64,000 nt of DNA from Kribbella catacumbae DSM 19601. GTDB lineage: Bacteria; Actinomycetota; Actinomycetes; Propionibacteriales; Kribbellaceae. Positions 1 to 64,000 of this stretch are shown here, piece by piece. The position numbers and the translations under genes were made by a program. Location: assembly GCF_000372465.1 (NCBI RefSeq), contig NZ_AQUZ01000044.1, forward strand, positions 1 to 64,000, in the 5' to 3' direction. The notes under the pieces are model-generated. The model was not told where the DNA came from and did not search any database. It worked only from the letters and a program-made list of their open reading frames with translations. The number at the start of each line of letters is the position of its first letter. The stretch's first letter is position 1.

Positions 1-4
1 TCGA

Positions 5-349
5 TCAGGTCACGGCCGGCCATGGGCCCGGCTCCAAAAGTGTCGTCACGGCGCTGGCGAACTCGCGCCAGTTGGCTCGGTCACCGGCAAGCTTCTCCTG
101 GCCATCGGCGGTGAGTTGGTAGCTGCGCCGGCGACGCCCGTCGACGACCGACCAGGACCCGCTGATCAGTCCAGCGCGCTCGAGCCGGTGCAGCGCCGGA
201 TAGACCGTGCCGGTCGGCAGGTCGAAGCGGCCGCCGCTGCCGTCACGCAAGGCCTCCTTGATCGCATAGCCGTGCCGCGGCCCGTCGGTCAGCGTGGCCA
301 GCAACAGAACGTCGAGGTGACCTTTCAAGGCTTGCGCATCCGCCCTCAT
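5..349 (-). CDS. PadR-family transcriptional regulator
   Basis: A 114-residue DNA-binding repressor. The N-terminal winged helix carries the PadR signature (LLLATLTDGPRHGYAIKEAL, then TGTVYPALHRLERAGLI), followed by the wing (DGRRRRSYQLTADG). There is only a very short C-terminal dimerisation helix, as in the small PadR-s2 class. It is divergent from an ABC exporter pair 58 bp away and most likely represses it and itself until a drug or lipid ligand binds, as known for LmrR/PadR-type regulators. The ligand cannot be read from the sequence. The start is the ATG of MRADAQ. Confidence 0.93.
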   Translation of the reverse strand: MRADAQALKGHLDVLLLATLTDGPRHGYAIKEALRDGSGGRFDLPTGTVYPALHRLERAGLISGSWSVVDGRRRRSYQLTADGQEKLAGDRANWREFASAVTTLLEPGPWPAVT

Positions 350-351
350 AA

Positions 352-389
352 GTAGTTATCCTACAACAAGCGAATAGGTAGTAATCCTA
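352..389. promoter_or_regulatory. Candidate PadR operator: paired direct repeat
   Basis: The divergent intergenic region holds two near-identical 12-mers in the same orientation: GTAGTTATCCTA at 352-363 and GTAGTAATCCTA at 378-389. They differ at one position and start 26 bp apart. Each contains a short inverted core (GTAG/CTAC; TAGG/CCTA). Position between padR and the ABC genes fits an autoregulatory operator. Assignment is inference. Confidence 0.5.
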
Positions 390-407
390 GCTATAGGCGG
401 TGTCGTG

Positions 408-1391
408 ATGAGCGAACCTGCGATCGTGGCCACCGGACTCGCGAAGCGGTTCGGATCGATCGAGGCTCTGCGCGGCGTCGACCTGGTGGTGCGGGCCGGG
501 ACAGTACTGGGATTGCTCGGGCCGAACGGGGCAGGCAAGACGACCGTGGTCCGGATTCTCACGACACTGTTGCGACCGGATGCGGGCACTGCCCGGGTGG
601 TGGGCCTGGACGTCGTCAGGCAAGCCGCAGCAGTGCGGCGGCAGGTCGGTCTGTCGGGCCAGTACGCGGCGGTCGATCCGTACCTCACAGGCAGAGAGAA
701 CCTGCAGCTCATCGGGCGCTTGTCCGGCCTGAGCCGCACCCTTGCCCGCCGGCGTGGCGACCAACTGCTGGATTCGTTCGACCTGGCCGTGGCAGCGGAT
801 CGGGTTCTTCGAGGCTATTCCGGAGGTATGCGGCGGCGCCTGGACGTCGCAGCCAGCCTCGTCGCCCAGCCGTCGGTGCTGTTCCTGGACGAACCGACTA
901 CCGGGCTGGATCCCCGAGGGCGGATCGGGTTGTGGCGCGCGATCGAGGCGCTGGCGGCCCAAGGCACGACGGTCCTGCTCACCACGCAGTACCTGGAGGA
1001 GGCTGATCAACTTGCCGACACCATCGTGGTCCTCGATGCCGGCCGGGTGATCGCGGCCGGAACGTCCGACCAGCTCAAGGCGCAGGTCGGTGGCGATCGG
1101 CTCGAGTTGCGCGCGGAGCCGGGCGTCGATCCGGCCGCAGTGGCTGCGGCCGTCGCGCACCTCGGCTCCGGACCACCAGTCGTCAACACCGATGACGGCC
1201 GGGTGATGCTGCCTGTGGTCAACGGGCCCAAGGTGCTCGGCGACGCGGTGGTCCGGTTGGCGGCCGACGGTGTGCGAGTTACCGAACTGGCGTTGCGGAG
1301 GCCGTCGCTGGACGATGTGTTCCTGGCTCTCACCGGTCAGGCGGCATCCGCCGGTACTGCGTCGGATCCAGCCGAAACGCGGAGCTCGTGA
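408..1391 (+). CDS. ABC transporter ATP-binding protein (DrrA-like)
   Basis: Nucleotide-binding subunit of a drug-type ABC-2 exporter, about 327 residues. Walker A (GPNGAGKTT), Q-loop (VGLSGQYAAVD), signature YSGGMRRRLDVAAS, Walker B (VLFLDEPTTGLDP) and H-region (LTTQYLEEADQLAD) are all present. The C-terminal extension after the NBD is typical of DrrA daunorubicin-resistance ATPases. A GTG three bases upstream is an alternative start. It overlaps the permease gene at its stop, so both are translated together, and it is probably controlled by the divergent PadR protein. The substrate is unknown. Confidence 0.93.
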   Translation: MSEPAIVATGLAKRFGSIEALRGVDLVVRAGTVLGLLGPNGAGKTTVVRILTTLLRPDAGTARVVGLDVVRQAAAVRRQVGLSGQYAAVDPYLTGRENLQLIGRLSGLSRTLARRRGDQLLDSFDLAVAADRVLRGYSGGMRRRLDVAASLVAQPSVLFLDEPTTGLDPRGRIGLWRAIEALAAQGTTVLLTTQYLEEADQLADTIVVLDAGRVIAAGTSDQLKAQVGGDRLELRAEPGVDPAAVAAAVAHLGSGPPVVNTDDGRVMLPVVNGPKVLGDAVVRLAADGVRVTELALRRPSLDDVFLALTGQAASAGTASDPAETRSS

Positions 1392-2188
1392 TGGCCGCCG
1401 GGCCGGGAACCTCGCGTGGGTTGCGGTGGCTCCTGAGCGATGTCTGGGTGATGACGGGGCGGAATCTGCGGCGGCTGGTGCGGGTGCCGACGTTGATCGC
1501 GTTCGCGACGGTGCAGCCGGTGTTGTTCGTGTTGCTGTTCACCTCTGTGTTCGGCGGGGCGATCAGCCCGCCAGGGGTGGAGCGGTACGTCGACTTTCTG
1601 CTGCCCGGGATCTTCGTCCTGGCGATCGCGTTCGGCGCCTCTCAGACCGGCGTGGCCGTCGCCGACGATCTGACCACGGGAATGATCGACCGTTTCCGTG
1701 CGTTGCCGATGACCCGGTCCGCGGTGCTGGCCGGGCGGACACTGGCCGATGCCGTGCGCAACTTGTTCGTCTTGGTGTTGATGACGGGTGTGGGGCATCT
1801 GATCGGGTTCCGCTTCCACGCCGGTGGCGCGGCGGCTGGTGGCGCGATCGGGCTGGCGTTGCTGGTCGGTGTCGCGTTCTCCTGGATCAATGCGTTGGTG
1901 GGTCTGCTGGTGCACGACGCCGAGACTGCCGGGCTGGTCGGGCTGATGCCGGTGATTGTCTTGGTGTTCACCAGCTCGACCTTTGTCCCGATCGCCACCA
2001 TGCCGGGCTGGCTGCAGGCCTTCGCGAAGGTCAACCCGGTCACCGTCACGGTCGATGCGTTGCGCGCGCTGGTGCTCGGCGGCCCAACAGCGGAGCACGT
2101 CTGGCAGGCCATCGCCTGGATCGTCGGGCTGCTCGTGGTCACCGTCCCGATTGCCGTACTCCGCTACCGCCACATCACCACCGACTGA
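1391..2188 (+). CDS. ABC-2 type transporter permease (DrrB-like)
   Basis: Membrane subunit paired with the upstream ATPase. About 265 residues with six predicted membrane spans, beginning near LIAFATVQPVLFVLLF and ending near IAWIVGLLVVTVPIAVL. The ABC-2 motif around STFVPIATMPGWLQAFAKVNPVT (before the last span) is characteristic of DrrB-type drug exporters. Start ATG overlaps the stop of the ATPase gene; GTG at 1388 is equally possible. It converges on the arsP-like gene with a 10-bp gap. Confidence 0.92.
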   Translation: MAAGPGTSRGLRWLLSDVWVMTGRNLRRLVRVPTLIAFATVQPVLFVLLFTSVFGGAISPPGVERYVDFLLPGIFVLAIAFGASQTGVAVADDLTTGMIDRFRALPMTRSAVLAGRTLADAVRNLFVLVLMTGVGHLIGFRFHAGGAAAGGAIGLALLVGVAFSWINALVGLLVHDAETAGLVGLMPVIVLVFTSSTFVPIATMPGWLQAFAKVNPVTVTVDALRALVLGGPTAEHVWQAIAWIVGLLVVTVPIAVLRYRHITTD

Positions 2189-2198
2189 CAGGGCATGC

Positions 2199-3221
2199 TC
2201 AGAGCCACAGCGGCGCGAGCCAGCCGAGCACGACGGCCCCGAGGTACAGGGATCCGACGACCAACGCGACCACGCGTCGGCGGGCGATGAGCAGCATGCC
2301 GCTGATCGCACCGACGCTGGTACCGGCGCCGGTCACCAGGAAGGCGAGCGCCGGACCCGTACCCATGCCTCCGTCCATCAAGGTCGCGACCAGCGGCAGC
2401 GATCCGTCGGTGTTGAGGTAGACCGGGATGCCGAGCAGCGCGGCCAGCGGTACCGCGAGGAACGAGTCGCCGCCGAGGTAGTCGGTGAGCCACCGCGTGG
2501 GTACAGCCTCGATGAGCAGATAGCCCAGGGTGGCGAAACCGAAGAAGAACAAGGCCAGACGCCGACCGGTGGTGAGGATTTCACGCGCCAGCTCGCGGAA
2601 CTTGAGCCGGGCGACCAGCCCGGCACGCGATCCGACCGGCGCAAGAACCGTGACGGGTCCTTGCGAGGTTCCAGTGCCGGAGTCGCAGTACGCCGTCGTG
2701 GCGTCAGCTTGTCCGGACGGCGCTGGAGTGCAGGACGTGGCGGCTCCGGCTGGAGTGGTCATGCGGGCCTGACCTTCGAGCCAGCCGGTGCGTTCGATCG
2801 CGAACGTGGCGAGACCGGCAACCAGGCCGAGCACAATCGCGGCGATGAAGAAGGTCAGCGCGAACGGTGCGCCGAACAGGCCGGTGGACAGTACGAGTTC
2901 CTCCGGGCTGGTCAACGGCGAGGAGACCATAAACGCCACCACTGGCGCCCACGGCACATGCGAGGCCAACGCCCCCAACACGACAGCGGTGGTGCCGCAG
3001 GAACAAAACGGCGTCGCCGCACCCAGGGCGACCGCGCCGACGACAGCAATCGGTGTGCTCTTGCGTAGCCAGACCGCCAACCGGTCAGTGCCGATATAGA
3101 CGACCAACGCAGAGGCGATGACGATACTCGCGACCAGGAACGGCCATACATGGGTGAAGGTGGACCATACGTCGCCGAGGACACGGCCCAGCAGATCCAG
3201 CACAGAACCGACCACGATCAC
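2199..3221 (-). CDS. ArsP/YraQ-family permease (DUF318)
   Basis: Integral membrane permease of 340 residues, with two bundles of spans separated by a hydrophilic Ser/Thr/Cys-containing loop (roughly residues 155-200). The family hallmark PFCSCGTTA lies in the first half and a matching LNTDGSLPLVATLM helix in the second. Known ArsP members of this family export trivalent organoarsenicals; others are uncharacterised. It directly follows an ArsR repressor with a Cys-rich sensor motif, which supports metalloid efflux. Last gene of a minus-strand run: ArsR, rhodanese, ArsR, permease. Confidence 0.82.
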   Translation of the reverse strand: MIVVGSVLDLLGRVLGDVWSTFTHVWPFLVASIVIASALVVYIGTDRLAVWLRKSTPIAVVGAVALGAATPFCSCGTTAVVLGALASHVPWAPVVAFMVSSPLTSPEELVLSTGLFGAPFALTFFIAAIVLGLVAGLATFAIERTGWLEGQARMTTPAGAATSCTPAPSGQADATTAYCDSGTGTSQGPVTVLAPVGSRAGLVARLKFRELAREILTTGRRLALFFFGFATLGYLLIEAVPTRWLTDYLGGDSFLAVPLAALLGIPVYLNTDGSLPLVATLMDGGMGTGPALAFLVTGAGTSVGAISGMLLIARRRVVALVVGSLYLGAVVLGWLAPLWL

Positions 3222-3229
3222 TTGCTCCC

Positions 3230-3556
3230 TCAGTCAGCGGAGTGGATGAGCAGCCGGCCAAGACCGTTCAAGGCCGCGAAGTCGGCGCGATAGTTGATTC
3301 GATTTCCCGCCCGGTCGGTGCGGACCAAGCCGCTGCGACGCAGAACCTTCAGGTGGTGACTGATGGTCGGGCCGGTAACGGTGAACCCGCTCGAGAGGTC
3401 GCAAACACACCCGCCCTGATCTCCACAGCAAGCGATCACCGACAGCAGACGAAGTCGAACCGGGTCGGCCAGCGCCTTGAAACCATCCGCAGCCAGGGCT
3501 GCCGCGGCTGTATCGATCGGCGCGACGCCGATCGGGTCGGCCGGTATCAACAGCAT
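3230..3556 (-). CDS. ArsR-family metalloid-sensing repressor
   Basis: A 108-residue winged-helix repressor. Helices with LADPVRLRLLSVIA and the recognition segment TGPTISHHLKVLRRSGLV are typical ArsR/SmtB. A Cys cluster (IACCGDQGGCVCDL) lies just before the recognition helix and resembles the As(III)/Sb(III) site of actinobacterial ArsR proteins. Its start overlaps the end of the rhodanese gene by 10 bp and the permease gene follows 8 bp later, so it is in one operon with the putative efflux permease. Confidence 0.9.
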   Translation of the reverse strand: MLLIPADPIGVAPIDTAAAALAADGFKALADPVRLRLLSVIACCGDQGGCVCDLSSGFTVTGPTISHHLKVLRRSGLVRTDRAGNRINYRADFAALNGLGRLLIHSAD

Positions 3557-3903
3557 GAGTCGAGCGAAGGCCGGATGGGTATCTCGATCGGCCGACCCTC
3601 ATCGACCCAGTCCTGCTTCCCACCGACATAGCGGTGCACGTCGCGGTAACCGAGGTCGACCAATCGCTGGGCGACCCGCAGAGAGCTGTCACATTCCGCA
3701 CTGCCGCAGTACACGACGATGCGCTCATCCAGGTTCGGCAGCAACGTCTTGGCCAGCTCGACCACGCGTCGGGGCCGGATGTTCACCGCGCCCGGCAGAT
3801 GCCCTTCCGCATAAACCTCTTCGGGTAGTGCTTCGACCAGGACGGCCTCGCCCCTGGCGATCAGATCAGCCACTTCGGCATGCTGGATCTCGGAAATGGG
3901 CAT
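3547..3903 (-). CDS. Rhodanese-like domain protein
   Basis: Single rhodanese domain, 118 residues: LIARGEAVLVEALPEEVYAEGHLPGAVNI at the front and the active-site loop VVYCGSAECDSSL, where the Cys of YCGS is the predicted persulfide nucleophile. These proteins move sulfane sulfur or reduce oxyanions; members in ars operons are thought to aid metalloid handling. It sits between two ArsR genes and overlaps the downstream one, so it belongs to the metal-response operon. Substrate unknown. Confidence 0.88.
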   Translation of the reverse strand: MPISEIQHAEVADLIARGEAVLVEALPEEVYAEGHLPGAVNIRPRRVVELAKTLLPNLDERIVVYCGSAECDSSLRVAQRLVDLGYRDVHRYVGGKQDWVDEGRPIEIPIRPSLDSCC

Positions 3904-3960
3904 GACGGAACTCCTCAGGTGTCGCTGGTGTGGTGAAACGGTGAGTCGGTCAGGCCTGGC

Positions 3961-4302
3961 TCAGGTGGATTCGGACAGGCACCAGGCGAGGTCGAGCAGA
4001 CCTACGACGCAGCGGTCCTCGATGCGGTAGAAGACCCGGTTACCGTCGCGGCGGGTCGCCAAGATGCCCTTGTCGACCAGCCGCTGAAGCTGGTTCGACA
4101 CGGCCTGCGGCCGCAGATCGGCGGCCTCGGCCAACTGACTGACCGACAGTTCCTCGTCCCGCACCAACGCGTGCAGCAACCGCAACCTGGTGTCGTTCGC
4201 CAGAACCTTGAACACACCCTCCAGCTCAGCCGCATCCGCCGCCCCGATCAAAGGCCGCGCCGCCAACGCCGGCCGCCGGGACCCCACCGCCTGCTCACTC
4301 AT
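3961..4302 (-). CDS. ArsR/SmtB-family repressor (MerR-type of actinomycetes?)
   Basis: A 113-residue ArsR-type repressor starting at MSEQAV; an upstream in-frame extension is non-coding in character and crosses the operator. The winged helix includes VLANDTRLRLLHALVR and RPQAVSNQLQRLVDKGIL, with a C-terminal DRCVVGLLDLAWCLSE segment whose Cys residues could bind metal. This layout (QAVSNQLQRLVD) recalls the ArsR-type mercury regulator of streptomycetes, and a MerB-like gene lies nearby; that link is inference. An 11-bp perfect inverted repeat lies 5 bp upstream of the start. Confidence 0.85.
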   Translation of the reverse strand: MSEQAVGSRRPALAARPLIGAADAAELEGVFKVLANDTRLRLLHALVRDEELSVSQLAEAADLRPQAVSNQLQRLVDKGILATRRDGNRVFYRIEDRCVVGLLDLAWCLSEST

Positions 4303-4307
4303 AACCC

Positions 4308-4335
4308 CACTATTACACAAGACCGTGTAATAGTG
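4308..4335. promoter_or_regulatory. ArsR-type operator (perfect inverted repeat)
   Basis: CACTATTACAC at 4308-4318 and GTGTAATAGTG at 4325-4335 form a perfect 11-bp inverted repeat with a 6-bp spacer. The AT-rich arms stand out in this GC-rich DNA. It lies between the divergent ArsR gene (start 4302) and the small Zn-finger gene (start 4365), the expected place for an ArsR/SmtB operator controlling both directions. Confidence 0.8.
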
Positions 4336-4364
4336 AACAGCCCCCGGGGAGTGATGATTGGCGT

Positions 4365-4664
4365 ATGACCGTTGCGGAGGAAACGTTCCAACCGTCGGCG
4401 CCGGTGTGTTGGTGCTGCGGTGGCGAGTTCGAGGACCGTGATCTGGTGCGGCTGGGGGCTCATCCGGAGGTCGGGGTCTGTATCGGGTGCGCGAAGTACC
4501 TGCAGCGCCGCGCGTCCCAGCGCGAGGACAAGCTGCGACCGTCATGGGCCGCGCGGGTCCGGGACGCCGTCCGACGTGTGCGTGAGTGGGTGGTCGGTCG
4601 AGGCTGGCACGAACTGCCGGTCGTTGGCCGGCTGCTGCGGCGGATCGATCGGCACCTGCCTTGA
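4365..4664 (+). CDS. Small zinc-finger-like protein
   Basis: A 99-residue protein with four Cys in two pairs (VCWCCGGEF near residues 14-22 and CIGCAKYL near 39-46), a likely treble-clef or zinc-ribbon site, followed by a very basic Arg-rich C-terminal half. I do not recognise a named family. It is transcribed away from the ArsR operator, so it is probably co-regulated with the metal genes. A five-codon reading frame (ATG at 4353) ends on its start codon, which may couple translation to the GGGGAG site upstream. Confidence 0.6.
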   Translation: MTVAEETFQPSAPVCWCCGGEFEDRDLVRLGAHPEVGVCIGCAKYLQRRASQREDKLRPSWAARVRDAVRRVREWVVGRGWHELPVVGRLLRRIDRHLP

Positions 4665-4676
4665 CCCGACCGGCCG

Positions 4677-5042
4677 TCAGGTCGCGAGGAGTGGCTGGAA
4701 CAGGCGGGTGGCGAGTTGCTCGGCTTCGGGCTGGTTGAGGATCTGTCCGGGGATGCCGGGGTGGGCGCTGGTCCAGGCCTCCACTGCGGCGTGGTCTGCG
4801 AAGAAGTTGAGGTAGTCGCAGCAGCAGTCGGCTGACGGGCCGCCGCCGGCGTCAGCGCCGATGAACACGACCGCCGTCGCGGGCTGCCAGGTGGTGCGCC
4901 CACCGATGGTGGTGACGGTGATCGGCTGGCCGGTCGTGACGTCGACGGACTCGATCCGGGTGTCTCGTCCGAGCATGGGCGCAATGCCGAGGGAATCGAT
5001 CGCGCACATCGCGTAGACGTCGTTCTTCGACTTCCTCGACAC
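4677..5042 (-). CDS. MerB-like (alkylmercury lyase family) protein, N-terminally short
   Basis: 121 residues matching the catalytic half of organomercurial lyase. YAMCAIDSLG supplies a Cys-x-x-Asp pair at residues 13 and 16, spaced like Cys96/Asp99 of E. coli MerB, and ADCCCDYLNFF at 71-81 lies where MerB Cys159 is expected. Full-length MerB is about 210 residues; the N-terminal winged-helix half is missing, and an in-frame TAG lies six codons upstream of the GTG start. It may be a truncated remnant or a short paralogue. It converges with the Zn-finger gene. Confidence 0.68.
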   Translation of the reverse strand: MSRKSKNDVYAMCAIDSLGIAPMLGRDTRIESVDVTTGQPITVTTIGGRTTWQPATAVVFIGADAGGGPSADCCCDYLNFFADHAAVEAWTSAHPGIPGQILNQPEAEQLATRLFQPLLAT

Positions 5043-5363
5043 CGAACAGCTTTCGCTGATCTAGTCACGCCCACGGCCCCGTGATTCGGCTGCCCGGAAA
5101 GCACCGCCTGACCCCTACCCCCGATCCTGCAGTACCTCTGGTACTGGGCAGTGAACCTCTTCGGCTTAACTGAGGCTCGGCCACCTGGCTGCATGCTGGA
5201 AACCGATGGAGCCGGTAAACCGTATGCGAGTGACCTCAGATCAGCCCAGTGAGGACCAGTAACGCGATTCCCAGACCGTAGGCTAGACCGTAGCCGACCT
5301 GATCCAGAGCGAATGACGAAGGCCCTCTGACCAGGGTTTCCCCTGGTCAGAGGGCCTTTCAAG
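5043..5363. other. Intergenic region without a supportable gene
   Basis: Between the MerB-like gene and tRNA-fMet. No start/RBS-supported frame. A short hydrophobic frame on the minus strand (about 5310-5237, ALDQVGYGLAYGLGIALLVL then stop) has no start codon before it enters the hairpin at 5319-5358, so it may be a gene remnant. The missing N-terminal half of the MerB-like gene is not recognisable here. Confidence 0.5.
5319..5358 (-). terminator. Strong hairpin terminator next to tRNA-fMet
   Basis: Perfect 18-bp stem, 5319-5336 pairing with 5341-5358 (core GGCCCTCTGACCAGGG), with a 4-nt TTTC loop. It begins 5 nt past the 3' end of the minus-strand tRNA and is the expected terminator of that transcript. 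Confidence 0.85.
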
Positions 5364-5437
5364 TAGCGGGGGCAGGATTTGAACCTGCGACCTCTGGGTT
5401 ATGAGCCCAGCGAGCTACCGAGCTGCTCCACCCCGCG
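5364..5437 (-). tRNA. tRNA-fMet (CAT), initiator
   Basis: Complete 74-nt cloverleaf on the minus strand. Anticodon CAT is flanked by the three G:C pairs (GGG/CCC) that mark initiator tRNA. The acceptor stem starts CGCGGGG and its first pair is a mismatch (C1 with T72), also an initiator trait. The T-arm is GCAGG-TTCAAAT-CCTGC. CCA is not encoded (CTTG follows). Confidence 0.95.
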
Positions 5438-5541
5438 TCGTTGTGTCTTTAGTTTAGGGGATGTGGGGCTGTAGTCCAAATCGAGGGGGGCGAGGGGGAA
5501 AAGGTGTGTCGTGGGTGGGGTGGGCGGCGTAGCGTCCGGGT

Positions 5542-6507
5542 ATGGGTGGTTTGGAGATTCGGCCGTTTGGGACGGCTGATGTGGTGGCGGCGGGGCGGTT
5601 GCTGGCTGAGCGGCAGGTGCGGCATCGGGTGCGGCATCCGATGTTGCCGGCGGAGTATGAGGATCCGCAGCTCGCACAGGTGGAGGTGACTGCTGCCTGG
5701 GAGACCGAGGGCGCGTCGGGTGCGGTGCTGGTGGAGGGTGGTGAGGTCACCGGGTACTTGCTTGGGGCCCCTAAGCCGGCGCCGGTGTGGGGGGACAACG
5801 TCTGGGTCGAGCGGGCTGGGCAGGCTGTTCGCCAGGCCGAGCGCATCCGGGATCTCTACGGGGTGGCAGCAACCAAGTGGGTGGCGGACGGGAAGACAGC
5901 GCAGTACGTGCTGGTGCCCGATGATGCAGAGTTGCTCGATGCCTGGTTCCGGTTGGGATTCGGGTCGCAGCATGCGCATGCGGTGCGCCCGGTGCCGACC
6001 GAGGTCCTGCCTGTACGGTCCGGTCTGACAGTGCGGGCCGCGAACCGTGGCGATATCCAGGTGCTGGCCGAGCTGGATCTGGTGTTGCCGCAGCATCAAG
6101 GGCTGTCGCCGGTGTTCAGCTCCGGGGAGGTCGCCACTCTCGAGGAGGCGCTGGCCGACTGGGAGGAGTCGATCGACGATCGGGACTACGTCACGTTCGT
6201 TGCCGAGCGCAACGGAAAGGTGATCGGGTCCTCGGTCGGTTGTTCGATCGAGAAGTCCAGTGCACACAGCGGGCTGGCGCGGCCGGACAACGCGGGCTTC
6301 CTCGGGTATGCGGCAGTGTTCCCCGAGGCGCGTGGTCTTGGCGCCGGGCGCGCCTTGGGTGAGGCGGTGCTGAACTGGGCGGCCGGGGTCGGATACACCT
6401 CCGTGGTGACGGATTGGCGGGTGACGAATCTGCAGTCCTCCAGGGCGTGGCCACGGCTGGGATTCGTGCAGACATTCCATCGTTTGCATCGGATGATCGG
6501 GCACTGA
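5542..6507 (+). CDS. GNAT-family N-acetyltransferase
   Basis: 321 residues with two GNAT-like halves. The N-terminal half (LEIRPFGTADVVAAGRLLAE) is degenerate; the C-terminal half has the acetyl-CoA loop VFPEARGLGAGRALGEAVLNWA and the late beta strand/helix NLQSSRAWPRLGFVQTFHRL. Acetylates an unknown small molecule or protein. Starts at ATG 104 bp after the divergent tRNA gene. Stand-alone gene. Confidence 0.87.
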   Translation: MGGLEIRPFGTADVVAAGRLLAERQVRHRVRHPMLPAEYEDPQLAQVEVTAAWETEGASGAVLVEGGEVTGYLLGAPKPAPVWGDNVWVERAGQAVRQAERIRDLYGVAATKWVADGKTAQYVLVPDDAELLDAWFRLGFGSQHAHAVRPVPTEVLPVRSGLTVRAANRGDIQVLAELDLVLPQHQGLSPVFSSGEVATLEEALADWEESIDDRDYVTFVAERNGKVIGSSVGCSIEKSSAHSGLARPDNAGFLGYAAVFPEARGLGAGRALGEAVLNWAAGVGYTSVVTDWRVTNLQSSRAWPRLGFVQTFHRLHRMIGH

Positions 6508-6610
6508 TCAATCAAACGCTCTGTATACAACGCATCACTGTGAGCTATTGCCATCGCTGAGTGCGCATGTTTGCATCTCCCCAGTAATCGTTTCTCAAGG
6601 GGGGATTCCG

Positions 6611-7675
6611 ATGCCACGACTGTCTTTGCCTGCCCGCCTCGCAGCCTGCCTGTTGATGCTGGCGACGTTCCTCACCATCGTCCGGCCCGCGGACGCCGCC
6701 GTACCCGACCGCAAGGGCTGGGTGCTGTGGAACCAAACCTCGGGCGCCACCATCGGTACCGGCACCTGGCCGGCCAACACCACCGTGGTGGTGCTGGGGC
6801 CAGGTCGGTACCGGGTGACGTTCCCGGGACAGGGCGCGCCTAACGGGGTCGTGCACGTCACGGCCATCAACAGCGCACCGCACTGGTGCCAGGCGGAAAG
6901 CTGGTTCCAGTCCGGCGCCAACGAGATCGTCAACATCCGCTGCTATCGCGTCGGCGGCGTTCTCGACCCGACCAGCTTCAGCGCTTTCTTCGTTCGTGCC
7001 TCTGGTGGTCCCGCGCCAGGTCTGTACGGGTATGTCGATTCCGCCGCGTCCGGCGCACTCGTCAGCCAGTACAACTCAGCCGGCGCCGCCAACACTTCGA
7101 CGCCGACCGGTGTCGGTCAGTGGCACGTCAGGTTCCCCGGTCTGGTGGCTGGTGGAAGTCTCGACGGCAACCTGCAAGCCACGGCCGTGAACGCGGCAAC
7201 AGGTGCTCGCTGCAAAGTCTCGGGCTGGTCTTCCAGTGGCGCCGGTCAGGACGTGAAGGTGCTCTGCTTCAACTCGGCCGGCGCCTTGCTGAACACCCGC
7301 TTCACCCTCACCTACCAGTACAAGGTCTCCCTGTACGGCGCCGCGATCCCGCCGAAGTACTACGGCTACTTCCTCAACCAGCCGCCGGCCGGACCGCCCA
7401 CCACCAATCTCAACTCGGCGCTCGGGCTCGGCGCGAACACGATCATGCCGGCCGGCCCCGGGTTGTCGCTGGTCACATTCCCGCGGATCGCCTTCACCCA
7501 GAACACGGTGCAGGTGACCGCCTACGGGCCGAACTCGAACTTCTGCGGGCTCAACACGTTCTGGACCAACAGCAGCTCGGGTCCGGATCTGTTCGTGCGT
7601 GACGTCAACTGCTTCACCAACGCCGGAGCACCCGTCAACACCGGCTTCACGGTCAGCGCCAACTCGATCCTCTGA
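6611..7675 (+). CDS. Secreted protein with three tandem repeats of one domain
   Basis: 354 residues. The start at 6611 is set by an AAGGGGGG ribosome site 6 nt upstream; the frame is open earlier but lacks a site. A signal peptide (Arg, then AACLLMLATFLTIV) ends near ADA-AVPD. The mature part is three copies of a domain of about 105 residues, each with a PG-R/W-V-FPG-like strand, a VTA/ATAVNA strand, a first Cys (HWCQAES; ARCKVSG; NFCGLNT) and a second Cys (NIRCYRV; VLCFNSA; VNCFTNA). One disulfide per repeat is likely. No catalytic motif or named family recognised. Confidence 0.8.
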   Translation: MPRLSLPARLAACLLMLATFLTIVRPADAAVPDRKGWVLWNQTSGATIGTGTWPANTTVVVLGPGRYRVTFPGQGAPNGVVHVTAINSAPHWCQAESWFQSGANEIVNIRCYRVGGVLDPTSFSAFFVRASGGPAPGLYGYVDSAASGALVSQYNSAGAANTSTPTGVGQWHVRFPGLVAGGSLDGNLQATAVNAATGARCKVSGWSSSGAGQDVKVLCFNSAGALLNTRFTLTYQYKVSLYGAAIPPKYYGYFLNQPPAGPPTTNLNSALGLGANTIMPAGPGLSLVTFPRIAFTQNTVQVTAYGPNSNFCGLNTFWTNSSSGPDLFVRDVNCFTNAGAPVNTGFTVSANSIL

Positions 7676-7691
7676 GCAGGCCAACCCGGAG

Positions 7692-7722
7692 GGGCCCACA
7701 CCACAACGCGCGGTGTGGGCCC
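7692..7722 (+). terminator. Hairpin terminator after the triple-repeat protein
   Basis: GGGCCCACACC (7692-7702) pairs perfectly with GGTGTGGGCCC (7712-7722) across a 9-nt loop, 17 bp after the stop codon. Confidence 0.75.
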
Positions 7723-7889
7723 TAGTGCGCCGTGTCGGGAGTTGCGTTAGCGATAGCGGTGTCCAGGTGCGTGCCTCGCGGTGGCGGAGGAGCGGCCTCG
7801 ATGCTTTTCCATCGTGGCCGTTTCTCCGCTGCCGCGAGGTGCGTGCCTGGGCGCCGGTAGCGCAACGCAACTCCCGACACGGCGCACTA
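7723..7889. repeat. 167-bp palindromic element between convergent genes
   Basis: The outer 26 bp (starting TAGTGCGCCGTGTCGGGAGT) are a perfect inverted repeat of the right end; pairing then continues imperfectly through both ~80-bp arms to a small loop (cttttcc) near 7804. An inner segment (GTGCGTGCC) is inverted between the arms. There is no ORF inside. Size, sharp TAG...CTA ends and position suggest a MITE-like or extragenic palindromic repeat; it could also act as a two-way terminator. Confidence 0.7.
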
Positions 7890-7895
7890 GCCAGG

Positions 7896-8495
7896 TCAGG
7901 CGGAGTTCTCCGGATGGAAGCCGGCGGCCGTCGCCAGCAGGTCTTCCTCGCTGAATCGGGTGCGATCGATCGACACCTCGGCGGCGACGCCGGGTGAGAC
8001 GAAGAAGAACACCTGGTCCTCGGCGCGATAGCCGCCGTAGCCGCCCACGTCGACGGCCGTCAGCTCCCAGCTCTCCGGATCCTTCTCGTGGTACTCCGTG
8101 AGGAAGGTGCGCAGCGTCTCGAGGTCGATCACCTTCTCGCCCCGGATCGTCTTGACGGTCAGGTCGACCTTCGTCGCCCCCTCCGGGTCGGGCCCGGTCT
8201 CCCAGACCCGGCTGTGGAAGACGACGTCCTCCCACTCGTACTCGAAGTCGCTCGGCGAGCCGATGCCGCCAGGCAGGTGGTCGATGGCGAATCCGTCCAA
8301 GGTGCACGCCCTCTGCTGGGTCGATTGGGACGTCCGGTGCGAACCGGACGCTGACGATGGAACGGGGCCTGCCGCCGCGGCGGTCGCGGTCAGGACACCC
8401 AGTGCGGCCGGTGCCGCAAGTACGGCGATCGCGCCGCCGATCACGATACGGCGGGTGGCGGGCCGGACCAGGGACCAGGACGAAGAACACGACAT
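7896..8495 (-). CDS. Secreted protein of unknown function
   Basis: 199 residues. The start MSCSSS is chosen because GAGGAGG lies 5 nt upstream; the longer frame has no such site. An N-terminal signal (RRIVIGGAIAVLAAPAALGVLTATAAAAG) has a twin-arginine-like flavour (ATRRIVIGG) but lacks the full Tat motif. The mature domain (TKVDLTVKTIRGEKVIDLETLRTFLTEY and QVFFFVSPGVAAEVSIDR) is compact, acidic and alpha/beta in pattern. I recognise no family. Confidence 0.75.
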   Translation of the reverse strand: MSCSSSWSLVRPATRRIVIGGAIAVLAAPAALGVLTATAAAAGPVPSSASGSHRTSQSTQQRACTLDGFAIDHLPGGIGSPSDFEYEWEDVVFHSRVWETGPDPEGATKVDLTVKTIRGEKVIDLETLRTFLTEYHEKDPESWELTAVDVGGYGGYRAEDQVFFFVSPGVAAEVSIDRTRFSEEDLLATAAGFHPENSA

Positions 8496-8640
8496 AGCTG
8501 CCTCCTCAGGCGAAACACCCGGCATGAGCGCGAGCTGCGCTGTCGGCCTCGATGGCCGCGGGTGATGGGGTTCTCACCAGGGAAGATGCACCGGAACTTC
8601 CCGATCCCGGCGACGAGTTTCTGTCCTGTGGAAAAGGATC

Positions 8641-8670
8641 GGGCGGCGACACCCAAGGGTGTCGCCGCCC
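8641..8670 (-). terminator. Hairpin terminator of the UPF0182 operon
   Basis: GGGCGGCGACACCC (8641-8654) pairs perfectly with 8657-8670 around an AA loop, 22 bp past the UPF0182 stop on the minus strand. Confidence 0.8.
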
Positions 8671-8691
8671 GGATCAGAAGAGCAGCCGAGG

Positions 8692-11643
8692 TCAGCCGGT
8701 TGGTGAACTCGGCGGAGTCGCCGGTGGCGTCGGAGTCGGGTTCGGGGTCGGCGTCGGTGTCGTCGCCCCGGCCGTGGCAGCCCGGTCGATCGCCGCCTTC
8801 ATCTTGTTGACCTGCACCTGGTACTCGGCCAGGTTGCCGGCTCTCAGCGCCGCCGTCGCCGCCGTGTACGCCGCCTGTGCCTCAGCGAGCGCCTGCTTGA
8901 TCGTCTGGTTCGACGGTGTCGGCGTCGGCTTGCCAGGCTCCTCCTCGGTTTCCACGCTCGTGTTGAACACCTTCCCCAAGGCGTCCTGCAACGTGGTGCC
9001 GTAGGCGACCCGGTCTCCAAATCCGACCAGCACGTACCGCAGTACCGGATAGCTACCTGGCCCGCTGGTGCGGACCGAGTAGACCGGCTGCACGTAGATC
9101 AGGCCACCGCCGAGCGGCAGCGTCAGCAGGTTGCCGAACTGGGCTCTGGCGCCGCTGCTGGGCTGGTTGATCGGCAGCAGCGCCTGTCTGATGCCCTCGT
9201 CGGTCTGGAACTTGTTCGCCACCTGGCCAGGACCTGGGATCTGCACGTTACCCGGCAATCGAAGGATCCTGAACTGGCCGTAGTCCGGCGACGAAGCCTC
9301 GGCATCGACAGCCAGGAAGCCGGTCAGGTTCTCCCGCTGGGCGTTCGGCACGTAGACCGAGGTCAGCGAGAACTTCGACTCGGTCTGGCCCGGCATCCGC
9401 AGCGACAGGTAGAACGGCGGCTGGTCCAGCGTCTGCGCGTCAGAACCACCACTGTTCGGCCCGACGGTCGGGTCGGCCGGCACGCGCCACAGGTCGCTGT
9501 TCTGGTACCAGGTGGTCGAGTCCTCCACGTGGTACTTCGCCAGCAGGTCGCGCTGCACCTTGAACATGTCCTCGGGGTAGCGCAGGTGCGACATCAGATC
9601 GGGCGAGATCTCCGAGCGCGGCTTGACCGTGTCCGGGAAGGCCTTCATCCAGGTCTTCAGCAGCGGGTCGCTCTCGTCCCACGCGTACAGGTCGACCGCC
9701 CCGCTGTAGGCGTTCACCACGGCCTTGACCGAGTTGCGGATGTAGTTGATCTTCTCGCTCGGCTGCTGCGCGACCGTGCCGCGGCCGGTGGTGGTGTCCC
9801 GGGTGCTGTCGTCGAGCGCGACCTTCTGCGAGTACGGGTAGTTCGCCGTCGTGGTGTAGCCGTCGACGATCCAGACGACCTGGCCGTCGACGACGGCCGG
9901 GTACGGGTCGCCGTCCGGGGTCAGCCACGGCGCGGCCTTCTCGACCCGCTCGCGCGGGCTGCGGTCGTAGAGGATCTTGGAGTCGGTGTTCACCCGGCTG
10001 GACAGCAGCAGGTTCGCGTCCCGGAACTTGGTGGCGTAGAGCAACCTGTTCCCGAACGAGCCGATCGGTACGCCGCCCTTGCCCTGGTAGGTGTTCAGCG
10101 TCGGGTCGCCGCCGTTCTTGCCCTCCGGTGTGTCCAGCTCGACCGCCGGGCTGCCCTTGGGACCGCCGACGATCGAGTAGTCCGGGGACTGCTCGCCGAA
10201 GTAGATCCGCGGCTCGTAGTCGCCCAGGTCACCGGTCGGCGGCAGGTCCTTGGAGGACCACACCGGCGTACCGTCCGAGGCGCGCTGGTTGCCGTTGGCG
10301 GCGACCACACCGTAACCGTGGGTGTAGACGGTGTGGTCGTTGTTCCAGTTGCGCTGGCCGGCCGGCAGCCGGTCGACCTGGACTTCGCGGACCGCGATCA
10401 CCGTGTCGCGAACCTGGTTGCCGATCTTGTACCGGTCGACGTCCAGATCGGTCGGGAACGAGTAGAAGCCACGGACCTGCTGCAGTTGCTCGAAGGTCGG
10501 GCCGACCACACTCGGGTCGATCAGCCGGATGCCCGGCAGCAGCTCGGCATCCTTGGCCAGCTCGGCCGGCTTCGCCGTCGTCTCGGCCTCGTAGTTGATG
10601 ACCTTCGTCGTCTCCAGACCGTAGGCCATCCGAGTCGCCTGGATGTTCTTGGTGATGTACGACGCTTCCTTCACCGGCTCGCTCGGGCGAACCCGCAGCT
10701 GCTGAAGGGCAGCCGGCCACAGCGCACCGAGCAGGATGGCCGACAGAACCAGTACTACGGTGCCGACGCCCGGCAGCAGCCAGGTCTTGCGGACCACGTT
10801 CGCGAAGAAGAGCACGGCACAGAGCACGGCTATGACAGCCAGGATCTCCTTGCTGGGCAAGATCGCGTTGTCTCCCGTGTAGGAGATACCGGTGAAGAGT
10901 TTGGCGTCAGAGGTGGCCAGCCCGTAGCGGTCGAGCCAGTAGCTGAAGGCCTTCAGCAGGACCAGCAGGCCGAGCAGCACCGAGAACTGCACCTGCGCGG
11001 CGCCGGAGGCCTTCTGCCCCTTCGCCGACGGACGGAAGCCGCCGTACAGGTAGTGGGTGACGATCGCGGCGACCAGGGACAGCAGGACGATCGAGTAGCC
11101 GAAGCCGAGCAGTACGCGCAGCCAGGGGTACTCGAAAACGAAGAACGAGATGTCCATGTTGAAGTGCTTGTCCGTGACGCCGAACGAAGTACGGTTCCGC
11201 CAGGCCAGGAAGACCTTCCACTCCCCCGACGCGGCCGAGCCGCCGAAGACCAGCATCAGGCCCGCCAGCACTCCGATGGCGATCTTGCCGCGCTGCTGGA
11301 GCAGGTCGCCGTACCGCTCGAAGCCGGGGCTCGGCGACGGGGCGAGGGGGACCCGCGGTCGGGTCCGGTAGGCGACGATCACGTTCGCCACGACGGCGCC
11401 GGCCATCAGCAGACCGACCACCACGAACAACAGCACGCGGGTACCGAGCACGGTGCTGAACACCGAGCCGAGATCGACCGACCGGTACCAGAGCCGCTGG
11501 GTCCAGACGTCGGTGAAGACGCTGAACAAGATGAGTAGCACGATCAGGGTGGCGATCGTGGGTAGTAGAGCCCGCGGGCGCTGGCCGGGCGTTCGCCTGG
11601 ATCGCCTCGGCTCCTCCGGCATGTCGTAGACGCCGTCACTCAT
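8692..11643 (-). CDS. UPF0182 family large membrane protein
   Basis: 983 residues. The first ~320 residues contain about seven membrane spans (LLPTIATLIVLLILFSVFTDVWTQ onward); the remainder is a large extracytoplasmic domain with family motifs such as RDTVIAVREVQVDRLP, YTHGYGVV and IPGPGQVANKFQTD. The C-terminus is a low-complexity tail rich in Thr-Pro. Conserved across actinobacteria (mycobacterial Rv0064 type); function unknown. Start overlaps the upstream PPA1309-like gene by 4 bp. Confidence 0.95.
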   Translation of the reverse strand: MSDGVYDMPEEPRRSRRTPGQRPRALLPTIATLIVLLILFSVFTDVWTQRLWYRSVDLGSVFSTVLGTRVLLFVVVGLLMAGAVVANVIVAYRTRPRVPLAPSPSPGFERYGDLLQQRGKIAIGVLAGLMLVFGGSAASGEWKVFLAWRNRTSFGVTDKHFNMDISFFVFEYPWLRVLLGFGYSIVLLSLVAAIVTHYLYGGFRPSAKGQKASGAAQVQFSVLLGLLVLLKAFSYWLDRYGLATSDAKLFTGISYTGDNAILPSKEILAVIAVLCAVLFFANVVRKTWLLPGVGTVVLVLSAILLGALWPAALQQLRVRPSEPVKEASYITKNIQATRMAYGLETTKVINYEAETTAKPAELAKDAELLPGIRLIDPSVVGPTFEQLQQVRGFYSFPTDLDVDRYKIGNQVRDTVIAVREVQVDRLPAGQRNWNNDHTVYTHGYGVVAANGNQRASDGTPVWSSKDLPPTGDLGDYEPRIYFGEQSPDYSIVGGPKGSPAVELDTPEGKNGGDPTLNTYQGKGGVPIGSFGNRLLYATKFRDANLLLSSRVNTDSKILYDRSPRERVEKAAPWLTPDGDPYPAVVDGQVVWIVDGYTTTANYPYSQKVALDDSTRDTTTGRGTVAQQPSEKINYIRNSVKAVVNAYSGAVDLYAWDESDPLLKTWMKAFPDTVKPRSEISPDLMSHLRYPEDMFKVQRDLLAKYHVEDSTTWYQNSDLWRVPADPTVGPNSGGSDAQTLDQPPFYLSLRMPGQTESKFSLTSVYVPNAQRENLTGFLAVDAEASSPDYGQFRILRLPGNVQIPGPGQVANKFQTDEGIRQALLPINQPSSGARAQFGNLLTLPLGGGLIYVQPVYSVRTSGPGSYPVLRYVLVGFGDRVAYGTTLQDALGKVFNTSVETEEEPGKPTPTPSNQTIKQALAEAQAAYTAATAALRAGNLAEYQVQVNKMKAAIDRAATAGATTPTPTPNPTPTPPATPPSSPTG

Positions 11644-12251
11644 GGCAGCTTCTCCTCGTTGTCACTCGTACCGCCCTGCACAGAGCCAGGACCACCCGCG
11701 GTCGAAGGCTCGAATGTCAATGACAGTACTTGGCAGAGCGTAGGGACCAAGTCGACGCCGGTGAGTACCGCGCTGTCCTCGTCGTGGGTGCGTAGCCGGA
11801 CGGCACCGAACCGGTCCCCGTCACGCAGGACCGCGGCCACCATCCGTACTTCGTGCCGGCGCGGGTCACTGCCCGCCAGCCGGGCCAGTTCGGCATCGGA
11901 ATCGGCACCGGACTCGGCCGTGGCCGGCAGCACGATCCGCTCGACCGCGACGGCACAGCCGCTCACTCCGTCCGGCCATTCGATCCGGGCCAGCGCGTCA
12001 GCGAGGTGCTCGTCGTCCATGCCGCCGGGCAGCTCGCCCTGGGCGACCGGGGTGAGCGGCTGGGATGCGTCGTCGGCACCCAGCTCGGCGGCCAGTCGCG
12101 GCTCGGCGGCGAGCAGTTCGTCGGTCGGAACCAGCGCGAACAGTTGCGCGGGCTGGTCCCAGCCCGCGCTGCTGACGTGCCGCTCGATCTCGATCACCGC
12201 CTGGCCGAGCGCGTTGGCGGATGCTGTGTTGTCAGGACCTACTTCGTGCAT
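11640..12251 (-). CDS. PPA1309-like conserved protein
   Basis: 203 residues, soluble and acidic (ASANALGQAVIEIERHVSSAGWDQPAQLFALVPT). The pattern matches the actinobacterial PPA1309 family, usually found beside the PDZ protease and UPF0182 genes exactly as here. No known activity. The start overlaps the protease gene by 13 bp and the stop overlaps UPF0182 by 4 bp, so the three are translationally coupled. Confidence 0.85.
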   Translation of the reverse strand: MHEVGPDNTASANALGQAVIEIERHVSSAGWDQPAQLFALVPTDELLAAEPRLAAELGADDASQPLTPVAQGELPGGMDDEHLADALARIEWPDGVSGCAVAVERIVLPATAESGADSDAELARLAGSDPRRHEVRMVAAVLRDGDRFGAVRLRTHDEDSAVLTGVDLVPTLCQVLSLTFEPSTAGGPGSVQGGTSDNEEKLP

Positions 12252-13276
12252 GCCGGGACGTCTCCAGTTCCACTGGCCAGTGCTTTGAGTGCGCCGATCG
12301 CCTCGTGCAGCGTGGTGATCTTCACCAGGCGGATGCCGTCCACGCCGGCGTGCAGGGCAGCGTCGCAGTTCGCCGCCGGTACCAGGAAGACCGTCGCGCC
12401 GTCTTCCTTGGCGCCGGCGATCTTCTGCTGGATGCCGCCGATCGCGCCGACCTGGCCGAGTGCGTCGATGGTGCCGGTACCGGCTACGTGCTTGCCGGCG
12501 AGCAGCGCTCCATCGGTCAGCTTGTCGTAGATGGCCAGCGCGAATGCGGTCCCGGCGCTCGGGCCGCCGATGTCCTGGCCGAGGTTCACGGTCACCTTGA
12601 CCTGCGAGTCGACGCCGATCGTGATGCCGACCATCGGCCGGTCCGTGTCGCCGGGGGTGGCGGCGGTCTTCACCACGACGGTCTGCCGCGTCCCGCCGCG
12701 GCTGACCAGGAAGCTGACGTCCTCGCCGACCTTGTGCTTGCGGACCAGCTCGCCGACCTGCGGGACCTGGCTGGGGGTGGTGCCGTCGACCTCCAGCACG
12801 ATGTCGCCGGGCTTGAGCTTGCCGTCGGCCGGGCTGCCCTTGGACACCGTCGAGACCTTCGGCTTGAACGGCACCTTCGCCTCTTGCAGCGCGGCCGCCA
12901 CGGCGCTGTCCTGCGAACCGGTCATCTCGGCGGTGTTCTGCTGCTCCACCTCGTCGGCGCTCTGCTCCGGCGGGTAGATGATGTCGCGCGGGAACAGGTC
13001 GTGGTGCGGGTCGAGCCAGTTGCGCATCGCCTGCGGCAGGGTCAGCTCACGGTCCGGCGAGGTGACCGACACGGTGGTCAGGTCGAGCTCGCCCGTGGTC
13101 GGGAAGGTCGGGTGACCGGCGATCTCGATGACCGGCTTGCCCTTCGACTCGCCCAGGGTGTTCTTCACCGGGCCCGGGCTGAAGGAGACGAACGGCACCG
13201 GGAAGACGGTGACCAGTCCGAGCGTGAGGATCAGCACGACGATCGAGGTGACCAGCGTGGCGGTACGACGTGTCAC
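12239..13276 (-). CDS. PDZ domain-containing Lon-type serine protease (YlbL family)
   Basis: 345 residues, one N-terminal membrane anchor (ATLVTSIVVLILTLGLVTVFPV), a PDZ domain at roughly 125-215 (VSKGSPADGKLKPGDIVLEVDGT) and a C-terminal Lon S16 protease domain. The catalytic Ser is in GGPSAGTAFALAIYD, and the Lys partner is in GIQQKIAGAKEDGA. Acts at the outer face of the membrane on unknown substrates. Coupled by ATGA overlap to the upstream small membrane protein gene. Confidence 0.93.
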   Translation of the reverse strand: MTRRTATLVTSIVVLILTLGLVTVFPVPFVSFSPGPVKNTLGESKGKPVIEIAGHPTFPTTGELDLTTVSVTSPDRELTLPQAMRNWLDPHHDLFPRDIIYPPEQSADEVEQQNTAEMTGSQDSAVAAALQEAKVPFKPKVSTVSKGSPADGKLKPGDIVLEVDGTTPSQVPQVGELVRKHKVGEDVSFLVSRGGTRQTVVVKTAATPGDTDRPMVGITIGVDSQVKVTVNLGQDIGGPSAGTAFALAIYDKLTDGALLAGKHVAGTGTIDALGQVGAIGGIQQKIAGAKEDGATVFLVPAANCDAALHAGVDGIRLVKITTLHEAIGALKALASGTGDVPACTK

Positions 13277-13512
13277 GAACCCTGCCCTGCGATCTTGAGT
13301 TTCCGGAAGAGACCGCGCAGCCCGCGGCGCGGCTCAGGGGTGGCGCTGGGACCGGGTGCGGCCATCGCCTCGTTGAAGCGGCGGAAGTCCTCCACCGACG
13401 CGAAGGCGCCACCGGACCGGCGGGGACCGCGACTCCGCCCACGCCAAGCCGCCCAGCACATCGCCAGGGCGGTGGCGACCAGCGGGAACGCCAGCCACGC
13501 CAAGACCTTCAT
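13273..13512 (-). CDS. Small single-span membrane protein
   Basis: 79 residues: one N-terminal membrane span (VLAWLAFPLVATALAMCWAAW), then a basic, flexible tail. No family recognised. Overlap with the PDZ protease start (ATGA) shows it is a translated member of this operon. Confidence 0.75.
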   Translation of the reverse strand: MKVLAWLAFPLVATALAMCWAAWRGRSRGPRRSGGAFASVEDFRRFNEAMAAPGPSATPEPRRGLRGLFRKLKIAGQGS

Positions 13513-13542
13513 CCGGCCACCTTCATGCGCCCAGCGTACGGG

Positions 13543-13968
13543 TCAACAAGCGCCTACCCACTCGCTCGCACCGTCGGTGAAGTGCTGGTGTTTCCAAATC
13601 GGAACCTCCGCCTTGAGGTCGTCGATCAGCTGACGGCAGGCGGCGAAGGCGACATCGCGGTGCGCGGCGGCCACCGCGACGATCACGGCGGCGTCGCCGA
13701 TGGCCAGTACGCCGGTGCGATGCACCGCCGCCAGAGCGGTCACGGCGGGGTTCTCGCAGACCCGCTCGGCGACCGCGCGGAGGTGTTTCAGCGCTTCCGG
13801 GTGCGCCTCGTAGCGCAGTTCGTCGACCGGGCGCTCGTGATCGTGGTTACGGACGGTGCCGATGAACAGCGCCGTACCGCCCGCGCTCGGATCGGCGATC
13901 GCGGCCAGCACCTCGTCGCTGGACAGCGCGGAGTCGCGAATGTCCAGCAGCCTGATCGCCTCAGTCAT
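13543..13968 (-). CDS. moaE: Molybdopterin synthase catalytic subunit MoaE
   Basis: About 141 residues from MTEAIR, chosen for the AAGGGA site 6 nt upstream; the longer frame begins 10 codons earlier. MoaE hallmarks: GTALFIGTVRNHDHER, LRYEAHPEAL, HRTGVLAIGDAAVIVAVAAAHR and the catalytic Lys region EVPIWKHQHF. It inserts sulfur from MoaD thiocarboxylate into precursor Z. No moaD is adjacent. First gene of the PDZ/UPF0182 run, though 30 bp separate it from the next gene. A molybdopterin enzyme lies at 42013-44268. Confidence 0.95.
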   Translation of the reverse strand: MTEAIRLLDIRDSALSSDEVLAAIADPSAGGTALFIGTVRNHDHERPVDELRYEAHPEALKHLRAVAERVCENPAVTALAAVHRTGVLAIGDAAVIVAVAAAHRDVAFAACRQLIDDLKAEVPIWKHQHFTDGASEWVGAC

Positions 13969-14129
13969 GATCGGTCCCTTACTCTCTGCGCGCACCATAC
14001 TGTCTACATGGTTGCGCCAAGGGCGCGAAGCCCGCAGTACTACCGTAATGCGTTCGCCTGTGGAGGAACGGAGCCGGGCAGCCAGTACGTTGGAGTAGTA
14101 CGCCCCACTGCACAGGAAGGCCCACTCCG

Positions 14130-15425
14130 ATGAGCGACGAACCGGACAACCCGTTCAAGGGAACTCCGTTCGAGGCCATGTTCCAGCAGTTCTCCGGTGC
14201 GGCCGGCCCTGGTGGCGTAGACCTGAACGCGATCTTCGCGCAGGTCCAGCAGCTGCTCAGCGGTTCGGGCGACGGCAAGCCAGTGAACTGGGAACTCGCC
14301 AAGGACATCGCACGCAAGACCGTCTCCGCTGCCGGGGACCGCTCGGTCACGCCGACCGACAACGAGCGTGTCGCCGACGCGGTGCGGCTGGCCGAGCACT
14401 GGCTCGACCTCGCGACCACACTGCCTGAGGCCTCAGCCACGTCCGCGGCCTGGAGCCGGGCCGAGTGGGTGGAGAACACCCTGCCGGTCTGGCAGACAGT
14501 CGTCGACCCCGTCGCCGAGCACGTCGCAGGCGCGATGGGCGGCGCGCTGCCGGCCGAGGCGCAGCAGTTGGCCGGCCCGATGGCAGGCATGCTCCGCCAG
14601 CTCGGCGGCTCGATCTTCGGCGCCCAGGTCGGTCAGGCGCTGGGTGAGCTCGCCGGCGAGGTGGTGAGCGCCTCCGACATCGGTCTGCCGCTCGGCCCGG
14701 CCGGCCAGGCGGTACTGGTACCGGACAACGTGGCGAAGTTCGCCGAGGGTCTGGGCCTCACCGACGAGGACGTCCGGCTGTACCTCGCGCTGCGCGAGTG
14801 CGCGCACCAGCGGCTGTTCGCCGGGGTGCCGTGGCTGCGGCAGCACCTGTTCGCCGCCGTCGCCGACTACGCCTCGGGGATCGAGGTCGACAGCGGCAAG
14901 ATCGAGCGCGCGATGGCCGACATCGACATGCAGAACCCGGAGGCGATGCAGGAAGCCCTGGCGGGTGGCCTGTTCGAGCCGGAGGACTCTGAGGCGCAGA
15001 AGGCAGCACTGGTCCGGCTGGAGACAGCGCTCGCGCTGGTCGAGGGCTGGGTCGACGACGTCGTCCGCGAGGCGACCAAGGACCGGATGCCGGCCGCAGT
15101 ACAGCTCGCCGAGACCGTACGGCGTCGCCGCGCGGCCGGGGGTCCGGCGGAGCAGACCTTCGCCACTCTGGTCGGGCTGCAGCTCCGCCCCCGGCGACTG
15201 CGGGACGCGGCGAACCTGTGGGCCGCAGTACGGGATGCCCGTGGGGTCGATGGGCGCGACGAGTTGTGGTCGCACCCGGATCTGCTGCCGAGCGCTGCTG
15301 ATCTCGACGACCCGATCGGCTTCGCGCAGCACGCTGGTGAGCTGGCTGACATCGACATCACCGACTTCCTGACTGATGAGGGTGACGGGGACAAGGGCAC
15401 CGGCGACGGCTCAGCCGACAAGTGA
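14130..15425 (+). CDS. Zinc-metalloprotease-like protein (DUF2342 type)
   Basis: 431 residues. Matches the actinobacterial DUF2342/zincin-like family: GSIFGAQVGQALGELAGEVVSASDIGLPL, then LYLALRECAHQRLFAGVPWLRQHLF, a long helical middle and RRRRAAGGPAEQTFATLVGLQLRPRRLRDAANLW. The family's HExxH position reads RECAH here, so the first metal-binding His is replaced by Arg and peptidase activity is doubtful. Its stop overlaps the Nudix gene by 4 bp (GTGA). Confidence 0.85.
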   Translation: MSDEPDNPFKGTPFEAMFQQFSGAAGPGGVDLNAIFAQVQQLLSGSGDGKPVNWELAKDIARKTVSAAGDRSVTPTDNERVADAVRLAEHWLDLATTLPEASATSAAWSRAEWVENTLPVWQTVVDPVAEHVAGAMGGALPAEAQQLAGPMAGMLRQLGGSIFGAQVGQALGELAGEVVSASDIGLPLGPAGQAVLVPDNVAKFAEGLGLTDEDVRLYLALRECAHQRLFAGVPWLRQHLFAAVADYASGIEVDSGKIERAMADIDMQNPEAMQEALAGGLFEPEDSEAQKAALVRLETALALVEGWVDDVVREATKDRMPAAVQLAETVRRRRAAGGPAEQTFATLVGLQLRPRRLRDAANLWAAVRDARGVDGRDELWSHPDLLPSAADLDDPIGFAQHAGELADIDITDFLTDEGDGDKGTGDGSADK

Positions 15426-15964
15426 CGCTGCACGCTGACGCCACCGCCGTACTCACCAGCTGGGAACCGCCGGACGCCGAGCAGGCCGAGCTGCGTGAGT
15501 ACTACCTGAAGTACCTCGCCGGGCACGAGGACGGGATGTGGCGGAGCAGCCGGCCGGAGCATCTGACGGCGAGTGCCCTGGTCGTGGATCCTGCCGCGCC
15601 CAGGGTGCTGCTGACGCTGCATGCCGTTGTGAATCGGTGGCTACAGGTTGGCGGGCACTGTGAGATGGGCGACACGACGTTGGCTGGGGCGGCGCTGCGT
15701 GAGGCGACCGAGGAGTCTGGTCTGGCGGGTCTTGAGATCGATCTGGAACCGCTGCAGCTGTCGCGGCATGAGCTCACCGCCGGTGGGTGCAAAGGTGCTT
15801 TTCACCTAGATGTTCAGTTCCGGGTGACGGCTGCGGCGGGGACTGAACATGTGGTTAGTGAGGAGTCGCACGATCTGGCCTGGTTCGGGGTCGAAGCGCT
15901 TCCGGACGGGGTCGATCACAGTGTCGAGGAGCTGGTGAGGCGGGCATTCCGACCGGCCACTTGA
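15422..15964 (+). CDS. Nudix hydrolase
   Basis: 180 residues. The Nudix box runs GGHCEMGDTTLAGAALREATEESGL (described in parts: GHCEMGD, then LREATEESG); Asp replaces the usual first Glu, while the catalytic REATEE core is intact. An N-terminal extension (LREYYLKYLAGHEDGMWRSS) precedes the fold, as in actinobacterial Nudix hydrolases with unknown substrate. GTG start within the GTGA overlap with the upstream gene. Confidence 0.9.
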   Translation: MTLHADATAVLTSWEPPDAEQAELREYYLKYLAGHEDGMWRSSRPEHLTASALVVDPAAPRVLLTLHAVVNRWLQVGGHCEMGDTTLAGAALREATEESGLAGLEIDLEPLQLSRHELTAGGCKGAFHLDVQFRVTAAAGTEHVVSEESHDLAWFGVEALPDGVDHSVEELVRRAFRPAT

Positions 15965-16140
15965 TCGTGGCTTGGGTCGGTGGGCCGTCGTCGCTCCCCC
16001 CTTCACCGGGCTGTCGGTAGCACCGCCCCTGAACGGCACCGGCAGATCGGTTGCGACGACGGCCACTGAGGTCCCCGTGACTAAATTCCCCCATGTCCCC
16101 GCTGCCTGGTGAAACGAGCCAGCGCGCAGAAGGTGACGGC

Positions 16141-16752
16141 TCAGGCACCCCGAAGTAGTGATCGGGTGGCGTCCCAGCCTTCAAGGCCTGGGTCCAGGCG
16201 GGCCAGGTCGGCGGCGGAGCGGAGGCGGTGCCAGCCGGGGCCGGTGGCGATTGCGTGGCGGCGGGGTTTGAGCTGCTCTAGGTCTGCCAGCGGGGTGTCG
16301 AAGGTTGGTGCGGCGTTGGTGATCCAGGTGGCGAGGGGCAGGCTTACGCCGATGGCGGCTAGTGAGCCGTCCTCTGCTGGAGTCACTGCCAGGTCGGCTG
16401 AGCCGAGGGCGCGGAACAGCTTGCCGATCAGGAGGCCGGGGAGGTCTGGTACGTCGTAGCTGACAGCTACTACGGCGGCAGCGGGGCCGGCCTGCTCTAT
16501 TGCGTCGAGCACGGGGCGCGGCGAGTCGACGGAGTACACGGGAGTCTCGGGCCAGGTTAGGGCGGCTATTTGGGATAGGGCTGCCTTGTCTCCGCCGGTG
16601 ACGGCTACTGCTACTTCTACTCGGTCTAGGGAGGCCAGTACTTCGTATGTGTCCTCGGCTAGTGCCAGACGCCAGGCGTCGGGGGTGCGGCCGGGTGGGG
16701 CCCAGGTGCCGGCGGCCGGGACGACCAGTACTACGACGCGACGGTCGTTCAC
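16141..16752 (-). CDS. GT-A-fold nucleotidyltransferase-like protein (DUF2064/CofC-like)
   Basis: 203 residues, GTG start. It follows the Rossmann-like pattern of DUF2064 and MobA/CofC proteins: VVVLVVPAAGTW, VAVAVTGGDK, then VVAVSYDVPDLPGLLIGKLFRALGSADLAVTPAEDGSLAAIGV, which corresponds to the metal-binding D-x-P and the product-site DG. The usual N-terminal K-P-G loop is poorly conserved. Substrate unknown. It is 58 bp downstream of the LuxR-type regulator on the same strand and may share its transcript. Confidence 0.6.
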   Translation of the reverse strand: MNDRRVVVLVVPAAGTWAPPGRTPDAWRLALAEDTYEVLASLDRVEVAVAVTGGDKAALSQIAALTWPETPVYSVDSPRPVLDAIEQAGPAAAVVAVSYDVPDLPGLLIGKLFRALGSADLAVTPAEDGSLAAIGVSLPLATWITNAAPTFDTPLADLEQLKPRRHAIATGPGWHRLRSAADLARLDPGLEGWDATRSLLRGA

Positions 16753-16788
16753 TGACAGGGCTCTCCCAAAACTCGGTAGCAGTTCCTT

Positions 16789-16805
16789 GGAGAGACTAGC
16801 TCTCC
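16789..16805 (-). terminator. Weak hairpin after regulator RR1
   Basis: GGAGAG (16789-16794) pairs with CTCTCC (16800-16805) around ACTAG, extendable by two pairs with one wobble. It lies just past the RR1 stop at 16811; no T-run. Confidence 0.35.
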
Positions 16806-16810
16806 GAGGG

Positions 16811-17449
16811 CTAGGACGACTCGAGTAGGCCGAGCTTGAGCGCCGTCATGATCGCCTGGGCGCGGTTCGAGGCGCCGAGCTTCTCGTAGAGGCGTGCCAC
16901 GTAGGTCTTTGCTGTGGAGAGGCTGACGCACAAGGCGGTGGAGATCGCGCGTACTGAGAGCCCCTGGCCCAGTAGCGAGAGCACCTCGGCCTCCCGTGGA
17001 CTCAACAGCGGCTGGGCAGGTGGCTGATCACGTCTGGCCATCGCAGGAGCCAGGCCGGTTGCAGTGAAGCTAGTGGCCGCTACTGCCGCATGCCGGATCG
17101 CCGCGAGCACCTCTTCGGTCGGCGCTGTGTTGGTGACAAAGGCAGAGACGCCTGAATCGAGCGCTTGGAAGAGGATGTCATCCTGACCATCCGACGCCAG
17201 CAGGACGATCCCGAGCTCGGCGTACCGGTCGCGGAGCCCGCGGGCGACCTGTAGACCGTCTAGGTCGGGCAGGGCGACGTCCAAGACCAGTACGTCGGGT
17301 TGAGTGGTCGCCACCATCCCCACTGCCTCACCGCCGAATGCTGTCTCGCCGACGATCTCCAGGTCCGGTTCCTGTCCGACCAGTCCGGTCAGGCCGAACC
17401 GCACCAGCGTATGGCCGTCCACGACGACAACCTTGATCTGCTCACTCAT
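16811..17449 (-). CDS. LuxR/NarL-type response regulator RR1 (pilus block 1)
   Basis: 212 residues from MSEQIK (GGGGGAC upstream); the earlier frame overlaps the previous gene. Receiver domain 1-120 with phospho-acceptor Asp57 (VLVLDVALPD), LuxR HTH near 148-205 (LLSPREAEVLSLLGQGLSVRAIS, TAKTYVARLYEKLGA). The second acidic pocket residue is Gly (VDGHTL rather than DDH), and the conserved Lys after beta-5 is Asn107 (AFVTNTA), so phosphorylation switching is doubtful. It closes pilus block 1 and is the paralogue of RR2. No sensor kinase nearby. Confidence 0.9.
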   Translation of the reverse strand: MSEQIKVVVVDGHTLVRFGLTGLVGQEPDLEIVGETAFGGEAVGMVATTQPDVLVLDVALPDLDGLQVARGLRDRYAELGIVLLASDGQDDILFQALDSGVSAFVTNTAPTEEVLAAIRHAAVAATSFTATGLAPAMARRDQPPAQPLLSPREAEVLSLLGQGLSVRAISTALCVSLSTAKTYVARLYEKLGASNRAQAIMTALKLGLLESS

Positions 17450-17495
17450 CACTGTCCCCCACCCGAAGTGCACCACGACCGCGCTCGAACCCCCA

Positions 17496-19427
17496 TCAGC
17501 CAGGACGCCACCAACCCAGCACGGTGACTTTTCGCCGACCCGGATCAGGCGAGGACGGGTCGGCGTCGACGAGGCCGATCTTGGCCTGCAGTGCCGGGCG
17601 GCCACTGGGCAGGCAGACGAGCGCGCCCGGACACAGGTAGACGGACAAGTGCAGTCCGAAGGTGAATCCCGGTGAAACGTCCGGCAGGTCGATCGCCACA
17701 CCAGAGAGACTGCCCGTTATCGAAACTCGCAAAGCACGAATCACCACACCGGCTTTCACGAGCGGGCGGCTGCCGCCCGCGATGCTGAGATCCAACGCGG
17801 CTTCAGGGGCGGAAACGGTGCCGTCGACATGCACGTTGCCCGAGATCAGGGCACAACCGCTGGTTGGATAGGGGCCTTCGACGACGCAACCACTGCCGGC
17901 GCGGAAGGCTGGTTCGCGATACCTGAGTTCCAGCCGAATGGCATCGATGTCTTCGGTGTCGCCCGTGGCAGTGAGACCGGCGGTGAGCGAGATCGTCGCG
18001 CCGGTGAACGCACCGCCGTACAGGGCTCTGGCCAGCGAGCCAGTCCGGGAGGCGTCCAGTGGAATCGTTGTCACCCCGTACTCCGATCCGCCTGGCCTCC
18101 CGGTAGCCGTGACGGCAAGGGGCGCCCCCGGGCCGACGTCCAGCGAGAGGTCGAGCTTGTCGGTGGTGAGCGGGTCGCTATGGCGGTGGGTGATCTGCAA
18201 CTCGGCCGATTCGAGCACGGAGCCGACAGGGATCGTGCCTGCTTGGTTGTAGCCGTTCAGGGTCAGGCCGGCGGTGTCGTTAGCCGTGGTGCTCTTCCAG
18301 GTCGCAGCAACGCCATCCACTGTGCTGAGGCGACTAGGTGTTGCCGACAGACCGAACTTGCTGAGCAGTGAGACCGCCGTCGGCCGCAGCACCTCACCAG
18401 TAGAGGTCTCCGACCCAATGGTGAGCCCGTGGACGGCTACAGGCGGCTTGCTGGCCGAGTAGGTGCCGCAGATCTCCGCCTGTCCACCTTCAACCGCTAG
18501 ACGGCTGGAGCCGCCGAAGATGAACTGCACGCCAGGCGCGGTGCCGGCCATCGGGCTGACGCAAGAGCCACCCGCTGGAGTCCCTGCGACCAGGGTGCCG
18601 CTGTTGACGGTCCAGGTGTTGTCGCCGGACAACAGCGGGTTCGACGTGTTGTGGAAGTCGAAGTAGTACACCCCCGGCTTGAACCACCAAGTGCTGTGGC
18701 GGCAAGGGCTGGTGCCGCTCATCATCGTGGACAAGCCCTCGGCGTCGTCGTAGTAGCCGGGGATGAAGCTGACGACCGAGTTGGGCGTAGTACAGGCCGG
18801 TAGGGAGCGGTGGGCCGGGACGGTACCTACCGCCGGCTGATAGGCAGGAGCGGACTGAGGCGCGACCGCCAGGCCGCAGAGAGGAGCCAGAACGCCGACT
18901 GAGCAGATGCCGCGGGCGGAGAGGCTCTCGCTGGCCGAGAGACTGCCTGCGGTGAGGTCGATGCTGGAGTTGGAGAAGACCTTGCCGTGCACGCGGAAGG
19001 TCGCATCGGCCGGCTGCGACACAGAGATGCCCGCCTCGCCCGGGATCGTGCTGAGCGCGAGGATGGCGTTCTCCGGACGGTTGCAGTCAGTGTCACCCGA
19101 GCACTGGACCACGACCTGCTTAGGGTCCGGCTGGCACTTCACCGCGACCGGGCTCAGCCCGTCGAAGGCGAGCAGGGACAGCGTGTCCGACAGGCCGAAG
19201 CAGCGTTGCCCCGGTTCGCCGTTGTAGCTGCTGTTGCGCAGGTTGTTGATCGCCGCCTGCATCGCCCCATCAGCCGTGGACGCCGCGGCTGCCTCCTGCC
19301 GCAGTGAGGCAGTCACCTTCTGCGCCGCATCCGACCTCGTCAGCAACGCGGACAGCGCCAACGCCACGACAGTGATCACCACCAGCACCATCAGCAGAGA
19401 CGATCCGCGCTCGTCGCGCCTCCTCAT
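17496..19427 (-). CDS. Large PilX/GspK-like minor pilin, block 1
   Basis: 643 residues. Short basic leader MRRRDERG, then a class III-type segment SSLLMVLVVITVVALALSALL. The residue at mature position 5 is Met, not Glu, as in tip-forming GspK. A PilX-like helix follows (AAAASTADGAMQAAINNLRN), then a large exported domain with scattered Cys and a WWFKPGVYYFDF motif shared with its paralogue at 27057-29141. Probable tip or adhesive subunit. Start overlaps the upstream W-type pilin by 4 bp. Confidence 0.75.
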   Translation of the reverse strand: MRRRDERGSSLLMVLVVITVVALALSALLTRSDAAQKVTASLRQEAAAASTADGAMQAAINNLRNSSYNGEPGQRCFGLSDTLSLLAFDGLSPVAVKCQPDPKQVVVQCSGDTDCNRPENAILALSTIPGEAGISVSQPADATFRVHGKVFSNSSIDLTAGSLSASESLSARGICSVGVLAPLCGLAVAPQSAPAYQPAVGTVPAHRSLPACTTPNSVVSFIPGYYDDAEGLSTMMSGTSPCRHSTWWFKPGVYYFDFHNTSNPLLSGDNTWTVNSGTLVAGTPAGGSCVSPMAGTAPGVQFIFGGSSRLAVEGGQAEICGTYSASKPPVAVHGLTIGSETSTGEVLRPTAVSLLSKFGLSATPSRLSTVDGVAATWKSTTANDTAGLTLNGYNQAGTIPVGSVLESAELQITHRHSDPLTTDKLDLSLDVGPGAPLAVTATGRPGGSEYGVTTIPLDASRTGSLARALYGGAFTGATISLTAGLTATGDTEDIDAIRLELRYREPAFRAGSGCVVEGPYPTSGCALISGNVHVDGTVSAPEAALDLSIAGGSRPLVKAGVVIRALRVSITGSLSGVAIDLPDVSPGFTFGLHLSVYLCPGALVCLPSGRPALQAKIGLVDADPSSPDPGRRKVTVLGWWRPG

Positions 19428-20056
19428 GACTGCCTCCGCAGGCCGGTCAGCACGACCTCATGGTCACCGCTGGACGGCTTGGTCGCCATGTACCGCAGCG
19501 TCACCGACAGCGGCGCGACGACCGCAGTACACGGTGTCGAGCAGCTCACGGACACGCTCCCGGGTTTGACGTTCTCGGACAGCCGGACATCCGACGACGG
19601 AGTACTCGAGCCGACACACCTCGCTCGGTGCAGCTCGAACACCCTGTCGACGGGCTTGAGGTAGTACGCGACGACGGCGGTACGGCGTGCTGGCGGAGCG
19701 GCGGTGAGATCCCAGTCGTCCGAGAGCAGGCGCAGGACAGAATCGGGAAGCGGGCCGCAGGTCGTGCCGCCAGAGTCATCGGCCGCGCCCAGCTGGATCG
19801 ACGGCTTGAACGGCAGGGATCCCCCGCCGATCGCCGCACCGTAGTCCCGCAATCCGACGGCCGCAACGTCCCGGGCGAAATAGACCGCGCCGAGTTGCTC
19901 GTCCTGGGACAGATCGAGCCGGTCCGACGTCGCACTCATCTGTTTGAGTGCGGTGATGACAAGGCCGGACAGCGCGAGCGACACCACCCCCATCAAGGTC
20001 ATCGTGATCAGCACCTCGATCAGGGTGAAGCCTCGCTCCGAGCGCTTCAGGTGCAC
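19424..20056 (-). CDS. Type IV prepilin-like protein (PilW/GspJ-like), block 1
   Basis: 210 residues starting at GTG 20056 (VHLKRSERG), with GGAGG 7 nt upstream; the track frame extends further without a site. Leader ends at Gly, followed by FTLIEVLITMTLMGVVSLAL with Glu5 present. The C-terminal part (FARDVAAVGLRDYGA and SVSCSTPCTAVVAPLSVTLRYMA) matches the block 2 paralogue at 29138. Minor pseudopilin of the tip complex. Overlaps both neighbours. Confidence 0.85.
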   Translation of the reverse strand: MHLKRSERGFTLIEVLITMTLMGVVSLALSGLVITALKQMSATSDRLDLSQDEQLGAVYFARDVAAVGLRDYGAAIGGGSLPFKPSIQLGAADDSGGTTCGPLPDSVLRLLSDDWDLTAAPPARRTAVVAYYLKPVDRVFELHRARCVGSSTPSSDVRLSENVKPGSVSVSCSTPCTAVVAPLSVTLRYMATKPSSGDHEVVLTGLRRQS

Positions 20057-20496
20057 GGCGGGTCCTCCACGCCACAAGGCTTCCGGAGTACGACGTCCAG
20101 GTACTCCGAAGCCCGGCCGTCCGCGCTCTCCACCGATATCCGCAGCTTCTGCAGGCCACGATCCGGCAGGCACAGCGGCAACCACAACACCCCGGTCCAG
20201 TACCGCACGGATCCGGAGACGATCCGCGCAGTGAACCCCGCGGGCGGCGCGAACCCCGGTACGACGTACGAGCCGGCATTCGCGCAGGCGACATAGTGGC
20301 CGCTAGCAACAAATTGCTGAAGCGCCGACGCGTAGTTGCGCACCACCGTGCCGGCCGTCGCCTGCTTGCGCTGGACGTCGGACAGCAGCACGGTCGTGGT
20401 CAGCCCGGACATCACCGCCACGATCGCCACCCCCATCAGGGCGATGGCGACAACCAACTCCAGCAGACTCTCCCCGCGATCCCCGTGCCCGCGCAT
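20047..20496 (-). CDS. Type IV prepilin-like protein (PilV/GspI-like), block 1
   Basis: 149 residues starting at MRGHGDRG, the ATG overlapping the stop of pilC1 by one base. Processing site Gly then ESLLELVVAIALMGVAIVAVM; Glu5 is kept, while position 1 is Glu instead of Phe. The body (VQRKQATAGTVVRNYASALQQFVASGHY and DRGLQKLRISVESADGRASEYL) is closely shared with 29758-30222. Confidence 0.87.
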   Translation of the reverse strand: MRGHGDRGESLLELVVAIALMGVAIVAVMSGLTTTVLLSDVQRKQATAGTVVRNYASALQQFVASGHYVACANAGSYVVPGFAPPAGFTARIVSGSVRYWTGVLWLPLCLPDRGLQKLRISVESADGRASEYLDVVLRKPCGVEDPPCT

Positions 20497-21701
20497 CAGC
20501 CCTGCACCTGCCGGAACACCCCGTACATCGCCGACACCAAAGCGATCGCGACAAACCCGACCACAGCACCCATCACGATGATCACCGCCGGCTCGAACAA
20601 CCCGATCAGCTTCTTCAGCTTGTAGTCGAGTTCGCCTTCGTAGTACTGCGCCGTCACCTCGAGCTGCCGATCCAGCGTCCCGGTCTCCTCCCCAACCCGC
20701 AGCATCTGCGCGGCTGTGCCGGGGAATAGCCCAGTCGCAGCAAGCGGCCTTGCGAGCCCTTCTCCCGCGAGCATCGACGCCATCACACCGCCGAGCGCGC
20801 GCCGGAAGACGCGATTGGGCAGTGACCCGGTGGCAATCCGCAATGCCTGCGGCAGTTGGACGCCCGCGGCAACCATCGAGGAGAGGATGCGGCAGAAGCG
20901 TTCCACCAAGGCGAAGCGAACCGTCCCGCCGATCACAGGCAGCGCCAGGAACAACCGATCGCGCAGATAGCGGCCCGGCGTCGTACTGAGCAGATAGACC
21001 AGCACCAGGATCACCAGCCCGGCAGCGATCATCAGCGCCCACCACCACTGCGTGAGGAAATCCGTGATCCCCAGCAGAATCCGGGTCGGCAGCGGCAACT
21101 CAGCGCCCAGGCTGTCGAAGAACTCCTTGAACCGCGGCAGCACGAACCCGGCCAGCACGACCATCGTCACCAGCGACATCCCCGCGACGACAGCCGGGTA
21201 GATGAGGGCCTGCTTGATCCGGCGCCGGGCCTCCAGATCGCGTTCGAGGTACCGGGCGAGCTGCGCCAGCACGGTGTCGAGGCGACCGCTCAGCTCGGCC
21301 GACCGCAGGATGCCGCGGTAGAACTCCGGGAAGATCCGCGGATGCCGGTCGAAGCAGTCAGAAAGCTTCTCGCCGTCCCGCAGGCCGTCCTCGACCTCGT
21401 ACATCATCCGGCGCACGGTCATGTTCTCCGACTCCCGGCCGAGAGTGTGGACGGATTCGGTCAGCGGCATGCCGGCCTGGACAAAGGCGCCCAGCTGCCT
21501 GGTCAGGTGCATCACCTCTTCCCGCTTCACCCTTCGAGCGGTGATTTCCAGTTTCAGCAGGCCCGGCTTCTCGGTCAGCCGGATGTTGCGCAGCTCGCGT
21601 TCGGCCAGTGCCAGCTCGGCGTCCTCACGCGTGTCGGCGCGAGTCGTCCCGCGCTTGGTCTTGCCGCCGGGCTCCACCGCGACATAGGCGTACCGGGTCA
21701 T
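20496..21701 (-). CDS. pilC: Type IV pilus inner-membrane platform protein PilC1
   Basis: 401 residues from MTRYAYVAV; longer in-frame start is inside pilB1. Two GspF domains: LTRQLGAFVQAGMPLTESVHTLG onward, and VERFCRILSSMVAAGVQLPQALRIA onward, with three main membrane segments and the C-terminal IIVMGAVVGFVAIALVSAMYGVF. It organises the assembly ATPase and pilins. Same length as PilC2 at 30222-31427. Start overlaps the pilB1 stop by 4 bp. Confidence 0.95.
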   Translation of the reverse strand: MTRYAYVAVEPGGKTKRGTTRADTREDAELALAERELRNIRLTEKPGLLKLEITARRVKREEVMHLTRQLGAFVQAGMPLTESVHTLGRESENMTVRRMMYEVEDGLRDGEKLSDCFDRHPRIFPEFYRGILRSAELSGRLDTVLAQLARYLERDLEARRRIKQALIYPAVVAGMSLVTMVVLAGFVLPRFKEFFDSLGAELPLPTRILLGITDFLTQWWWALMIAAGLVILVLVYLLSTTPGRYLRDRLFLALPVIGGTVRFALVERFCRILSSMVAAGVQLPQALRIATGSLPNRVFRRALGGVMASMLAGEGLARPLAATGLFPGTAAQMLRVGEETGTLDRQLEVTAQYYEGELDYKLKKLIGLFEPAVIIVMGAVVGFVAIALVSAMYGVFRQVQG

Positions 21702-23020
21702 TGCATCCCCACCGTATAGATCGAGCGGACGACTTCGGCGACCGTCGTGACGCCGGCCTGGACCAGTCGCGCGCCTTCCTCCTGCAGGGTCCGCATCCCT
21801 TCGTAGCAAGCGGTCTTGCGGATCTCGGCGAGCGGCGCGCGGTCCACCACCAGTTCACGGATCGTGTCACTGACCGGCATCAGCTCGTACACGCCGGTCC
21901 GCTCGAGGTACCCGGTCTGCGCGCACTGGTCGCAGCCGGCGCCGCGGATGAGTCCGCCCAACGGCACCGCTGCCCCGGTACTGCGGAGAAACGCGACCTC
22001 GGGCGCGGGCGGTTCGTAGTACTCGCGGCAGTTGAGGCAGATCCGGCGGATCAGCCGTTGCGAGATCACCGCGCTCACCGAGGAGGCGACCAGGAAGGTC
22101 TCGATCCCCATGTCCAGCAGGCGATGCAGCGCGGTCGCGGTGTCGGTGGCGTGCACCGACGACAGCACGAAGTGCCCGGTCAGCGCGGACTGGACCGCGA
22201 TCCGGGCCGTCTCGGCGTCCCGCATCTCGCCGACCAGGATCACGTCGGGGTCCTGGCGCAGGATCGACTTCAGCCCGGTGGCGAAGGTGATCCCGGCGGC
22301 CTCGTTGATCTGGATCTGGTTGATCGAGGCATACGAGTACTCGACCGGATCCTCGATCGTCATGATGTTGCGCTCCGGACTGTCGATCTCGCTCAGCGAC
22401 CCGTACAGCGTCGTTGTCTTGCCACTCCCCGTCGGCCCCGCGCAGATGACCATCCCGTACGGCGTACGCAGCAGCGCGGCGTACCGCTCGGCCAGCTCCG
22501 GGGCCATCCCCAGCTGCTCCAGCCGGAACAGCGGGCGGCTCTTGTCGAGCAGCCGCAGGACGACCTTCTCACCGCCGACCACCGCCACCGTGGAGACGCG
22601 GATGTCGACCTCGCGGCCTTCGATCCGCATCCGGATCTGGCCGTCCTGGGAGCGGCGGCGCTCGATGATGTTCAGGTCGGCGAGCACCTTGATCCGGCTG
22701 ACCACGGCCGGCCCGATCGCGCCCGGCAACTCGATCTGCTCGCGCAGCGCGCCGTCGACGCGGTACCGGACCCGCACCACCTTGCCGTGCGGTTCGAGGT
22801 GGATGTCCGAGGCGCGGTCGCGCAGGCCCTGGGTGATGATCAGCTGGACGACCTGGACGACCGGCGCGTCCTCGTTCTCGACGGCGACGTCGTCCGGCGT
22901 CAGATGCCTTGCCTGGAACGCCTTCACGCGCTCAGCGACACCGGCCAGCGCATTGTGTTCCAGTGGGTCGGATGCGGCCTGCTGCGCCTGGGGCGCGGTC
23001 CCCCGTCCGCGATGTTTCAT
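21698..23020 (-). CDS. pilB: Pilus assembly ATPase PilB1 lacking the N1 domain
   Basis: 440 residues. GspE/PilB ATPase: Walker A GPTGSGKTTTLYG, Asp box TIEDPVEY, Walker B ILRQDPDVILVGEMRD, His box HATDTATALHRLLDMGI, and a Zn tetracysteine (CLNC ... CDQC). Compared with PilB2 (545 residues) about 100 N-terminal residues are absent: MKHRGRG resembles the start of PilB2 (MRHRKRD), then the sequence resumes near ALAGVAERVKAF. So the short form looks like an internal deletion, not a cut by the adjacent transposon, whose end abuts the start codon. Confidence 0.93.
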   Translation of the reverse strand: MKHRGRGTAPQAQQAASDPLEHNALAGVAERVKAFQARHLTPDDVAVENEDAPVVQVVQLIITQGLRDRASDIHLEPHGKVVRVRYRVDGALREQIELPGAIGPAVVSRIKVLADLNIIERRRSQDGQIRMRIEGREVDIRVSTVAVVGGEKVVLRLLDKSRPLFRLEQLGMAPELAERYAALLRTPYGMVICAGPTGSGKTTTLYGSLSEIDSPERNIMTIEDPVEYSYASINQIQINEAAGITFATGLKSILRQDPDVILVGEMRDAETARIAVQSALTGHFVLSSVHATDTATALHRLLDMGIETFLVASSVSAVISQRLIRRICLNCREYYEPPAPEVAFLRSTGAAVPLGGLIRGAGCDQCAQTGYLERTGVYELMPVSDTIRELVVDRAPLAEIRKTACYEGMRTLQEEGARLVQAGVTTVAEVVRSIYTVGMQ

Positions 23021-24358
23021 CGGATTGGTCGCGGGGATTCCCCGTCCTTCAGGGCGGAGAGTAACCGCGACCCCCTCCCTTCGGAGATCGGGGACTGTCG
23101 GTCCCGGCTGATTGGATCAATGGCATGTCCCGGTTCCGGATGTACCCGACTCAAACGCAGCAAGCCGCGCTGCTGGGGCACTGCGGGCATGCCCGGTATG
23201 TGTGGAACCTTGCTCTTGAGCAGTGGTCGATGTGGACCCGCGACAACGGCGCGTCGCCTGGCTACGTCAAGCAGGCGAAGCAGCTGACCGAGGCGCGGGC
23301 CGTGTTTGGCTGGCTGCGGGCCGGGTCGCAGACCGTGCAACAGCAGGCGCTGCGAGACTTCGACCAGGCCGTCAGGAACTTCTACGCAGGGACTCACCGG
23401 CGGCCGAGGTGGCGCAAAGCCGGGCTGCATGAGGGGTTCCGCATCGTCGGTAGTCAGGCGTCCCGGGTGCTGAAGCTGAATCGGAAGTGGGCCGCGGTGA
23501 ACGTGCCGAAGGTCGGCTGGGTGCGGTTGCGGCTGTCGCGTGCCGTTCCGGTAGCGAAGTCGTACCGGGTCACCCGTGACCGGGTGGGTCGCTGGCATCT
23601 CGCGTTCGCCGTCGTCCCGGAGCCGATCCCCGCGCCGGGTACGGGTGAGGTGGTCGGTGTGGACCGGGGCGTGACGGTGTCGGCGGCCCTGTCCACCGGT
23701 GAACTCCTGACCTGTCCGGGTCTGTCGGACCGCGAGCAGGAACGGCTGAAGCACCTGCAACGTCGCCTGGCCCGCTGCCGCCGCGGCTCCAACCGCCGCC
23801 GGCGGGTGAAGGCTGCGATCGCGAAGCTGTATGCCCGCTCCGGTGACCGCCGCAAGGACTGGGTGGAGAAGACCAGCACCGACCTTGCACGGCGGTTCGA
23901 CGTCATCCGGGTGGAAGACCTGCGCATTGCCCAGATGACCAGGCGGCCCAAACCCAAACCCGATCCCGAACAACCAGGCAGGTACTTGCCGAACCGTCGC
24001 CGCGCCAAAGCCGGACTCAACCGCGGCATCCTGGCCAACGCCTGGGGCGACCTGGTGACCCGGCTGGAGCACAAGGCGGCTGGGCGGGTCGAGAAGGTGA
24101 AGGCCGCGTACACGTCGCAGACCTGTAGCGTCTGCGGGCATTGCACACCGGACAACCGCGAGAACCAAGCGGTGTTCCGGTGCGTAGCCTGCGGGCATCG
24201 GGCTAACGCGGATGTGAACGCGGCAGTGAACATCGCGGCCGGACGGGCCGTCAGCGCACGCCGAGAGACGCCGGTACGGGTCTCGCTGAAGCGTGAACCT
24301 CAACTCGCTACCTCCACGTAGTAGTTGGAATCCCCGCCCTTCAGGACGGGGAGGACGT
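23021..24358. mobile_element. TnpB-only IS605-like transposon
   Basis: Element of about 1.34 kb carrying only tnpB. The left end has a hairpin (CCGTCC 23042-23047 / GGGCGG 23052-23057, loop TTCA); the right end has CCCCGCCC 24332-24339 / GGACGGGG 24344-24351 with the same TTCA loop. Both ends share GGA(T/A)TCCCCG(T/C)CCTTCAGG. Removing it restores a TGATG overlap between pilT1 and pilB1, which defines the boundaries to one base. Left flank is GTTTCAT, giving a predicted target motif TTCAT or TTTCAT. No target duplication and no tnpA. Confidence 0.85.
23125..24321 (+). CDS. tnpB: TnpB RNA-guided nuclease of an IS605-type element
   Basis: 398 residues, complete. RuvC-like catalytic residues are present: Asp180 (VVGVDRGVT), Glu264 (IRVEDL) and Asp363 (ANADVNAAVNI). 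The zinc ribbon has Cys334, 337, 353 and 356 (CSVC ... CVAC). N-terminal HTH RMYPTQTQQAALLGHCGHARYVWN is typical. TnpB proteins use an RNA from the transposon's right end to cut DNA next to the target motif; the guide RNA would cover the 3' part of tnpB up to about 24358. On the opposite strand to the pilus genes. Confidence 0.95.
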   Translation: MSRFRMYPTQTQQAALLGHCGHARYVWNLALEQWSMWTRDNGASPGYVKQAKQLTEARAVFGWLRAGSQTVQQQALRDFDQAVRNFYAGTHRRPRWRKAGLHEGFRIVGSQASRVLKLNRKWAAVNVPKVGWVRLRLSRAVPVAKSYRVTRDRVGRWHLAFAVVPEPIPAPGTGEVVGVDRGVTVSAALSTGELLTCPGLSDREQERLKHLQRRLARCRRGSNRRRRVKAAIAKLYARSGDRRKDWVEKTSTDLARRFDVIRVEDLRIAQMTRRPKPKPDPEQPGRYLPNRRRAKAGLNRGILANAWGDLVTRLEHKAAGRVEKVKAAYTSQTCSVCGHCTPDNRENQAVFRCVACGHRANADVNAAVNIAAGRAVSARRETPVRVSLKREPQLATST

Positions 24359-25452
24359 CAAGGTCTGCTACCCGCTCCTGTCCTCGGTCTGACTTCGAGT
24401 TCCTTCGGATGGGAGCAGCGCGAGACGGCATCGGCGTACGAGATCTCGCCGGCCTGGAGCAGCGACGACAGCGACTGCTCGAGCGTGATCATGCCTTCGC
24501 GGCGCCCGGTCACCAGCGCGTTGCGCAGTTGGTGCGTCTTGCCTTCCTTGATCAGGTTGCGGATGCCGGCGTTGGCGACCATCACCTCGAAGGCGGCGAC
24601 CATGCCACCGCCGGTCCGCGGTACGAGTCGCTGGTAGACGACACCGCTGAGCGCCGCGCTGAGCTGGACCCGGACCTGGGCCTGTTGCTCGGCTGGGAAG
24701 ACGTCGATGATCCGGGCCAGCGACTGTGCGGTGTCGTTGGTGTGCAGGGTGGCGAAAACGAGGTGGCCGGTCTCGGCGATCGTCAGCGCGAACCGGATCG
24801 ACTCCAGGTCGCGCATTTCGCCGACCAGCAAGACATCCGGGTCCTCCCGCAACGCCGCCCGGAGCGCGTCTGGGAACGATGCCGTGTCACTCCCCACTTC
24901 GCGCTGATTGACCGCCGAGCGGCGATGCTCGTGCACGTACTCGATCGGGTCCTCGATGGTGATGATGTGACAGGCCCGGTCGGTGTTGATCTGGTGGATC
25001 ACCGAGGCGAGCGTGGTCGACTTGCCCGAACCGGTCGGGCCGGTGACCAGGACGAGGCCCTGGTGCAGCTGCGCGAACTTGGTGATCACCTCGGGCAGGC
25101 CGAGCTCCGACATGGCCGGGATGCTGCGCGGGATGATCCGCAGCGCGAGGGCGGTGTCGCCGCGCTGGGTGAAGGCGTTCGCGCGGATCCGGGCGTTCTG
25201 CCGCCACGAGAACGAGAAGTCGTGCTCGTAGGTGGTCTGCCAGACGTTCGACCGGTGCGGGTTGAGCATCTCGGCGAGCAGGTTGTCGGTGTCGATCCTG
25301 GTCAGCGGCGTACGGTCGGCGACGGGCCGCAGTACGCCGTGAACGCGCAACTGCGGCGCCATCCCCACTGTCAGGAGCAGGTCGGTGCCGCCGGCGTTCC
25401 AGAGTTCTTCGAGCAACAGGTCCACCCTGCCGCCAGGCACGGGAACTTTCAT
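24358..25452 (-). CDS. pilT: Pilus retraction ATPase PilT1
   Basis: 364 residues. Walker A GPTGSGKSTTLAS, Asp box TIEDPIEYVHEH, Walker B LREDPDVLLVGEMRD, His box ATLHTNDTAQSLARIID and the PilT-specific GIRNLIKEGKTHQLRN (AIRNLIRE motif variant). Powers pilus retraction or acts as an accessory motor. GGAAGG lies 6-7 nt before ATG. The stop codon is at the transposon junction and the protein end is intact. Confidence 0.95.
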   Translation of the reverse strand: MKVPVPGGRVDLLLEELWNAGGTDLLLTVGMAPQLRVHGVLRPVADRTPLTRIDTDNLLAEMLNPHRSNVWQTTYEHDFSFSWRQNARIRANAFTQRGDTALALRIIPRSIPAMSELGLPEVITKFAQLHQGLVLVTGPTGSGKSTTLASVIHQINTDRACHIITIEDPIEYVHEHRRSAVNQREVGSDTASFPDALRAALREDPDVLLVGEMRDLESIRFALTIAETGHLVFATLHTNDTAQSLARIIDVFPAEQQAQVRVQLSAALSGVVYQRLVPRTGGGMVAAFEVMVANAGIRNLIKEGKTHQLRNALVTGRREGMITLEQSLSSLLQAGEISYADAVSRCSHPKELEVRPRTGAGSRP

Positions 25453-25462
25453 CGAAACCCTT

Positions 25463-25519
25463 CCACCCGTTGAGCCCCGCTCAACGGGTGGACCGGCACT
25501 CCTCCGAGCCGGTCCACCC
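25463..25519 (-). promoter_or_regulatory. Two overlapping, mutually exclusive hairpins between pilA1 and pilT1
   Basis: Hairpin A: 25463-25475 pairs with 25479-25491 (CCACCCGTTGAGC arm, 3-nt loop). Hairpin B: GGGTGGACCGGC 25486-25497 pairs with GCCGGTCCACCC 25508-25519. They share 25486-25491 and cannot form together. Located between pilin stop and pilT start, this may set a high pilin to motor ratio by partial termination or RNA processing. Confidence 0.6.
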
Positions 25520-25560
25520 GCTGCCGCGCCGTGAGGGGCGCGGGGAGGGGCGGGAATCGA

Positions 25561-25974
25561 TCAGGTACAGGCGCCGGTCGCGGTGACCAGGCCGTTGACG
25601 CCGAGGGTGATCGTGTAGCCGGTACCGACGGGGCGGTCGCGGAGGAGCTGGTCGATGCCGACGGTGAGGGCGAGCCAGCCTGCGTCTCCGGCCGGCGGGT
25701 AGGTGCCGTTCTTGGCGTAGAACGCCTCGACGGCGACCTGCACGGTCTTCTTGTCGGTCTTACATGCGGCAACGTTGCCACGATCCTGAATACCGCTGAC
25801 GGCGAACACGACGATGCCGGACAGCACGCCGAGGATCACGATCACGATCAGCAGTTCGATCAGGGTGAAGCCGGACTCGCTCTTGTGCGCGTGGACTCGG
25901 CGGGCTGGTTGCTGGTTCGAGGCGCGGTGGACGGTTCGGGCGGCCAGGACGGTGGCCCGAAGGCGGTGTTCCAT
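25561..25974 (-). CDS. pilA: Major type IV prepilin PilA1
   Basis: 137 residues from MEHRLR; GGA lies ~6 nt upstream. Processing site after Gly32, then FTLIELLIVIVILGVLSGIVVF with Glu5. The leader of about 32 residues is very long against 14 for PilA2. The globular part is small with two Cys (AACKTDKKTV and TGACT at the end), giving a pilin-type C-terminal disulfide. First gene of block 1, followed by paired hairpins. Confidence 0.9.
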   Translation of the reverse strand: MEHRLRATVLAARTVHRASNQQPARRVHAHKSESGFTLIELLIVIVILGVLSGIVVFAVSGIQDRGNVAACKTDKKTVQVAVEAFYAKNGTYPPAGDAGWLALTVGIDQLLRDRPVGTGYTITLGVNGLVTATGACT

Positions 25975-26193
25975 GGTGCTTCCTTTGCAGATGCTCCGGC
26001 AGGCGACGGAGACAGGGTCTTCCAGGCGCGGCCGCACGCGGCGGATCGACCGGAGCACTGCAGATCCGACCCCTGGATCCAGTGCACGAAGCCGACGCTG
26101 ATCCCCCAGATGCCGGTTGCTGCCGCGACAAACACTCGTCTCTGCAAGGCCCGCGTCACAGCGGGCGAACGCCCGACGTTCTTGACCACTCAG

Positions 26194-26229
26194 CTGACAC
26201 CTGTCAGCCGATCGGCCGACAGGTGTCAG
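26194..26229 (-). terminator. Terminator closing pilus block 2
   Basis: CTGACACCTGTC (26194-26205) pairs perfectly with GACAGGTGTCAG (26218-26229); the inner GCCGATCGGC extends the stem after one mismatch. Lies 11 bp beyond the RR2 stop, separating the block 2 transcript from pilA1. Confidence 0.8.
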
Positions 26230-26239
26230 GGTGCGACGG

Positions 26240-26893
26240 CTAGGCAGGCACCGAGAGGCTCTGCTCGATCAGGCCGAGGCGTAGGGCGCCCATGATGGCT
26301 TGGGCGCGGTTGCAGGCGCCGAGCTTCTCGTAGAGCCGCGCAACGTAGGTCTTGGCTGTCGAGTGACTGACGTACATCGACTTGGCGATGGTCGGCACCG
26401 ACAATCCGTCCACCAACAGCGACAGCACCTCTCGCTCGCGCGGGCTGAGCACGAGCCCGGTCGCCACTGTTGCCCGCCGGCCCAGGGCCAGCGCAAGGCC
26501 TGTGGCCGTGAAGGACGCGGCCGCTACCGCGGCGTGCCGGATCGCGGCGAGTACTTCCGCGTTGGGCGCCGTCTTGCAGACGAACGCGGACACGCCTGTC
26601 TCCAGGGCGCGGAAGAGGACATCGTCTTCGGTGGCGGACGTGAGCAGGACGATGCCGAGGTCCGGATAGCGGTCCCGGAACTCGCGGGCGACCCGCAGCC
26701 CGTCGCCGTCCGGGAGCGCGACGTCGAGCACGACCACGTCGGGTGCGGCTGCCGCCACGACGGCGGCGGCCTCCGCGGCGCAACCGCACTCCCCCACGAT
26801 CCGGATGTCAGCGGCCGAGCTCACCAGGCTCACCAGGCCGTACCTCGTTAGCGTGTGTCCGTCGATGACGGCCACACCAATCGAATCTGTCAT
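26240..26893 (-). CDS. LuxR/NarL-type response regulator RR2 (pilus block 2)
   Basis: 217 residues. Receiver with Asp57 (VVVLDVALPD) and beta-5 Lys107 (AFVCKTA) but with Gly in place of the second pocket acid (IDGHTL). LuxR-type HTH LVLSPREREVLSLLVDGLSVPTIAKSMYVSHSTAKTYVARLYEKLGA. Highly similar to RR1 over its whole length, including the odd VARLYEKLGA(C/S)NRAQAIM end. Separated from the upstream X-type pilin by 163 bp that is AT-rich for this region, so it may have its own promoter. Confidence 0.9.
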   Translation of the reverse strand: MTDSIGVAVIDGHTLTRYGLVSLVSSAADIRIVGECGCAAEAAAVVAAAAPDVVVLDVALPDGDGLRVAREFRDRYPDLGIVLLTSATEDDVLFRALETGVSAFVCKTAPNAEVLAAIRHAAVAAASFTATGLALALGRRATVATGLVLSPREREVLSLLVDGLSVPTIAKSMYVSHSTAKTYVARLYEKLGACNRAQAIMGALRLGLIEQSLSVPA

Positions 26894-27056
26894 GCGGTCC
26901 CCCCGCTGATATTACGTTCCGTGACAAATGACGATGAAAACTACCTTCTGTAACCTTGATCGTTGAACGTACAGCACTTGTTACGGTGTTGGCGGGGGTG
27001 CTTTCAACCGTTTGTCTTGCCGATCGTGTGACCCGGTGCCCAAGGGGTGGCCAGAC

Positions 27057-29141
27057 CTAGCCCGGGCGGGACCAGCTCAGGATTGTTACTTGGCGGGCTC
27101 CTGCTTGCGGGGTGGTGGGGTCGCTGTCGACCAGTGCCACCTTGGCCCGCAGTACGGGCGAGCCGGCCGGGGCACAGGTCGCTGCCTTGGGGCAGATATA
27201 GACGGACAGGTACATGCTGAAGACGAATCCCGGCGAGTCGTCCGGGACCTCGATCACCACACCTGTGTACGCGAAGCTGCCCGTCTCCTTGACCCACAGG
27301 GAGCGGGCGATGACGCCGAACCGGAAGACCTGCTCGGCCGCGTTGTTGAGCGTGATGTCGAGCGCGGCCTTCGGCGCGTACGTCGTGCCCTGGACGTAGA
27401 ACTGGTTGCCGGAGTTGTTGACCGCCGTGACCAGGGAGCAGTTGGCGCCGTCCTCGCCGCCGCCGGTGTAGGGGCCGCTGGTGACACAGCCGCTGCCTGC
27501 ACGGAACGCCGGCGGGACGAAGGTGAGGTCGAGCTGGATCGAGTCGATGTATTCAGTGTCAGCCTTGGGACTGTTGACGAGATTTGTCTTGAGCTCGATG
27601 GTCGAGCCGCTGTAGGTCCCGGCGTTCACAGCCTTGGCGAGCGCTCCGGTCCGCGCTGTGTCGAGCGGGATCGTGTCGACCTTCAGGATCGTGCTGCCGA
27701 GCTGGCCTGAAGTCGACCCGGTCAGGGCCGGGCCGCCTCCGGTGGTCAAGGAGACGTCGAAGGAGTCGGCCGCCGTGATGTCGGTATGCCGGTGCAGGAT
27801 CTTGACCTCGGCGGACGTCAGCACCGACCCCACAGGAATCGCCTCGGTCGGCGCGAAGCCCTGCACTCTGAGGACGGTCGAGTCGTTCTTCTTCGTGCTG
27901 TTCCAGGACGCGATCGGGGTGCCGCCGGCCGTTGCGAGGCTTGCGGTCGTCGCATTGGTGAACTCACCCGCAGCCGTCACGCCGGTGAGTTTCAAGGAGT
28001 TGCCATCACCGGTCCAGGCCGTCGTCGTATCGGTTCCGGACTTGAGGCCGTAGATCGCGACCGGGGACCTGTCCACCCGGTAGGTTCCGCAGATCTCGGC
28101 CTGACCGGCCTTGATCGCGAAGCGGCTGTCCCCACCGAAGATGAACTGCACGCCGACCGCGCTCGCGTTCTTGATCGGGTTGTCGCAGGACCCCGGGATC
28201 AACGCCGGTACCGGCGGGCTGGCGATGATCGCGCCCGCCGCGTTGACCGGCGTACCGGCGACCAGGTAGCCGTCGTTGACCGACCAGGTGTTGCCGTCAG
28301 GTCCAGCCGTCAGCAGCGGGTTGGCGTTTACCCCGTTGTTGCGGAAGTCGAAGTAGTACACCCCCGGCTTGAACCACCAGGTGCTGTTCTTGCAGGCGCT
28401 GTTGCCCTTCATCATGTCGTTCAGCCCGTACACGTCGTCGTAGGTACCGGGGAGGAAGGTCACCACCGAGTTGGGCGTCGTACAGGCCGGCAGGTTGCGG
28501 TGCACCGGCGGTTCCGTTGCCGAGGGCGGGTAGTTGGGGTCGTCGCCGAGGACGTTCGGCGTACTGCCGTAGTTGCAGGACGGCGCCGGAGTGCTCTGGA
28601 TCGTTCCTGTGCAAGTCGTCCGGGCCCAGGTCGAGGCGTTGGTGTTCAGCGCGCCATTGACGACGTTGATGTTCGAGTTGGAGAACACGTTGCCCCGGAC
28701 CCGGAAGGTCGATCCGGTGTTCTGGCGGATGTTGAGACCGTCCTCACCGCTGACCTCACCGAGGGTCAGGATGGCGTTGCCAGGCCGGTTGCACTGTGAC
28801 AGCGACGGGCACTGGATCAGCACCTTCTTCGGGTCGGCCTCGCAGGTGACCGCCGCCGAGTCGGCACCGTAGAAACCGTTCAGCTGCAGGGTGTTGGAGC
28901 CGCCGAAGCACTTCTGGCCGGCGGCATCGTTGAAGGTGCTGTTGCGGAGGTTGTTGATCGAGGCCTGCAGGGCACCGTCCGCGTTGTACGTCGCAGCCGC
29001 CTGGTCGCGGAGTCCTACCGTCGCCCGGATGCCGGTGTCCGATCTGGTCAGCAGGGCCGCCAGGCCGAGCGCGATCACGGTGACCAGGATCATGACCAGG
29101 ACCAGCGCGGCACCCTGCTCGGAGTGGGCGCGCGACTTCAT
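27057..29141 (-). CDS. Large PilX/GspK-like minor pilin, block 2
   Basis: 694 residues from MKSRAHSEQG; the longer frame runs into the W-type pilin. After Gly: AALVLVMILVTVIALGLAALL with no Glu at position 5. Then AAATYNADGALQASINNLRNSTFN and a large exported domain with about a dozen Cys, the STWWFKPGVYYFDFRNN motif and a long beta-rich middle. About 50 residues longer than its block 1 paralogue. Likely a tip-exposed subunit. ATGA overlap with the upstream gene. Confidence 0.77.
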   Translation of the reverse strand: MKSRAHSEQGAALVLVMILVTVIALGLAALLTRSDTGIRATVGLRDQAAATYNADGALQASINNLRNSTFNDAAGQKCFGGSNTLQLNGFYGADSAAVTCEADPKKVLIQCPSLSQCNRPGNAILTLGEVSGEDGLNIRQNTGSTFRVRGNVFSNSNINVVNGALNTNASTWARTTCTGTIQSTPAPSCNYGSTPNVLGDDPNYPPSATEPPVHRNLPACTTPNSVVTFLPGTYDDVYGLNDMMKGNSACKNSTWWFKPGVYYFDFRNNGVNANPLLTAGPDGNTWSVNDGYLVAGTPVNAAGAIIASPPVPALIPGSCDNPIKNASAVGVQFIFGGDSRFAIKAGQAEICGTYRVDRSPVAIYGLKSGTDTTTAWTGDGNSLKLTGVTAAGEFTNATTASLATAGGTPIASWNSTKKNDSTVLRVQGFAPTEAIPVGSVLTSAEVKILHRHTDITAADSFDVSLTTGGGPALTGSTSGQLGSTILKVDTIPLDTARTGALAKAVNAGTYSGSTIELKTNLVNSPKADTEYIDSIQLDLTFVPPAFRAGSGCVTSGPYTGGGEDGANCSLVTAVNNSGNQFYVQGTTYAPKAALDITLNNAAEQVFRFGVIARSLWVKETGSFAYTGVVIEVPDDSPGFVFSMYLSVYICPKAATCAPAGSPVLRAKVALVDSDPTTPQAGARQVTILSWSRPG

Positions 29142-29767
29142 GACTGCCTCCGCTGACCGTTGAGTGTGATCGGGTATTCGCCGGCCAGCGGCTTCGTCGC
29201 CACCAGGCGAAGGGTGATCTCGTTCGGTACCGCCGCCACCTCGCAAGCCGACGAGCAGCCCACGGTGACGCTGCCAGGCTTCACGTTGTGGGCGACCAGT
29301 ACGTCGACCGGCGTATCGCTGCCCGAACACTTCAGCCGATGCAACTCGGTGCTGCCGGCAACCGTTTTCAGGTAGTAGGCGACGACAACCTTCTTCGGAG
29401 TCGTCATCGAGTCCGTCGGATCCCAAGCATCGGACAGGAGCCGCAGCACAGCGACCGGAGTACCGGCTCCTCCACACGTGTAGCCGTCTTGGTTGTAGGC
29501 GGCATCCAGTTGGACCGATGGCTTGAAGGGCAACGAGTTGCCGCTCACGTTGTCGTAGTCGCGGATACCGACGCCGGCCACGTCACGGGCGAAGTACGAC
29601 GAACTGAGCTGCGCGTCGTGCGACAAGTCCATCCGCTCCTGGGTGCTGCCGGTGTTCCTCAGGGCACTCATCACGGTGCCGGACAGCGGGACCGTGATGA
29701 TGCCGAGGATGACGATCGCCACCAGCAGCTCCACCAGCGTGAAGCCGCCATCGTTTCTCATCCGCAT
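29138..29767 (-). CDS. Type IV prepilin-like protein (PilW/GspJ-like), block 2
   Basis: 209 residues. Very short leader MRMRNDGG, then FTLVELLVAIVILGIITVPLSGTV with Glu5. Body SYFARDVAGVGIRDYDN and SVTVGCSSACEVAAVPNEITLRLVAT match the block 1 copy. GAGG lies 5 nt before the ATG. Overlaps the upstream V-type pilin by 10 bp and the downstream X-type gene by 4 bp. Confidence 0.87.
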   Translation of the reverse strand: MRMRNDGGFTLVELLVAIVILGIITVPLSGTVMSALRNTGSTQERMDLSHDAQLSSSYFARDVAGVGIRDYDNVSGNSLPFKPSVQLDAAYNQDGYTCGGAGTPVAVLRLLSDAWDPTDSMTTPKKVVVAYYLKTVAGSTELHRLKCSGSDTPVDVLVAHNVKPGSVTVGCSSACEVAAVPNEITLRLVATKPLAGEYPITLNGQRRQS

Positions 29768-30222
29768 AGGTCCTCACCCAGTCCACAAGGCTTCCGCAGT
29801 ACTACGACCAGCTGCTCGCTGGCCCGCCCGTCAGCGCTGGCGACCTTGACGGTCAGCTTCTGCAAGCCCTTGTCCGGACCGCAGGCCGGCTGCCACGCCG
29901 TACCGTCCCAGTACCGGATCGACCCTGGGACGACTGAGTGCTGGAAGCCCGCCGGCACTGTGAAGGAGCCAAGTGCGTAGGGCGACGGCGAGGCGCAGCC
30001 GTCGACATAGTGGCCGTCGGCAACGTAGTTCTGGAGCGCCTCGGCGTAGTCGCGGACCGTGGTACCGGCGGTGGCCTGCTTGCGGTGAATGTCGGACATC
30101 AGCACGCTCGTGGTCAAACCGGCCATCAGTGCCACCGCGACGATGCCCATGACCGCGACGGCCAGCAGCATCTCGACCAGGGTCTCCCCTTGTTCGCCGG
30201 CGACCTGACGGCGGCGAGACAT
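29758..30222 (-). CDS. Type IV prepilin-like protein (PilV/GspI-like), block 2
   Basis: 154 residues. Leader MSRRRQVAGEQG, then ETLVEMLLAVAVMGIVAVALM with Glu5 and Glu at position 1. The body (IHRKQATAGTTVRDYAEALQNYVADGHY; DKGLQKLTVKVASADGRASEQL) is strongly shared with the block 1 copy. Starts on the last base of the pilC2 stop. Confidence 0.88.
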   Translation of the reverse strand: MSRRRQVAGEQGETLVEMLLAVAVMGIVAVALMAGLTTSVLMSDIHRKQATAGTTVRDYAEALQNYVADGHYVDGCASPSPYALGSFTVPAGFQHSVVPGSIRYWDGTAWQPACGPDKGLQKLTVKVASADGRASEQLVVVLRKPCGLGEDLCG

Positions 30223-31427
30223 CAGCCCTGGACCTGACGGAAGATGCCGTACATCGCGGACACCAGCGCCACGGCGACGAAGCCGACGACAACCCCCATC
30301 GCGATGATGACGGCCGGCTCGAACAAGCCGATCAGCTTCTTCAGCTTGTACTCGAGCTCGCCCTCGTAGTACTCCGCGGTGACCTCGAGCTGGGTGTCGA
30401 GCGTTCCGGTGTCCTCGCCGACGCGCATCATCTGTGCGGCGGTCGACGGGAAGAGGCCGGTGGCGGCCAGCGGCCGGGCCAGTCCTTCGCCCTCGAGCAG
30501 CGCCTCACCCGCTCCGCCGAGCGCATGCCGGAAAACCAGGTTCGGCAAGGAGCCGGTCGCGACCCGAAGCGCCTCGGGAAGCTGGACACCGGCGCCGACC
30601 ATCGACGAGAGGATCCGGCAGAACCGTTCCACCAAAGCGAACCGGATGGTGCCACCGATCACCGGGAGCGCCAGAAACAGCCGGTCCCGGGCGTAACGGC
30701 CGCCGTGGGTCCTGGTGATCGCGAACACGATCAGCGCCAGCGCCGCCGCGCCGATGCCGATGGCCCACCACCAAGCGGTGAGAAAGTCGGTGACGGCGAG
30801 CAGCATCCGCGTCGGCAGTGGCAGCTCGGCATGCAGACTCGCGAAGAACTCCTTGAACCGTGGCAACACGAACGCCGCCAGCACCACGACGGTGACCAGC
30901 GACATGAGCGCCACGATGGCCGGATAGATCATCGCCTGCTTGATCTTGCGCCGCGCTTCCAGATCACGCTCCAGGTACTTCGCCAGCTGGGACAGCACCG
31001 TGTCGAGCTGGCCGCTGAGTTCCGCCGAACGCAGGATGCCCCGATAGAACTCGGGGAAGATCTTGGGATGCCGGTCGAAACAGTCCGACAGCTTGTCCCC
31101 ACCCCGGAGTCCCGCTTCGACCTCGGCCATCATCCGGCGTACGGAGGTGTTGTCGGCCTCCTGGCCCAGGCTGTGGACGGCGTCGATCAGGGGCAGACCA
31201 GCCTTGATGAACGCGCCGAGCTGGCGGGACAGGTGCATGACCTCCTCGCGCTTGACCCGCCGGGCGGTGATCTCCAGCTGGAGCAGACCCGGCTTCTCGG
31301 TCACCCGGATGTCGCGGAGCTCCCGCTCGTACAGGGCCAGCTCGGCTTCCTCGCGGGTGTCCGCCTTGGTGATCCCCTTGGCGCGCTGACCGTCGGGCGC
31401 GAGGGCGACGTACGCGTACCTGGTCAT
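30222..31427 (-). CDS. pilC: Type IV pilus platform protein PilC2
   Basis: 401 residues, GspF family with two repeated cytoplasmic/membrane halves (LSRQLGAFIKAGLPLIDAVHSLG; VERFCRILSSMVGAGVQLPEALRVA). Same length as PilC1 and aligned throughout, with most changes conservative. One base separates it from the pilB2 stop. Confidence 0.95.
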   Translation of the reverse strand: MTRYAYVALAPDGQRAKGITKADTREEAELALYERELRDIRVTEKPGLLQLEITARRVKREEVMHLSRQLGAFIKAGLPLIDAVHSLGQEADNTSVRRMMAEVEAGLRGGDKLSDCFDRHPKIFPEFYRGILRSAELSGQLDTVLSQLAKYLERDLEARRKIKQAMIYPAIVALMSLVTVVVLAAFVLPRFKEFFASLHAELPLPTRMLLAVTDFLTAWWWAIGIGAAALALIVFAITRTHGGRYARDRLFLALPVIGGTIRFALVERFCRILSSMVGAGVQLPEALRVATGSLPNLVFRHALGGAGEALLEGEGLARPLAATGLFPSTAAQMMRVGEDTGTLDTQLEVTAEYYEGELEYKLKKLIGLFEPAVIIAMGVVVGFVAVALVSAMYGIFRQVQG

Positions 31428-31428
31428 C

Positions 31429-33066
31429 TCAGCTCCCGACCACGTAGATGGAACGCACGACCTCGGCGACTGTCGTGACTCCCGCTCCGACCAGCCGGAC
31501 CGCTTCCTCCTGCAGAGTGCGCATGCCCTCGTACCGCGCGACCTTGCGGATCTCGTCGTGGGACGCCCGGTCGACGATCAGCTCGCGGATGGCGTCGGTC
31601 ACCGGCATCAGTTCGTAGACACCGGTCCGCTCCAGGAAGCCGGTGTGCGAGCAGAAGTTGCAGCCCACGCCCCGAACCAGCCCGCCGACCGGGACCTGGC
31701 CACCGAAGGTGTCCAGGAACGCCAGCTCCTCGGCCGGCGGCTGGTAGGTCTCCCGGCAGTTGTGGCAGATCCGGCGGACCAGCCGCTGGGAGACGACCGC
31801 GCTGATCGAGGAGGCGATCAGGAAGTTCTCGATTCCCATGTCCAGCAGGCGATGCAGCGCCGTCGCCGCGTCGGTCGCGTGCAGGGACGACAGCACGAAG
31901 TGACCGGTCAGCGCGGACTGGACCGCGATCCGCGCGGTCTCCACGTCGCGGACCTCGCCGACCAGGATCACGTCGGGGTCCTGCCGCAGGATCGAGCGAA
32001 GCCCACCGGCGAAGGTGATCCCGGCCGAGGAGTTGATCTGGATCTGGTTGATCGAGGAGAACGTGTACTCGACCGGGTCCTCGATCGTCATGATGTTGCG
32101 CTCGGGAGTGTTGATCTCGCCGAGCGAGCCGTAGAGCGTGGTGGTCTTGCCACTGCCGGTCGGCCCCGCGCAGATCACCATCCCGTATGGCGACCTGAGC
32201 AGGCTGGAGTAGCGCCTGGCCATCTCGGGCGGCATCCCTAGCTGCTCCAGCTTGAACAGCGGGCGGCTCTTGTCGAGGAGCCGCAGGACGACCTTCTCGC
32301 CACCGACCACTGCCGTCGTGGAGACCCGGATGTCGACCTCGCGGCCTTCGACGTCCATGCTGATCTGGCCGTCCTGGGGGCGGCGCCGCTCGACGATGTT
32401 GAGGTCGGCCATGATCTTGATCCGGCTGACCACCGCCGGGCCGATCGAGCCGGGCAGCTCCAGCTGGTCGTGCAGGGCGCCGTCGACGCGGAACCGGATT
32501 CGGACCCGGTCGTCGTGCGGTTCGATGTGTACGTCGGACGCACGATCCCGCAGGGCTTGCGTGATGATGAGTTGCACGACCTGGACGACCGGAGCCTCGT
32601 CGTTCGCGGCGGCCACCTCGACCCGGCTGGAGTCCTTGCGGATCACGTCGCGCGCCTCGAACATCTTCAGGCGGGTGTCGATCCCGGTCAGCGCCCGGAA
32701 GCTGTTGCCGATGGCGGTGAGGATGTCGGTCGGCGCCGCGATCCGCAGTACGACTCTGCGATCGAGTACGGCCCGCAGGTCGGCCTCGACCTCTGGATCG
32801 GCGACCGCGACGGTGATGCTGTCCGCGTCGATGGTCAGCGGGACCGCGGTGAGAGCGCGGGCGGTCTGTTCGTCGATCAGCGCCGCGGCGGCTGGATCCG
32901 GGCTGACCGTCCGGAGATCGACCTGGGCGAGCCCGTGCTGCTCGGCGATCTGCCGCGCCCGGTTGCGTTCGATCTGCAGGTCGTCCTGGGACGCGGCCGG
33001 CAGTACTTCGGGCCGCGCGGTGAGGGTGACAGTGTCCGCGGCCTGATCACGCTTGCGGTGCCTCAT
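31429..33066 (-). CDS. pilB: Pilus assembly ATPase PilB2 (full length)
   Basis: 545 residues. The N1 domain at about 30-145 (ARQIAEQHGLAQVDLRTVSPDPAAAALID; LTIDADSITVAVADPEVEADLRAVLD) is followed by the ATPase core: GPTGSGKTTTLYG, TIEDPVEYTFS, ILRQDPDVILVGEVRD, HATDAATALHRLLDMGI and tetracysteine CHNC ... CNFC. Extends pili with PilC2. Start overlaps the pilT2 stop by 4 bp, the arrangement broken by the transposon in block 1. Confidence 0.95.
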   Translation of the reverse strand: MRHRKRDQAADTVTLTARPEVLPAASQDDLQIERNRARQIAEQHGLAQVDLRTVSPDPAAAALIDEQTARALTAVPLTIDADSITVAVADPEVEADLRAVLDRRVVLRIAAPTDILTAIGNSFRALTGIDTRLKMFEARDVIRKDSSRVEVAAANDEAPVVQVVQLIITQALRDRASDVHIEPHDDRVRIRFRVDGALHDQLELPGSIGPAVVSRIKIMADLNIVERRRPQDGQISMDVEGREVDIRVSTTAVVGGEKVVLRLLDKSRPLFKLEQLGMPPEMARRYSSLLRSPYGMVICAGPTGSGKTTTLYGSLGEINTPERNIMTIEDPVEYTFSSINQIQINSSAGITFAGGLRSILRQDPDVILVGEVRDVETARIAVQSALTGHFVLSSLHATDAATALHRLLDMGIENFLIASSISAVVSQRLVRRICHNCRETYQPPAEELAFLDTFGGQVPVGGLVRGVGCNFCSHTGFLERTGVYELMPVTDAIRELIVDRASHDEIRKVARYEGMRTLQEEAVRLVGAGVTTVAEVVRSIYVVGS

Positions 33067-34157
33067 GCCGGCGCTCCTGCCCGCAGCCTCGGCCGCGTCT
33101 CGATTTCCTTGGGATAGAGGCTGCGCGCGGCCGCGTCGTCGTACGAGACGGTCCCGGCCTGGACGAGCTCGGACAGCGACTGTTCGAGGGTGAGCATGCC
33201 TTCGCGCTGACCGGTGACGAGTGAGTTGCGCAGCTGGTGGGTCTTGCCTTCCTTGATCAGGTTGCGGATCGCGGAGTTCGCGACCATCACCTCGTACGCC
33301 GCGATCAGGCCGCCCCCGACGCGCGGGATCAGGCGTTGGTAGACGACGCCACTCAGGGCGGCGGCCAGCTGGACGCGGACCTGCGACTGTTGCTCGGCCG
33401 GGAAGACGTCGATGATCCGGGCCAGCGACTGCGCGGTGTCGTTGGTGTGCAAGGTGGCGAAAACCAAGTGGCCGGTCTCGGCGATGGTGAGTGCGAACCG
33501 GATCGACTCCAGGTCACGCATCTCGCCAACCAGCAGGACATCGGGGTCCTCGCGCAAGGCCGCCCGGAGTGCGTCGGCGAAGGAGGCGGTGTCGCTGCCG
33601 ACCTCGCGCTGGTTCACGGCAGAGCGTCGATGGTCGTGCACGTACTCGATCGGGTCCTCGATGGTGATGATGTGGCAGGCCCGGTCGGTGTTGATCTGGT
33701 TGATCACGGCCGCGAGCGTGGTCGACTTGCCGGAACCGGTCGGGCCGGTGACGAGGACCAGGCCCTGATGTTGCCGGGCGAACTGGCCGAGGATCGGCGG
33801 CAGGCCCAGCTCGGCCATGGTCGGGATGTTGCGGGGGATCATCCGGAGCGCGACGGTGCTGTCGCCGCGCTGGCTGAACGCGTTGCCGCGGATCCGGGCG
33901 GTGTCACGCCAGGAGAAGGAGAAGTCGAGTTCGAAGGTGTTGCACCAGGCTTCGGCCTGTACCGGTGTGAGGAGCTCGGTGAGTAGCTGGTCGGTGTCGT
34001 CGTGGGTCAGTGCCGTGGCGCCGTTGGCCGGGTGAAGGTCGCCGTGGACGCGGAGCTGCGGTGGCATGCCCACAGTCAGCAGCAGGTCGGTGCCGCCGGC
34101 CGTCCAAAGCTCCTCCAGCAGCACGTCGACGCGGCTACCGCGAGCAAGACCTTTCAT
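33063..34157 (-). CDS. pilT: Pilus retraction ATPase PilT2
   Basis: 364 residues from MKGLARG, chosen because GGAGG lies 6 nt upstream and this gives the same length as PilT1. Motifs: GPTGSGKSTTLAA, TIEDPIEYVHDH, LREDPDVLLVGEMRD, ATLHTNDTAQSLARIID and AIRNLIKEGKTHQLRN (the PilT AIRNLIRE signature). An earlier in-frame start (MFQTIQ) lacks a good site. Confidence 0.95.
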   Translation of the reverse strand: MKGLARGSRVDVLLEELWTAGGTDLLLTVGMPPQLRVHGDLHPANGATALTHDDTDQLLTELLTPVQAEAWCNTFELDFSFSWRDTARIRGNAFSQRGDSTVALRMIPRNIPTMAELGLPPILGQFARQHQGLVLVTGPTGSGKSTTLAAVINQINTDRACHIITIEDPIEYVHDHRRSAVNQREVGSDTASFADALRAALREDPDVLLVGEMRDLESIRFALTIAETGHLVFATLHTNDTAQSLARIIDVFPAEQQSQVRVQLAAALSGVVYQRLIPRVGGGLIAAYEVMVANSAIRNLIKEGKTHQLRNSLVTGQREGMLTLEQSLSELVQAGTVSYDDAAARSLYPKEIETRPRLRAGAPA

Positions 34158-34184
34158 GACGTTCCTCCGCTGGATGGTTTGGAA

Positions 34185-34228
34185 CACTGCCGGGAAGAGC
34201 TCTTGGGGGACAGCCCTCCCCGGCAGTG
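34185..34228 (-). promoter_or_regulatory. Hairpin between pilA2 and pilT2
   Basis: CACTGCCGGG (34185-34194) pairs with CCCGGCAGTG (34219-34228); the loop contains the palindrome AAGAGCTCTT. It occupies the same position as the overlapping hairpins of block 1 and may reduce read-through from the pilin gene. Confidence 0.55.
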
Positions 34229-34247
34229 CGCTCGGTGGGGTGCAGGC

Positions 34248-34598
34248 TTACGGGCAGGGGGCGTCGACAACGCCGTTGACGAGAACCCGGCCCGCGGAGT
34301 TGGTCTCGATCGTGTAGTGCGTTGAGGCCGGCACATCCCGGATCAGGCCGGCGGCCTTCAGCCCCGCGACATTTGCCGCGTACGCAGCGGGGTTGCTCTT
34401 GGCGTACATGGCTTCCTGGGCAGTTGCGATCGTGGCCACGTCGGACTTGCAGGCTGCCGAGACACCACGGTCGTTGATGCCCGAGACCGCGAAGACGACG
34501 ATGCCGGACAAGATGCCCAGGATGACGATGACGATGAGCAGTTCGATCAGGGTGAAGCCGGACTCGTTACGGCGAGCCTGGCGAAGATTGTGAAGCAT
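34248..34598 (-). CDS. pilA: Major type IV prepilin PilA2
   Basis: 116 residues. Leader MLHNLRQARRNESG (14 residues), then FTLIELLIVIVILGILSGIVVF, Glu5 present. Short globular domain with two Cys (SAACKSDVAT; DAPCP at the C-terminus). Strikingly similar to PilA1 in the N-terminal helix and different after it. Downstream of the CpaE-like gene by 52 bp. Confidence 0.92.
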   Translation of the reverse strand: MLHNLRQARRNESGFTLIELLIVIVILGILSGIVVFAVSGINDRGVSAACKSDVATIATAQEAMYAKSNPAAYAANVAGLKAAGLIRDVPASTHYTIETNSAGRVLVNGVVDAPCP

Positions 34599-34650
34599 GA
34601 TGGTTTCTCTTTCTCTGTCAAGGATTTGATGGCTGGTACTGCGAGACGCG

Positions 34651-35412
34651 CTAGCCGGCCGGCGGATCGCGGCTGCACCTCCCGTCGCTCAGGAAGGCCG
34701 CGGCCAGTTGCCGGATCGCCTGGCTGACCGCGTGGTCTGGTTGGGCCGCCGCGAGTGGTTCGCCGCGGTTGATCGAGGCGGGGACGTCGTCCCAAGCCGG
34801 CAGCCGGCCGGCGATCGGGCTCCTGATCAGCTCGTCCAGGAGTCCAGCAGGCAGATCCGACCCGGCATCGGAGCGGTTGACCACGATGGATCGCGCGGCC
34901 CGGTCGTACGGCAGCAGGTCGAGCATGTCGAGCGTCGCGCGGAGGTTCTTCAGCGCGGGCCGCTCCGGCGTCGTGACCAGGATCTGGTGGTCCGCGGCAT
35001 CGAGGGCGGCGAGCACGTGCGGGGTGAAGTGGCTGGGGGTGTCGACCACCACGAAGTCGTAGCTGAGCGGCAGGACGGCCAGCAGCCGGCTGACGAGCGT
35101 GGCCGGGATCAGCCGGGCCTCCCCTGGCCGGGTCGGTGCCAGCAGGCAGTCGAAGCCGGGCAGGTAGTTCGTCATCAGCGTGGCGACCGTTTCCGGCGTC
35201 AGCTGATCGGCCACCGCGAGCGCGTCGACCATGCTGCGCTCGGGGCGGAGACCGAGCATGCTGGCGGCATCGCCGTACTCGAGATCGAGGTCGACCAGGC
35301 AGACGCGGTGCCCGCCACGGTCGTGCAGGACGGCAGCGAGATTCGTCGCCACGGTCGTCTTGCCACAGCCACCTTTGGCCGCGAAGACCGTGACGATCCG
35401 GCAGTCCGCCAT
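34651..35412 (-). CDS. CpaE/TadZ/MinD-like ATPase
   Basis: 253 residues. Deviant Walker A KGGCGKTTVATNLA near residues 13-26, Walker A' type LVDLDLEYGDAASMLG, and VVVDTPSHFTPHVLAALDAAD. This SIMIBI-class fold is found in CpaE/TadZ proteins that position pilus machines at the membrane, and in MinD/ParA. There is no N-terminal receiver domain. As first gene of the pilus region it probably localises the machine. Only one copy exists for two pilus blocks. Confidence 0.85.
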   Translation of the reverse strand: MADCRIVTVFAAKGGCGKTTVATNLAAVLHDRGGHRVCLVDLDLEYGDAASMLGLRPERSMVDALAVADQLTPETVATLMTNYLPGFDCLLAPTRPGEARLIPATLVSRLLAVLPLSYDFVVVDTPSHFTPHVLAALDAADHQILVTTPERPALKNLRATLDMLDLLPYDRAARSIVVNRSDAGSDLPAGLLDELIRSPIAGRLPAWDDVPASINRGEPLAAAQPDHAVSQAIRQLAAAFLSDGRCSRDPPAG

Positions 35413-35602
35413 CTCACACCCCCCGTCAGGACGAAGGGATCAGCACTCTGTGTCACCGTTTTCGGCGCCGATCCCGCCTACAGAGTGGGCGCGACGGCTT
35501 CGTCGTCACAGCGGGTGAACGGGCGACAGAGGGCCTACGACCGGGTGGGCTGATCAGCCCACGCTTGTCCTCCGAACGACCTACAGACAACCGCAGGGCG
35601 GG

Positions 35603-37423
35603 CTACTTGGAGTCGGGGAGCGTCGTCAGCAACTGGAGGGCCACCTGGACGTTCAGGGCGTGGTCGGGCTCCAGCCAGCCCTGCCCCAGCAGCACGGTGA
35701 TCCGGTCCAGGCGTTGCTGGACCGTGTTGGGGTGGACGTGAAGAGCCTCCGCGGCGCGGGTCGGACTCTGGCCGGCCGCGAAGTACGCCCGGAGAGTGCC
35801 GATGAGGTCGGTACCGCGCTGTACGTCGTACTGGATGACGGCACCCAGTACGTGGGTTACATGGGCAGCGACGTCGACCTGTGCGGCGCCGACGAGGCCA
35901 GCGAGGCCTAGGTCGTCCCTGGTTGCCGACTGCCGGGTCCTGCCGAGGCGCAGCATCGTGGCGACGAGCCGGGTGGCGTCGCGGTGCATGGTGATGACTT
36001 CGCTTCCCCAAGCTGCAGGGCCGGCCACTGCGATGGTGACGCCGGTACGCCGGGCTACGTCGGTCAGCTCCCCCGCAACCCTCACAGGGTCGGAGTCGGC
36101 GATCAGCAGGACGAGGTCGCCGGCGTACGGGCCTACCAGGGCAAGCCTGTCTTCCAGTGGCGCCGCCAACCGCGCCAGTACTCCGGAGTGGTCGCCCCTG
36201 CAGACTGCGACGACTACCTGCTTGGGGAGCTCCATCTGCTTGCCCAGTAGGCGAAAGCGGTCGGCAAGTGCTCGCGGGTCAGTGGTGCCACTGAGAGCGT
36301 CGGCGAGGATGTCGGCCTGAGCGCGCTGGGACTGCTCGGCCGCCTGACGACGGAACAGCAGTACGAGTGCCGTGACCACTGCGGCACGCTCAACGATCCG
36401 CTGATCGGCGCCGGACAGTTCGCCGACGCCTCCGATCACCAGTGCTCCCAGCCGTTCCCCCTTGGCAGTCGCGGCGACTACCCAGCAGTCGCCGACTCGC
36501 CTCAGCCGTCCGGACTCCGGCGACGCGGCCCAAGGCACCAGACGACCCGACGACGGCGGACCACCAGGACCGGCCAGGGGATCGCGGTCCACCTCGCCGG
36601 CCCGGGCCAACTCGTTGCCGGTGGCATCGACCAGGATTACCCAGACGGCCAGCAGCTCGGCCAATGCGGCAGCGATTGCCTCGACGTCCCCGCCGGAGAG
36701 GACTATCTCGGCGAAGCGGTCGTGGGCTGCGGCGGCGTGTTCGGCGCCGGCGTGGGCTGCCGAGAGCTGTTCCAGCGCGGCTGCGGTTTCGGCGGCGGCT
36801 CGGACCTGGACGAGGGTGACGGCTGCCAGGGTCGCGAGTGAGCCGAGCAGCGAGACCTCGTCGCGGCTGAAGGGCCGGCGGGTGCGGTTGGAGGCGAACA
36901 GCACCCCGACGAAGGCGCCGTCCACGATCAGCGGCGTACCGCAGATCGCGACCAGGCCCTCCTCCCCGACCGCGTGATCGATCGACGAGATGTGCTTGAA
37001 GCGATGGTCGCCCGGGTAGTCCGCTGTCCAGTAAGGCTTGTACGTCTCGGCGACCAGCCCGCCGAGACCGCTGCCGAGCGGTAGCCGGAGTTGCTGGAAG
37101 GCGGCTGAGACCGAGCCGTCGGTGGCACGCATGAAGGTGTCGCCGCGCGCCGCGTCGTACAGGGTGAGGTAGGCGACGTCGGTACCGATCAGCGTGCGGG
37201 CGCGGTGGACGATGGTGTCGAGGACCCTGCCGGGGTCGCGCGCCGAGGCGAGTTCGCGCGCGACGTCGACCAGCGCGGACAGCTCGGCCTCCCGCTTCTT
37301 GCTCGCGTCGATCCCGGCGCGGATCCGGAGCGCGAGCTCGCGGGCGGCCTGGTTCGATCCGGCCGCCCGCGCCAACTCGCTGCCCGGCGCGTCCTCCGCC
37401 AGCAGTCGCAGCAACTCCTCCAT
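35603..37423 (-). CDS. PucR/CdaR-family transcriptional regulator with GAF domain
   Basis: About 606 residues. N-terminal helix, a GAF domain at about 65-205 (DTIVHRARTLIGTDVAYLTLYD; GLVAICGTPLIVDGAFVGVLFASN), a central degenerate region, and a C-terminal PucR HTH (TLRAYFAAGQSPTRAAEALHVHPNTVQQRLDRITVLLG). Downstream neighbours on the same strand upstream of it are a transporter and a 3-hydroxybutyrate dehydrogenase, so it probably controls their use. Effector unknown. Confidence 0.9.
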   Translation of the reverse strand: MEELLRLLAEDAPGSELARAAGSNQAARELALRIRAGIDASKKREAELSALVDVARELASARDPGRVLDTIVHRARTLIGTDVAYLTLYDAARGDTFMRATDGSVSAAFQQLRLPLGSGLGGLVAETYKPYWTADYPGDHRFKHISSIDHAVGEEGLVAICGTPLIVDGAFVGVLFASNRTRRPFSRDEVSLLGSLATLAAVTLVQVRAAAETAAALEQLSAAHAGAEHAAAAHDRFAEIVLSGGDVEAIAAALAELLAVWVILVDATGNELARAGEVDRDPLAGPGGPPSSGRLVPWAASPESGRLRRVGDCWVVAATAKGERLGALVIGGVGELSGADQRIVERAAVVTALVLLFRRQAAEQSQRAQADILADALSGTTDPRALADRFRLLGKQMELPKQVVVAVCRGDHSGVLARLAAPLEDRLALVGPYAGDLVLLIADSDPVRVAGELTDVARRTGVTIAVAGPAAWGSEVITMHRDATRLVATMLRLGRTRQSATRDDLGLAGLVGAAQVDVAAHVTHVLGAVIQYDVQRGTDLIGTLRAYFAAGQSPTRAAEALHVHPNTVQQRLDRITVLLGQGWLEPDHALNVQVALQLLTTLPDSK

Positions 37424-37450
37424 CAACGGATCATGTCACCGCTGGCACGA

Positions 37451-38755
37451 TCACAGCTCGGCCAGGTTGCGCTGGCGGGTCTCGCCGTAGCTGACCACCG
37501 CGATGATCGAGATCACCGAGCAGACCGCGACGTAGACCGAGATCGCGATCCCCGAGTCGTACGCCTTCAGCAGCGCGACCGCGATGAACGGCGCCAGGCC
37601 ACCGGCGAAGATGGAGGCCAGCTGGTAGCCGACCGAGACCCCGGAGTACCGGACCCTGGTGCCGAACAGTTCGGTGAAGAAAGATGCCTGCGGCCCGTAC
37701 ATCGCGCCGTGCAGGATCAGACCCACGGTGACCGCCAGCAGGGCGAGGCCGAAGTTCTTCGTGTCCACCAAGATGATGAAGACGAACCCCCAGACGCCGA
37801 CGCCGATCGCGCCGAACAGGTAGACCGGCTTCCGCCCGATCCGGTCCGACAACGCACCCCACAACGGGATCGCGCAGAAGTGCACCGCCGCCGCGATCAG
37901 CACCGCGTTCAGCGCGAACGACTTGTCCAGCTTGAGGTGTTCCTTGGCGTACGTCGCGATCACGATGGTGAAGATGTAGTAGCTGACGTTCTCCGCCATC
38001 CGCGCGCCCATCGCGGTCAGCACCTCCCGCGGGTACTTCGTGATCACCTCGACGAACGGCAGCTTGCCGGTCGGCTCCTGCTTGGCCCGCGCCTCCCGGA
38101 ACAGCGGCGACTCCTCGATCCGCAACCGCACCCACAGCCCGACCAGCACCAGGACCGCGGACAGCAGGAACGGAATCCGCCAGCCCCACTTGTCGAACGC
38201 CGCATCGCTCTGGAACGCCGCAAGCCCAGCCAGTACGCCGTTCGCGATCAACTGCCCGGCCGGAGCACCCGCCTGCGGCCAGGACGACCAGAACCCACGC
38301 CGTGCAGGATCACCATGCTCCGACACGATCAGTACTGCGCCACCCCACTCGCCGCCGAGCGCGAAGCCCTGGATGAGTCGCAGCACGGTCAGCAGGATCG
38401 GCGCCAGCGCACCGACCTGCGCGTACGTCGGGAGCAGGCCGATCGCGAACGTCGCCACCCCCATCATCAGCAGCGACAGCACCAGCAGGTTCTTGCGGCC
38501 GAGCCGGTCGCCGAAGTGCCCGAACACGATGCCGCCGATCGGCCGGGCGAAGAACCCGACGGCGAAGGTGGCGAAGCTGAGCAGGGTGCCGGTGAGCTCC
38601 TCGCCCTTGGGGAAGAAGAGATCCCCGAAGACGACGGACGCGGCGACGCCGTACAGGAAGAAGTCGTACCACTCGACCGTGGTACCGACCAGACTCGCGC
38701 CGACGACCCTGCCGATCGGGGTCTTCGTCCTGCTGGGTTCAGTTGATGTTGCCAT
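37451..38755 (-). CDS. MFS transporter, metabolite:H+ symporter (MHS) family
   Basis: 434 residues from MATSTE (AAGGAG 7 nt upstream). Twelve membrane spans. MHS signatures: VGTTVEWYDFFLYGVAASVVF in span 1, FFARPIGGIVFGHFGDRLGRK in loop 2-3 and LIQGFALGGEWGGAVL. Imports a carboxylic acid or similar with protons; the adjacent dehydrogenase suggests 3-hydroxybutyrate, by inference. Confidence 0.92.
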   Translation of the reverse strand: MATSTEPSRTKTPIGRVVGASLVGTTVEWYDFFLYGVAASVVFGDLFFPKGEELTGTLLSFATFAVGFFARPIGGIVFGHFGDRLGRKNLLVLSLLMMGVATFAIGLLPTYAQVGALAPILLTVLRLIQGFALGGEWGGAVLIVSEHGDPARRGFWSSWPQAGAPAGQLIANGVLAGLAAFQSDAAFDKWGWRIPFLLSAVLVLVGLWVRLRIEESPLFREARAKQEPTGKLPFVEVITKYPREVLTAMGARMAENVSYYIFTIVIATYAKEHLKLDKSFALNAVLIAAAVHFCAIPLWGALSDRIGRKPVYLFGAIGVGVWGFVFIILVDTKNFGLALLAVTVGLILHGAMYGPQASFFTELFGTRVRYSGVSVGYQLASIFAGGLAPFIAVALLKAYDSGIAISVYVAVCSVISIIAVVSYGETRQRNLAEL

Positions 38756-38769
38756 GGGCGGGCTCCTTG

Positions 38770-39498
38770 TTAGTGGGCGGTCCAGCCACCGTCGAGGACG
38801 AGTGAGCTCCCCGTGAGTGAGGCTGACGCCGGACCGCACAGCAGCGCAACCAGTTCGGCCACCTCGGCCGGCTCGATCAGCCGCTTCACCGCGAGCGGTT
38901 CGAGCAGGACCTTGTCCAGTACCTCGGCCTCGGTCAGTCCGTGGCTCAAGGCTTGGTCCGCGAGCTGGGCAGTGACCAGCGGAGTGCGGACGTATGCCGG
39001 GTTGACGCAGTTGCTCGTCACGCCGTGCGCGGCACCTTCGAGCGCCACCACTTTACTCAGGCCTTCGAGCCCGTGCTTGGCCGCGACGTACGCCGCCTTG
39101 AACGGGCTGGCGCGCAGGCCGTGCACGGACGAGATGTTCACGACCCGGCCCCAGCCGCGGCCGTACATATGCGGCAGGGTCTGCCGGATCAGCCGGAACG
39201 GCGACTCGAGCATGAGCCGCAGGATGTAACCGAACCGCTCGGGCGGGAACTGCTCGACCGGAGCGATATGCTGCACCCCGGCATTGTTCACCAGGATGTC
39301 GATGTCGGTCGGCAGCTCGGACAACGAGTCGAGATCGGCCAGGTCGGCGATCAGCGTCTCGATGCCCGGTCCGGCGAGCTCACGAAGCCCCTCGGCGTCA
39401 TAGTCGACCGCGACAACCTGTACGCCGTCCGCGGCGAGGCGGTGCACACAGGCCGCGCCGATGCCGGAGGCAGCTCCGGTGACTAGTGCTCGGGTCAT
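38770..39498 (-). CDS. 3-hydroxybutyrate dehydrogenase (SDR family)
   Basis: 242 residues, classical short-chain dehydrogenase: NAD-binding TGAASGIGAACV, NNAGVQHIAPVEQFP, catalytic Ser in NISSVHGLRASP and YxxxK in AAYVAAKHGLEGL; SVHGLxASPFKAAYVAAKHG is the segment typical of D-3-hydroxybutyrate dehydrogenases. Oxidises 3-hydroxybutyrate to acetoacetate with NAD+. 14 bp upstream of the transporter gene, same operon. Confidence 0.9.
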   Translation of the reverse strand: MTRALVTGAASGIGAACVHRLAADGVQVVAVDYDAEGLRELAGPGIETLIADLADLDSLSELPTDIDILVNNAGVQHIAPVEQFPPERFGYILRLMLESPFRLIRQTLPHMYGRGWGRVVNISSVHGLRASPFKAAYVAAKHGLEGLSKVVALEGAAHGVTSNCVNPAYVRTPLVTAQLADQALSHGLTEAEVLDKVLLEPLAVKRLIEPAEVAELVALLCGPASASLTGSSLVLDGGWTAH

Positions 39499-39573
39499 GC
39501 GGAGACCATAGAAATCTCAACAGGCACGAGCCATGGTCTGGCGGCACACACCTGCACCGCCGGCCATGTGGCC

Positions 39574-41847
39574 TCACCTCACCAGCGGAACCTTCGTCCA
39601 GTCGAGGTCCGAACCCAGGTAGAAGCTGGTGTACGACGGCTGGTTGTACGCCGTGTTCTGCCGCGCCACCTCTACGCGGTACTGCGGGTCGTGCATGAGC
39701 GTGTAGAGCTTGCGGTCGGTCACCTCGGTGCTCAGGTAGATGCGGATCGCGCTGCTGTCGGCAGTGCGGACCAGCAACTCCTCCCGCCAGTCACCGAGGA
39801 TGTCGGCCACCAGCGACGGGTTGCCCTTGGTGTGGTTGTTGGTCAGTGTCCCAGTGGCCGTCAGCAGCGTGCCGCGGCGCCAGTCCTTGATGGTCGGGGT
39901 GACTGTCAGGGCGCCGTCGACGATCTGAGTAGTCATGTCCGCTGCCCAGCGGATGCTCATGTTGGTCCCCGGCTGCGCAGTGCCGAGCACGTCGCCGTCC
40001 GCGGCCCGCAACCCCATGGCCCAGGTCTCCAGGCCCGGCTCCTCCGGGAGGATGTCGCCGACCATGCCGCGACCGGTGTCGCGCCCGGAGTACTCGCCGT
40101 AGATGACCTGGCCTGTAGCAGCGTCTCTCAAGGCGTTGCCGTACGGCGCATAGGTCCCGCCCTCGTGCACAGTGAAGATCTCCTGGCCGGGCCGCTGCGG
40201 GTCGATGTCCGTCACGTGCATGGCGTCGCCGTGCCCAAGCCTTGCGGTCGCGCCCGGGTCCGCACTGCCCGGTGGGAGTACATCCTTCGAGCTGTAGAGC
40301 ACGCTGCCGTCGTCATCGATCGTGGCGGAGCCGTAGACGACCTCCTGCTTCCCGTCGCCATCCACGTCGGCGGCACTCAGCGAGTGGAACCCCTGCGTCG
40401 TAATGGATCCGTACTGCGGGTCGGTGCCGTCCCGGCCGTGCGGGCCGTCGTTGAAGGGGTTCGTCATCGGGGTCCAGCCGCTGTCGATCGCCCAGCGCTT
40501 GGTGATCTTCCTGCCGTTCCAGCCGTACGTGGCAATCGTCGTACGGGTGTAGTAGCCGCGGGCGAAGACTGCGGACGGGCTAGACCCGTCCAGGTAGGCG
40601 ACGCCGGCCAGGAAGCGGTCCATGCGGTTGCCGGGTTCGATCCGGGCCATTGCGTAGTCACCCCAGCGGAGGCCGTCGTCTGTTCTCCCCGGCTCGTAGT
40701 GGGTCGTCTCGAGTTCCTTGCCCGTCAGGCCGTCGAAGACAGTCAGGTACTCCGGGCCCTTGAGGATGAAGCCCTCAAAGGTGCGGAGCTGGTTGCGCGT
40801 GCTCCGACTGGGCGCGTACACGTCCATGAAGTAGTCCACGAGTGCGGCGGCGTCCGTGCGGTTGAGCGGATACTCGTAGCGCTTGGGGATACCGAAGGCT
40901 GCTTCGAGCGTTGCAGGCCACTGTCCGCTCTTCACCTCGGGCTGGTCGTGCCACTGCTCGAACATGGTGACCAGGTGGTTGTAGTAGCCGGTCTTGCTGA
41001 CCAGATAGTCGTCCTGGTTGCTGTAGCCGGCCCGGCGATCCTCTGCCGGCATGGTGATGTAGCGCTCGGACCTCACCTGCCCTGACTTGGCGTACCGGGT
41101 CGTCTTGGTGCCGGGCGCGGTCTTCAGCATCAGCTCGGACCGGCCGTCGCCGTCGAAGTCGTAGACCAGGAACTGCGTGTAGTGCGCTCCGGCCCGGATG
41201 TTCACGCCTAGATCCAGCCTGTGCAGCAATCTGCCGTCGGCCTTGTAGGTGTCGATGTAGACGTTGCCGGTGTAGCCGATCTGGGAGACGTCCTTGCCGT
41301 TCGACGGATTCCAGAGCACGACGTACTCGTACTGACCATCGCCGTCCACATCGCCGACGCTCATGTCGTTGGCGGAGTAGGTGTACGCCTCCCCTGCCGG
41401 AGTGACGCCGTCGGCGGGCTTGCGGAGTGGGAGGTCGCGGTACCCGCCGGACCACGGGGTGGCGTAGTCGCTGCGGTCTTGCTCGCGGCCGTTGACGAGG
41501 GAGACGACGCGGTAGCGCGCGGTCGGCGTACCGGTCTTGTCGAGGTAGTTGGTGCTGTCGGTGACTGTGGCTAGGCGTTTGCCGTCGCGGTAGACAGCGA
41601 AGTCGGTTCCGGCCAGGCCGTGGTCTGTCCTGCTCGTCGCCTCCTTGCCGAGGAGCCGCCAGCTGAGGAAGACGCCCTCGCTGGTGGTGGTCGCGACCAG
41701 GCCGCGATCGAGCTTCTCGAGCTGGGGACCGGCTGGGTGCTGGTACGCAGTACCGGCTGGGGACGGGTACGCGTACGCAGTACCGGCGGTGGCTGAGGTC
41801 GCCAGCAGGGCTGCGAGGACGAGGGCTGCGGCTCGGCGGAAGGTCAT
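39574..41847 (-). CDS. Secreted rhamnogalacturonan lyase (PL11 family)
   Basis: 757 residues. Signal peptide (FRRAAALVLAALLATSATAGTAYA). The mature protein begins with a small beta domain (QLEKLDRGLVATTTSEGVFLSWRLLG) then an eight-bladed propeller with repeated calcium loops: VGDVDGDGQYEYVVLW, YDFDGDGRSELMLKTAPG, AADVDGDGKQEVVYG. These match YesW/YesX-type PL11 lyases that cleave the pectin backbone by beta-elimination. AAGGA lies 7 nt before the ATG; a LacI-type operator sits just upstream. Confidence 0.94.
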   Translation of the reverse strand: MTFRRAAALVLAALLATSATAGTAYAYPSPAGTAYQHPAGPQLEKLDRGLVATTTSEGVFLSWRLLGKEATSRTDHGLAGTDFAVYRDGKRLATVTDSTNYLDKTGTPTARYRVVSLVNGREQDRSDYATPWSGGYRDLPLRKPADGVTPAGEAYTYSANDMSVGDVDGDGQYEYVVLWNPSNGKDVSQIGYTGNVYIDTYKADGRLLHRLDLGVNIRAGAHYTQFLVYDFDGDGRSELMLKTAPGTKTTRYAKSGQVRSERYITMPAEDRRAGYSNQDDYLVSKTGYYNHLVTMFEQWHDQPEVKSGQWPATLEAAFGIPKRYEYPLNRTDAAALVDYFMDVYAPSRSTRNQLRTFEGFILKGPEYLTVFDGLTGKELETTHYEPGRTDDGLRWGDYAMARIEPGNRMDRFLAGVAYLDGSSPSAVFARGYYTRTTIATYGWNGRKITKRWAIDSGWTPMTNPFNDGPHGRDGTDPQYGSITTQGFHSLSAADVDGDGKQEVVYGSATIDDDGSVLYSSKDVLPPGSADPGATARLGHGDAMHVTDIDPQRPGQEIFTVHEGGTYAPYGNALRDAATGQVIYGEYSGRDTGRGMVGDILPEEPGLETWAMGLRAADGDVLGTAQPGTNMSIRWAADMTTQIVDGALTVTPTIKDWRRGTLLTATGTLTNNHTKGNPSLVADILGDWREELLVRTADSSAIRIYLSTEVTDRKLYTLMHDPQYRVEVARQNTAYNQPSYTSFYLGSDLDWTKVPLVR

Positions 41848-41872
41848 GGCGGATCCTTCGGTGCGAGGATGG

Positions 41873-41886
41873 TGGCAAACGCTTTC
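41873..41886. promoter_or_regulatory. LacI-family operator upstream of the PL11 lyase
   Basis: GGCAAACGCTTTCC, a near-palindrome centred on CG, of the type bound by LacI/GalR-family repressors in actinobacterial sugar genes. It is 26 bp upstream of the lyase start, consistent with repression in the absence of pectin sugars. The regulator is not in the window. Confidence 0.65.
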
Positions 41887-42012
41887 CTCGCGAAGCTAGC
41901 GCGGCCAACGCACTGTGTCGACGGTTCTGTCCGTAACCGGTCGCGACGAATCGTGACATCGGCGACAGCTATCAACCCTGCCTGCGGTGATAGGCAGATT
42001 TACAGTTGAACC

Positions 42013-44268
42013 ATGGTCGACATCGAACAGCCGAAGAAGAAGGCCGCCGGCGTGCCTGCCGTGCTCTCGTCGTTCAAGTTCGGTCTCCGCGAGATGGGAC
42101 CGGTGCGGACCGGCAAGGTGTTCCTCAAGATGAACCAGGATCGCGGCTTCGACTGCCCGTCCTGCGCCTGGCCGGATCCCGACAGCAAGCGTAAACACTC
42201 CGCGGAGTTCTGCGAGAACGGGGCCAAGGCCGTCGCCTGGGAGGCGACCCGCAAGCGGGTACCGCGGGCCTTCTTCGCCGAGAACTCGATCGACGACCTG
42301 GCCAGGATCTCCGAGTTTGAGCTCGGCAAGCTCGGCCGGATCACCGAGCCGATGCTGCTCCGGGCCGGCGCCTCGCACTACGAGCCGGTCGGCTGGGACG
42401 AGGCGTTCCACGTGGTGGCCCGCCACCTGAAGGCCCTCGCCGATCCGAACGACGCCGTCTTCTACACCTCCGGCCGGACCAGCAACGAAGCTGCCTTCCT
42501 CTACCAGCTCTTCGTCCGCGCCTACGGCACGAACAACTTGCCCGACTGCTCCAACATGTGCCACGAGTCATCCGGTACTGCGCTGACGCGGGTGATCGGC
42601 AGCGGCAAGGGCGCGGTCACGCTGGAGATGCTCGAAGAGGCAGAGTTGATCGTCGTCGTCGGGCAGAATCCGGGAACCAACGCGCCGCGGATGCTCAGCC
42701 ATCTGGAGATCGCCAAGAAGAACGGTGCCGACATCGTCTCGGTGAACCCGTTGCCCGAGCCCGGCATGATGAACTTCAAGAACCCGCAGCGCCCGTCCGG
42801 CTGGATCGGCAAGGGCACCGCGCTGGCCGACCAGCACCTGCAGATCCGGATCGGCGGCGACCAGGCGCTGTTCCTTGCCGTCGGCCACTTGTTGCTGGAG
42901 GCCGAGGCGGCTGCGCCCGGGACCGTGCTGGACAAGTCCTTCATCGAGCAGCACACCAGTGGGTACGGGCTCTATGCCAAGCACAACGCCGAGCTGGACT
43001 GGCCGGCGGTCGAGCTGGCGACCGGGCTGCCCCGGGCCGAGATCGAGGAGTTCACCCAGCGGTTCATCAAGTCCAAGGCGACAGTGATCTGCTGGGCGAT
43101 GGGCCTCACCCAGCACCGCGAGGCGGTTGCCACCATCACCGAGATCGTGAACGTGCTGCTGCTGCAGGGCAACATCGGCAAGCCGGGCGCCGGCCCCTGC
43201 CCGGTCCGCGGTCACTCGAACGTGCAGGGCGATCGCAGCATGGGCATCTGGGAGAAGATGCCCGACCCGTTCCTGGACCGGCTGGATCGGGAGTTCTCGT
43301 TCGTGTCGCCGCGCGAGCACGGCATCGACGCGGCCGACACGGTGCACCGGTTGCGCGCGGGCGCAGTACGGGTGTTCATCGCGATGGGTGGGAACTTCGC
43401 GATGGCGACGCCGGACACGGACGTCGTCCATGAAGGGCTGCGGCGGTGCGACCTGACCGTGCATGTGTCGACCAAGCTGAACCGGTCGCACACCGTGGCC
43501 GGGCGGGAGGCGCTCATCCTGCCGACGCTCGGCCGGACCGATCATGACCACACGGCTGCCGGACCGCAGTCGGTCACCGTCGAGGACTCGCAGGGTGCGG
43601 TGCACCTGTCGACCGGGAACTTGTTGCCTCCGGCACCTGAATTGAAGTCGGAGGTCGGCATCGTCTGTGGGCTCGCGGCGCTGGTGGTGCCGGAGGTCGG
43701 GCAGATTCCCTGGGTCGACTTCGCCGACGACTACAGCTTGATCCGGCAGCGGATCGGGCGGGTGTGCGACGGGTATGAGGACTTCGAGCAGCGGCTGCAG
43801 GTGAAGGGCGGGTTCCTGCTCGCCCATGCGGCGCGGGACAAGCGCGAGTTCAAGACGTCGGACGCGCGGGCGCAGTTCAGCGCGAACGACCTGTCCTGGC
43901 TGCCGACCGAGCCCGGCCGGCTACTCCTGCAGACGATGCGCAGCCACGACCAGTTCAACACGACGATCTACGGGCTTGAAGATCGCTACCGCGGCGTGCA
44001 CGGCACCCGCGAGGTCGTCTTCGTGAACCCGGAGGACCTTTCGGAGCTGGGCCTCGAAGACGGGCAACACGTCGACATCGTGAGCGAATTCGCCGGCGTC
44101 GAACGCCGGGCCGCCGGCTTCCGCCTGGTCTCCTACCCCACCGCCCGCGGCTGCGTCGCGGCGTACTACCCCGAAACCAACGTCCTGATGTCAGCCGACG
44201 ACGTCGCCAAGGGCAGCAACACCCCAGTAGCCAAGGGATTGACAGTACGCCTGGAACCTACAACCTAG
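42013..44268 (+). CDS. YdeP/FdhF-like molybdopterin oxidoreductase
   Basis: 751 residues, DMSO-reductase superfamily, alpha subunit related to E. coli YdeP. N-terminal Cys motif FDCPSCAWPDPDSKRKHSAEFCENGAKA (in parts: CPSCAWP, EFCENGA), then VFYTSGRTSNEAAFLYQLFVRAYGTNNLPDCSNMCHESSG, the cofactor region, and RGHSNVQGDRSMG plus a C-terminal molydopterin-dinucleotide-binding domain (LEDGQHVDIVSEFAGVERRA). Substrate unknown; YdeP is linked to acid resistance in E. coli. Stand-alone; needs the Moco made with MoaE. Confidence 0.92.
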   Translation: MVDIEQPKKKAAGVPAVLSSFKFGLREMGPVRTGKVFLKMNQDRGFDCPSCAWPDPDSKRKHSAEFCENGAKAVAWEATRKRVPRAFFAENSIDDLARISEFELGKLGRITEPMLLRAGASHYEPVGWDEAFHVVARHLKALADPNDAVFYTSGRTSNEAAFLYQLFVRAYGTNNLPDCSNMCHESSGTALTRVIGSGKGAVTLEMLEEAELIVVVGQNPGTNAPRMLSHLEIAKKNGADIVSVNPLPEPGMMNFKNPQRPSGWIGKGTALADQHLQIRIGGDQALFLAVGHLLLEAEAAAPGTVLDKSFIEQHTSGYGLYAKHNAELDWPAVELATGLPRAEIEEFTQRFIKSKATVICWAMGLTQHREAVATITEIVNVLLLQGNIGKPGAGPCPVRGHSNVQGDRSMGIWEKMPDPFLDRLDREFSFVSPREHGIDAADTVHRLRAGAVRVFIAMGGNFAMATPDTDVVHEGLRRCDLTVHVSTKLNRSHTVAGREALILPTLGRTDHDHTAAGPQSVTVEDSQGAVHLSTGNLLPPAPELKSEVGIVCGLAALVVPEVGQIPWVDFADDYSLIRQRIGRVCDGYEDFEQRLQVKGGFLLAHAARDKREFKTSDARAQFSANDLSWLPTEPGRLLLQTMRSHDQFNTTIYGLEDRYRGVHGTREVVFVNPEDLSELGLEDGQHVDIVSEFAGVERRAAGFRLVSYPTARGCVAAYYPETNVLMSADDVAKGSNTPVAKGLTVRLEPTT

Positions 44269-44274
44269 GCACTT

Positions 44275-45471
44275 CTACACGGCAGCGCTGTCCGTGACGC
44301 AGTCGCGCAGGAAGGACAGTTTCGAGTAGAACGTGCGGTCGAAGGTGATCTCCCGCCGCCGCAGGTAGGACTCCACCAGGGTCGCAAGACGCATCAGTTC
44401 AGGGATGATCAATGAGCTGTCGAGGCCGTCGTGGACGCGCGACCGGTGGTACTCGATCTCGAGCTGCCGCAGCTGGTGATCGCTGTCGACCAGATTCACC
44501 TCGTCGACCTCGATCCCGAAGAAGTGCCCGGTCGCCGACGACTCGACATTCACGTCGAACTTCGTCCGGGTGTAGCTAGGGAGTGCACGCACCTCGTACT
44601 CCGGGTGCCGCTGGGCAAGCAACTCGACCAGGACGTCGGTCGGGATCGTGTCCAGCCGGACCGAGGTCTCCTGTCGGCGCAGGGAGTCTTCGTCGAACAC
44701 CTTGTACTTCAGATAATGGCCGGTGGGCTGCTCCTGGAGAGCCACGTACCCGACCTGGGACGCAGGTGCCAGTACTTCACACAGCTGCAGAGCTCCCTCC
44801 CAGCGCTGCAACTCGTTGCCGACGTCCGGGATGAACCCAGGCAGCTCGACACCTCCGACCTGGGTGGTCAGGTCCGAGGCCAGTCCCCAGATCGACACTG
44901 GGGAACGCAGGGTGAACTTCACCTCGATCTCGGTCTCCTCCTCGAACCGGGTGGAGTCCTGCCACTCCGTCGCCACCTGGCCGTGGAACTGGGGTGCCAC
45001 CGAGAAGGCCGCTCGCACCAGCTCGCTCAAGCTCGCGCCGGCCGCGGGCAGGCGTCCGACGCGGGTGAAGGTGGTCCCGATCGCCCGGACGCGAGTGGAC
45101 ATCAGCACCTCGACCAGATCGTCGGCCGGGATCCGCACCACCATGATGGGCGCCAGGTCGGACGTCCAGCCGGCCGCGGTCCCGGACGGCAGTAGGCGGC
45201 AGAACTCGTCCGCCAGCATCACGCCGTCCCAGATCGGCACCGGCTGATCCGGCGTAGCGATGTCCTGCACCGTGAAATCGTCCGACAGCACCGCGATTCG
45301 GTCGGTGCGCGTCTCGCCCCGGGACAGATACTCGACGGCTGCGGGACCTTCCGCGCGGGTCATGAGTTCCGCCACGACCAGCGGCACTTCGGGCCGCGGG
45401 CGGAGCGCGTACTGCCGGCTTGCGTCGCCCAGCACGAGGTAGCAGGTGGTCTTGCTTGTATCGGCGTTCAT
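44275..45471 (-). CDS. CYTH-like protein (triphosphate tunnel fold?)
   Basis: 398 residues; start has AGAGGA 5-6 nt upstream. The N-terminal ~165 residues match nothing I know. From residue 181 the CYTH signature E-x-E-x-K is present (EIEVKFTL), followed by KYKVFDEDSLRRQETSVRLDT, YTRTKFDVNV and GIEVDEVNLVDSDHQLRQLEIEY, a pattern of alternating charged strands like the triphosphate-binding tunnel of CyaB/thiamine triphosphatase enzymes. It may bind or hydrolyse a nucleotide or polyphosphate. Downstream of a kinase gene, in the divergent arm of the nucleotide cluster. Confidence 0.55.
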   Translation of the reverse strand: MNADTSKTTCYLVLGDASRQYALRPRPEVPLVVAELMTRAEGPAAVEYLSRGETRTDRIAVLSDDFTVQDIATPDQPVPIWDGVMLADEFCRLLPSGTAAGWTSDLAPIMVVRIPADDLVEVLMSTRVRAIGTTFTRVGRLPAAGASLSELVRAAFSVAPQFHGQVATEWQDSTRFEEETEIEVKFTLRSPVSIWGLASDLTTQVGGVELPGFIPDVGNELQRWEGALQLCEVLAPASQVGYVALQEQPTGHYLKYKVFDEDSLRRQETSVRLDTIPTDVLVELLAQRHPEYEVRALPSYTRTKFDVNVESSATGHFFGIEVDEVNLVDSDHQLRQLEIEYHRSRVHDGLDSSLIIPELMRLATLVESYLRRREITFDRTFYSKLSFLRDCVTDSAAV

Positions 45472-45481
45472 GTGATTCCTC

Positions 45482-46150
45482 TCAGCTGTTGCTGATGGTG
45501 AGCCGCTGGCTCACCATCGACATGACATCCGCTGCTACCTCGTCAGCGATCTCATCGGGCGTTCGTTGTCCGGGGACGATGACCGTCCAGCCCAGGTGGT
45601 CGGCCATCCGCAGCAGATTCGAGCGGACCGCGCTCTGGAAACTCTCGAAGGTCCAGTCGCCGGGCTGCAGTCCGCCTCGCTCGGCCAGGGTGATCACGGG
45701 TTTACGCGCGGCGGCCACGGCCGGCGGTACATCTAGCAGGAAGACCCGATCCGGGCGGGGAAGCGCGTCGAGCACGGTCAGCGCGCGATCGAGCGGCAGA
45801 TCGTCGCCAGTCGCGATGCGGGCGACGAACTTGTGGATCCAGTTGTCGTACACGGCGACGCCGGCCGATCCGAGCTCGGTGGTGAGCGCACGATGGAGGC
45901 CGGCGAAATAGGCCGCGTTCAGGTGCAGCCAGTAGTCCGGTCCGAGGTCGACGAGCGGTGCATTCTTCGGACGACCCCAGATCTGCCGGGCCAGGGCGGT
46001 CAACTGCACGCGCGCGAACTCGTCCTGCAGCAGGGGTGTCCGCTTGGCCATCAACCTGGTCGGCACCCCGGCGCTGGTCAGCCGCCCGGCGACCAGTGAC
46101 GCGGTCGTCGTCTTGCCCGAGCCGTCGACGCCTTCAAAGGTGATCAGCAC
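45482..46150 (-). CDS. Divergent thymidylate-kinase-like enzyme 1
   Basis: 222 residues if started at GTG 46150, chosen because GGGAGG lies 6-7 nt upstream and it lines up with the second kinase; an ATG at 46225 gives 247 residues. P-loop FEGVDGSGKTTTAS, helix LGPDYWLHLNAAYFAGLHRAL, and DNW at 102-104 (VYDNWIHKFVAR) where thymidylate kinases have the DR(Y/F/W) motif that contacts the substrate phosphate. The final third (VFLLDVPPAVAAARK) is typical. Likely a (deoxy)nucleoside monophosphate kinase with altered substrate. Next to the CYTH-like gene. Confidence 0.85.
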   Translation of the reverse strand: MLITFEGVDGSGKTTTASLVAGRLTSAGVPTRLMAKRTPLLQDEFARVQLTALARQIWGRPKNAPLVDLGPDYWLHLNAAYFAGLHRALTTELGSAGVAVYDNWIHKFVARIATGDDLPLDRALTVLDALPRPDRVFLLDVPPAVAAARKPVITLAERGGLQPGDWTFESFQSAVRSNLLRMADHLGWTVIVPGQRTPDEIADEVAADVMSMVSQRLTISNS

Positions 46151-46713
46151 GGCCTGCCTCCCGGCTGCGGGGCGATCAGTCCGGTCCGATCCACTGGCGA
46201 CTTGCCAATGCGCGGCGTTTGACAATCGCTTTCCTCAGTGAAATGCCAAATGCCGACCCGGTGACGTATAGGCGATGCCGCCTTCACTGCGTTCTCACGA
46301 TTTCCTCCCCGGACCGAGCGCGTTGGTCGAGGACTGTAGCCGAGCCACCCGGAGGAGTCTACTGCAACAACCTGCAAGTGAATTGGTGTTGACGGGGTCG
46401 CAAACAGCTTCGTAAGCTCCGTCGCCGAACGAGAATTCGTTTGCACACGTTGGCCTAACGGACTCGCAGAGGCAGGGGTCGTGAGGCGTTGTCGGGGGCT
46501 CTGCGGTAGACCGGGGAAATCGGCCGGAATGCTCGTGCACCGATCATTTCGGCGCGCCGCCCAACTCACTGGATCGTTGTGAAACAAGTCCCCCTGCGCA
46601 CCTGGCGATCGACGTGTGGGCGTTTTCAGGTTCGGCTCCGCCGAATACACCGCGGTGTCGTCGGCCAGGTCCGAAGCGGGTTGATGATCTGAGTTAGTGA
46701 GGCGATTCAAACA
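46151..46713. promoter_or_regulatory. Divergent promoter region of the nucleotide cluster
   Basis: About 560 bp between the two kinase/oxygenase start codons, with no supported gene. A plausible sigma-70-type promoter toward the plus operon is TTGACG at 46389-46394, an 18-bp spacer and TAAGCT at 46413-46418, which would leave a ~290-nt leader. TTGACAATCGCTTTCC near 46220 may be a -35 or a weak LacI-like half site. GAGG near 46698 is the only ribosome-site candidate for the GTG at 46714. Confidence 0.4.
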
Positions 46714-48081
46714 GTGATCAACAGCACACCATTGGCACGACCGGGTCCGCTTTGCTCGGTGGCAGAGATCGTCGACGATTCAGGCCACGCCGATCCGTTG
46801 CTGCGGTCCCTGGTGAACACCTTGGCGCAGACCGTGCGCGATCGCGGGTTCCCGTGCATCTTCGCCCGGCAGCCGCTGGACCGTGGCGAACTGCTGCTGG
46901 CGGTGGCCCGCGGGGACCGGGCCGAGTGCCTGGCCGGGGCCGGTGCCGCGTTGCTCGACCTGGCCGAACGGATCCAGGCCGACCCGGAGGCCATCGGCAT
47001 CGTCTTCGTCGACTGTCCCGGCCTCGACGACCTCGACGCCGATCGGGGATTCGCCACGGATCTGCTCCTGCACCTACGCCAGATCGATCCGCAGCCCTGG
47101 CCGGCCGACGCACCGACCGACCCGGATCACCCGGACTGGAACTTCTGGTTCGCCGGCGTGGGCTTCTTCTTCAACTTCAGTTCCCCGCACCACGTCCGGC
47201 GCAACAGCCGCAACCTCGGTCCGGTCCTGACCGTCGTGGCCCAGGCGCGGGCCACCTTCGACGCTCCGGACCGCGGCGGCCTCAAGGCCAGGACCGCCAT
47301 CCGGCGCCGGATCCAGGAGTTCGACGACGTGCGGGTGCACCAGGCGCTGGGCAGTTTCGGCAGCGCCGAGAACCGGGAGATCGACCAGTACTTCCTGGGT
47401 GACGACCAAGCGATCCACCGACTGCTGACCGCCGAGCAGATCCGCGGCAACCGACGCCCCGAAAAGGGCGAGTCAACGACCGACGACCACAACGCTAGGG
47501 AGCGGCAGACAGTGTTCCTCGACGGATCGACAGTGCGGACCTACATCGACCAGGGTCGCTTGGGGTGGGCCGGAGAGCTTCGGCGCGACTCGTTGCTGCT
47601 GCGGCTGGGCGACCGGGTACAGCCGATGGCACCGACCGCGCCCGCGGTCGTCGATCTGACCGACCAGGCACAGATCGACGCGATGTACGGCGAGACCCAG
47701 GTGGGCTGGGAATCCTTCACGCTGCGGCGCGGCGAGCTCGCCTTGTTCCATGCCAGCCAGCCGATGGCACTGCCCGAGGGAGTCGGTGGCTTCATCGGCG
47801 GTCTGAGCCACATGGCACGGCTGGGCCTCACCGTCCATCTGGACACCCCGATCGTCGACTCCGGCTTCAACGGCGTACTGACCGTCGAGATGTTCAACGC
47901 CGGCCCCAGCGACGTTGTACTCCGGCCGGGCATGCCGGTCGCGAAAGTGATCCTGTACCAGGTGGGCGACGGGTCCATCGGTGAGCGGTACAACCATCGT
48001 TTCTATGGCGCCGAGGAGCACATCGGCAGCCAGTACGCAGCCGAGTTCTTCGGCCGGGCCGTGGTGGGGAGTGCCAAGTGA
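46714..48081 (+). CDS. YqcI/YcgG heme-oxygenase-type domain fused to dCTP deaminase-like domain
   Basis: 455 residues, GTG start. Residues ~20-245 match the YqcI/YcgG (FPC/CPF motif) family: GFPCIFARQ with FPC at 46-48, DWNFWFAGVGFFFNFSSPHHVRRNSRN at 141-167 (two parts) and AIRRRIQEFDDV. Known members such as GntA and RohS are heme-dependent N-oxygenases. Residues ~266-445 match dCTP deaminase: VRTYIDQGRLG, LLLRLGD, GLSHMARLGLTVHLDTPIVD, GFNGVLTVEMFNAG, LRPGMPVAKVIL. The catalytic Glu is Glu392, but the usual RSSLAR loop is LSHMAR, so substrate or chemistry may differ. I know of no such fusion. Confidence 0.8.
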   Translation: MINSTPLARPGPLCSVAEIVDDSGHADPLLRSLVNTLAQTVRDRGFPCIFARQPLDRGELLLAVARGDRAECLAGAGAALLDLAERIQADPEAIGIVFVDCPGLDDLDADRGFATDLLLHLRQIDPQPWPADAPTDPDHPDWNFWFAGVGFFFNFSSPHHVRRNSRNLGPVLTVVAQARATFDAPDRGGLKARTAIRRRIQEFDDVRVHQALGSFGSAENREIDQYFLGDDQAIHRLLTAEQIRGNRRPEKGESTTDDHNARERQTVFLDGSTVRTYIDQGRLGWAGELRRDSLLLRLGDRVQPMAPTAPAVVDLTDQAQIDAMYGETQVGWESFTLRRGELALFHASQPMALPEGVGGFIGGLSHMARLGLTVHLDTPIVDSGFNGVLTVEMFNAGPSDVVLRPGMPVAKVILYQVGDGSIGERYNHRFYGAEEHIGSQYAAEFFGRAVVGSAK

Positions 48082-48716
48082 TCGACTGCGCGTTCTGTGA
48101 CGAGTTCGCCGAGCCGACGGCCAAGACCTGGATCGTCGGCCGCACGGCAGACCGGGTGGTACTGCCGACGATCGGCTGCCTGACCGAGGGCTACCTGCTC
48201 TACATGCCGCAAGAGCACACACTGGCTTTCGCCGATCTCGAGGCGAAGGCGCTGGATTCCTGCTCGGCGGACATCGACGAGCTGCGGAGGTCGCTGAACG
48301 ACCGCTACGGCCCGATGATCGTGGCCGAGCACGGACCGCGGGAATGCGACCTCGGGGCCGGCTGCTGCGACCACGCCCACCTTCACCTGATCCCGGTGCC
48401 TGATCCCGATCTGGTGGTGAAGCAGTATGTCGAGGTGGGCGGGCCGCGGCTGGCCTTCGACAACCTCGCCGACTGTCTGGCCTCCGTCGAGGAGGCGTAC
48501 GTCTACGTCTCCCCGGCACCCGACGTTCACTACGCCTGGCCGGCCGTGGGCTTCCCGAGGCAGTGGGTCCGTCGGGTCTGCGCCGACATCCACGGCCGCC
48601 CCGAGGAGTGGGACTGGCGGGATCACCCCTTCGAAGCCGAGCGCAAGCAGACCTATGACGCCCTGGTCGGTCAGGTGACCTTGGCCTCGGCCGACAGCAG
48701 TGATGGCGACCGCTGA
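48078..48716 (+). CDS. HIT-family hydrolase/transferase
   Basis: 212 residues. N-terminal CAFCDEF zinc-type pair, then a HIT fold ending in the triad HAHLHLIPV with His99, 101 and 103. The C-terminal extension (VEEAYVYVSPAPDVHYAW; DWDWRDHPF-like region) is beyond the usual length. HIT proteins act on nucleoside phosphates by a nucleotidyl-His intermediate. GTGA overlap with the upstream fusion gene; coupled translation. Confidence 0.88.
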   Translation: MIDCAFCDEFAEPTAKTWIVGRTADRVVLPTIGCLTEGYLLYMPQEHTLAFADLEAKALDSCSADIDELRRSLNDRYGPMIVAEHGPRECDLGAGCCDHAHLHLIPVPDPDLVVKQYVEVGGPRLAFDNLADCLASVEEAYVYVSPAPDVHYAWPAVGFPRQWVRRVCADIHGRPEEWDWRDHPFEAERKQTYDALVGQVTLASADSSDGDR

Positions 48717-49614
48717 GGTTCTGGCCGCTCCGGTGCTGTCCGAGCTCAGCCTGGCCAAGTGCCGGCGGCTGGGGCAGGACCGGCGCTGGCCGAAGTGGTC
48801 GACCCAGTGCTTCATGCGGTCCTTGGGTCTCCCGGTGCTGAACGCCTGCCTGATCGCTCCGGCCGACCGAGACCAGCTTGCCTCCGTCGTCAACAGCTTC
48901 GCGCGGCGGCTCGGTACCGAGTCAGTGATGGTCCGGTCGGACGGTGGGGTCGAAGCGGTGTCCTACCGCCGGGGCGGCCTCACCCTGCCGGTTCCCGAGG
49001 CGATCGCCTGGGCGGAGCCGGCCCTGGCCGACGGCCGGGCCGTGCTGCTGCTCGAACCGACCAACCGCTTCACCAACGCGTCGACGGCGATGATCAGGAT
49101 CGACCGGTCGATCGGTAAGGGCCCGGACGGCGGTCAGCTGACTGTCGAACTGCTGGGTGCGGGATTCGACCTGGCCGACCTGGCCCGCACCGGGCTGCAG
49201 CCGCACGCGCGGGTCGAAGTGCGCAACATCGACTGGGACCGGCCCGAACCACTCTGGCCGCACGACGTCACGGTCACCGTGGTCACGCTGTCCGACGACG
49301 ACCGCATCGAGCGGCGGCTGGACTTCGTCGGGCGTCACTGCCTGCCGGCCGACGCGCGGTCAGGCACCGGCACGGCAGCAGAACGGGCGAGGGCCTGGCT
49401 CTGGGACCAGGGCTATCGCGATCTCTTCGAGCCGTTCGATCTCGCCTCGGCGCTGCGGTGCCTGCCCGACTGGCACCGGGACGCGTTCTCGATCGTGGCT
49501 GCCCTGCCACAAGAGGACTGGAACTGCGTGGCCACCGGCTGGTCCGACCTGGGCACCGGTCGGCAGATCTATTGGGACATCGTCGACGGGAGTCACAAAT
49601 ATGGCCGTGGTTGA
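48700..49614 (+). CDS. Unknown protein, weak resemblance to a PPDK-type ATP-grasp half
   Basis: About 304 residues (GTG 48700 or ATG 48703). No firm family. SLGLPVLNACLIAPADRDQL and SVMVRSDGGVEA recall the G-L-P-V-P and V-R-S-S-A segments near the start of PEP-synthase/PPDK nucleotide-binding domains, and the downstream PPDK-like protein lacks precisely that part. A split enzyme is therefore possible. The C-terminal third (WHRDAFSIVAALPQEDWNCVATGWSDLG) looks like a separate small domain. Overlaps the HIT gene by 17 bp and the cysteine desulfurase gene by 14 bp. Confidence 0.6.
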   Translation: MMATAEVLAAPVLSELSLAKCRRLGQDRRWPKWSTQCFMRSLGLPVLNACLIAPADRDQLASVVNSFARRLGTESVMVRSDGGVEAVSYRRGGLTLPVPEAIAWAEPALADGRAVLLLEPTNRFTNASTAMIRIDRSIGKGPDGGQLTVELLGAGFDLADLARTGLQPHARVEVRNIDWDRPEPLWPHDVTVTVVTLSDDDRIERRLDFVGRHCLPADARSGTGTAAERARAWLWDQGYRDLFEPFDLASALRCLPDWHRDAFSIVAALPQEDWNCVATGWSDLGTGRQIYWDIVDGSHKYGRG

Positions 49615-50794
49615 TCTGGAACAGCAGAGTGCACTGTACTTCGACTACCAGGCAACGACTCCGGTCGACGCCGGGGTCCTCAACGCGATGCTGCCCTACT
49701 TCTCCGATCACTTCGGCAACGCGGGCTCCCGCCATGTCCACGGCCGGACGGCGGCGGCTGCGGTCGAGACCGCCCGGCACCAAGTCGGCGCTCTCATCGG
49801 GGCGGCCTTGCCAGGGGAGATCGCGTTCACCTCGGGGGCAACCGAGAGCAACGCTCTCGTCCTGCGAACCCTGTTCAGCGGTCCGATGCCGGCTCATCTG
49901 ATCATCTCGGCCATCGAACACCCGTCGATCCTGAACCTGGCCGCGGAGCTCGAACGCTCAGGCCATGACGTCACCCGGCTTCCGGTCGACTCGACCGGCC
50001 TGGTCGATCCGTCGGCGGTGGCAGCAGCCATCACCACGCGGACCCGGCTGGTCTCCGTGATGCACGCCAACAACGAGATCGGCACTGTCCAGCCGATCGG
50101 CGAGATCGGCCGGATCTGCCGGGTCCGGGGCGTGCTGCTGCACTCGGACATGACTCAGTCGGCCGGCAGCCTGCCGGTGGACGTCGAGGCGCTGTGCGTC
50201 GACCTGGCCTCCCTGTCGGCGCACAAGTTCTACGGTCCCAAGGGAGTCGGCGCGCTCTACGTGCGGCAGTCCAGCAGCCTCCGCAACGGGCCGGGATCGG
50301 GTGAGTCGGGCCTACGTCCGGGAACGGTGAACGTTCCGGGGATCGTCGGTCTGGGCACCGCCGCCGAACTGGCCCGGGCCCGTCGCAGTACGGATGCGGT
50401 CCAGGTAGCCGCACTGCGGGACCGGTTCGTCAGCGAGGTCCGGACCGCCCTCCCGGATAGCATCGTCAACGGGCATCCGAGCCTGCGGTTGCCAGGCAAC
50501 CTGAGCATCACTTTTCCGGGGGTGGAGGTCGACGAGATCCTGCGAGCCGATCCCGAGCTCGGGCTGGCGATGGGCTCGGCCTGCACGAGTGGACGCTCCG
50601 AACCTTCGCACGTCCTGATCGCCATCGGTCTCTCGCGCACCCAGAGCCGGTCGACGATGCGCATCGGATTCGGCCGGGAGACCAGCTGGGATGATTGCCG
50701 GCGCTGCCTCGATCGCCTGATACCGCTGGTCGAGCGGGGCCAGAGAAAGGCCGTGGGGCAGCACCGCTTCGGGCCGCTGAGAGGAACGGAATAA
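49601..50794 (+). CDS. Cysteine desulfurase (NifS/IscS type)
   Basis: 397 residues from ATG 49601, which overlaps the previous stop; the longer frame has no site. PLP aminotransferase class V: YFDYQATTPVDAGVLNAMLPYF, TSGATESNALVLRTLF, VMHANNEIGTVQP, PLP Lys209 (SLSAHKFYGPKGVG) and active-site Cys328 (GSACTSGRSEPSHVL). Takes sulfur from cysteine as a persulfide. No iron-sulfur scaffold gene nearby, so it may feed sulfur to the product of this cluster or just maintain a cofactor. Confidence 0.93.
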   Translation: MAVVDLEQQSALYFDYQATTPVDAGVLNAMLPYFSDHFGNAGSRHVHGRTAAAAVETARHQVGALIGAALPGEIAFTSGATESNALVLRTLFSGPMPAHLIISAIEHPSILNLAAELERSGHDVTRLPVDSTGLVDPSAVAAAITTRTRLVSVMHANNEIGTVQPIGEIGRICRVRGVLLHSDMTQSAGSLPVDVEALCVDLASLSAHKFYGPKGVGALYVRQSSSLRNGPGSGESGLRPGTVNVPGIVGLGTAAELARARRSTDAVQVAALRDRFVSEVRTALPDSIVNGHPSLRLPGNLSITFPGVEVDEILRADPELGLAMGSACTSGRSEPSHVLIAIGLSRTQSRSTMRIGFGRETSWDDCRRCLDRLIPLVERGQRKAVGQHRFGPLRGTE

Positions 50795-50795
50795 C

Positions 50796-51446
50796 GTGTT
50801 CGTGTCATTCGAGGGTATCGACGGCTCCGGCAAGACCACGCTGTCCGGGGCGGTCGCGCAGGAACTGCGGAACCGCGGAGCAGACGTGGTGCTGTTCCAG
50901 AAGAAGACCGTTCCGGTGGATGCCGATCCCTACGTCCAGCATCATCTGGCGGCATTGGGGCGGCTCATCTGGGACGACGCCGATCAGCAGCCCATCCACC
51001 TGCTCGGCGACGAGCACTGGGTCCGCCTGATGGCCGCCTACTTCGCCGCCGTGCACGAGGCGGTCATCCAGCCCGCGGTCCAGTCGGGTCGCACCGTCGT
51101 CACCGACAACTGGTACTTCAAGTTCTTCGCCCGGATGACGATCAACACCGGCTACCGGCTGGAGGACTTCGAGAAGGTGTTCGGCGGCGTCGGCCAGCCG
51201 ACCGAGGTCGTCTATCTCGACGTCGATCCCGCCGTCGCCTCGGCTCGCAAGGGCACTTTCACTCGTGGCGAGCTCGGCGAACACCAGCGCGACGGCGCCA
51301 ATGATGGCTTCGTCGGGTACCAGTCGAAGGTCGCTGCCTTCTACCGTGAACTGGCGGCCGACGGGCAATGGCGCTGCATCCAGCCCGGTGCCCTCACTCC
51401 GGCCGAACTGGCGGCGAAGGTTGTCGACCAGTTGGCTTGGCGGTGA
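50796..51446 (+). CDS. Divergent thymidylate-kinase-like enzyme 2
   Basis: 216 residues, GTG start one base after the desulfurase stop. P-loop FEGIDGSGKTTLS, LLGDEHWVRLMAAYFAAVHEAV and DNW at 104-106 (VTDNWYFKFFAR) replacing the DRY/DRW of thymidylate kinases, then VVYLDVDPAVASARKGTFTRGELG. It shares the DNW-xx-KF-x-AR block with kinase 1 on the opposite arm, so the two are a distinct subfamily. Likely phosphorylates a nucleotide intermediate. Confidence 0.88.
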   Translation: MFVSFEGIDGSGKTTLSGAVAQELRNRGADVVLFQKKTVPVDADPYVQHHLAALGRLIWDDADQQPIHLLGDEHWVRLMAAYFAAVHEAVIQPAVQSGRTVVTDNWYFKFFARMTINTGYRLEDFEKVFGGVGQPTEVVYLDVDPAVASARKGTFTRGELGEHQRDGANDGFVGYQSKVAAFYRELAADGQWRCIQPGALTPAELAAKVVDQLAWR

Positions 51447-52732
51447 CCTCGCGCCTTCTGGTCGCCAGCCTCAACCTGAACCGGGGACTGGCGGTCCCAG
51501 CCCGGCGAGCGGCCTTCCACACCTGGCTGGCCGCGTTGAGCCCGGACGTCCTGCTGCTGCAGGAGACAGTGGCACCACAGCGACGTGAGCCCGCCGCTGT
51601 GTCGGGCTATCACCAGGTGACGGGCGAGCGATCCCTCACTGTGTGGACCCGGGACCGGAGCGGGGTGGCCGTCACCGATCTGGACACCTGGCAGCAGACG
51701 GTCGACGTACGCGGAACCAGGCTGCGCAACGTCCACCTCGCCCCGTCGTCCGGTCAGGAGCGGGCCCGGCAACTGGCGGCGATGACGGCGGCACCGGGAG
51801 CCGATGTGGTGATGGGCGATTTCAATCTGGCTCCTCGACCGGCTGACGGCCGCTATGGCGACCAACCGAGCAAGTTCACCAGCGCTGCTGAGCGAGCCGC
51901 GCTGGCCGGACTCCTGGGCAAGGCCGATCTGGTCGACCTGCTGGCGACGGATCCGCCGGAGTTCACCTTCGAGCGGCAACTGCCGGCCGGTCGGTCTGCC
52001 TTCCGCTGCGACCTCGCGCTGGTCGAGCGGAAGCGAGCCGGCTGGACCTTCGCGACCTACGACCACCGGCCGCGGGCAGCCTTCACCGATCATTCTGCTG
52101 TCGTCGTCAGCGTGCCGTTGACCGGGCCGGCCGGAGGTGTCGCGTCGGACGTCGCGCCGACGGCAATACCTGCCCGCACAGCAATCCGGCGCCGCACCGC
52201 TTCCCCGTGGGCCCGGTGGGTACGAAACGACCTGATCGGCCCGGACCGGCCGGGGCCGATCCTCGACTTCGGCTGTGGACACGGCGAGGACGTCCGGTAC
52301 TACGCTGCCGGCAACGTTCCCGCCGTCGGTTACGACCCGGCACCCGAGTTCGGCGCGGCCACGGCTCCGGCCGGAGAGTTCGCTATCGTCACGATGGTCT
52401 TCGTCCTCAACACGATCACCGGTGCGGCTCAACGCCTCGAAGCAGTCCGGCGGGCGGCCGAGCGGCTCGCCGGCGACGGACTGCTGCTGCTCGTCACCAG
52501 ATCGGTGGCTGAGATCGAGGCCAAAGCCAAGGCGAAGAGTTGGGCCCCGGTCGGTGATGGCTACTGGTCCCATCCGGGCCGCCGCACCTTCCAGCGCGGC
52601 ATCGACAGCGAGGAACTTCGGCACCTAGCGGCCTGCGCCGGCCTGGTCCCGGTGACGGACGGGCCCACACCGCCGCGTACTGCGGGCGCCTCGGCCTTGT
52701 TGGTGAGCCGGCAGAGTGCGTTCCGTGGCTGA
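51443..52732 (+). CDS. EEP phosphodiesterase-like domain fused to SAM methyltransferase
   Basis: 429 residues, GTG in the GTGA overlap with kinase 2. Residues 1-226: endonuclease/exonuclease/phosphatase fold with VASLNLNRG, Glu41 (LLLQET), Asp125/Asn127 (MGDFNLAP) and Asp217-His218 (FTDHSAVVVSV). Residues ~245-429: class I methyltransferase with motif I ILDFGCGHGEDVRYY, acidic GYDP and MVFVLNTITGAAQRLEAVRRA. The second half resembles methyltransferases found with DNA phosphorothioation systems. It may remove a phosphate or cleave a phosphodiester and methylate the same pathway's intermediate. Confidence 0.8.
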   Translation: MTSRLLVASLNLNRGLAVPARRAAFHTWLAALSPDVLLLQETVAPQRREPAAVSGYHQVTGERSLTVWTRDRSGVAVTDLDTWQQTVDVRGTRLRNVHLAPSSGQERARQLAAMTAAPGADVVMGDFNLAPRPADGRYGDQPSKFTSAAERAALAGLLGKADLVDLLATDPPEFTFERQLPAGRSAFRCDLALVERKRAGWTFATYDHRPRAAFTDHSAVVVSVPLTGPAGGVASDVAPTAIPARTAIRRRTASPWARWVRNDLIGPDRPGPILDFGCGHGEDVRYYAAGNVPAVGYDPAPEFGAATAPAGEFAIVTMVFVLNTITGAAQRLEAVRRAAERLAGDGLLLLVTRSVAEIEAKAKAKSWAPVGDGYWSHPGRRTFQRGIDSEELRHLAACAGLVPVTDGPTPPRTAGASALLVSRQSAFRG

Positions 52733-54911
52733 GACATTCCCACCCACACCAGAGGAGAAGTCGTCGGATGAAGGCTTTGTCATGATCAGCGGTTGGTGTG
52801 CCAGTCACGACGTCGAAACCGGGGCGGCCGGGCTCACCGGGCGCTGGTTGGCTGCTCCGTTCAGCGAGGACGTCGCCGGCTGGCACGAGGCAGCACCTCT
52901 GCACGGGCTGTCTACCCGGGCCCCCGGCCTGTGGCAGGGGCTGGTCGACGCCGCTGTCGAGCTGCAGACCGAACACAGCGCTCCAGTTGAATTTCTGTTC
53001 GAGGCGACCGACGGGAAGGTACGGGTGGTTCGCGCCCGACCGGCCCGGCTTCAGCCGCGGGCACATCTGGTCGCTGTTCAGTCCCTCGCCGGGCAGGGGG
53101 TCATCACCACGGTCGAGGCGATGCGGGCCGTCCATCCGGCAGAGGTGGAAGCCTGCCTGGTGCCGACTCTGGACCCCACCGCACACACCGTGCTCGGTAC
53201 CGGCCTGGGCGTCTCGGCAGGAATCGGTCGGGGAAAGGTGGTGTTCCACGCCGAGGAGGCGGCCCGGGTCAGCGCTGAAGGCGAGCTGTGCATCCTGGTC
53301 GTCGACGATCTCCGGCCGGAGGACATCGCGGTGAGTCTGCAGCTCACCGGTCTGATCTCCCTGCGAGGCGGGGCGACATCGCACGCCGCGGTGGTGGCCA
53401 AGGGACTGGGCATCCCCATGATCGCCGGGTTGCGTGATGCCCGATTGGATCCGGCCGCCGGAGTGCTGTGGATCAACGACACGGCGGTGGCCCGACATGA
53501 CCGGATCACCATGGACGGCCGCGGCGGCCTCTTGCTAGCGGGTGAGGTCGCCGTCACGACCCAGGAGCTGCCAGTTCTCGACGATCTACTGGAATGGGCG
53601 GACGCAGCCGCGGACGTGGCCGTGCTGGCCAACGCCGACAGCGGCGATCAGGTGGCCACGGCGATGCGGGCGGGTGCCGCCGGCGTCGGGCTTTGCCGGA
53701 TCGAGCATGTGCTGACCACGGGTGGCCATCTCCCGTTGCTGCGCCGGGTCTCCGCGGCGACCGACCCGTCGGAGCGCACAGCGCTGATCGGCGAGCTGAC
53801 CGATGTACTCACGGACCGACTGCGCGAGGTTGTCGCCGCCGCGGGCGGCAAGCCCGTGACGATCCGGCTCCTCGACATCGCTCAGCACGAACTGCTGGAT
53901 CCCAAGGACGACCGCGCCGGCCGGCCGGGCGACGGCCCGGAGGTGAACCCGGTGATGGGTGCCCGGGGGGTGCGTGACCTGCTGGTGGACCGCGACCTGG
54001 GCAGCGCTCAGGTACGGGCCATCATCAGGGCGGGATCACCGACGAACCCGCCCAACATTCTGGTACCGATGATCTCGTTCCCGGAAGAGTTCCGGCGGGC
54101 GCGGAAACTGATCGAGAACGCCTGGTCCGACGAGACCGGTGGCCACGGCACGCGTCCGGCCATCGGCGCGATGATCGAGATCCCTCGCGCCGCCCTTGGC
54201 GCGGCCGAACTGGCCACCGACGCCGACTTCCTCTGCATCGGCAGCAACGATCTCACCCAGTTCACCCTTGCCCTGTCCCGCGACGACGGCCACGCCGGCT
54301 TCCTCGAGCACTACCGCCAGGAGGGCATCCTCGGCACCGACCCCTTCGTCGACTTCGACGACGCCGGAGTCGGCCGCCTGATCCGGCTCTGCGTCGAGCT
54401 GGCCCGGACGGCTCGTCCAGACATTCCTATCGCGGTCTGCGGTGAGCACACGGGTGATCCCGGATCCCTGGCGGCGTTGCTCGAGCTCGGCCTGACCTAT
54501 GTGTCCTGCTCGCCGCACGCAGTGGCGGTGGCGCGGTTCGTCGCCGGACGGCAGGCGATCCTTGCTACCACGCCTGTAGCTGCGCCACCCACCACCGGCA
54601 AGCTGGTCCGCGACCACATTCCGGCCATCATCCGGAAGGCCGGTTTGGAGCCGTTGACCGAGAAGGTGGCTGGAGATCGCTACCGCGGCTATCTCGAGGC
54701 GAAACTCTCCGAAGAACTCGGTGAGTTCCTCGAGTCCGGCAAGGTCGAGGAACTGGCAGATCTCGTCGAGGTCTGTTTCGCCGCGGCAGACCAGCAAGGC
54801 GTCGACCGGGACGCGCTGCTGGCCATCGCGGCCGACAAGCGCAGCCGGCGTGGAGGGTTCACGGAGCAGGTGATCTGGTACGGCAACCAGTCCGCCGCGG
54901 ATCGCAGCTGA
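52716..54911 (+). CDS. PPDK-like phosphotransferase fused to MazG-type pyrophosphohydrolase
   Basis: Up to 731 residues; GTG 52716, GTG 52725 and ATG 52782 are possible starts. Residues ~25-112 are only the end of a PPDK ATP-binding domain (VEFLFEATDGKVRVVRARPAR). The swivel domain has His223 (GGATSHAAVVAKGLGIP). The PEP-binding barrel runs ~295-615 with MGARGVRDLL, GSNDLTQFTLALSRDD and Cys575 (CGEHTGDP), residues essential in PPDK. Residues ~628-725 are a MazG/PRA-PH-like domain: KLVRDHIPAIIRKAG and KLSEELGEFLESGKVEELADLVEV with the E-E-x-x-E ... E-x-x-D metal motif. The bulk of the ATP-grasp domain is missing. Confidence 0.85.
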   Translation: MRSVAETFPPTPEEKSSDEGFVMISGWCASHDVETGAAGLTGRWLAAPFSEDVAGWHEAAPLHGLSTRAPGLWQGLVDAAVELQTEHSAPVEFLFEATDGKVRVVRARPARLQPRAHLVAVQSLAGQGVITTVEAMRAVHPAEVEACLVPTLDPTAHTVLGTGLGVSAGIGRGKVVFHAEEAARVSAEGELCILVVDDLRPEDIAVSLQLTGLISLRGGATSHAAVVAKGLGIPMIAGLRDARLDPAAGVLWINDTAVARHDRITMDGRGGLLLAGEVAVTTQELPVLDDLLEWADAAADVAVLANADSGDQVATAMRAGAAGVGLCRIEHVLTTGGHLPLLRRVSAATDPSERTALIGELTDVLTDRLREVVAAAGGKPVTIRLLDIAQHELLDPKDDRAGRPGDGPEVNPVMGARGVRDLLVDRDLGSAQVRAIIRAGSPTNPPNILVPMISFPEEFRRARKLIENAWSDETGGHGTRPAIGAMIEIPRAALGAAELATDADFLCIGSNDLTQFTLALSRDDGHAGFLEHYRQEGILGTDPFVDFDDAGVGRLIRLCVELARTARPDIPIAVCGEHTGDPGSLAALLELGLTYVSCSPHAVAVARFVAGRQAILATTPVAAPPTTGKLVRDHIPAIIRKAGLEPLTEKVAGDRYRGYLEAKLSEELGEFLESGKVEELADLVEVCFAAADQQGVDRDALLAIAADKRSRRGGFTEQVIWYGNQSAADRS

Positions 54912-54914
54912 TCG

Positions 54915-54946
54915 GTCAGTGACCGGCCGGGTGCGCGGTCACTGAC
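54915..54946. terminator. Bidirectional terminator between convergent cluster operons
   Basis: GTCAGTGACC (54915-54924) pairs perfectly with GGTCACTGAC (54937-54946), loop 12 nt, with outer CGCAG/CTGCG supporting pairs. It follows the PPDK-MazG stop and overlaps the end of the exporter gene. Confidence 0.7.
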
Positions 54947-56144
54947 TCGGCTGCGATACGTCCTCGTGCTCGTTCCGGTTCATCATCGTGTAGGCGGCCC
55001 AGATCAGCAGGCTGGCGATCTCCAGCACCAGGGCGGGCAGCCAGATCCAGAGCTGATTCTTCACGGCGAACGCGTAGATGAGGCCGGACAGGGGGTTCGC
55101 ACCCGCGATGAACATCCGGATCACGCTGTTGACGCGACCGGCCAGCGGCAAGGGGATGACGTCCTGCCGGAACGAGATCGACACCACGTTGCTGAGGCCC
55201 AGCGCATAGGACATCACGGCGTAGGCGGCGATCAGCACCCAGTGCCCCAGCTCCAGTGTGATGACGGCGAAACCGATGCCGGCCGCCACCTGGAAGACCA
55301 GGATCCGCTGCCGCAGGCTCCAACCGGCCAGCGTGCGCGGGGCCAACTTGGCACCGAAGGCACCCAGCAGCAAGCCGAGCGTCAGCGTCACTGAGATGGT
55401 CAGCGGCTCTGCGCCGTCATCGCCCATCGTCGTCACCAGGACCGAACCGAGCCCGCCCAGAGCGAGGTTGGACACGGCCATGGTGGTGACCAGCCAGGCG
55501 ATATCGGGCTTGGCCAGCCAGGCGAAGCCGATCTTCAGGTCTGCCCAGACCCCACTACGATCCCGCTGCAGCCGCACGGTCGGCAGCAGGAGGCTGATGA
55601 GCCCGGCGGCGAAGTAGGTCGCGGCGACCAGTCCGGCCGAGATCCCCGGCCGTACGGCGGTCAGTGCCGCGCCCGCCCCGAGAAAACCGGCCACCTTGGC
55701 GAACTCGATCGCCGAGGCGACGCTGGCCACAGCCTCGGTCCGTCGCTCGCTGCTGACCAACTGCGGGATCAGTACGAACTGTCCGGTGATCGTGCTGGCG
55801 ACACCACCGAACCCGGACAGCAGCAGCATCAGCGCCACGACAAGTTGCTGATCGAGAAACACCGCCGCGACGGCGATACACGTGCCCTGCTGCACCTGGG
55901 AGGCGAAGTACACCGTCCGCCGGTCGAAGCGGTCGATCATTGAGCCGATCAAGGGTGACCCGGCGTAGGCCACGCCGCGCAAAGCCACCGTGAAGATGGA
56001 ACTTGCGACAGAGCCGGTCGCGGCCAGCACCGCCAGCGGAGCAATCAGCAGCAGTCCGTAGTCGGCGACCTTCGACATGATCGACGACATCACCAGAACG
56101 CGAACGACTCCTTGGTCCGAATGCCCTCTGCGACTACTGATCAC
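54939..56144 (-). CDS. MFS exporter
   Basis: 401 residues, GTG start 11 bp inside the upstream ATP-grasp gene. About 10-12 membrane spans. SPLIGSMIDRFDRRTVYF is the loop 2-3 motif of the MFS_3/EntS-type exporters; EVINS-like RVNSVIRMFIAGANPLSGLIY is in the second half. Third gene of the minus-strand operon; it probably exports the cluster's product and may give self-resistance. Confidence 0.88.
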   Translation of the reverse strand: MISSRRGHSDQGVVRVLVMSSIMSKVADYGLLLIAPLAVLAATGSVASSIFTVALRGVAYAGSPLIGSMIDRFDRRTVYFASQVQQGTCIAVAAVFLDQQLVVALMLLLSGFGGVASTITGQFVLIPQLVSSERRTEAVASVASAIEFAKVAGFLGAGAALTAVRPGISAGLVAATYFAAGLISLLLPTVRLQRDRSGVWADLKIGFAWLAKPDIAWLVTTMAVSNLALGGLGSVLVTTMGDDGAEPLTISVTLTLGLLLGAFGAKLAPRTLAGWSLRQRILVFQVAAGIGFAVITLELGHWVLIAAYAVMSYALGLSNVVSISFRQDVIPLPLAGRVNSVIRMFIAGANPLSGLIYAFAVKNQLWIWLPALVLEIASLLIWAAYTMMNRNEHEDVSQPSQ

Positions 56145-57336
56145 TTACGCCCCTCGCTTGGTTCAGCACAGCCAGCGCTGTCTTGAGTTGACTGTCGAAG
56201 TCGGCCCGGTTCTCGCCCCGGAGCAGGATCGTGTGTCCGTAGTCAGTGGCGTGCCGTGCCGCGCCTGCCAGCTCGTACCGCCGGTAGGCCACCAGGCCAG
56301 GGAGAACCGCCTCCAGAGCCGGCTGCAGGTCCCGGTCGGTGACGTTCTGGAAGACGCCGATGATGCCGTGGACGCCTGGGTCGGGTGTGATCGGATCCGG
56401 CAACGTGACCGGATGGCCCATCTGCAACTGGACAGCGGTCTCGATCAGGTTGATCCCGTACTGCCGGCGGACCAGTTCGTCGATGCCACCGCCGCCCGGC
56501 CGGATGGCCGCCTCGCAGAAGGTCGGTGTGCCGTCATCGGCCACGAAAAATTCGACGTGGCTCACTCCGTCCCGGGCGCCGAGCGCGCTCAGAACAGTCT
56601 CGTTGTGGGTCTGGACGATCGCTGCCAGCGGGCCCTCGGTCACCAGAACGCTGCCTTGGTGGCTCTCGTCGCGGAACCGGCCGGGTGCCTGCAGATACTC
56701 GCCGACCGAGGAGAAAGTGACCTGGCCGTTCTGGATGATGGAGTCGCAGTGCACCATTCGGCCTGGCACGAACTCCTCGACCTCCAGGTCGCCCAGGTCG
56801 AGGCGGAGATCGGTGACGGCACTCCACAGTTCCGCGTCGTCGTGGACGATCCGCACGTCCGAGGCGCCCAGGCCCCATCGGCTCTTGACCACTGTCGGTC
56901 CGGCCCAGGGCAGCTCGGCCACCCGCGTCGCCGAGGTCAGCGACCGGAACCCGGGGACAGACTCGTAGCCGGCGGCAACCAGCAGCTGCTTCATCAGCAG
57001 CTTGTCGCGGAAAGGCATCGTCTCGTCCACCGTGAGACCGGGCAGGCGGAACCGCTCGCGGAGGGCCGCCGCCAGCAGCATGTCCTTCTCGTGAATGGCC
57101 ACCAGCCGCCCGGCGCCCCGGCTGGAGATCAGCCAGTCGGCCGCAGCCTCGACCCGGGATGAGCTCCTCATATCGCACACGGTCACGTCCGGGAACGCTT
57201 CAGCCGTCCAGCCGTCGAGCCCGCCGGCGAAGGTACGAGTGAGCAGCACCCGGTCGGAGGCTGCGACGGGCAGGTAGCTGCCTTGCGCACCGGCCGTCCA
57301 GCCGAGCCGGTGCCGGTTGATCAGCACGGTCTTCAC
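56134..57336 (-). CDS. ATP-grasp ligase 1
   Basis: 400 residues. N-terminal pre-ATP-grasp region to about 100, then FRDKLLMKQLLVAAGYESVPGF, the P-loop-like strand TVVKSRWGLGASDVRIV, VEEFVPGRMVHCDSIIQNG, and metal-binding VEFFVADDGTPTFCEAAIRPGGGGIDELV. Matches carboxylate-amine ligases of natural-product and carnosine-synthase type, which join an acyl phosphate with an amine. Overlaps ATP-grasp 2 by 4 bp. Confidence 0.88.
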   Translation of the reverse strand: MKTVLINRHRLGWTAGAQGSYLPVAASDRVLLTRTFAGGLDGWTAEAFPDVTVCDMRSSSRVEAAADWLISSRGAGRLVAIHEKDMLLAAALRERFRLPGLTVDETMPFRDKLLMKQLLVAAGYESVPGFRSLTSATRVAELPWAGPTVVKSRWGLGASDVRIVHDDAELWSAVTDLRLDLGDLEVEEFVPGRMVHCDSIIQNGQVTFSSVGEYLQAPGRFRDESHQGSVLVTEGPLAAIVQTHNETVLSALGARDGVSHVEFFVADDGTPTFCEAAIRPGGGGIDELVRRQYGINLIETAVQLQMGHPVTLPDPITPDPGVHGIIGVFQNVTDRDLQPALEAVLPGLVAYRRYELAGAARHATDYGHTILLRGENRADFDSQLKTALAVLNQARGVSDQ

Positions 57337-58520
57337 GGGCTCTCCGTTGTGATCGCCGGGGCTGCCAGCACCTGCTCGAAGGTCATCGTCACGGCCTGCC
57401 GCGAGCCGATCATCCGCCCGGACCCAAGTCGGTGCGCCGAACTCAGCAGCGGCCCGACCACGTCACCGATCTGCGGTGTCACGGTCCAGTAGTCCCAGGC
57501 GACCTCCGGCATCGACGGCGGCGCCGTTTCCAGAGAGGTCACCACACCTGGACTTGCGGTGAAGAAGACGATCGCGGCCGCTTCTGAGCGGACTTCGTCC
57601 GGCTGCGGTTGCCGTCCCAACGGCCAGCCCAGGCAGGCCAACCGCCAGTCAAGACCGGTCGTCGCCGAGACCAGATCCGCGATGCCATCGCCGCCCGGCC
57701 GGTTGTGAGTCTCGACCACTACGATCTCTTCGCCTTGGACGATCAGCTCGCTGTGCGCTGGGCCGTCTCGGTAGTCCAGGGCGTCCAGCAGGTCCGTGAC
57801 CGCCTGCCGGACCCGATCGCACTGCTGCTCGGACAGCGACGGCGACGGCGTGACATGGCCGATCTCGACGAAGTTCTCGCCCAGCCGCTTCTCGACGATG
57901 AGAACGACGGCGTGCTTCCCTTCCTCGCTGAGGCTTTCGACACTCACCTCGACGCCTTCGGCGTAAGCCTCGACCAGGGCACCGCGGCGCAGGCCGGGGT
58001 CGAGCCGGTCGAACTCATCCAGCGAACGCACCCGCCGGACCCCGTCGCTGGCCGTGCCCAGGGGCGGCTTGACGATGACCGATCCGTGAGCGCCCAGCAG
58101 CCGGCCGACGGCCGCGCGATCGTCCCCCGACGCGGTAGCCACGGTCAGCCGCGGTGCCGACTGCGCCAGCACAGCTCGCATCGCGGCCTTGTCCCGCATC
58201 GCGTTGACGACGGTCGGCGGCGTGCCCGGCGTACCGAGCAGCTCGGAAAGCTCTGCGGCGCAGACGAGTCCCTGCTCTGTCATGGACACCACGGCAGACG
58301 GATGCACGGTCGCTTGCAGCAGCTGACCGAAACGGGCGAGCTCGGGCGGCAAGTACTGCCGATAGTCGAAGAGGAAGAACTGGTCGCGGAGCGGACGAAG
58401 CAAAGAAGTCAGATCCCGGGCGGTGTGGTCGACGATGATCAGATCGACGTCGAGCTTCCGCGCTACCCGGACAATGTTCGCCGACGGTCCGATCAGGACC
58501 AGCGATGCGCGGTCTGCCAA
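57333..58520 (-). CDS. ATP-grasp ligase 2
   Basis: 395 residues, TTG start with GGGGAGGGG site just upstream. N-terminal Rossmann-like part (LVLIGPSANIVRVARKLDVDLIIVD), MRDKAAMRAVLAQSAPRLTVA, SVIVKPPLGTASDGVRRV, ALVEAYAEGVEVSVESLSEEG and metal site SELIVQGEEIVVVETHNRPGGDGIADLV. Similar to DdaF/BL00235-type amino acid ligases. With ligase 1 and the MFS gene it forms a tight three-gene operon facing the plus-strand operon. Confidence 0.88.
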   Translation of the reverse strand: MADRASLVLIGPSANIVRVARKLDVDLIIVDHTARDLTSLLRPLRDQFFLFDYRQYLPPELARFGQLLQATVHPSAVVSMTEQGLVCAAELSELLGTPGTPPTVVNAMRDKAAMRAVLAQSAPRLTVATASGDDRAAVGRLLGAHGSVIVKPPLGTASDGVRRVRSLDEFDRLDPGLRRGALVEAYAEGVEVSVESLSEEGKHAVVLIVEKRLGENFVEIGHVTPSPSLSEQQCDRVRQAVTDLLDALDYRDGPAHSELIVQGEEIVVVETHNRPGGDGIADLVSATTGLDWRLACLGWPLGRQPQPDEVRSEAAAIVFFTASPGVVTSLETAPPSMPEVAWDYWTVTPQIGDVVGPLLSSAHRLGSGRMIGSRQAVTMTFEQVLAAPAITTESP

Positions 58521-58966
58521 GATCCCCTCCCCCAGAATTCGCGGCCGCTCCGATCATCGATGACCAGAGCGAAATGCACTGTCGCGCGTTGTATCCGCGT
58601 AGACATTGCAGCAGATGCACTGACGTGTCAAGGCATGCAGACACCGTCCGATGCAGGTCGATGTCTCGCGGGGGATGAGCGGATTCGTCAACCCCTGAAG
58701 GAGATTCGGCGCCAAGGCCGCCCGGCTCTTTGAAGTCCAGCGCCCCACCGCCGGGCAAGGTGACGGGCATCACCATTCAAAGAGGAACAGCGGTTCAATA
58801 AGTTGCAGCTTTTCCCCCCAGCCCGCATCTTGCACATTTCAACAGCTCCAGGTATCGAAGCCCATCAAGTGGCACGGACGAGGAAAGAGGCTCGCGGCAG
58901 CGTGTCCGTACCCACGACCTTGGCGCCTGTTGCTTCCGGCTTTTGCTTCTGGCGAGCGAGCAAGGT
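58521..58966. promoter_or_regulatory. Promoter region of the ATP-grasp/exporter operon
   Basis: No supported gene. A candidate minus-strand promoter is TTGACA (58626-58631, reverse) with a 17-bp spacer to CAATGT (58603-58608, reverse), giving a leader of about 80 nt. The remainder up to the MMPL terminator shows no recognisable structure. Confidence 0.4.
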
Positions 58967-58994
58967 CCCCGCCCCGGGAGGTCCCGGGGCGGGG
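58967..58994 (-). terminator. Terminator of the MMPL gene
   Basis: CCCCGCCCCGGGA (58967-58979) pairs perfectly with TCCCGGGGCGGGG (58982-58994), 2-nt gap, 20 bp past the MMPL stop. Confidence 0.8.
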
Positions 58995-59013
58995 CGCTTG
59001 GGTGGTGCTGGGG

Positions 59014-61218
59014 TTAGCCGACGGGGGTGAGTTCTCGGTCTTCCTCGGGGGCTGGGGTGGTGGTGACTGCGTGCTTGGGCTGCTTGCCGCGGAGCCATTT
59101 GGGGGCCCACCAGTTGGCGTCGCCCAGGAGCGTCATCACACTGGGCAGGACGACGGCGCGGATGATGGTCGCGTCGATCAGGATCGCCACCGCCAGGCCG
59201 ACGCCGAGTTGCTTCATGTCCAGCGTGCTCAGGGTGGCGAAGACCGCGAAGACGCCGATCATGACGGCTGCCGCGCTGGTCACCACACCCGCCGAACCGG
59301 TGATGCCCTCGGCGACGGCCTGCTTGGTCGGGACGCCGCGCAGTACGGCCTCGCGGATCCGGCTGACCACGAACACGTGGTAGTCCATCGACAGCCCGAA
59401 CAGGACCACGAAGAGGAACAGCGGCAGCCACGACACGACTGCTCCGTTGGACCGGAAGTCGAGGATGCCCTCGGCCCAGGTGTTCTGGAAGACCGCCGTC
59501 ACCACTCCGTACGCCGCGCCGGCGCTGAGCAGGTTGAGCCCGATCGCGGTGACCGCGACCACCACGGACCGGAACGTCACCATCATCACGATCATCGTCA
59601 GCAGCAGCACGAACCCGATCACCAGCGGCAGCTTCTCCCTGGTGTGCGCGGCGTAGTCGACATCACCCGCCACGATCCCACCGACCGCGTACTCGACACC
59701 CGGCACCTTGCCGAAGGTCTGCGGCATCAACTCCGTGCGCAGCTTGGTCAACGACTCGCGCGCTTCGTCACTGCCACTTGCGTACGGCGTTGCAACCTCG
59801 AACACCGACACGGTGCCATCCGCCGACACCTGCGGCTCCTCAAGCCCGTCCTGCGCGAACAGCTTGTCCGACTGGGTCCGCTCGGTCAGCTCGGCGAGCG
59901 CGGCCTTCACAGCCGGCTGCTGGTCGGCCGGAGCCCGTACTGCGACCTCGTGGCTGGTGCCGGTGCTCGGGAAAGCCGCGGTCAGCCGGTCGTAGGCCTT
60001 CATCACCGCGGTGTCACGCGGCAGGTCCTCGGTCCCCGGGAACTTCAGGTTCATCCCCAGAGCAGGTGACGCCACGGCGAGCAGAGCGATGACCGAGACG
60101 AGCAGCGTTGCGACCGGGTACTTCAGGGCCGGCTTCAGCAGGGTCGGCCAGAAGCGCGGGTTCGACTTGTTGGCGGTGAGGCGCCACACCAGCGGGACGC
60201 GCGGGCGGTCCACCCAGCGGCCCAGCTTGGCGAGCAGCGCCGGCAGTACGGTCAGCGAGCCGACCACCGCAACGGCGACGACCATGATCGATCCGACGGC
60301 GAAGGAAGAGAACACCGCATCCTGGGCCAGGAACAGCCCGCCCATCGAGATGATCACCGCGATTCCGGAGACGACTACCGCGTGGCCGGAGGTCGCCGCC
60401 GCGATCTCGACCGCGTCCACGTGACCGCGGCCCTTGGCGCGTTCCTCACGCTCCCGGCGGAGGTAGAAGAGTGAGTAGTCGACGCCGACGGCCATACCGA
60501 TCAGCAGGATGACGCTGTTGACCGCGTCGACCGCAGGTATCAGCTGGGAGACCGCCGCGGCCAGGCCGATCGCGGCAACGACGGCCGACAGGGCGAGCAG
60601 CAACGGCACGGTGGCCGCGATCAGGGCGCCGAACGCGATCAAGAGGATCGCAAGCGTCACCGGCAGGCTGAACATCTCGGCGCGCTTGAAGTCCTCACCG
60701 AGCGTCTCGTCCAGGGCCTTGCCGATCGACTCGCCGCCGACCTGTTCGACCCTGATCCCCGGATTCTCCTGCTGCACCTTCGCGGTGGCGTCGAGCAGCG
60801 GCTGGACCCGGTTGTCGTCCTTACCGTCCTTCAGTGTGACGCGGACGATCAGCGCGTCCTTCTTCGGCGACAGGATGGGCTTGGCGACCTCCGCGACCCC
60901 ACCGAGGGCGCGCATCCGCTCAGTCACCACGCCGGCCACCTTGGTGGCCTCGGTCTGGTCGAGAGCTCCGGAGTGCGGCGTGATCAGCACGCTCTCCACG
61001 TCGTGGTCGGGGAAGTTGCCGGAGTCGACGATGGCGTCGGCGCGGGTCACCTCGCCGATGTCACCCTCGTTGCTCGCCTCCTTGGTCCCGGTGACCGAGC
61101 CGAGTGCGAAACACGCCACGACGACGGCCACCCACATGGCGATCGCCCGCCACGGATGGGTGGCACTCCATCGAGCGATCCGGACCGTGAGTTGTCCCCT
61201 GGATGTGGACCTGGACAT
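59014..61218 (-). CDS. MMPL-family RND transporter
   Basis: 734 residues, about 11-12 membrane spans in two RND halves. The proton-relay Asp-Tyr pairs of MmpL proteins are present: GVDYSLFYLRREREERAKG in half one, LSMDYHVFVVSRIREAV in half two. Large periplasmic-type loop after span 1 (FPDHDVESVLITPHSGALDQTEATKVAGVV). Exports lipids or hydrophobic compounds with protons in mycobacteria and streptomycetes; substrate here unknown. Confidence 0.93.
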   Translation of the reverse strand: MSRSTSRGQLTVRIARWSATHPWRAIAMWVAVVVACFALGSVTGTKEASNEGDIGEVTRADAIVDSGNFPDHDVESVLITPHSGALDQTEATKVAGVVTERMRALGGVAEVAKPILSPKKDALIVRVTLKDGKDDNRVQPLLDATAKVQQENPGIRVEQVGGESIGKALDETLGEDFKRAEMFSLPVTLAILLIAFGALIAATVPLLLALSAVVAAIGLAAAVSQLIPAVDAVNSVILLIGMAVGVDYSLFYLRREREERAKGRGHVDAVEIAAATSGHAVVVSGIAVIISMGGLFLAQDAVFSSFAVGSIMVVAVAVVGSLTVLPALLAKLGRWVDRPRVPLVWRLTANKSNPRFWPTLLKPALKYPVATLLVSVIALLAVASPALGMNLKFPGTEDLPRDTAVMKAYDRLTAAFPSTGTSHEVAVRAPADQQPAVKAALAELTERTQSDKLFAQDGLEEPQVSADGTVSVFEVATPYASGSDEARESLTKLRTELMPQTFGKVPGVEYAVGGIVAGDVDYAAHTREKLPLVIGFVLLLTMIVMMVTFRSVVVAVTAIGLNLLSAGAAYGVVTAVFQNTWAEGILDFRSNGAVVSWLPLFLFVVLFGLSMDYHVFVVSRIREAVLRGVPTKQAVAEGITGSAGVVTSAAAVMIGVFAVFATLSTLDMKQLGVGLAVAILIDATIIRAVVLPSVMTLLGDANWWAPKWLRGKQPKHAVTTTPAPEEDRELTPVG

Positions 61219-61597
61219 GGTGGTTCCTACCCCTCTGCGCCCGCCTCTGGACGCACCCTCCCAGCCCGGCCCGACGCCGATTGCTGGCTACGGGTCTCAG
61301 CTTTCGTTAAGGAAGGCACCCGCCACCATGCAGGAAGCCACCGAGTTCACCCTGGTGCCAGCCCCACCCCACCCTGGGGAAAACCACAGGGTCACCGAGC
61401 TGTGCGCCGGCCGCGGCGACGTACCACCTGACGGAACGTGGCGGTATCAAGCACCGAGAGTGCGAGGTGGCGCTCCAGCCACCGGAACACGCCGGGACAC
61501 GCCGGGACGACGGGTGAGTTCACCCCGGTCCAGCGGTCGGGGTGATCCCCGAGTCGGCCCGCCGCAGCGGGACCGCGTACGGCGTACGGGGTGGTGG
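61219..61597. other. Intergenic region, no gene seen
   Basis: 379 bp between the YgjP-like and MMPL genes, both minus strand. It should contain the MMPL promoter. A plus-strand ATG at 61329 opens a frame, but its codon pattern is that of antisense DNA over the neighbouring gene. Confidence 0.4.
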
Positions 61598-62134
61598 TCA
61601 GAAGTCTTCGAGGTTGAGGGTGGAGGCGGCGGAGATGCCTTCCAGGTAGCCCTCGGCGCGCTCGGCTTTGGGGTAGCGGTGGACGAGTTCCCAGAACGCG
61701 GCGTTGTGGGACGGTTCCACCAGGTGGACGAGCTCGTGGACCAGGACGTAGTCCACGACCCAGGCTGGCATCGACTGCAACCGGGTCGACAGCCGGATCG
61801 AGCGGTCGGCCGGAGTACAGGAGCCCCAGCGTCTGTTTTGGTTCGAAACCCACCTCACCGACGCAGGTTCGGGCACTTCAGGCAGGTGGCGACACGCGAG
61901 ATCGTGTGCTCTGGCCAACAATTTTTCGTCCGACACGCGGGACCGGCTGCGCTGCTTCTCGAGACGCTGGAGCATGGTTTCGACCCAGCGCGCCTCCTCG
62001 GCGGCGGACAACCGGTCGGGCATCAGCACGATCACCCGCTCGCCGTCCCGGTAGGCGCTGACGGTCCGCTTGCGCCGCTTGCTACGACGGATGTCCACAT
62101 ACGGCGGGATCGGGCGCGGTGGAGAGTCGGCCAT
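61598..62134 (-). CDS. YgjP-like metallopeptidase (M48/DUF45 family)
   Basis: 178 residues. DIRRSKRRKRTVSAYRDGERVIVLMP at the front, then SNQNRRWGSCTPADRSIRLSTRLQSMPAWVVDYVLVHELVHLVEPSHNAAFWELVHRY, in which HELVH is the zinc-binding HExxH and the downstream His-x-x-x-F-W completes the DUF45 signature. Function unknown; cytoplasmic. Stand-alone gene. Confidence 0.93.
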   Translation of the reverse strand: MADSPPRPIPPYVDIRRSKRRKRTVSAYRDGERVIVLMPDRLSAAEEARWVETMLQRLEKQRSRSRVSDEKLLARAHDLACRHLPEVPEPASVRWVSNQNRRWGSCTPADRSIRLSTRLQSMPAWVVDYVLVHELVHLVEPSHNAAFWELVHRYPKAERAEGYLEGISAASTLNLEDF

Positions 62135-62642
62135 GCCTCAGACCGTACCGTGCGAATCCCCCAACTTTCTTCTGTCCACATCCTGTGAATAGACGTTTCC
62201 GCAGGTCAGACGCCTATTGGTGAATCGGTGGACGCTGGTTGTTCACACCTTGTTCCCCCGCTCGTCCACAGTGTCGCCCGGCGCGCCCCACAGCTTGCCC
62301 ACAGGTTTATCCACAGGGGTGGACAACCTGGACTTGTCAGCGCGCCCGGCACCTCCTAGCGTCAGGTCCAGCAGGCTCCCGGACCGCCTCCGGGGCCACT
62401 CGGAGGGGAAGCCGAGTGGTTCCGAAGGCGGACCCCTGGGAGCCTGTTCCGCGTCTCGCCCCGACCACGGAAAGCGATTTCCAGGCGGCACGCGGAGCGG
62501 GAGATGGGCTTGAGCCACTCCCAGCCTGCCGTAGGGTGAATCCCGATTGGGCCGAACGGCCTACGGCAGGACGGTCTGCCGAAAGCATCCACGACGGCCG
62601 GGCATATGCCCCGGCTGGTATTCAAGCAAGGAGAGGGCCCTC
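62135..62642. other. Intergenic region with DnaA-box-like cluster
   Basis: No gene in 508 bp. The left half is rich in DnaA-box-like 9-mers (listed separately). An 11-bp inverted repeat, CCTGCCGTAGG 62525-62535 with CCTACGGCAGG 62560-62570, precedes the DUF5679 gene and could be an operator or leader hairpin. AAGGAG at about 62627 is the ribosome site of that gene. Confidence 0.55.
62172..62326. repeat. Cluster of DnaA-box-like 9-mers
   Basis: Within 155 bp: CTGTCCACA 62172-62180; CTATTCACA (reverse) 62185-62193; TTGTTCACA 62239-62247; TCGTCCACA 62262-62270; TTGCCCACA 62295-62303; TTATCCACA 62307-62315, which is the consensus; TTGTCCACC (reverse) 62318-62326. Most lie on the same strand. No dnaA or dnaN is near, so this is not obviously oriC; it may titrate DnaA. 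Confidence 0.6.
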
Positions 62643-62801
62643 ATGGCAGAGACCTGGAGCGGCGAGTTCTACTGCGTCAAGTGCAAGGCCAAGCGCACCG
62701 CCGACGGCGAGGTCAAGGTCAACGACAAGGGCACGCGCATGGCCAAGGCCAAGTGCCCCGAGTGCGGTACGAACCTGAACCGGATCCTCGGCAAGGCCTG
62801 A
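62643..62801 (+). CDS. DUF5679 zinc-ribbon mini-protein
   Basis: 52 residues. Two Cys pairs (YCVKCKAKR; KCPECGTNLNRILGK) around a short Lys-rich segment make a zinc ribbon, as in the actinobacterial DUF5679 family of tiny conserved proteins. AAGGAG is well placed before the ATG. Function unknown. Confidence 0.9.
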   Translation: MAETWSGEFYCVKCKAKRTADGEVKVNDKGTRMAKAKCPECGTNLNRILGKA

Positions 62802-62815
62802 CGCACCAAGTCGTG

Positions 62816-62852
62816 GGGGCGGTGGTGTGACCTTCGGGTCCACCACCGCCCC
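62816..62852 (+). terminator. Terminator of the DUF5679 gene
   Basis: GGGGCGGTGGTG (62816-62827) pairs perfectly with CACCACCGCCCC (62841-62852), 15 bp past the stop. Confidence 0.75.
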
Positions 62853-62874
62853 TCCGTCGTTTCTGCAACCGTGG

Positions 62875-62978
62875 CAAGCCCACATCTGGTGGGCTCGGAC
62901 ACCGAACGGCGACCTTGAACAAGGTGTGCCCTGTTCAAGCCCACCAGTTGATGTTCAAGCCCACCAGATGTGGGCTTG
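62875..62978. repeat. Nested inverted and direct repeats
   Basis: A perfect 21-bp inverted repeat, 62875-62895 with 62958-62978 (arm core AAGCCCACATCTGGTGGGCT). Inside, CTTGAACA 62914-62921 pairs with TGTTCAAG 62932-62939, and TTCAAGCCCACCAG occurs at 62934-62947 and 62954-62967, a 20-bp period. No ORF. Could be a folded leader or a small mobile palindrome upstream of the ABC1 kinase gene. Confidence 0.65.
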
Positions 62979-63058
62979 TGACAGTCCGGTGCATTTGTGA
63001 CGAGGCTCGCGGTGCCCCGGCGGGGCCACGGCTTGGGTGACCCGACAGAATGGGGAGC

Positions 63059-64000
63059 GTGTCCGACCTCCCCCGCAAGGCGCTCAGCCGTACCGCGAAA
63101 CTGGCCAGTCTGCCGCTCGGCGCCGCGGGGCGCGCGACCGTAGGATTGGGTCGGCGGATCGGCGGTGCTCCGGCCGAGACGGTGATGGCCGAGTTCCAGC
63201 GCCGGACCGCGGACCAGCTGTTCTCCGTCCTGGGTGAGCTCAAGGGCGGCGCGATGAAGTTCGGGCAGATGCTGAGCCTGATGGAATCGGCGATGCCCGA
63301 GGAACTGGCGGCGCCGTACCGGGCGACGCTGACCAAGCTGCAGGACTCCGCACCCCCGATGCCGGCCTCGACCGTGCAAACGATCCTGTCCCGCGAGCTG
63401 GGCAAACGCTGGCGCGACCGGTTCGAGGAGTTCGACGACCTGCCCGCCGCGGCCGCGTCGATCGGCCAGGTGCATCGCGGCGTTCTCAAGGACGGTCGCG
63501 AAGTCGCGGTGAAGCTCCAGTACCCGGGCGCCGCCGAGGCGTTGCGGGCGGACCTCAAGCAACTCGGGCGCTTCGCGCGGACCTTCGGGGCGCTGGTGCC
63601 CGGGGTGGACATGAAGCCGCTGGTCGCGGAGTTGCAGGAGCGCATCGGCGAGGAGCTCGACTACGACCGCGAGGCGCAGGCGCAGCAGCAGTACGCCGAT
63701 GCCTTCAAGGGGCACACCGAGTTCGTGGTGCCGCGCGTCATCAAGCACTCCCCCACGGTCATCGTGTCCGAGTGGATCGAGGGCACGCCGCTGTCGAAGG
63801 TGATCACCGAAGGCAGTCAGCAGGAGCGGGACGAGATCGGGCTGAAGTACGTCCGGTTCATGTTCAGCGGGCCGCGACTGGCCGGGTTGCTGCACTCCGA
63901 TCCGCATCCCGGCAACTTCCGGGTGATGGCGGACGGCCGGCTCGGCGTGGTCGACTTCGGGCTCTGTGCTCGGCTGCCGGACGGCCTGCCTCCGGCGATC
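63059..64000 (+). CDS. ABC1/AarF/UbiB-family atypical kinase (5' part)
   Basis: 314 codons read from GTG 63059 (VSDLPRKALSRTAKLASLPLG) to the window edge; the 3' end lies outside. Family landmarks: LKGGAMKFGQMLSLMESAMPEEL (the K-x-G-Q motif), AAAASIGQVHRGVL (A-rich loop), VAVKLQYPG with the ATP-binding Lys, EELDYDREA, HSDPHPGNFRV and VVDFGLC (DFG). These proteins support isoprenoid lipid or quinone metabolism in other organisms. GGGGAG lies just before the start. Confidence 0.92.
   Translation, partial: MSDLPRKALSRTAKLASLPLGAAGRATVGLGRRIGGAPAETVMAEFQRRTADQLFSVLGELKGGAMKFGQMLSLMESAMPEELAAPYRATLTKLQDSAPPMPASTVQTILSRELGKRWRDRFEEFDDLPAAAASIGQVHRGVLKDGREVAVKLQYPGAAEALRADLKQLGRFARTFGALVPGVDMKPLVAELQERIGEELDYDREAQAQQQYADAFKGHTEFVVPRVIKHSPTVIVSEWIEGTPLSKVITEGSQQERDEIGLKYVRFMFSGPRLAGLLHSDPHPGNFRVMADGRLGVVDFGLCARLPDGLPPAI

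What the first reader, a model, noticed from the sequence alone, without database searches (positions are those of the whole stretch)
44275..58520. Candidate undescribed nucleotide-based biosynthetic cluster
Thirteen genes in a divergent/convergent layout join enzymes rarely seen together: CYTH-like protein, two altered thymidylate-kinase-like enzymes, YqcI/YcgG-dCTP deaminase fusion, HIT hydrolase, orphan protein, cysteine desulfurase, EEP-methyltransferase fusion, PPDK-MazG fusion, two ATP-grasp ligases and an MFS exporter. Nucleotide kinases, a deaminase fold, pyrophosphohydrolase and phosphodiesterase suggest building on, then dephosphorylating, a nucleotide; ATP-grasp and exporter suggest an amide-bearing secreted product. 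A DNA-base modification or defence role is the alternative.
Basis: partly seen in the sequence, partly recalled or inferred. Interest (0 to 1): 0.92.

Follow-up and report, generated by a model that had tools for sequence, protein, structure and literature searches.

The report
Undescribed nucleotide-amide natural-product gene island
A soil actinomycete carries a twelve-gene island, made of two gene sets that also occur separately in Streptomyces, which most likely builds and exports an unknown molecule made from a nucleotide joined to amino acids.

Summary
They form one insertion (44269 to about 58960) between two genes that are neighbours across the genus; none of the 12 was found in 16 of 37 sibling regions fetched. 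The genes fall into two recurring sets. Module A (dCTP-deaminase-like domain, HIT protein, orphan, cysteine-desulfurase-like enzyme, EEP-methyltransferase, MazG-like pyrophosphatase) is complete in 10 of 10 other loci found: seven Streptomyces genomes, two Streptomyces plasmids, one Pseudonocardiales bin. The catalytic motifs tested are kept in 11 of 11 copies. The orphan is predicted to be an ATP-grasp enzyme. Module C (CYTH-like protein, ATP-grasp ligases, MFS exporter, sometimes a kinase) recurs in five Streptomyces clusters without module A; four carry a flavin N-hydroxylase where the island has a YqcI haem enzyme. The YqcI domain keeps the haem cysteine and three gating residues of the solved enzyme AglA. 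Best reading: a biosynthetic island for an exported nucleotide-derived product, probably sulfur-bearing, with an N-hydroxylated guanidine amino acid attached by amide bonds, and MazG for self-protection. The enzyme types are known; literature searches for the combination found nothing relevant. The product is unproven; a defence role for module A is not excluded.

The parts
44275..45471 (-). CYTH-like protein (ExExK motif only), module C
   Evidence: No Pfam match, no PDB match; 44% identical to the homologue in cluster L084 (97); E181, E183, K185, E338, E340 invariant in 6 of 6 members
45482..46150 (-). TMPK1, thymidylate-kinase-like, 222 aa (GTG start with GGAGG upstream; the longest ORF runs to 46225)
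   Evidence: Pfam Thymidylate_kin 4e-9; P-loop GVDGSGKT; DN-x3-K in place of the usual DR motif (DR recalled)
46714..48081 (+). YqcI/YcgG haem N-hydroxylase domain (residues 39-233) fused to a dCTP-deaminase-like domain (269-416)
   Evidence: Pfam 3e-36 and 4e-18; AglA 4e-22 with Cys48, F152, R166, R179, F182 kept
48078..48716 (+). HIT-like protein, module A
   Evidence: HxHxH triad in 11 of 11 copies; Pfam HIT 0.29, below cut-off; weak PDB HIT and CWF19-like matches
48700..49614 (+). Orphan, predicted free-standing ATP-grasp enzyme, module A
   Evidence: No Pfam/NCBIfam match; AlphaFold pLDDT 82.7 (47); VIA Z 13.2 to rifampin phosphotransferase, 13.0 to PEP synthase, 12.8 to PPDK ATP domains
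49607..50794 (+). NifS/IscS/DndA-like cysteine desulfurase, module A
   Evidence: Pfam Aminotran_5 1e-66 (6); NifS 384 bits, cut-off 531 (8); PLP lysine and loop cysteine in 11 of 11 copies
50796..51446 (+). TMPK2, thymidylate-kinase-like
   Evidence: Pfam Thymidylate_kin 5e-11 (6); 38% identical to TMPK1; DN-x3-K motif shared with the module B kinase
51443..52732 (+). EEP phosphatase/phosphodiesterase fused to a SAM methyltransferase, module A
   Evidence: Pfam Exo_endo_phos 2e-9 and Methyltransf_23 3e-12 (6); GDFN, TDHS and GCG motifs kept in 11 of 11 copies
52716..54911 (+). C-terminal dikinase half (phospho-His and PEP domains) fused to a MazG-like pyrophosphatase
   Evidence: Pfam PEP-utilizers_C 8e-63, PEP-utilizers 2e-16 (6); aligns to PPDK from residue ~260 on; MazG tail 48-59% identical to the module A pyrophosphatases
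54939..56144 (-). MFS exporter, module C
   Evidence: Pfam MFS_1 2e-13 (7); 43-48% identical to the MFS of clusters L084, L093, L094, L095
56134..57336 (-). ATP-grasp ligase A, module C; relatives annotated 'NikS protein'
   Evidence: Pfam ATP-grasp_4 6e-7 (6); up to 33% to proteins so annotated; 32-37% to five module C clusters
57333..58520 (-). ATP-grasp ligase B with LAL_C2-like tail, module C
   Evidence: Pfam ATP-grasp_4 1e-13, LAL_C2 2e-4 below cut-off; 35% over 367 aa in L096 (101)
44269..58960 (.). Extent of the insertion between the formate-dehydrogenase-like gene and the MMPL gene
   Evidence: Sibling homology stops at 44258 at the latest and resumes at 58960 at the earliest

Best explanation
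The 12 genes are one horizontally acquired biosynthetic island that makes and exports a small molecule built on a modified nucleotide and carrying amino-acid amides. Inferred steps: (1) module A takes a nucleotide; the dCTP-deaminase-like, HIT, EEP and MazG-like parts bind or cut nucleotides, the orphan ATP-grasp enzyme activates a group on it, the desulfurase-like enzyme delivers sulfur, and the methyltransferase methylates. (2) The two altered kinases and the half dikinase add and move phosphates during the pathway (cryptic phosphorylation), removed by the EEP phosphatase. (3) The YqcI domain N-hydroxylates a guanidine, most likely on arginine. (4) The two ATP-grasp ligases join one or two amino acids by amide bonds. 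(5) The MFS protein exports the product; the MazG-like pyrophosphatase protects the producer by hydrolysing the triphosphate form. Shown here by sequence: single insertion, recurrence of each set, intact catalytic motifs, conserved gating residues. Inferred: all chemistry, the sulfur in the product, and that the two sets act on one molecule.
For: Single insertion, absent from 16 of 16 sibling regions examined, of 37. Module A complete in 10 of 10 other loci, 8 of them found by the orphan and 2 by the deaminase domain, with the tested motifs kept in 11 of 11 copies and distance matrices correlated 0.85-0.99. EEP-MT presence equals orphan presence in 79 Streptomyces genomes: 3 of 3 against 0 of 76 (1 in 79,079 by chance). 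Module C in five clusters: ATP-grasp A 5 of 5, ATP-grasp B 4 of 5, CYTH 4 of 5, MFS 4 of 5, flavin N-hydroxylase 4 of 5, TMPK 3 of 5; three of the five are close relatives of each other. YqcI: Cys48, F152, R166, R179 and F182 match AglA's haem ligand, haem-carboxylate and gating residues. On related phage-plasmids the slot that holds module A holds other small biosynthesis-like gene sets. Precedents: the 4'-thiothymidine cluster pairs a nucleoside kinase with a self-resistance triphosphatase; pseudouridimycin joins ATP-grasp ligation and N-hydroxylation on a nucleoside.
Against: No pseudouridine synthase, PKS, radical SAM or enolpyruvyl transferase was recognised among the 12. No PP-loop or other known sulfur-acceptor enzyme either. 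Beside the nine Streptomyces copies of module A no relative of the island's ligases, exporter, kinases or CYTH was found, so its product there need not be secreted. The YqcI domain is beside 0 of 10 other module A loci. The deaminase domain differs at positions R110 and R126 of E. coli dCTP deaminase (roles recalled). The CYTH label is unproven. The orphan shows no sequence-level relation to the host dikinase. In L026 the match to the dikinase half crosses in-frame stops near its N-terminal end. One flank of module A (L032) is defence-type. Correlated distances also arise from shared ancestry alone.
Confidence: 0.6

Rival explanations
1. Module A is an anti-phage or inter-plasmid defence module that makes a toxic nucleotide or destroys dNTPs; module C is an unrelated biosynthetic set that landed beside it.
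For: Module A sits on two plasmids, one of them carrying phage capsid and portal genes; the domains are nucleotide-acting; in L032 the next genes are MBL-like and E2-E1-JAB, a PADLOC type. Flank genes of L031 (mad3, 2e-26) and L028 (mad2, 8e-13) also match PADLOC models. No exporter or ligase relative beside the Streptomyces copies.
Against: Of ten island proteins scanned against PADLOC, nine give no hit or only weak matches (E 1e-5 or worse), to P-loop or HIT regions. Only 10 flanking proteins from 7 loci were tested; Pfam reads the L031 one as a sugar-type ABC transporter ATPase and the L028 one as a PCMT-type methyltransferase, so only L032 is clearly defence-type. All nine Streptomyces copies carry a LysR-type regulator family. 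The same plasmid slot elsewhere holds graspetide-type, Mur-ligase-type and 7-deazaguanine-type gene sets.
Confidence: 0.17
2. The island makes an amide natural product that is not a nucleoside (for example an N-hydroxyarginine peptide or a phosphorus-nitrogen compound); the kinase-, dikinase- and MazG-like enzymes act on other phosphorylated intermediates.
For: YqcI enzymes act on arginine derivatives, including a phosphonopeptide; ligases, exporter and N-hydroxylase alone would give such a product; the module C cluster L084 contains no obvious nucleoside enzyme apart from the kinase.
Against: Does not explain the deaminase-like domain, HIT, EEP and MazG-like enzymes conserved together in 11 of 11 copies; the TMPK family is shared with a 7-deazaguanine gene set.
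Confidence: 0.15
3. A DNA-base or backbone modification system: sulfur or another group is put on a nucleotide that enters DNA.
For: Desulfurase scores like DndA/SspA; the methyltransferase half resembles the DNA-phosphorothioation-associated family TIGR04096 (1e-13, 50.9 bits, cut-off 150); the CYTH and TMPK families also occur beside QueD/QueE/FolE on a phage-plasmid.
Against: No DndB-E, SspB-D, DNA-binding or polymerase gene was recognised among the 12 (6-9); exporter and ligases are unexplained; the orphan has no match in phage records and none was found in viral contigs.
Confidence: 0.06

Closest known systems
4'-thiothymidine cluster thmABC (PMC12691670)
   Same: Small nucleoside cluster pairing a kinase with a nucleotide triphosphatase shown to give self-resistance; sulfur in the product
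   Different: Has a radical SAM enzyme thought to place the sulfur; none recognised in this island. No ligase, N-hydroxylase or desulfurase among its three genes. Homology of the kinases was not tested
Pseudouridimycin cluster (PMC10127198)
   Same: ATP-grasp ligase proposed to add an amino acid to a nucleoside, N-hydroxylation, a guanidino group, a kinase of unclear role
   Different: Pseudouridine synthase and flavin N-hydroxylase there; here YqcI, desulfurase, EEP-methyltransferase, dikinase half
YqcI/YcgG pathways: miharamycin, ambocidin, argolaphos, guanitoxin (PMC12866846)
   Same: Same haem N-hydroxylase family, with haem ligand and gating residues kept
   Different: Here fused to a dCTP-deaminase-like domain and set among nucleotide enzymes
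NikS-type ATP-grasp ligase (nikkomycin; role recalled)
   Same: Ligase A is up to 33% identical to proteins annotated 'NikS protein'
   Different: No other nikkomycin enzyme recognised here
Dnd phosphorothioation systems
   Same: DndA-like desulfurase; methyltransferase half resembles a Dnd-associated family
   Different: No DndB, C, D or E recognised
Module C clusters of Streptomyces (L084, L093-L096; no description found or specifically searched for)
   Same: CYTH-like, ATP-grasp ligases, MFS, kinase
   Different: Flavin Lys/Orn N-oxygenase, desaturase-like and ArgG-like enzymes instead of YqcI and module A

Membership tests
YqcI/YcgG haem N-hydroxylase | Family profile and cysteine haem ligand (AglA Cys44) | tested here: met
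   Pfam 3e-36 above cut-off; Cys48 aligned to Cys44
YqcI/YcgG haem N-hydroxylase | Substrate-gating residues Phe152, Arg179, Phe182 | tested here: met
   F152, R179, F182
YqcI/YcgG haem N-hydroxylase | Haem binding and guanidine hydroxylation | not testable with these tools
   needs protein
Cysteine desulfurase (NifS/IscS/DndA) | PLP lysine and catalytic loop cysteine | tested here: met
   HK and GS[AS]C in 11 of 11 copies; the NifS, IscS and DndA equivalog cut-offs are missed
Dnd/Ssp phosphorothioation | DndB-E or SspB-D partners | tested here: not met
   Pfam on 12 of 12 genes and PADLOC on 10 of 12 show none
dCTP deaminase | Fold/profile and catalytic Glu138 | tested here: met
   Pfam DCD 4e-18 (6); Glu aligned in 11 of 11 copies; NCBIfam equivalog cut-off missed, 73.5 against 92.8 (8)
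dCTP deaminase | E. coli positions Arg110 and Arg126 (roles recalled) | tested here: not met
   Both positions differ in the profile alignment
dTMP kinase | P-loop | tested here: met
   GVDGSGKT / GIDGSGKT
dTMP kinase | DR motif (recalled) and equivalog score | tested here: not met
   DN-x3-K instead; 36.4 and 52.8 bits against 83.25 (8)
Pyruvate phosphate dikinase | Phospho-His and PEP site | tested here: met
   TSHAAV and CGEH motifs aligned (motif roles recalled)
Pyruvate phosphate dikinase | Complete ATP-binding domain | tested here: not met
   Match starts at PPDK residue ~260; host has a separate long dikinase frame, 34% identical
ATP-grasp (orphan) | Fold | tested here: met
   Z 13.2 over 226 residues, rmsd 4.0; many ATP-grasp rows near Z 10
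ATP-grasp (orphan) | Sequence profile | tested here: inconclusive
   No Pfam match; hhalign to the host dikinase ATP domain found nothing with a shallow alignment
CYTH | ExExK motif (recalled) | tested here: met
   Invariant in 6 of 6 members
CYTH | Profile or fold | tested here: inconclusive
   No Pfam or PDB match; model pLDDT 37
Peptidyl-nucleoside antibiotic cluster | Amide ligase, exporter and N-hydroxylase families | tested here: met
   by family only, not by activity
Peptidyl-nucleoside antibiotic cluster | Known nucleoside-core enzyme | tested here: not met
   none recognised among 12 by Pfam
Peptidyl-nucleoside antibiotic cluster | Nucleoside product | not testable with these tools
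   needs LC-MS

The most novel reading that the evidence does not exclude
Module A is an unrecognised mobile route to a sulfur-bearing nucleotide that works without radical SAM or PP-loop enzymes, using a free-standing ATP-grasp enzyme and a dedicated desulfurase. It travels on Streptomyces plasmids as exchangeable cargo, and in this island has been coupled to N-hydroxyarginine ligation and export to give a new class of peptidyl nucleoside.
Probability: 0.3. Interest if true: 0.87.

Novelty: new variant of a known kind. Interest (0 to 1): 0.72.

Why it matters
If right, it gives a defined six-protein conserved set for a nucleotide chemistry for which I found no described pathway, plus a recurring ligase-export set that can be searched for in other genomes. 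It would make testable whether sulfur can be put on a nucleotide by an ATP-grasp/desulfurase pair, what the altered thymidylate kinases do, and why some Streptomyces phage-plasmids carry small biosynthesis-like gene sets in one exchangeable slot. Nucleoside analogues are a major drug class.

Tried and rejected
Housekeeping genes: rejected; the full-length YqcI-deaminase gene is found only in the own genome among 38 of the genus, the other 37 matching only in the deaminase part at about 30%. Phage origin of module A: no orphan match in 50,697 phage records; none found in viral contigs with the YqcI-deaminase protein or the orphan (these scans use short patterns). Dnd/Ssp system: rejected, partners not found. 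Orphan plus half dikinase as one split dikinase: kept as an idea only; the fold fits, but hhalign found nothing and no dikinase half lies near the nine Streptomyces copies. DN-type TMPK in module A genomes: the five matches, in 4 of 11 genomes or records, are weak (2e-8 to 5e-7) and lie on other contigs; the stretch fetched round one of them (L088) was not examined. YqcI in module A or C genomes: 0 of 15 (no positive control in that call). CYTH structure: single-sequence model failed, so no fold search was made. Phaseolotoxin, recalled as another cluster with a dikinase gene, was looked up (listing only) and not pursued. Foldseek's top hit for the orphan by E-value is the D-cycloserine synthetase DcsG; VIA ranks dikinase-type domains first; both are ATP-grasp. 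Literature: ten searches; the five for combinations of this cluster or its parts returned nothing relevant. Papers: PMC12691670 outline, abstract, passages and section 7; PMC12866846 and PMC10127198 abstract or passages; the others search listings only.


Full report
What is there. The span 44275-58520 holds 12 genes: CYTH-like and TMPK1 (reverse); YqcI-deaminase, HIT, orphan, desulfurase, TMPK2, EEP-methyltransferase and half-dikinase-MazG (forward); MFS, ATP-grasp A and ATP-grasp B (reverse). Several forward genes overlap by a few bases, as in an operon.

One insertion. The flanking molybdopterin-oxidoreductase gene (42013-44268; formate-dehydrogenase-like is my label) and MMPL gene (59014-61218) were found in 38 of 38 genomes of the genus, own included. 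In G028, G027, G030, G017, G013 and G037 the two matches are 75 to 643 bp apart by those coordinates; in others a few kb lie between. I fetched 16 of the 37 sibling regions; tblastn with all island proteins found only the two flanking genes. Homology ends at 44258 and resumes at 58960 at the earliest.

Module A. Two Streptomyces plasmids came up with the YqcI-deaminase protein; a profile of the orphan then found 8 loci in genome contigs (the scan is pattern-limited). All 10 contain relatives of MazG, EEP, methyltransferase, deaminase domain, HIT, orphan and desulfurase within the fetched stretch. Nine are Streptomyces (L032 is recorded as [Kitasatospora] papulosa) with one layout: MazG forward, EEP-MT and a LysR-type regulator reverse, deaminase-HIT-orphan-desulfurase forward; no other gene family of the flanks was seen in more than two loci (simple ORF caller). 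The tenth, a Pseudonocardiales bin (L026), is closest (62-71% for deaminase, HIT, orphan, desulfurase), has a dikinase half and a MazG next to each other, in different frames, and keeps the LysR gene (60% to L024's). The L026 dikinase match crosses two in-frame stops near its start. The motifs tested for desulfurase, HIT, EEP, methyltransferase, deaminase Glu, orphan and MazG are kept in 11 of 11 copies. Pairwise distances correlate 0.85-0.99, which shared ancestry alone could also give. As an independent test, EEP-MT was sought in 79 Streptomyces genomes: present in 3 of 3 orphan-positive and 0 of 76 orphan-negative; by chance 1 in 79,079. That the 76 were in the orphan search is read from their consecutive handles and shared genus tag. 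The module is rare: 3 of 392 Streptomyces and 2 of 394 of the class, own included.

Module C. A profile of the CYTH-like protein matched 7 of 394 genomes of the class, own included. Of the other six, G338 (L084) holds MFS, ATP-grasp A and B, CYTH and a TMPK in one cluster without module A; three (L082, L083, L085) hold a different set, module B; two (L086, L087) give partial matches only. A profile of ATP-grasp A matched 4 of 392 Streptomyces at E 1e-50. Over L084 and L093-L096: ATP-grasp A 5 of 5, ATP-grasp B 4 of 5, CYTH 4 of 5, MFS 4 of 5, flavin Lys/Orn N-oxygenase 4 of 5, ArgG-like 4 of 5, TMPK 3 of 5. Caveats: these loci were found by CYTH or ATP-grasp A, so those counts are partly by construction; L084, L093 and L094 are close relatives of one another; in L094 ATP-grasp B was recognised only through the L084 protein; in L095 only a 103-residue match lies in a 111-residue ORF without a Pfam match, not counted; the L084 ATP-grasp B is below Pfam's cut-off. 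So the island's ligases, exporter and CYTH form a set of their own that elsewhere goes with another N-hydroxylase.

The N-hydroxylase. The YqcI domain aligns to AglA at 4e-22. AglA's haem thiolate Cys44 and the residues Phe152, Arg179, Phe182 and Arg166 named in PMC12866846 (passages) match Cys48, F152, R179, F182 and R166; Lys196 is R193 and Arg200 is R197. That paper lists the family in miharamycin, ambocidin, guanitoxin and argolaphos pathways. Hydroxylation of an arginine-type guanidine is therefore the likeliest reaction.

The orphan. AlphaFold from nine permitted rows gave pLDDT 82.7. VIA Z values: 13.2 to the rifampin phosphotransferase ATP domain, 13.0 PEP synthase, 12.8 PPDK, with many other ATP-grasp rows near 10. 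No sequence-level match was found. I call it ATP-grasp, dikinase-like only by fold.

Kinases and dikinase. TMPK1 and TMPK2 are 38% identical and share a DN-x3-K motif with the module B kinase. The dikinase half lacks most of the ATP domain but keeps its histidine and PEP site; the host has its own long dikinase frame, 34% identical.

Module B and plasmid cargo. The CYTH and TMPK families also sit beside QueD, QueE, FolE, a PNP-like protein, DUF2797, a methyltransferase and, in most, a NUDIX gene on Streptomyces plasmids and in other actinomycete genomes. One of these plasmids, NZ_CP107821, has the set just upstream of a phage portal gene, where the related NZ_CP108441 has module A. Of 8 plasmids with that portal I viewed 7, one of them (NZ_CP070374) only in part: the slot holds module A, module B, Ddl/Mur-ligase genes, a graspetide pair, EEP-radical SAM-methyltransferase, or a radical SAM gene with dnaE. 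These look like small biosynthetic sets, which leans towards biosynthesis for module A; it is an argument from company, not proof.

Defence check. Of 10 flanking proteins from 7 module A loci, 4 matched PADLOC models at 1e-5: two in L032 (MBL-like; E2-E1-JAB), one in L031 (mad3) and one in L028 (mad2). Pfam reads the last two as a sugar-type ABC transporter ATPase and a PCMT-type methyltransferase, so I count only L032 as defence-type.

Mechanism and limits. The reading in Best explanation joins these facts with known logic: triphosphatase self-resistance and a nucleoside kinase in the 4'-thiothymidine cluster, and ATP-grasp ligation with N-hydroxylation in pseudouridimycin. That the product contains sulfur rests on one enzyme; desulfurases can serve other ends. 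That modules A and C act on one molecule rests on their shared insertion and interleaved layout. No product, activity or expression was measured.

Novelty. Each enzyme kind is known. The fusion of YqcI with a deaminase-like domain was in no paper found, and the gene combinations searched gave nothing relevant in this library, which lacks most subscription journals. No natural-product cluster database was at hand. I rate it a new variant of a known kind.

Noticed in passing
L024 10507-16799 and L060 1024-9678, both just upstream of a phage portal gene: Related Streptomyces plasmids carrying phage portal genes have an exchangeable slot before the portal gene holding different small biosynthesis-like gene sets.
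   Followed up: partly
L060 1024-9678; also L059, L061, L082, L083, L085: Conserved set: QueD, QueE, FolE, unknown protein, PNP-like protein, TMPK-like, DUF2797, methyltransferase, NUDIX (not matched in L061 or L085 by the query used), CYTH-like.
   Followed up: partly
L084 1018-13452; L093, L094, L096: Streptomyces cluster with flavin Lys/Orn N-oxygenase, desaturase-like, ATP-grasp ligases and CYTH, and in L084, L093 and L094 also ArgG-like, FemAB-like, MFS and TMPK.
   Followed up: partly
L032 7316-11394: A metallo-beta-lactamase-like gene and an E2-E1-JAB fusion lie directly after module A.
   Followed up: no
L026 8364-8762: A short second, apparently degraded copy of the orphan's N-terminal part lies just before the deaminase-like gene.
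   Followed up: no
L026 4244-5665 and L031 18388-19779: A cysteinyl-tRNA synthetase gene lies near module A in L026; a gene of the same sequence cluster lies about 6 kb away in L031; may be coincidence.
   Followed up: no
L068 8192-13653: S. europaeiscabiei plasmid cluster with a TMPK-like region within an aminotransferase gene, two EEP proteins, formyltransferase and, near by, radical SAM.
   Followed up: no
L067 5036-11283: Rhizobium plasmid set of pyrophosphatase, two radical SAM proteins and a dTMP-kinase-like gene, reminiscent of the 4'-thiothymidine cluster.
   Followed up: no
window 44269-58960 site in siblings (L040-L047): The site between the formate-dehydrogenase-like and MMPL genes holds different genes in many sibling genomes, so it may be an insertion hot spot.
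   Followed up: partly
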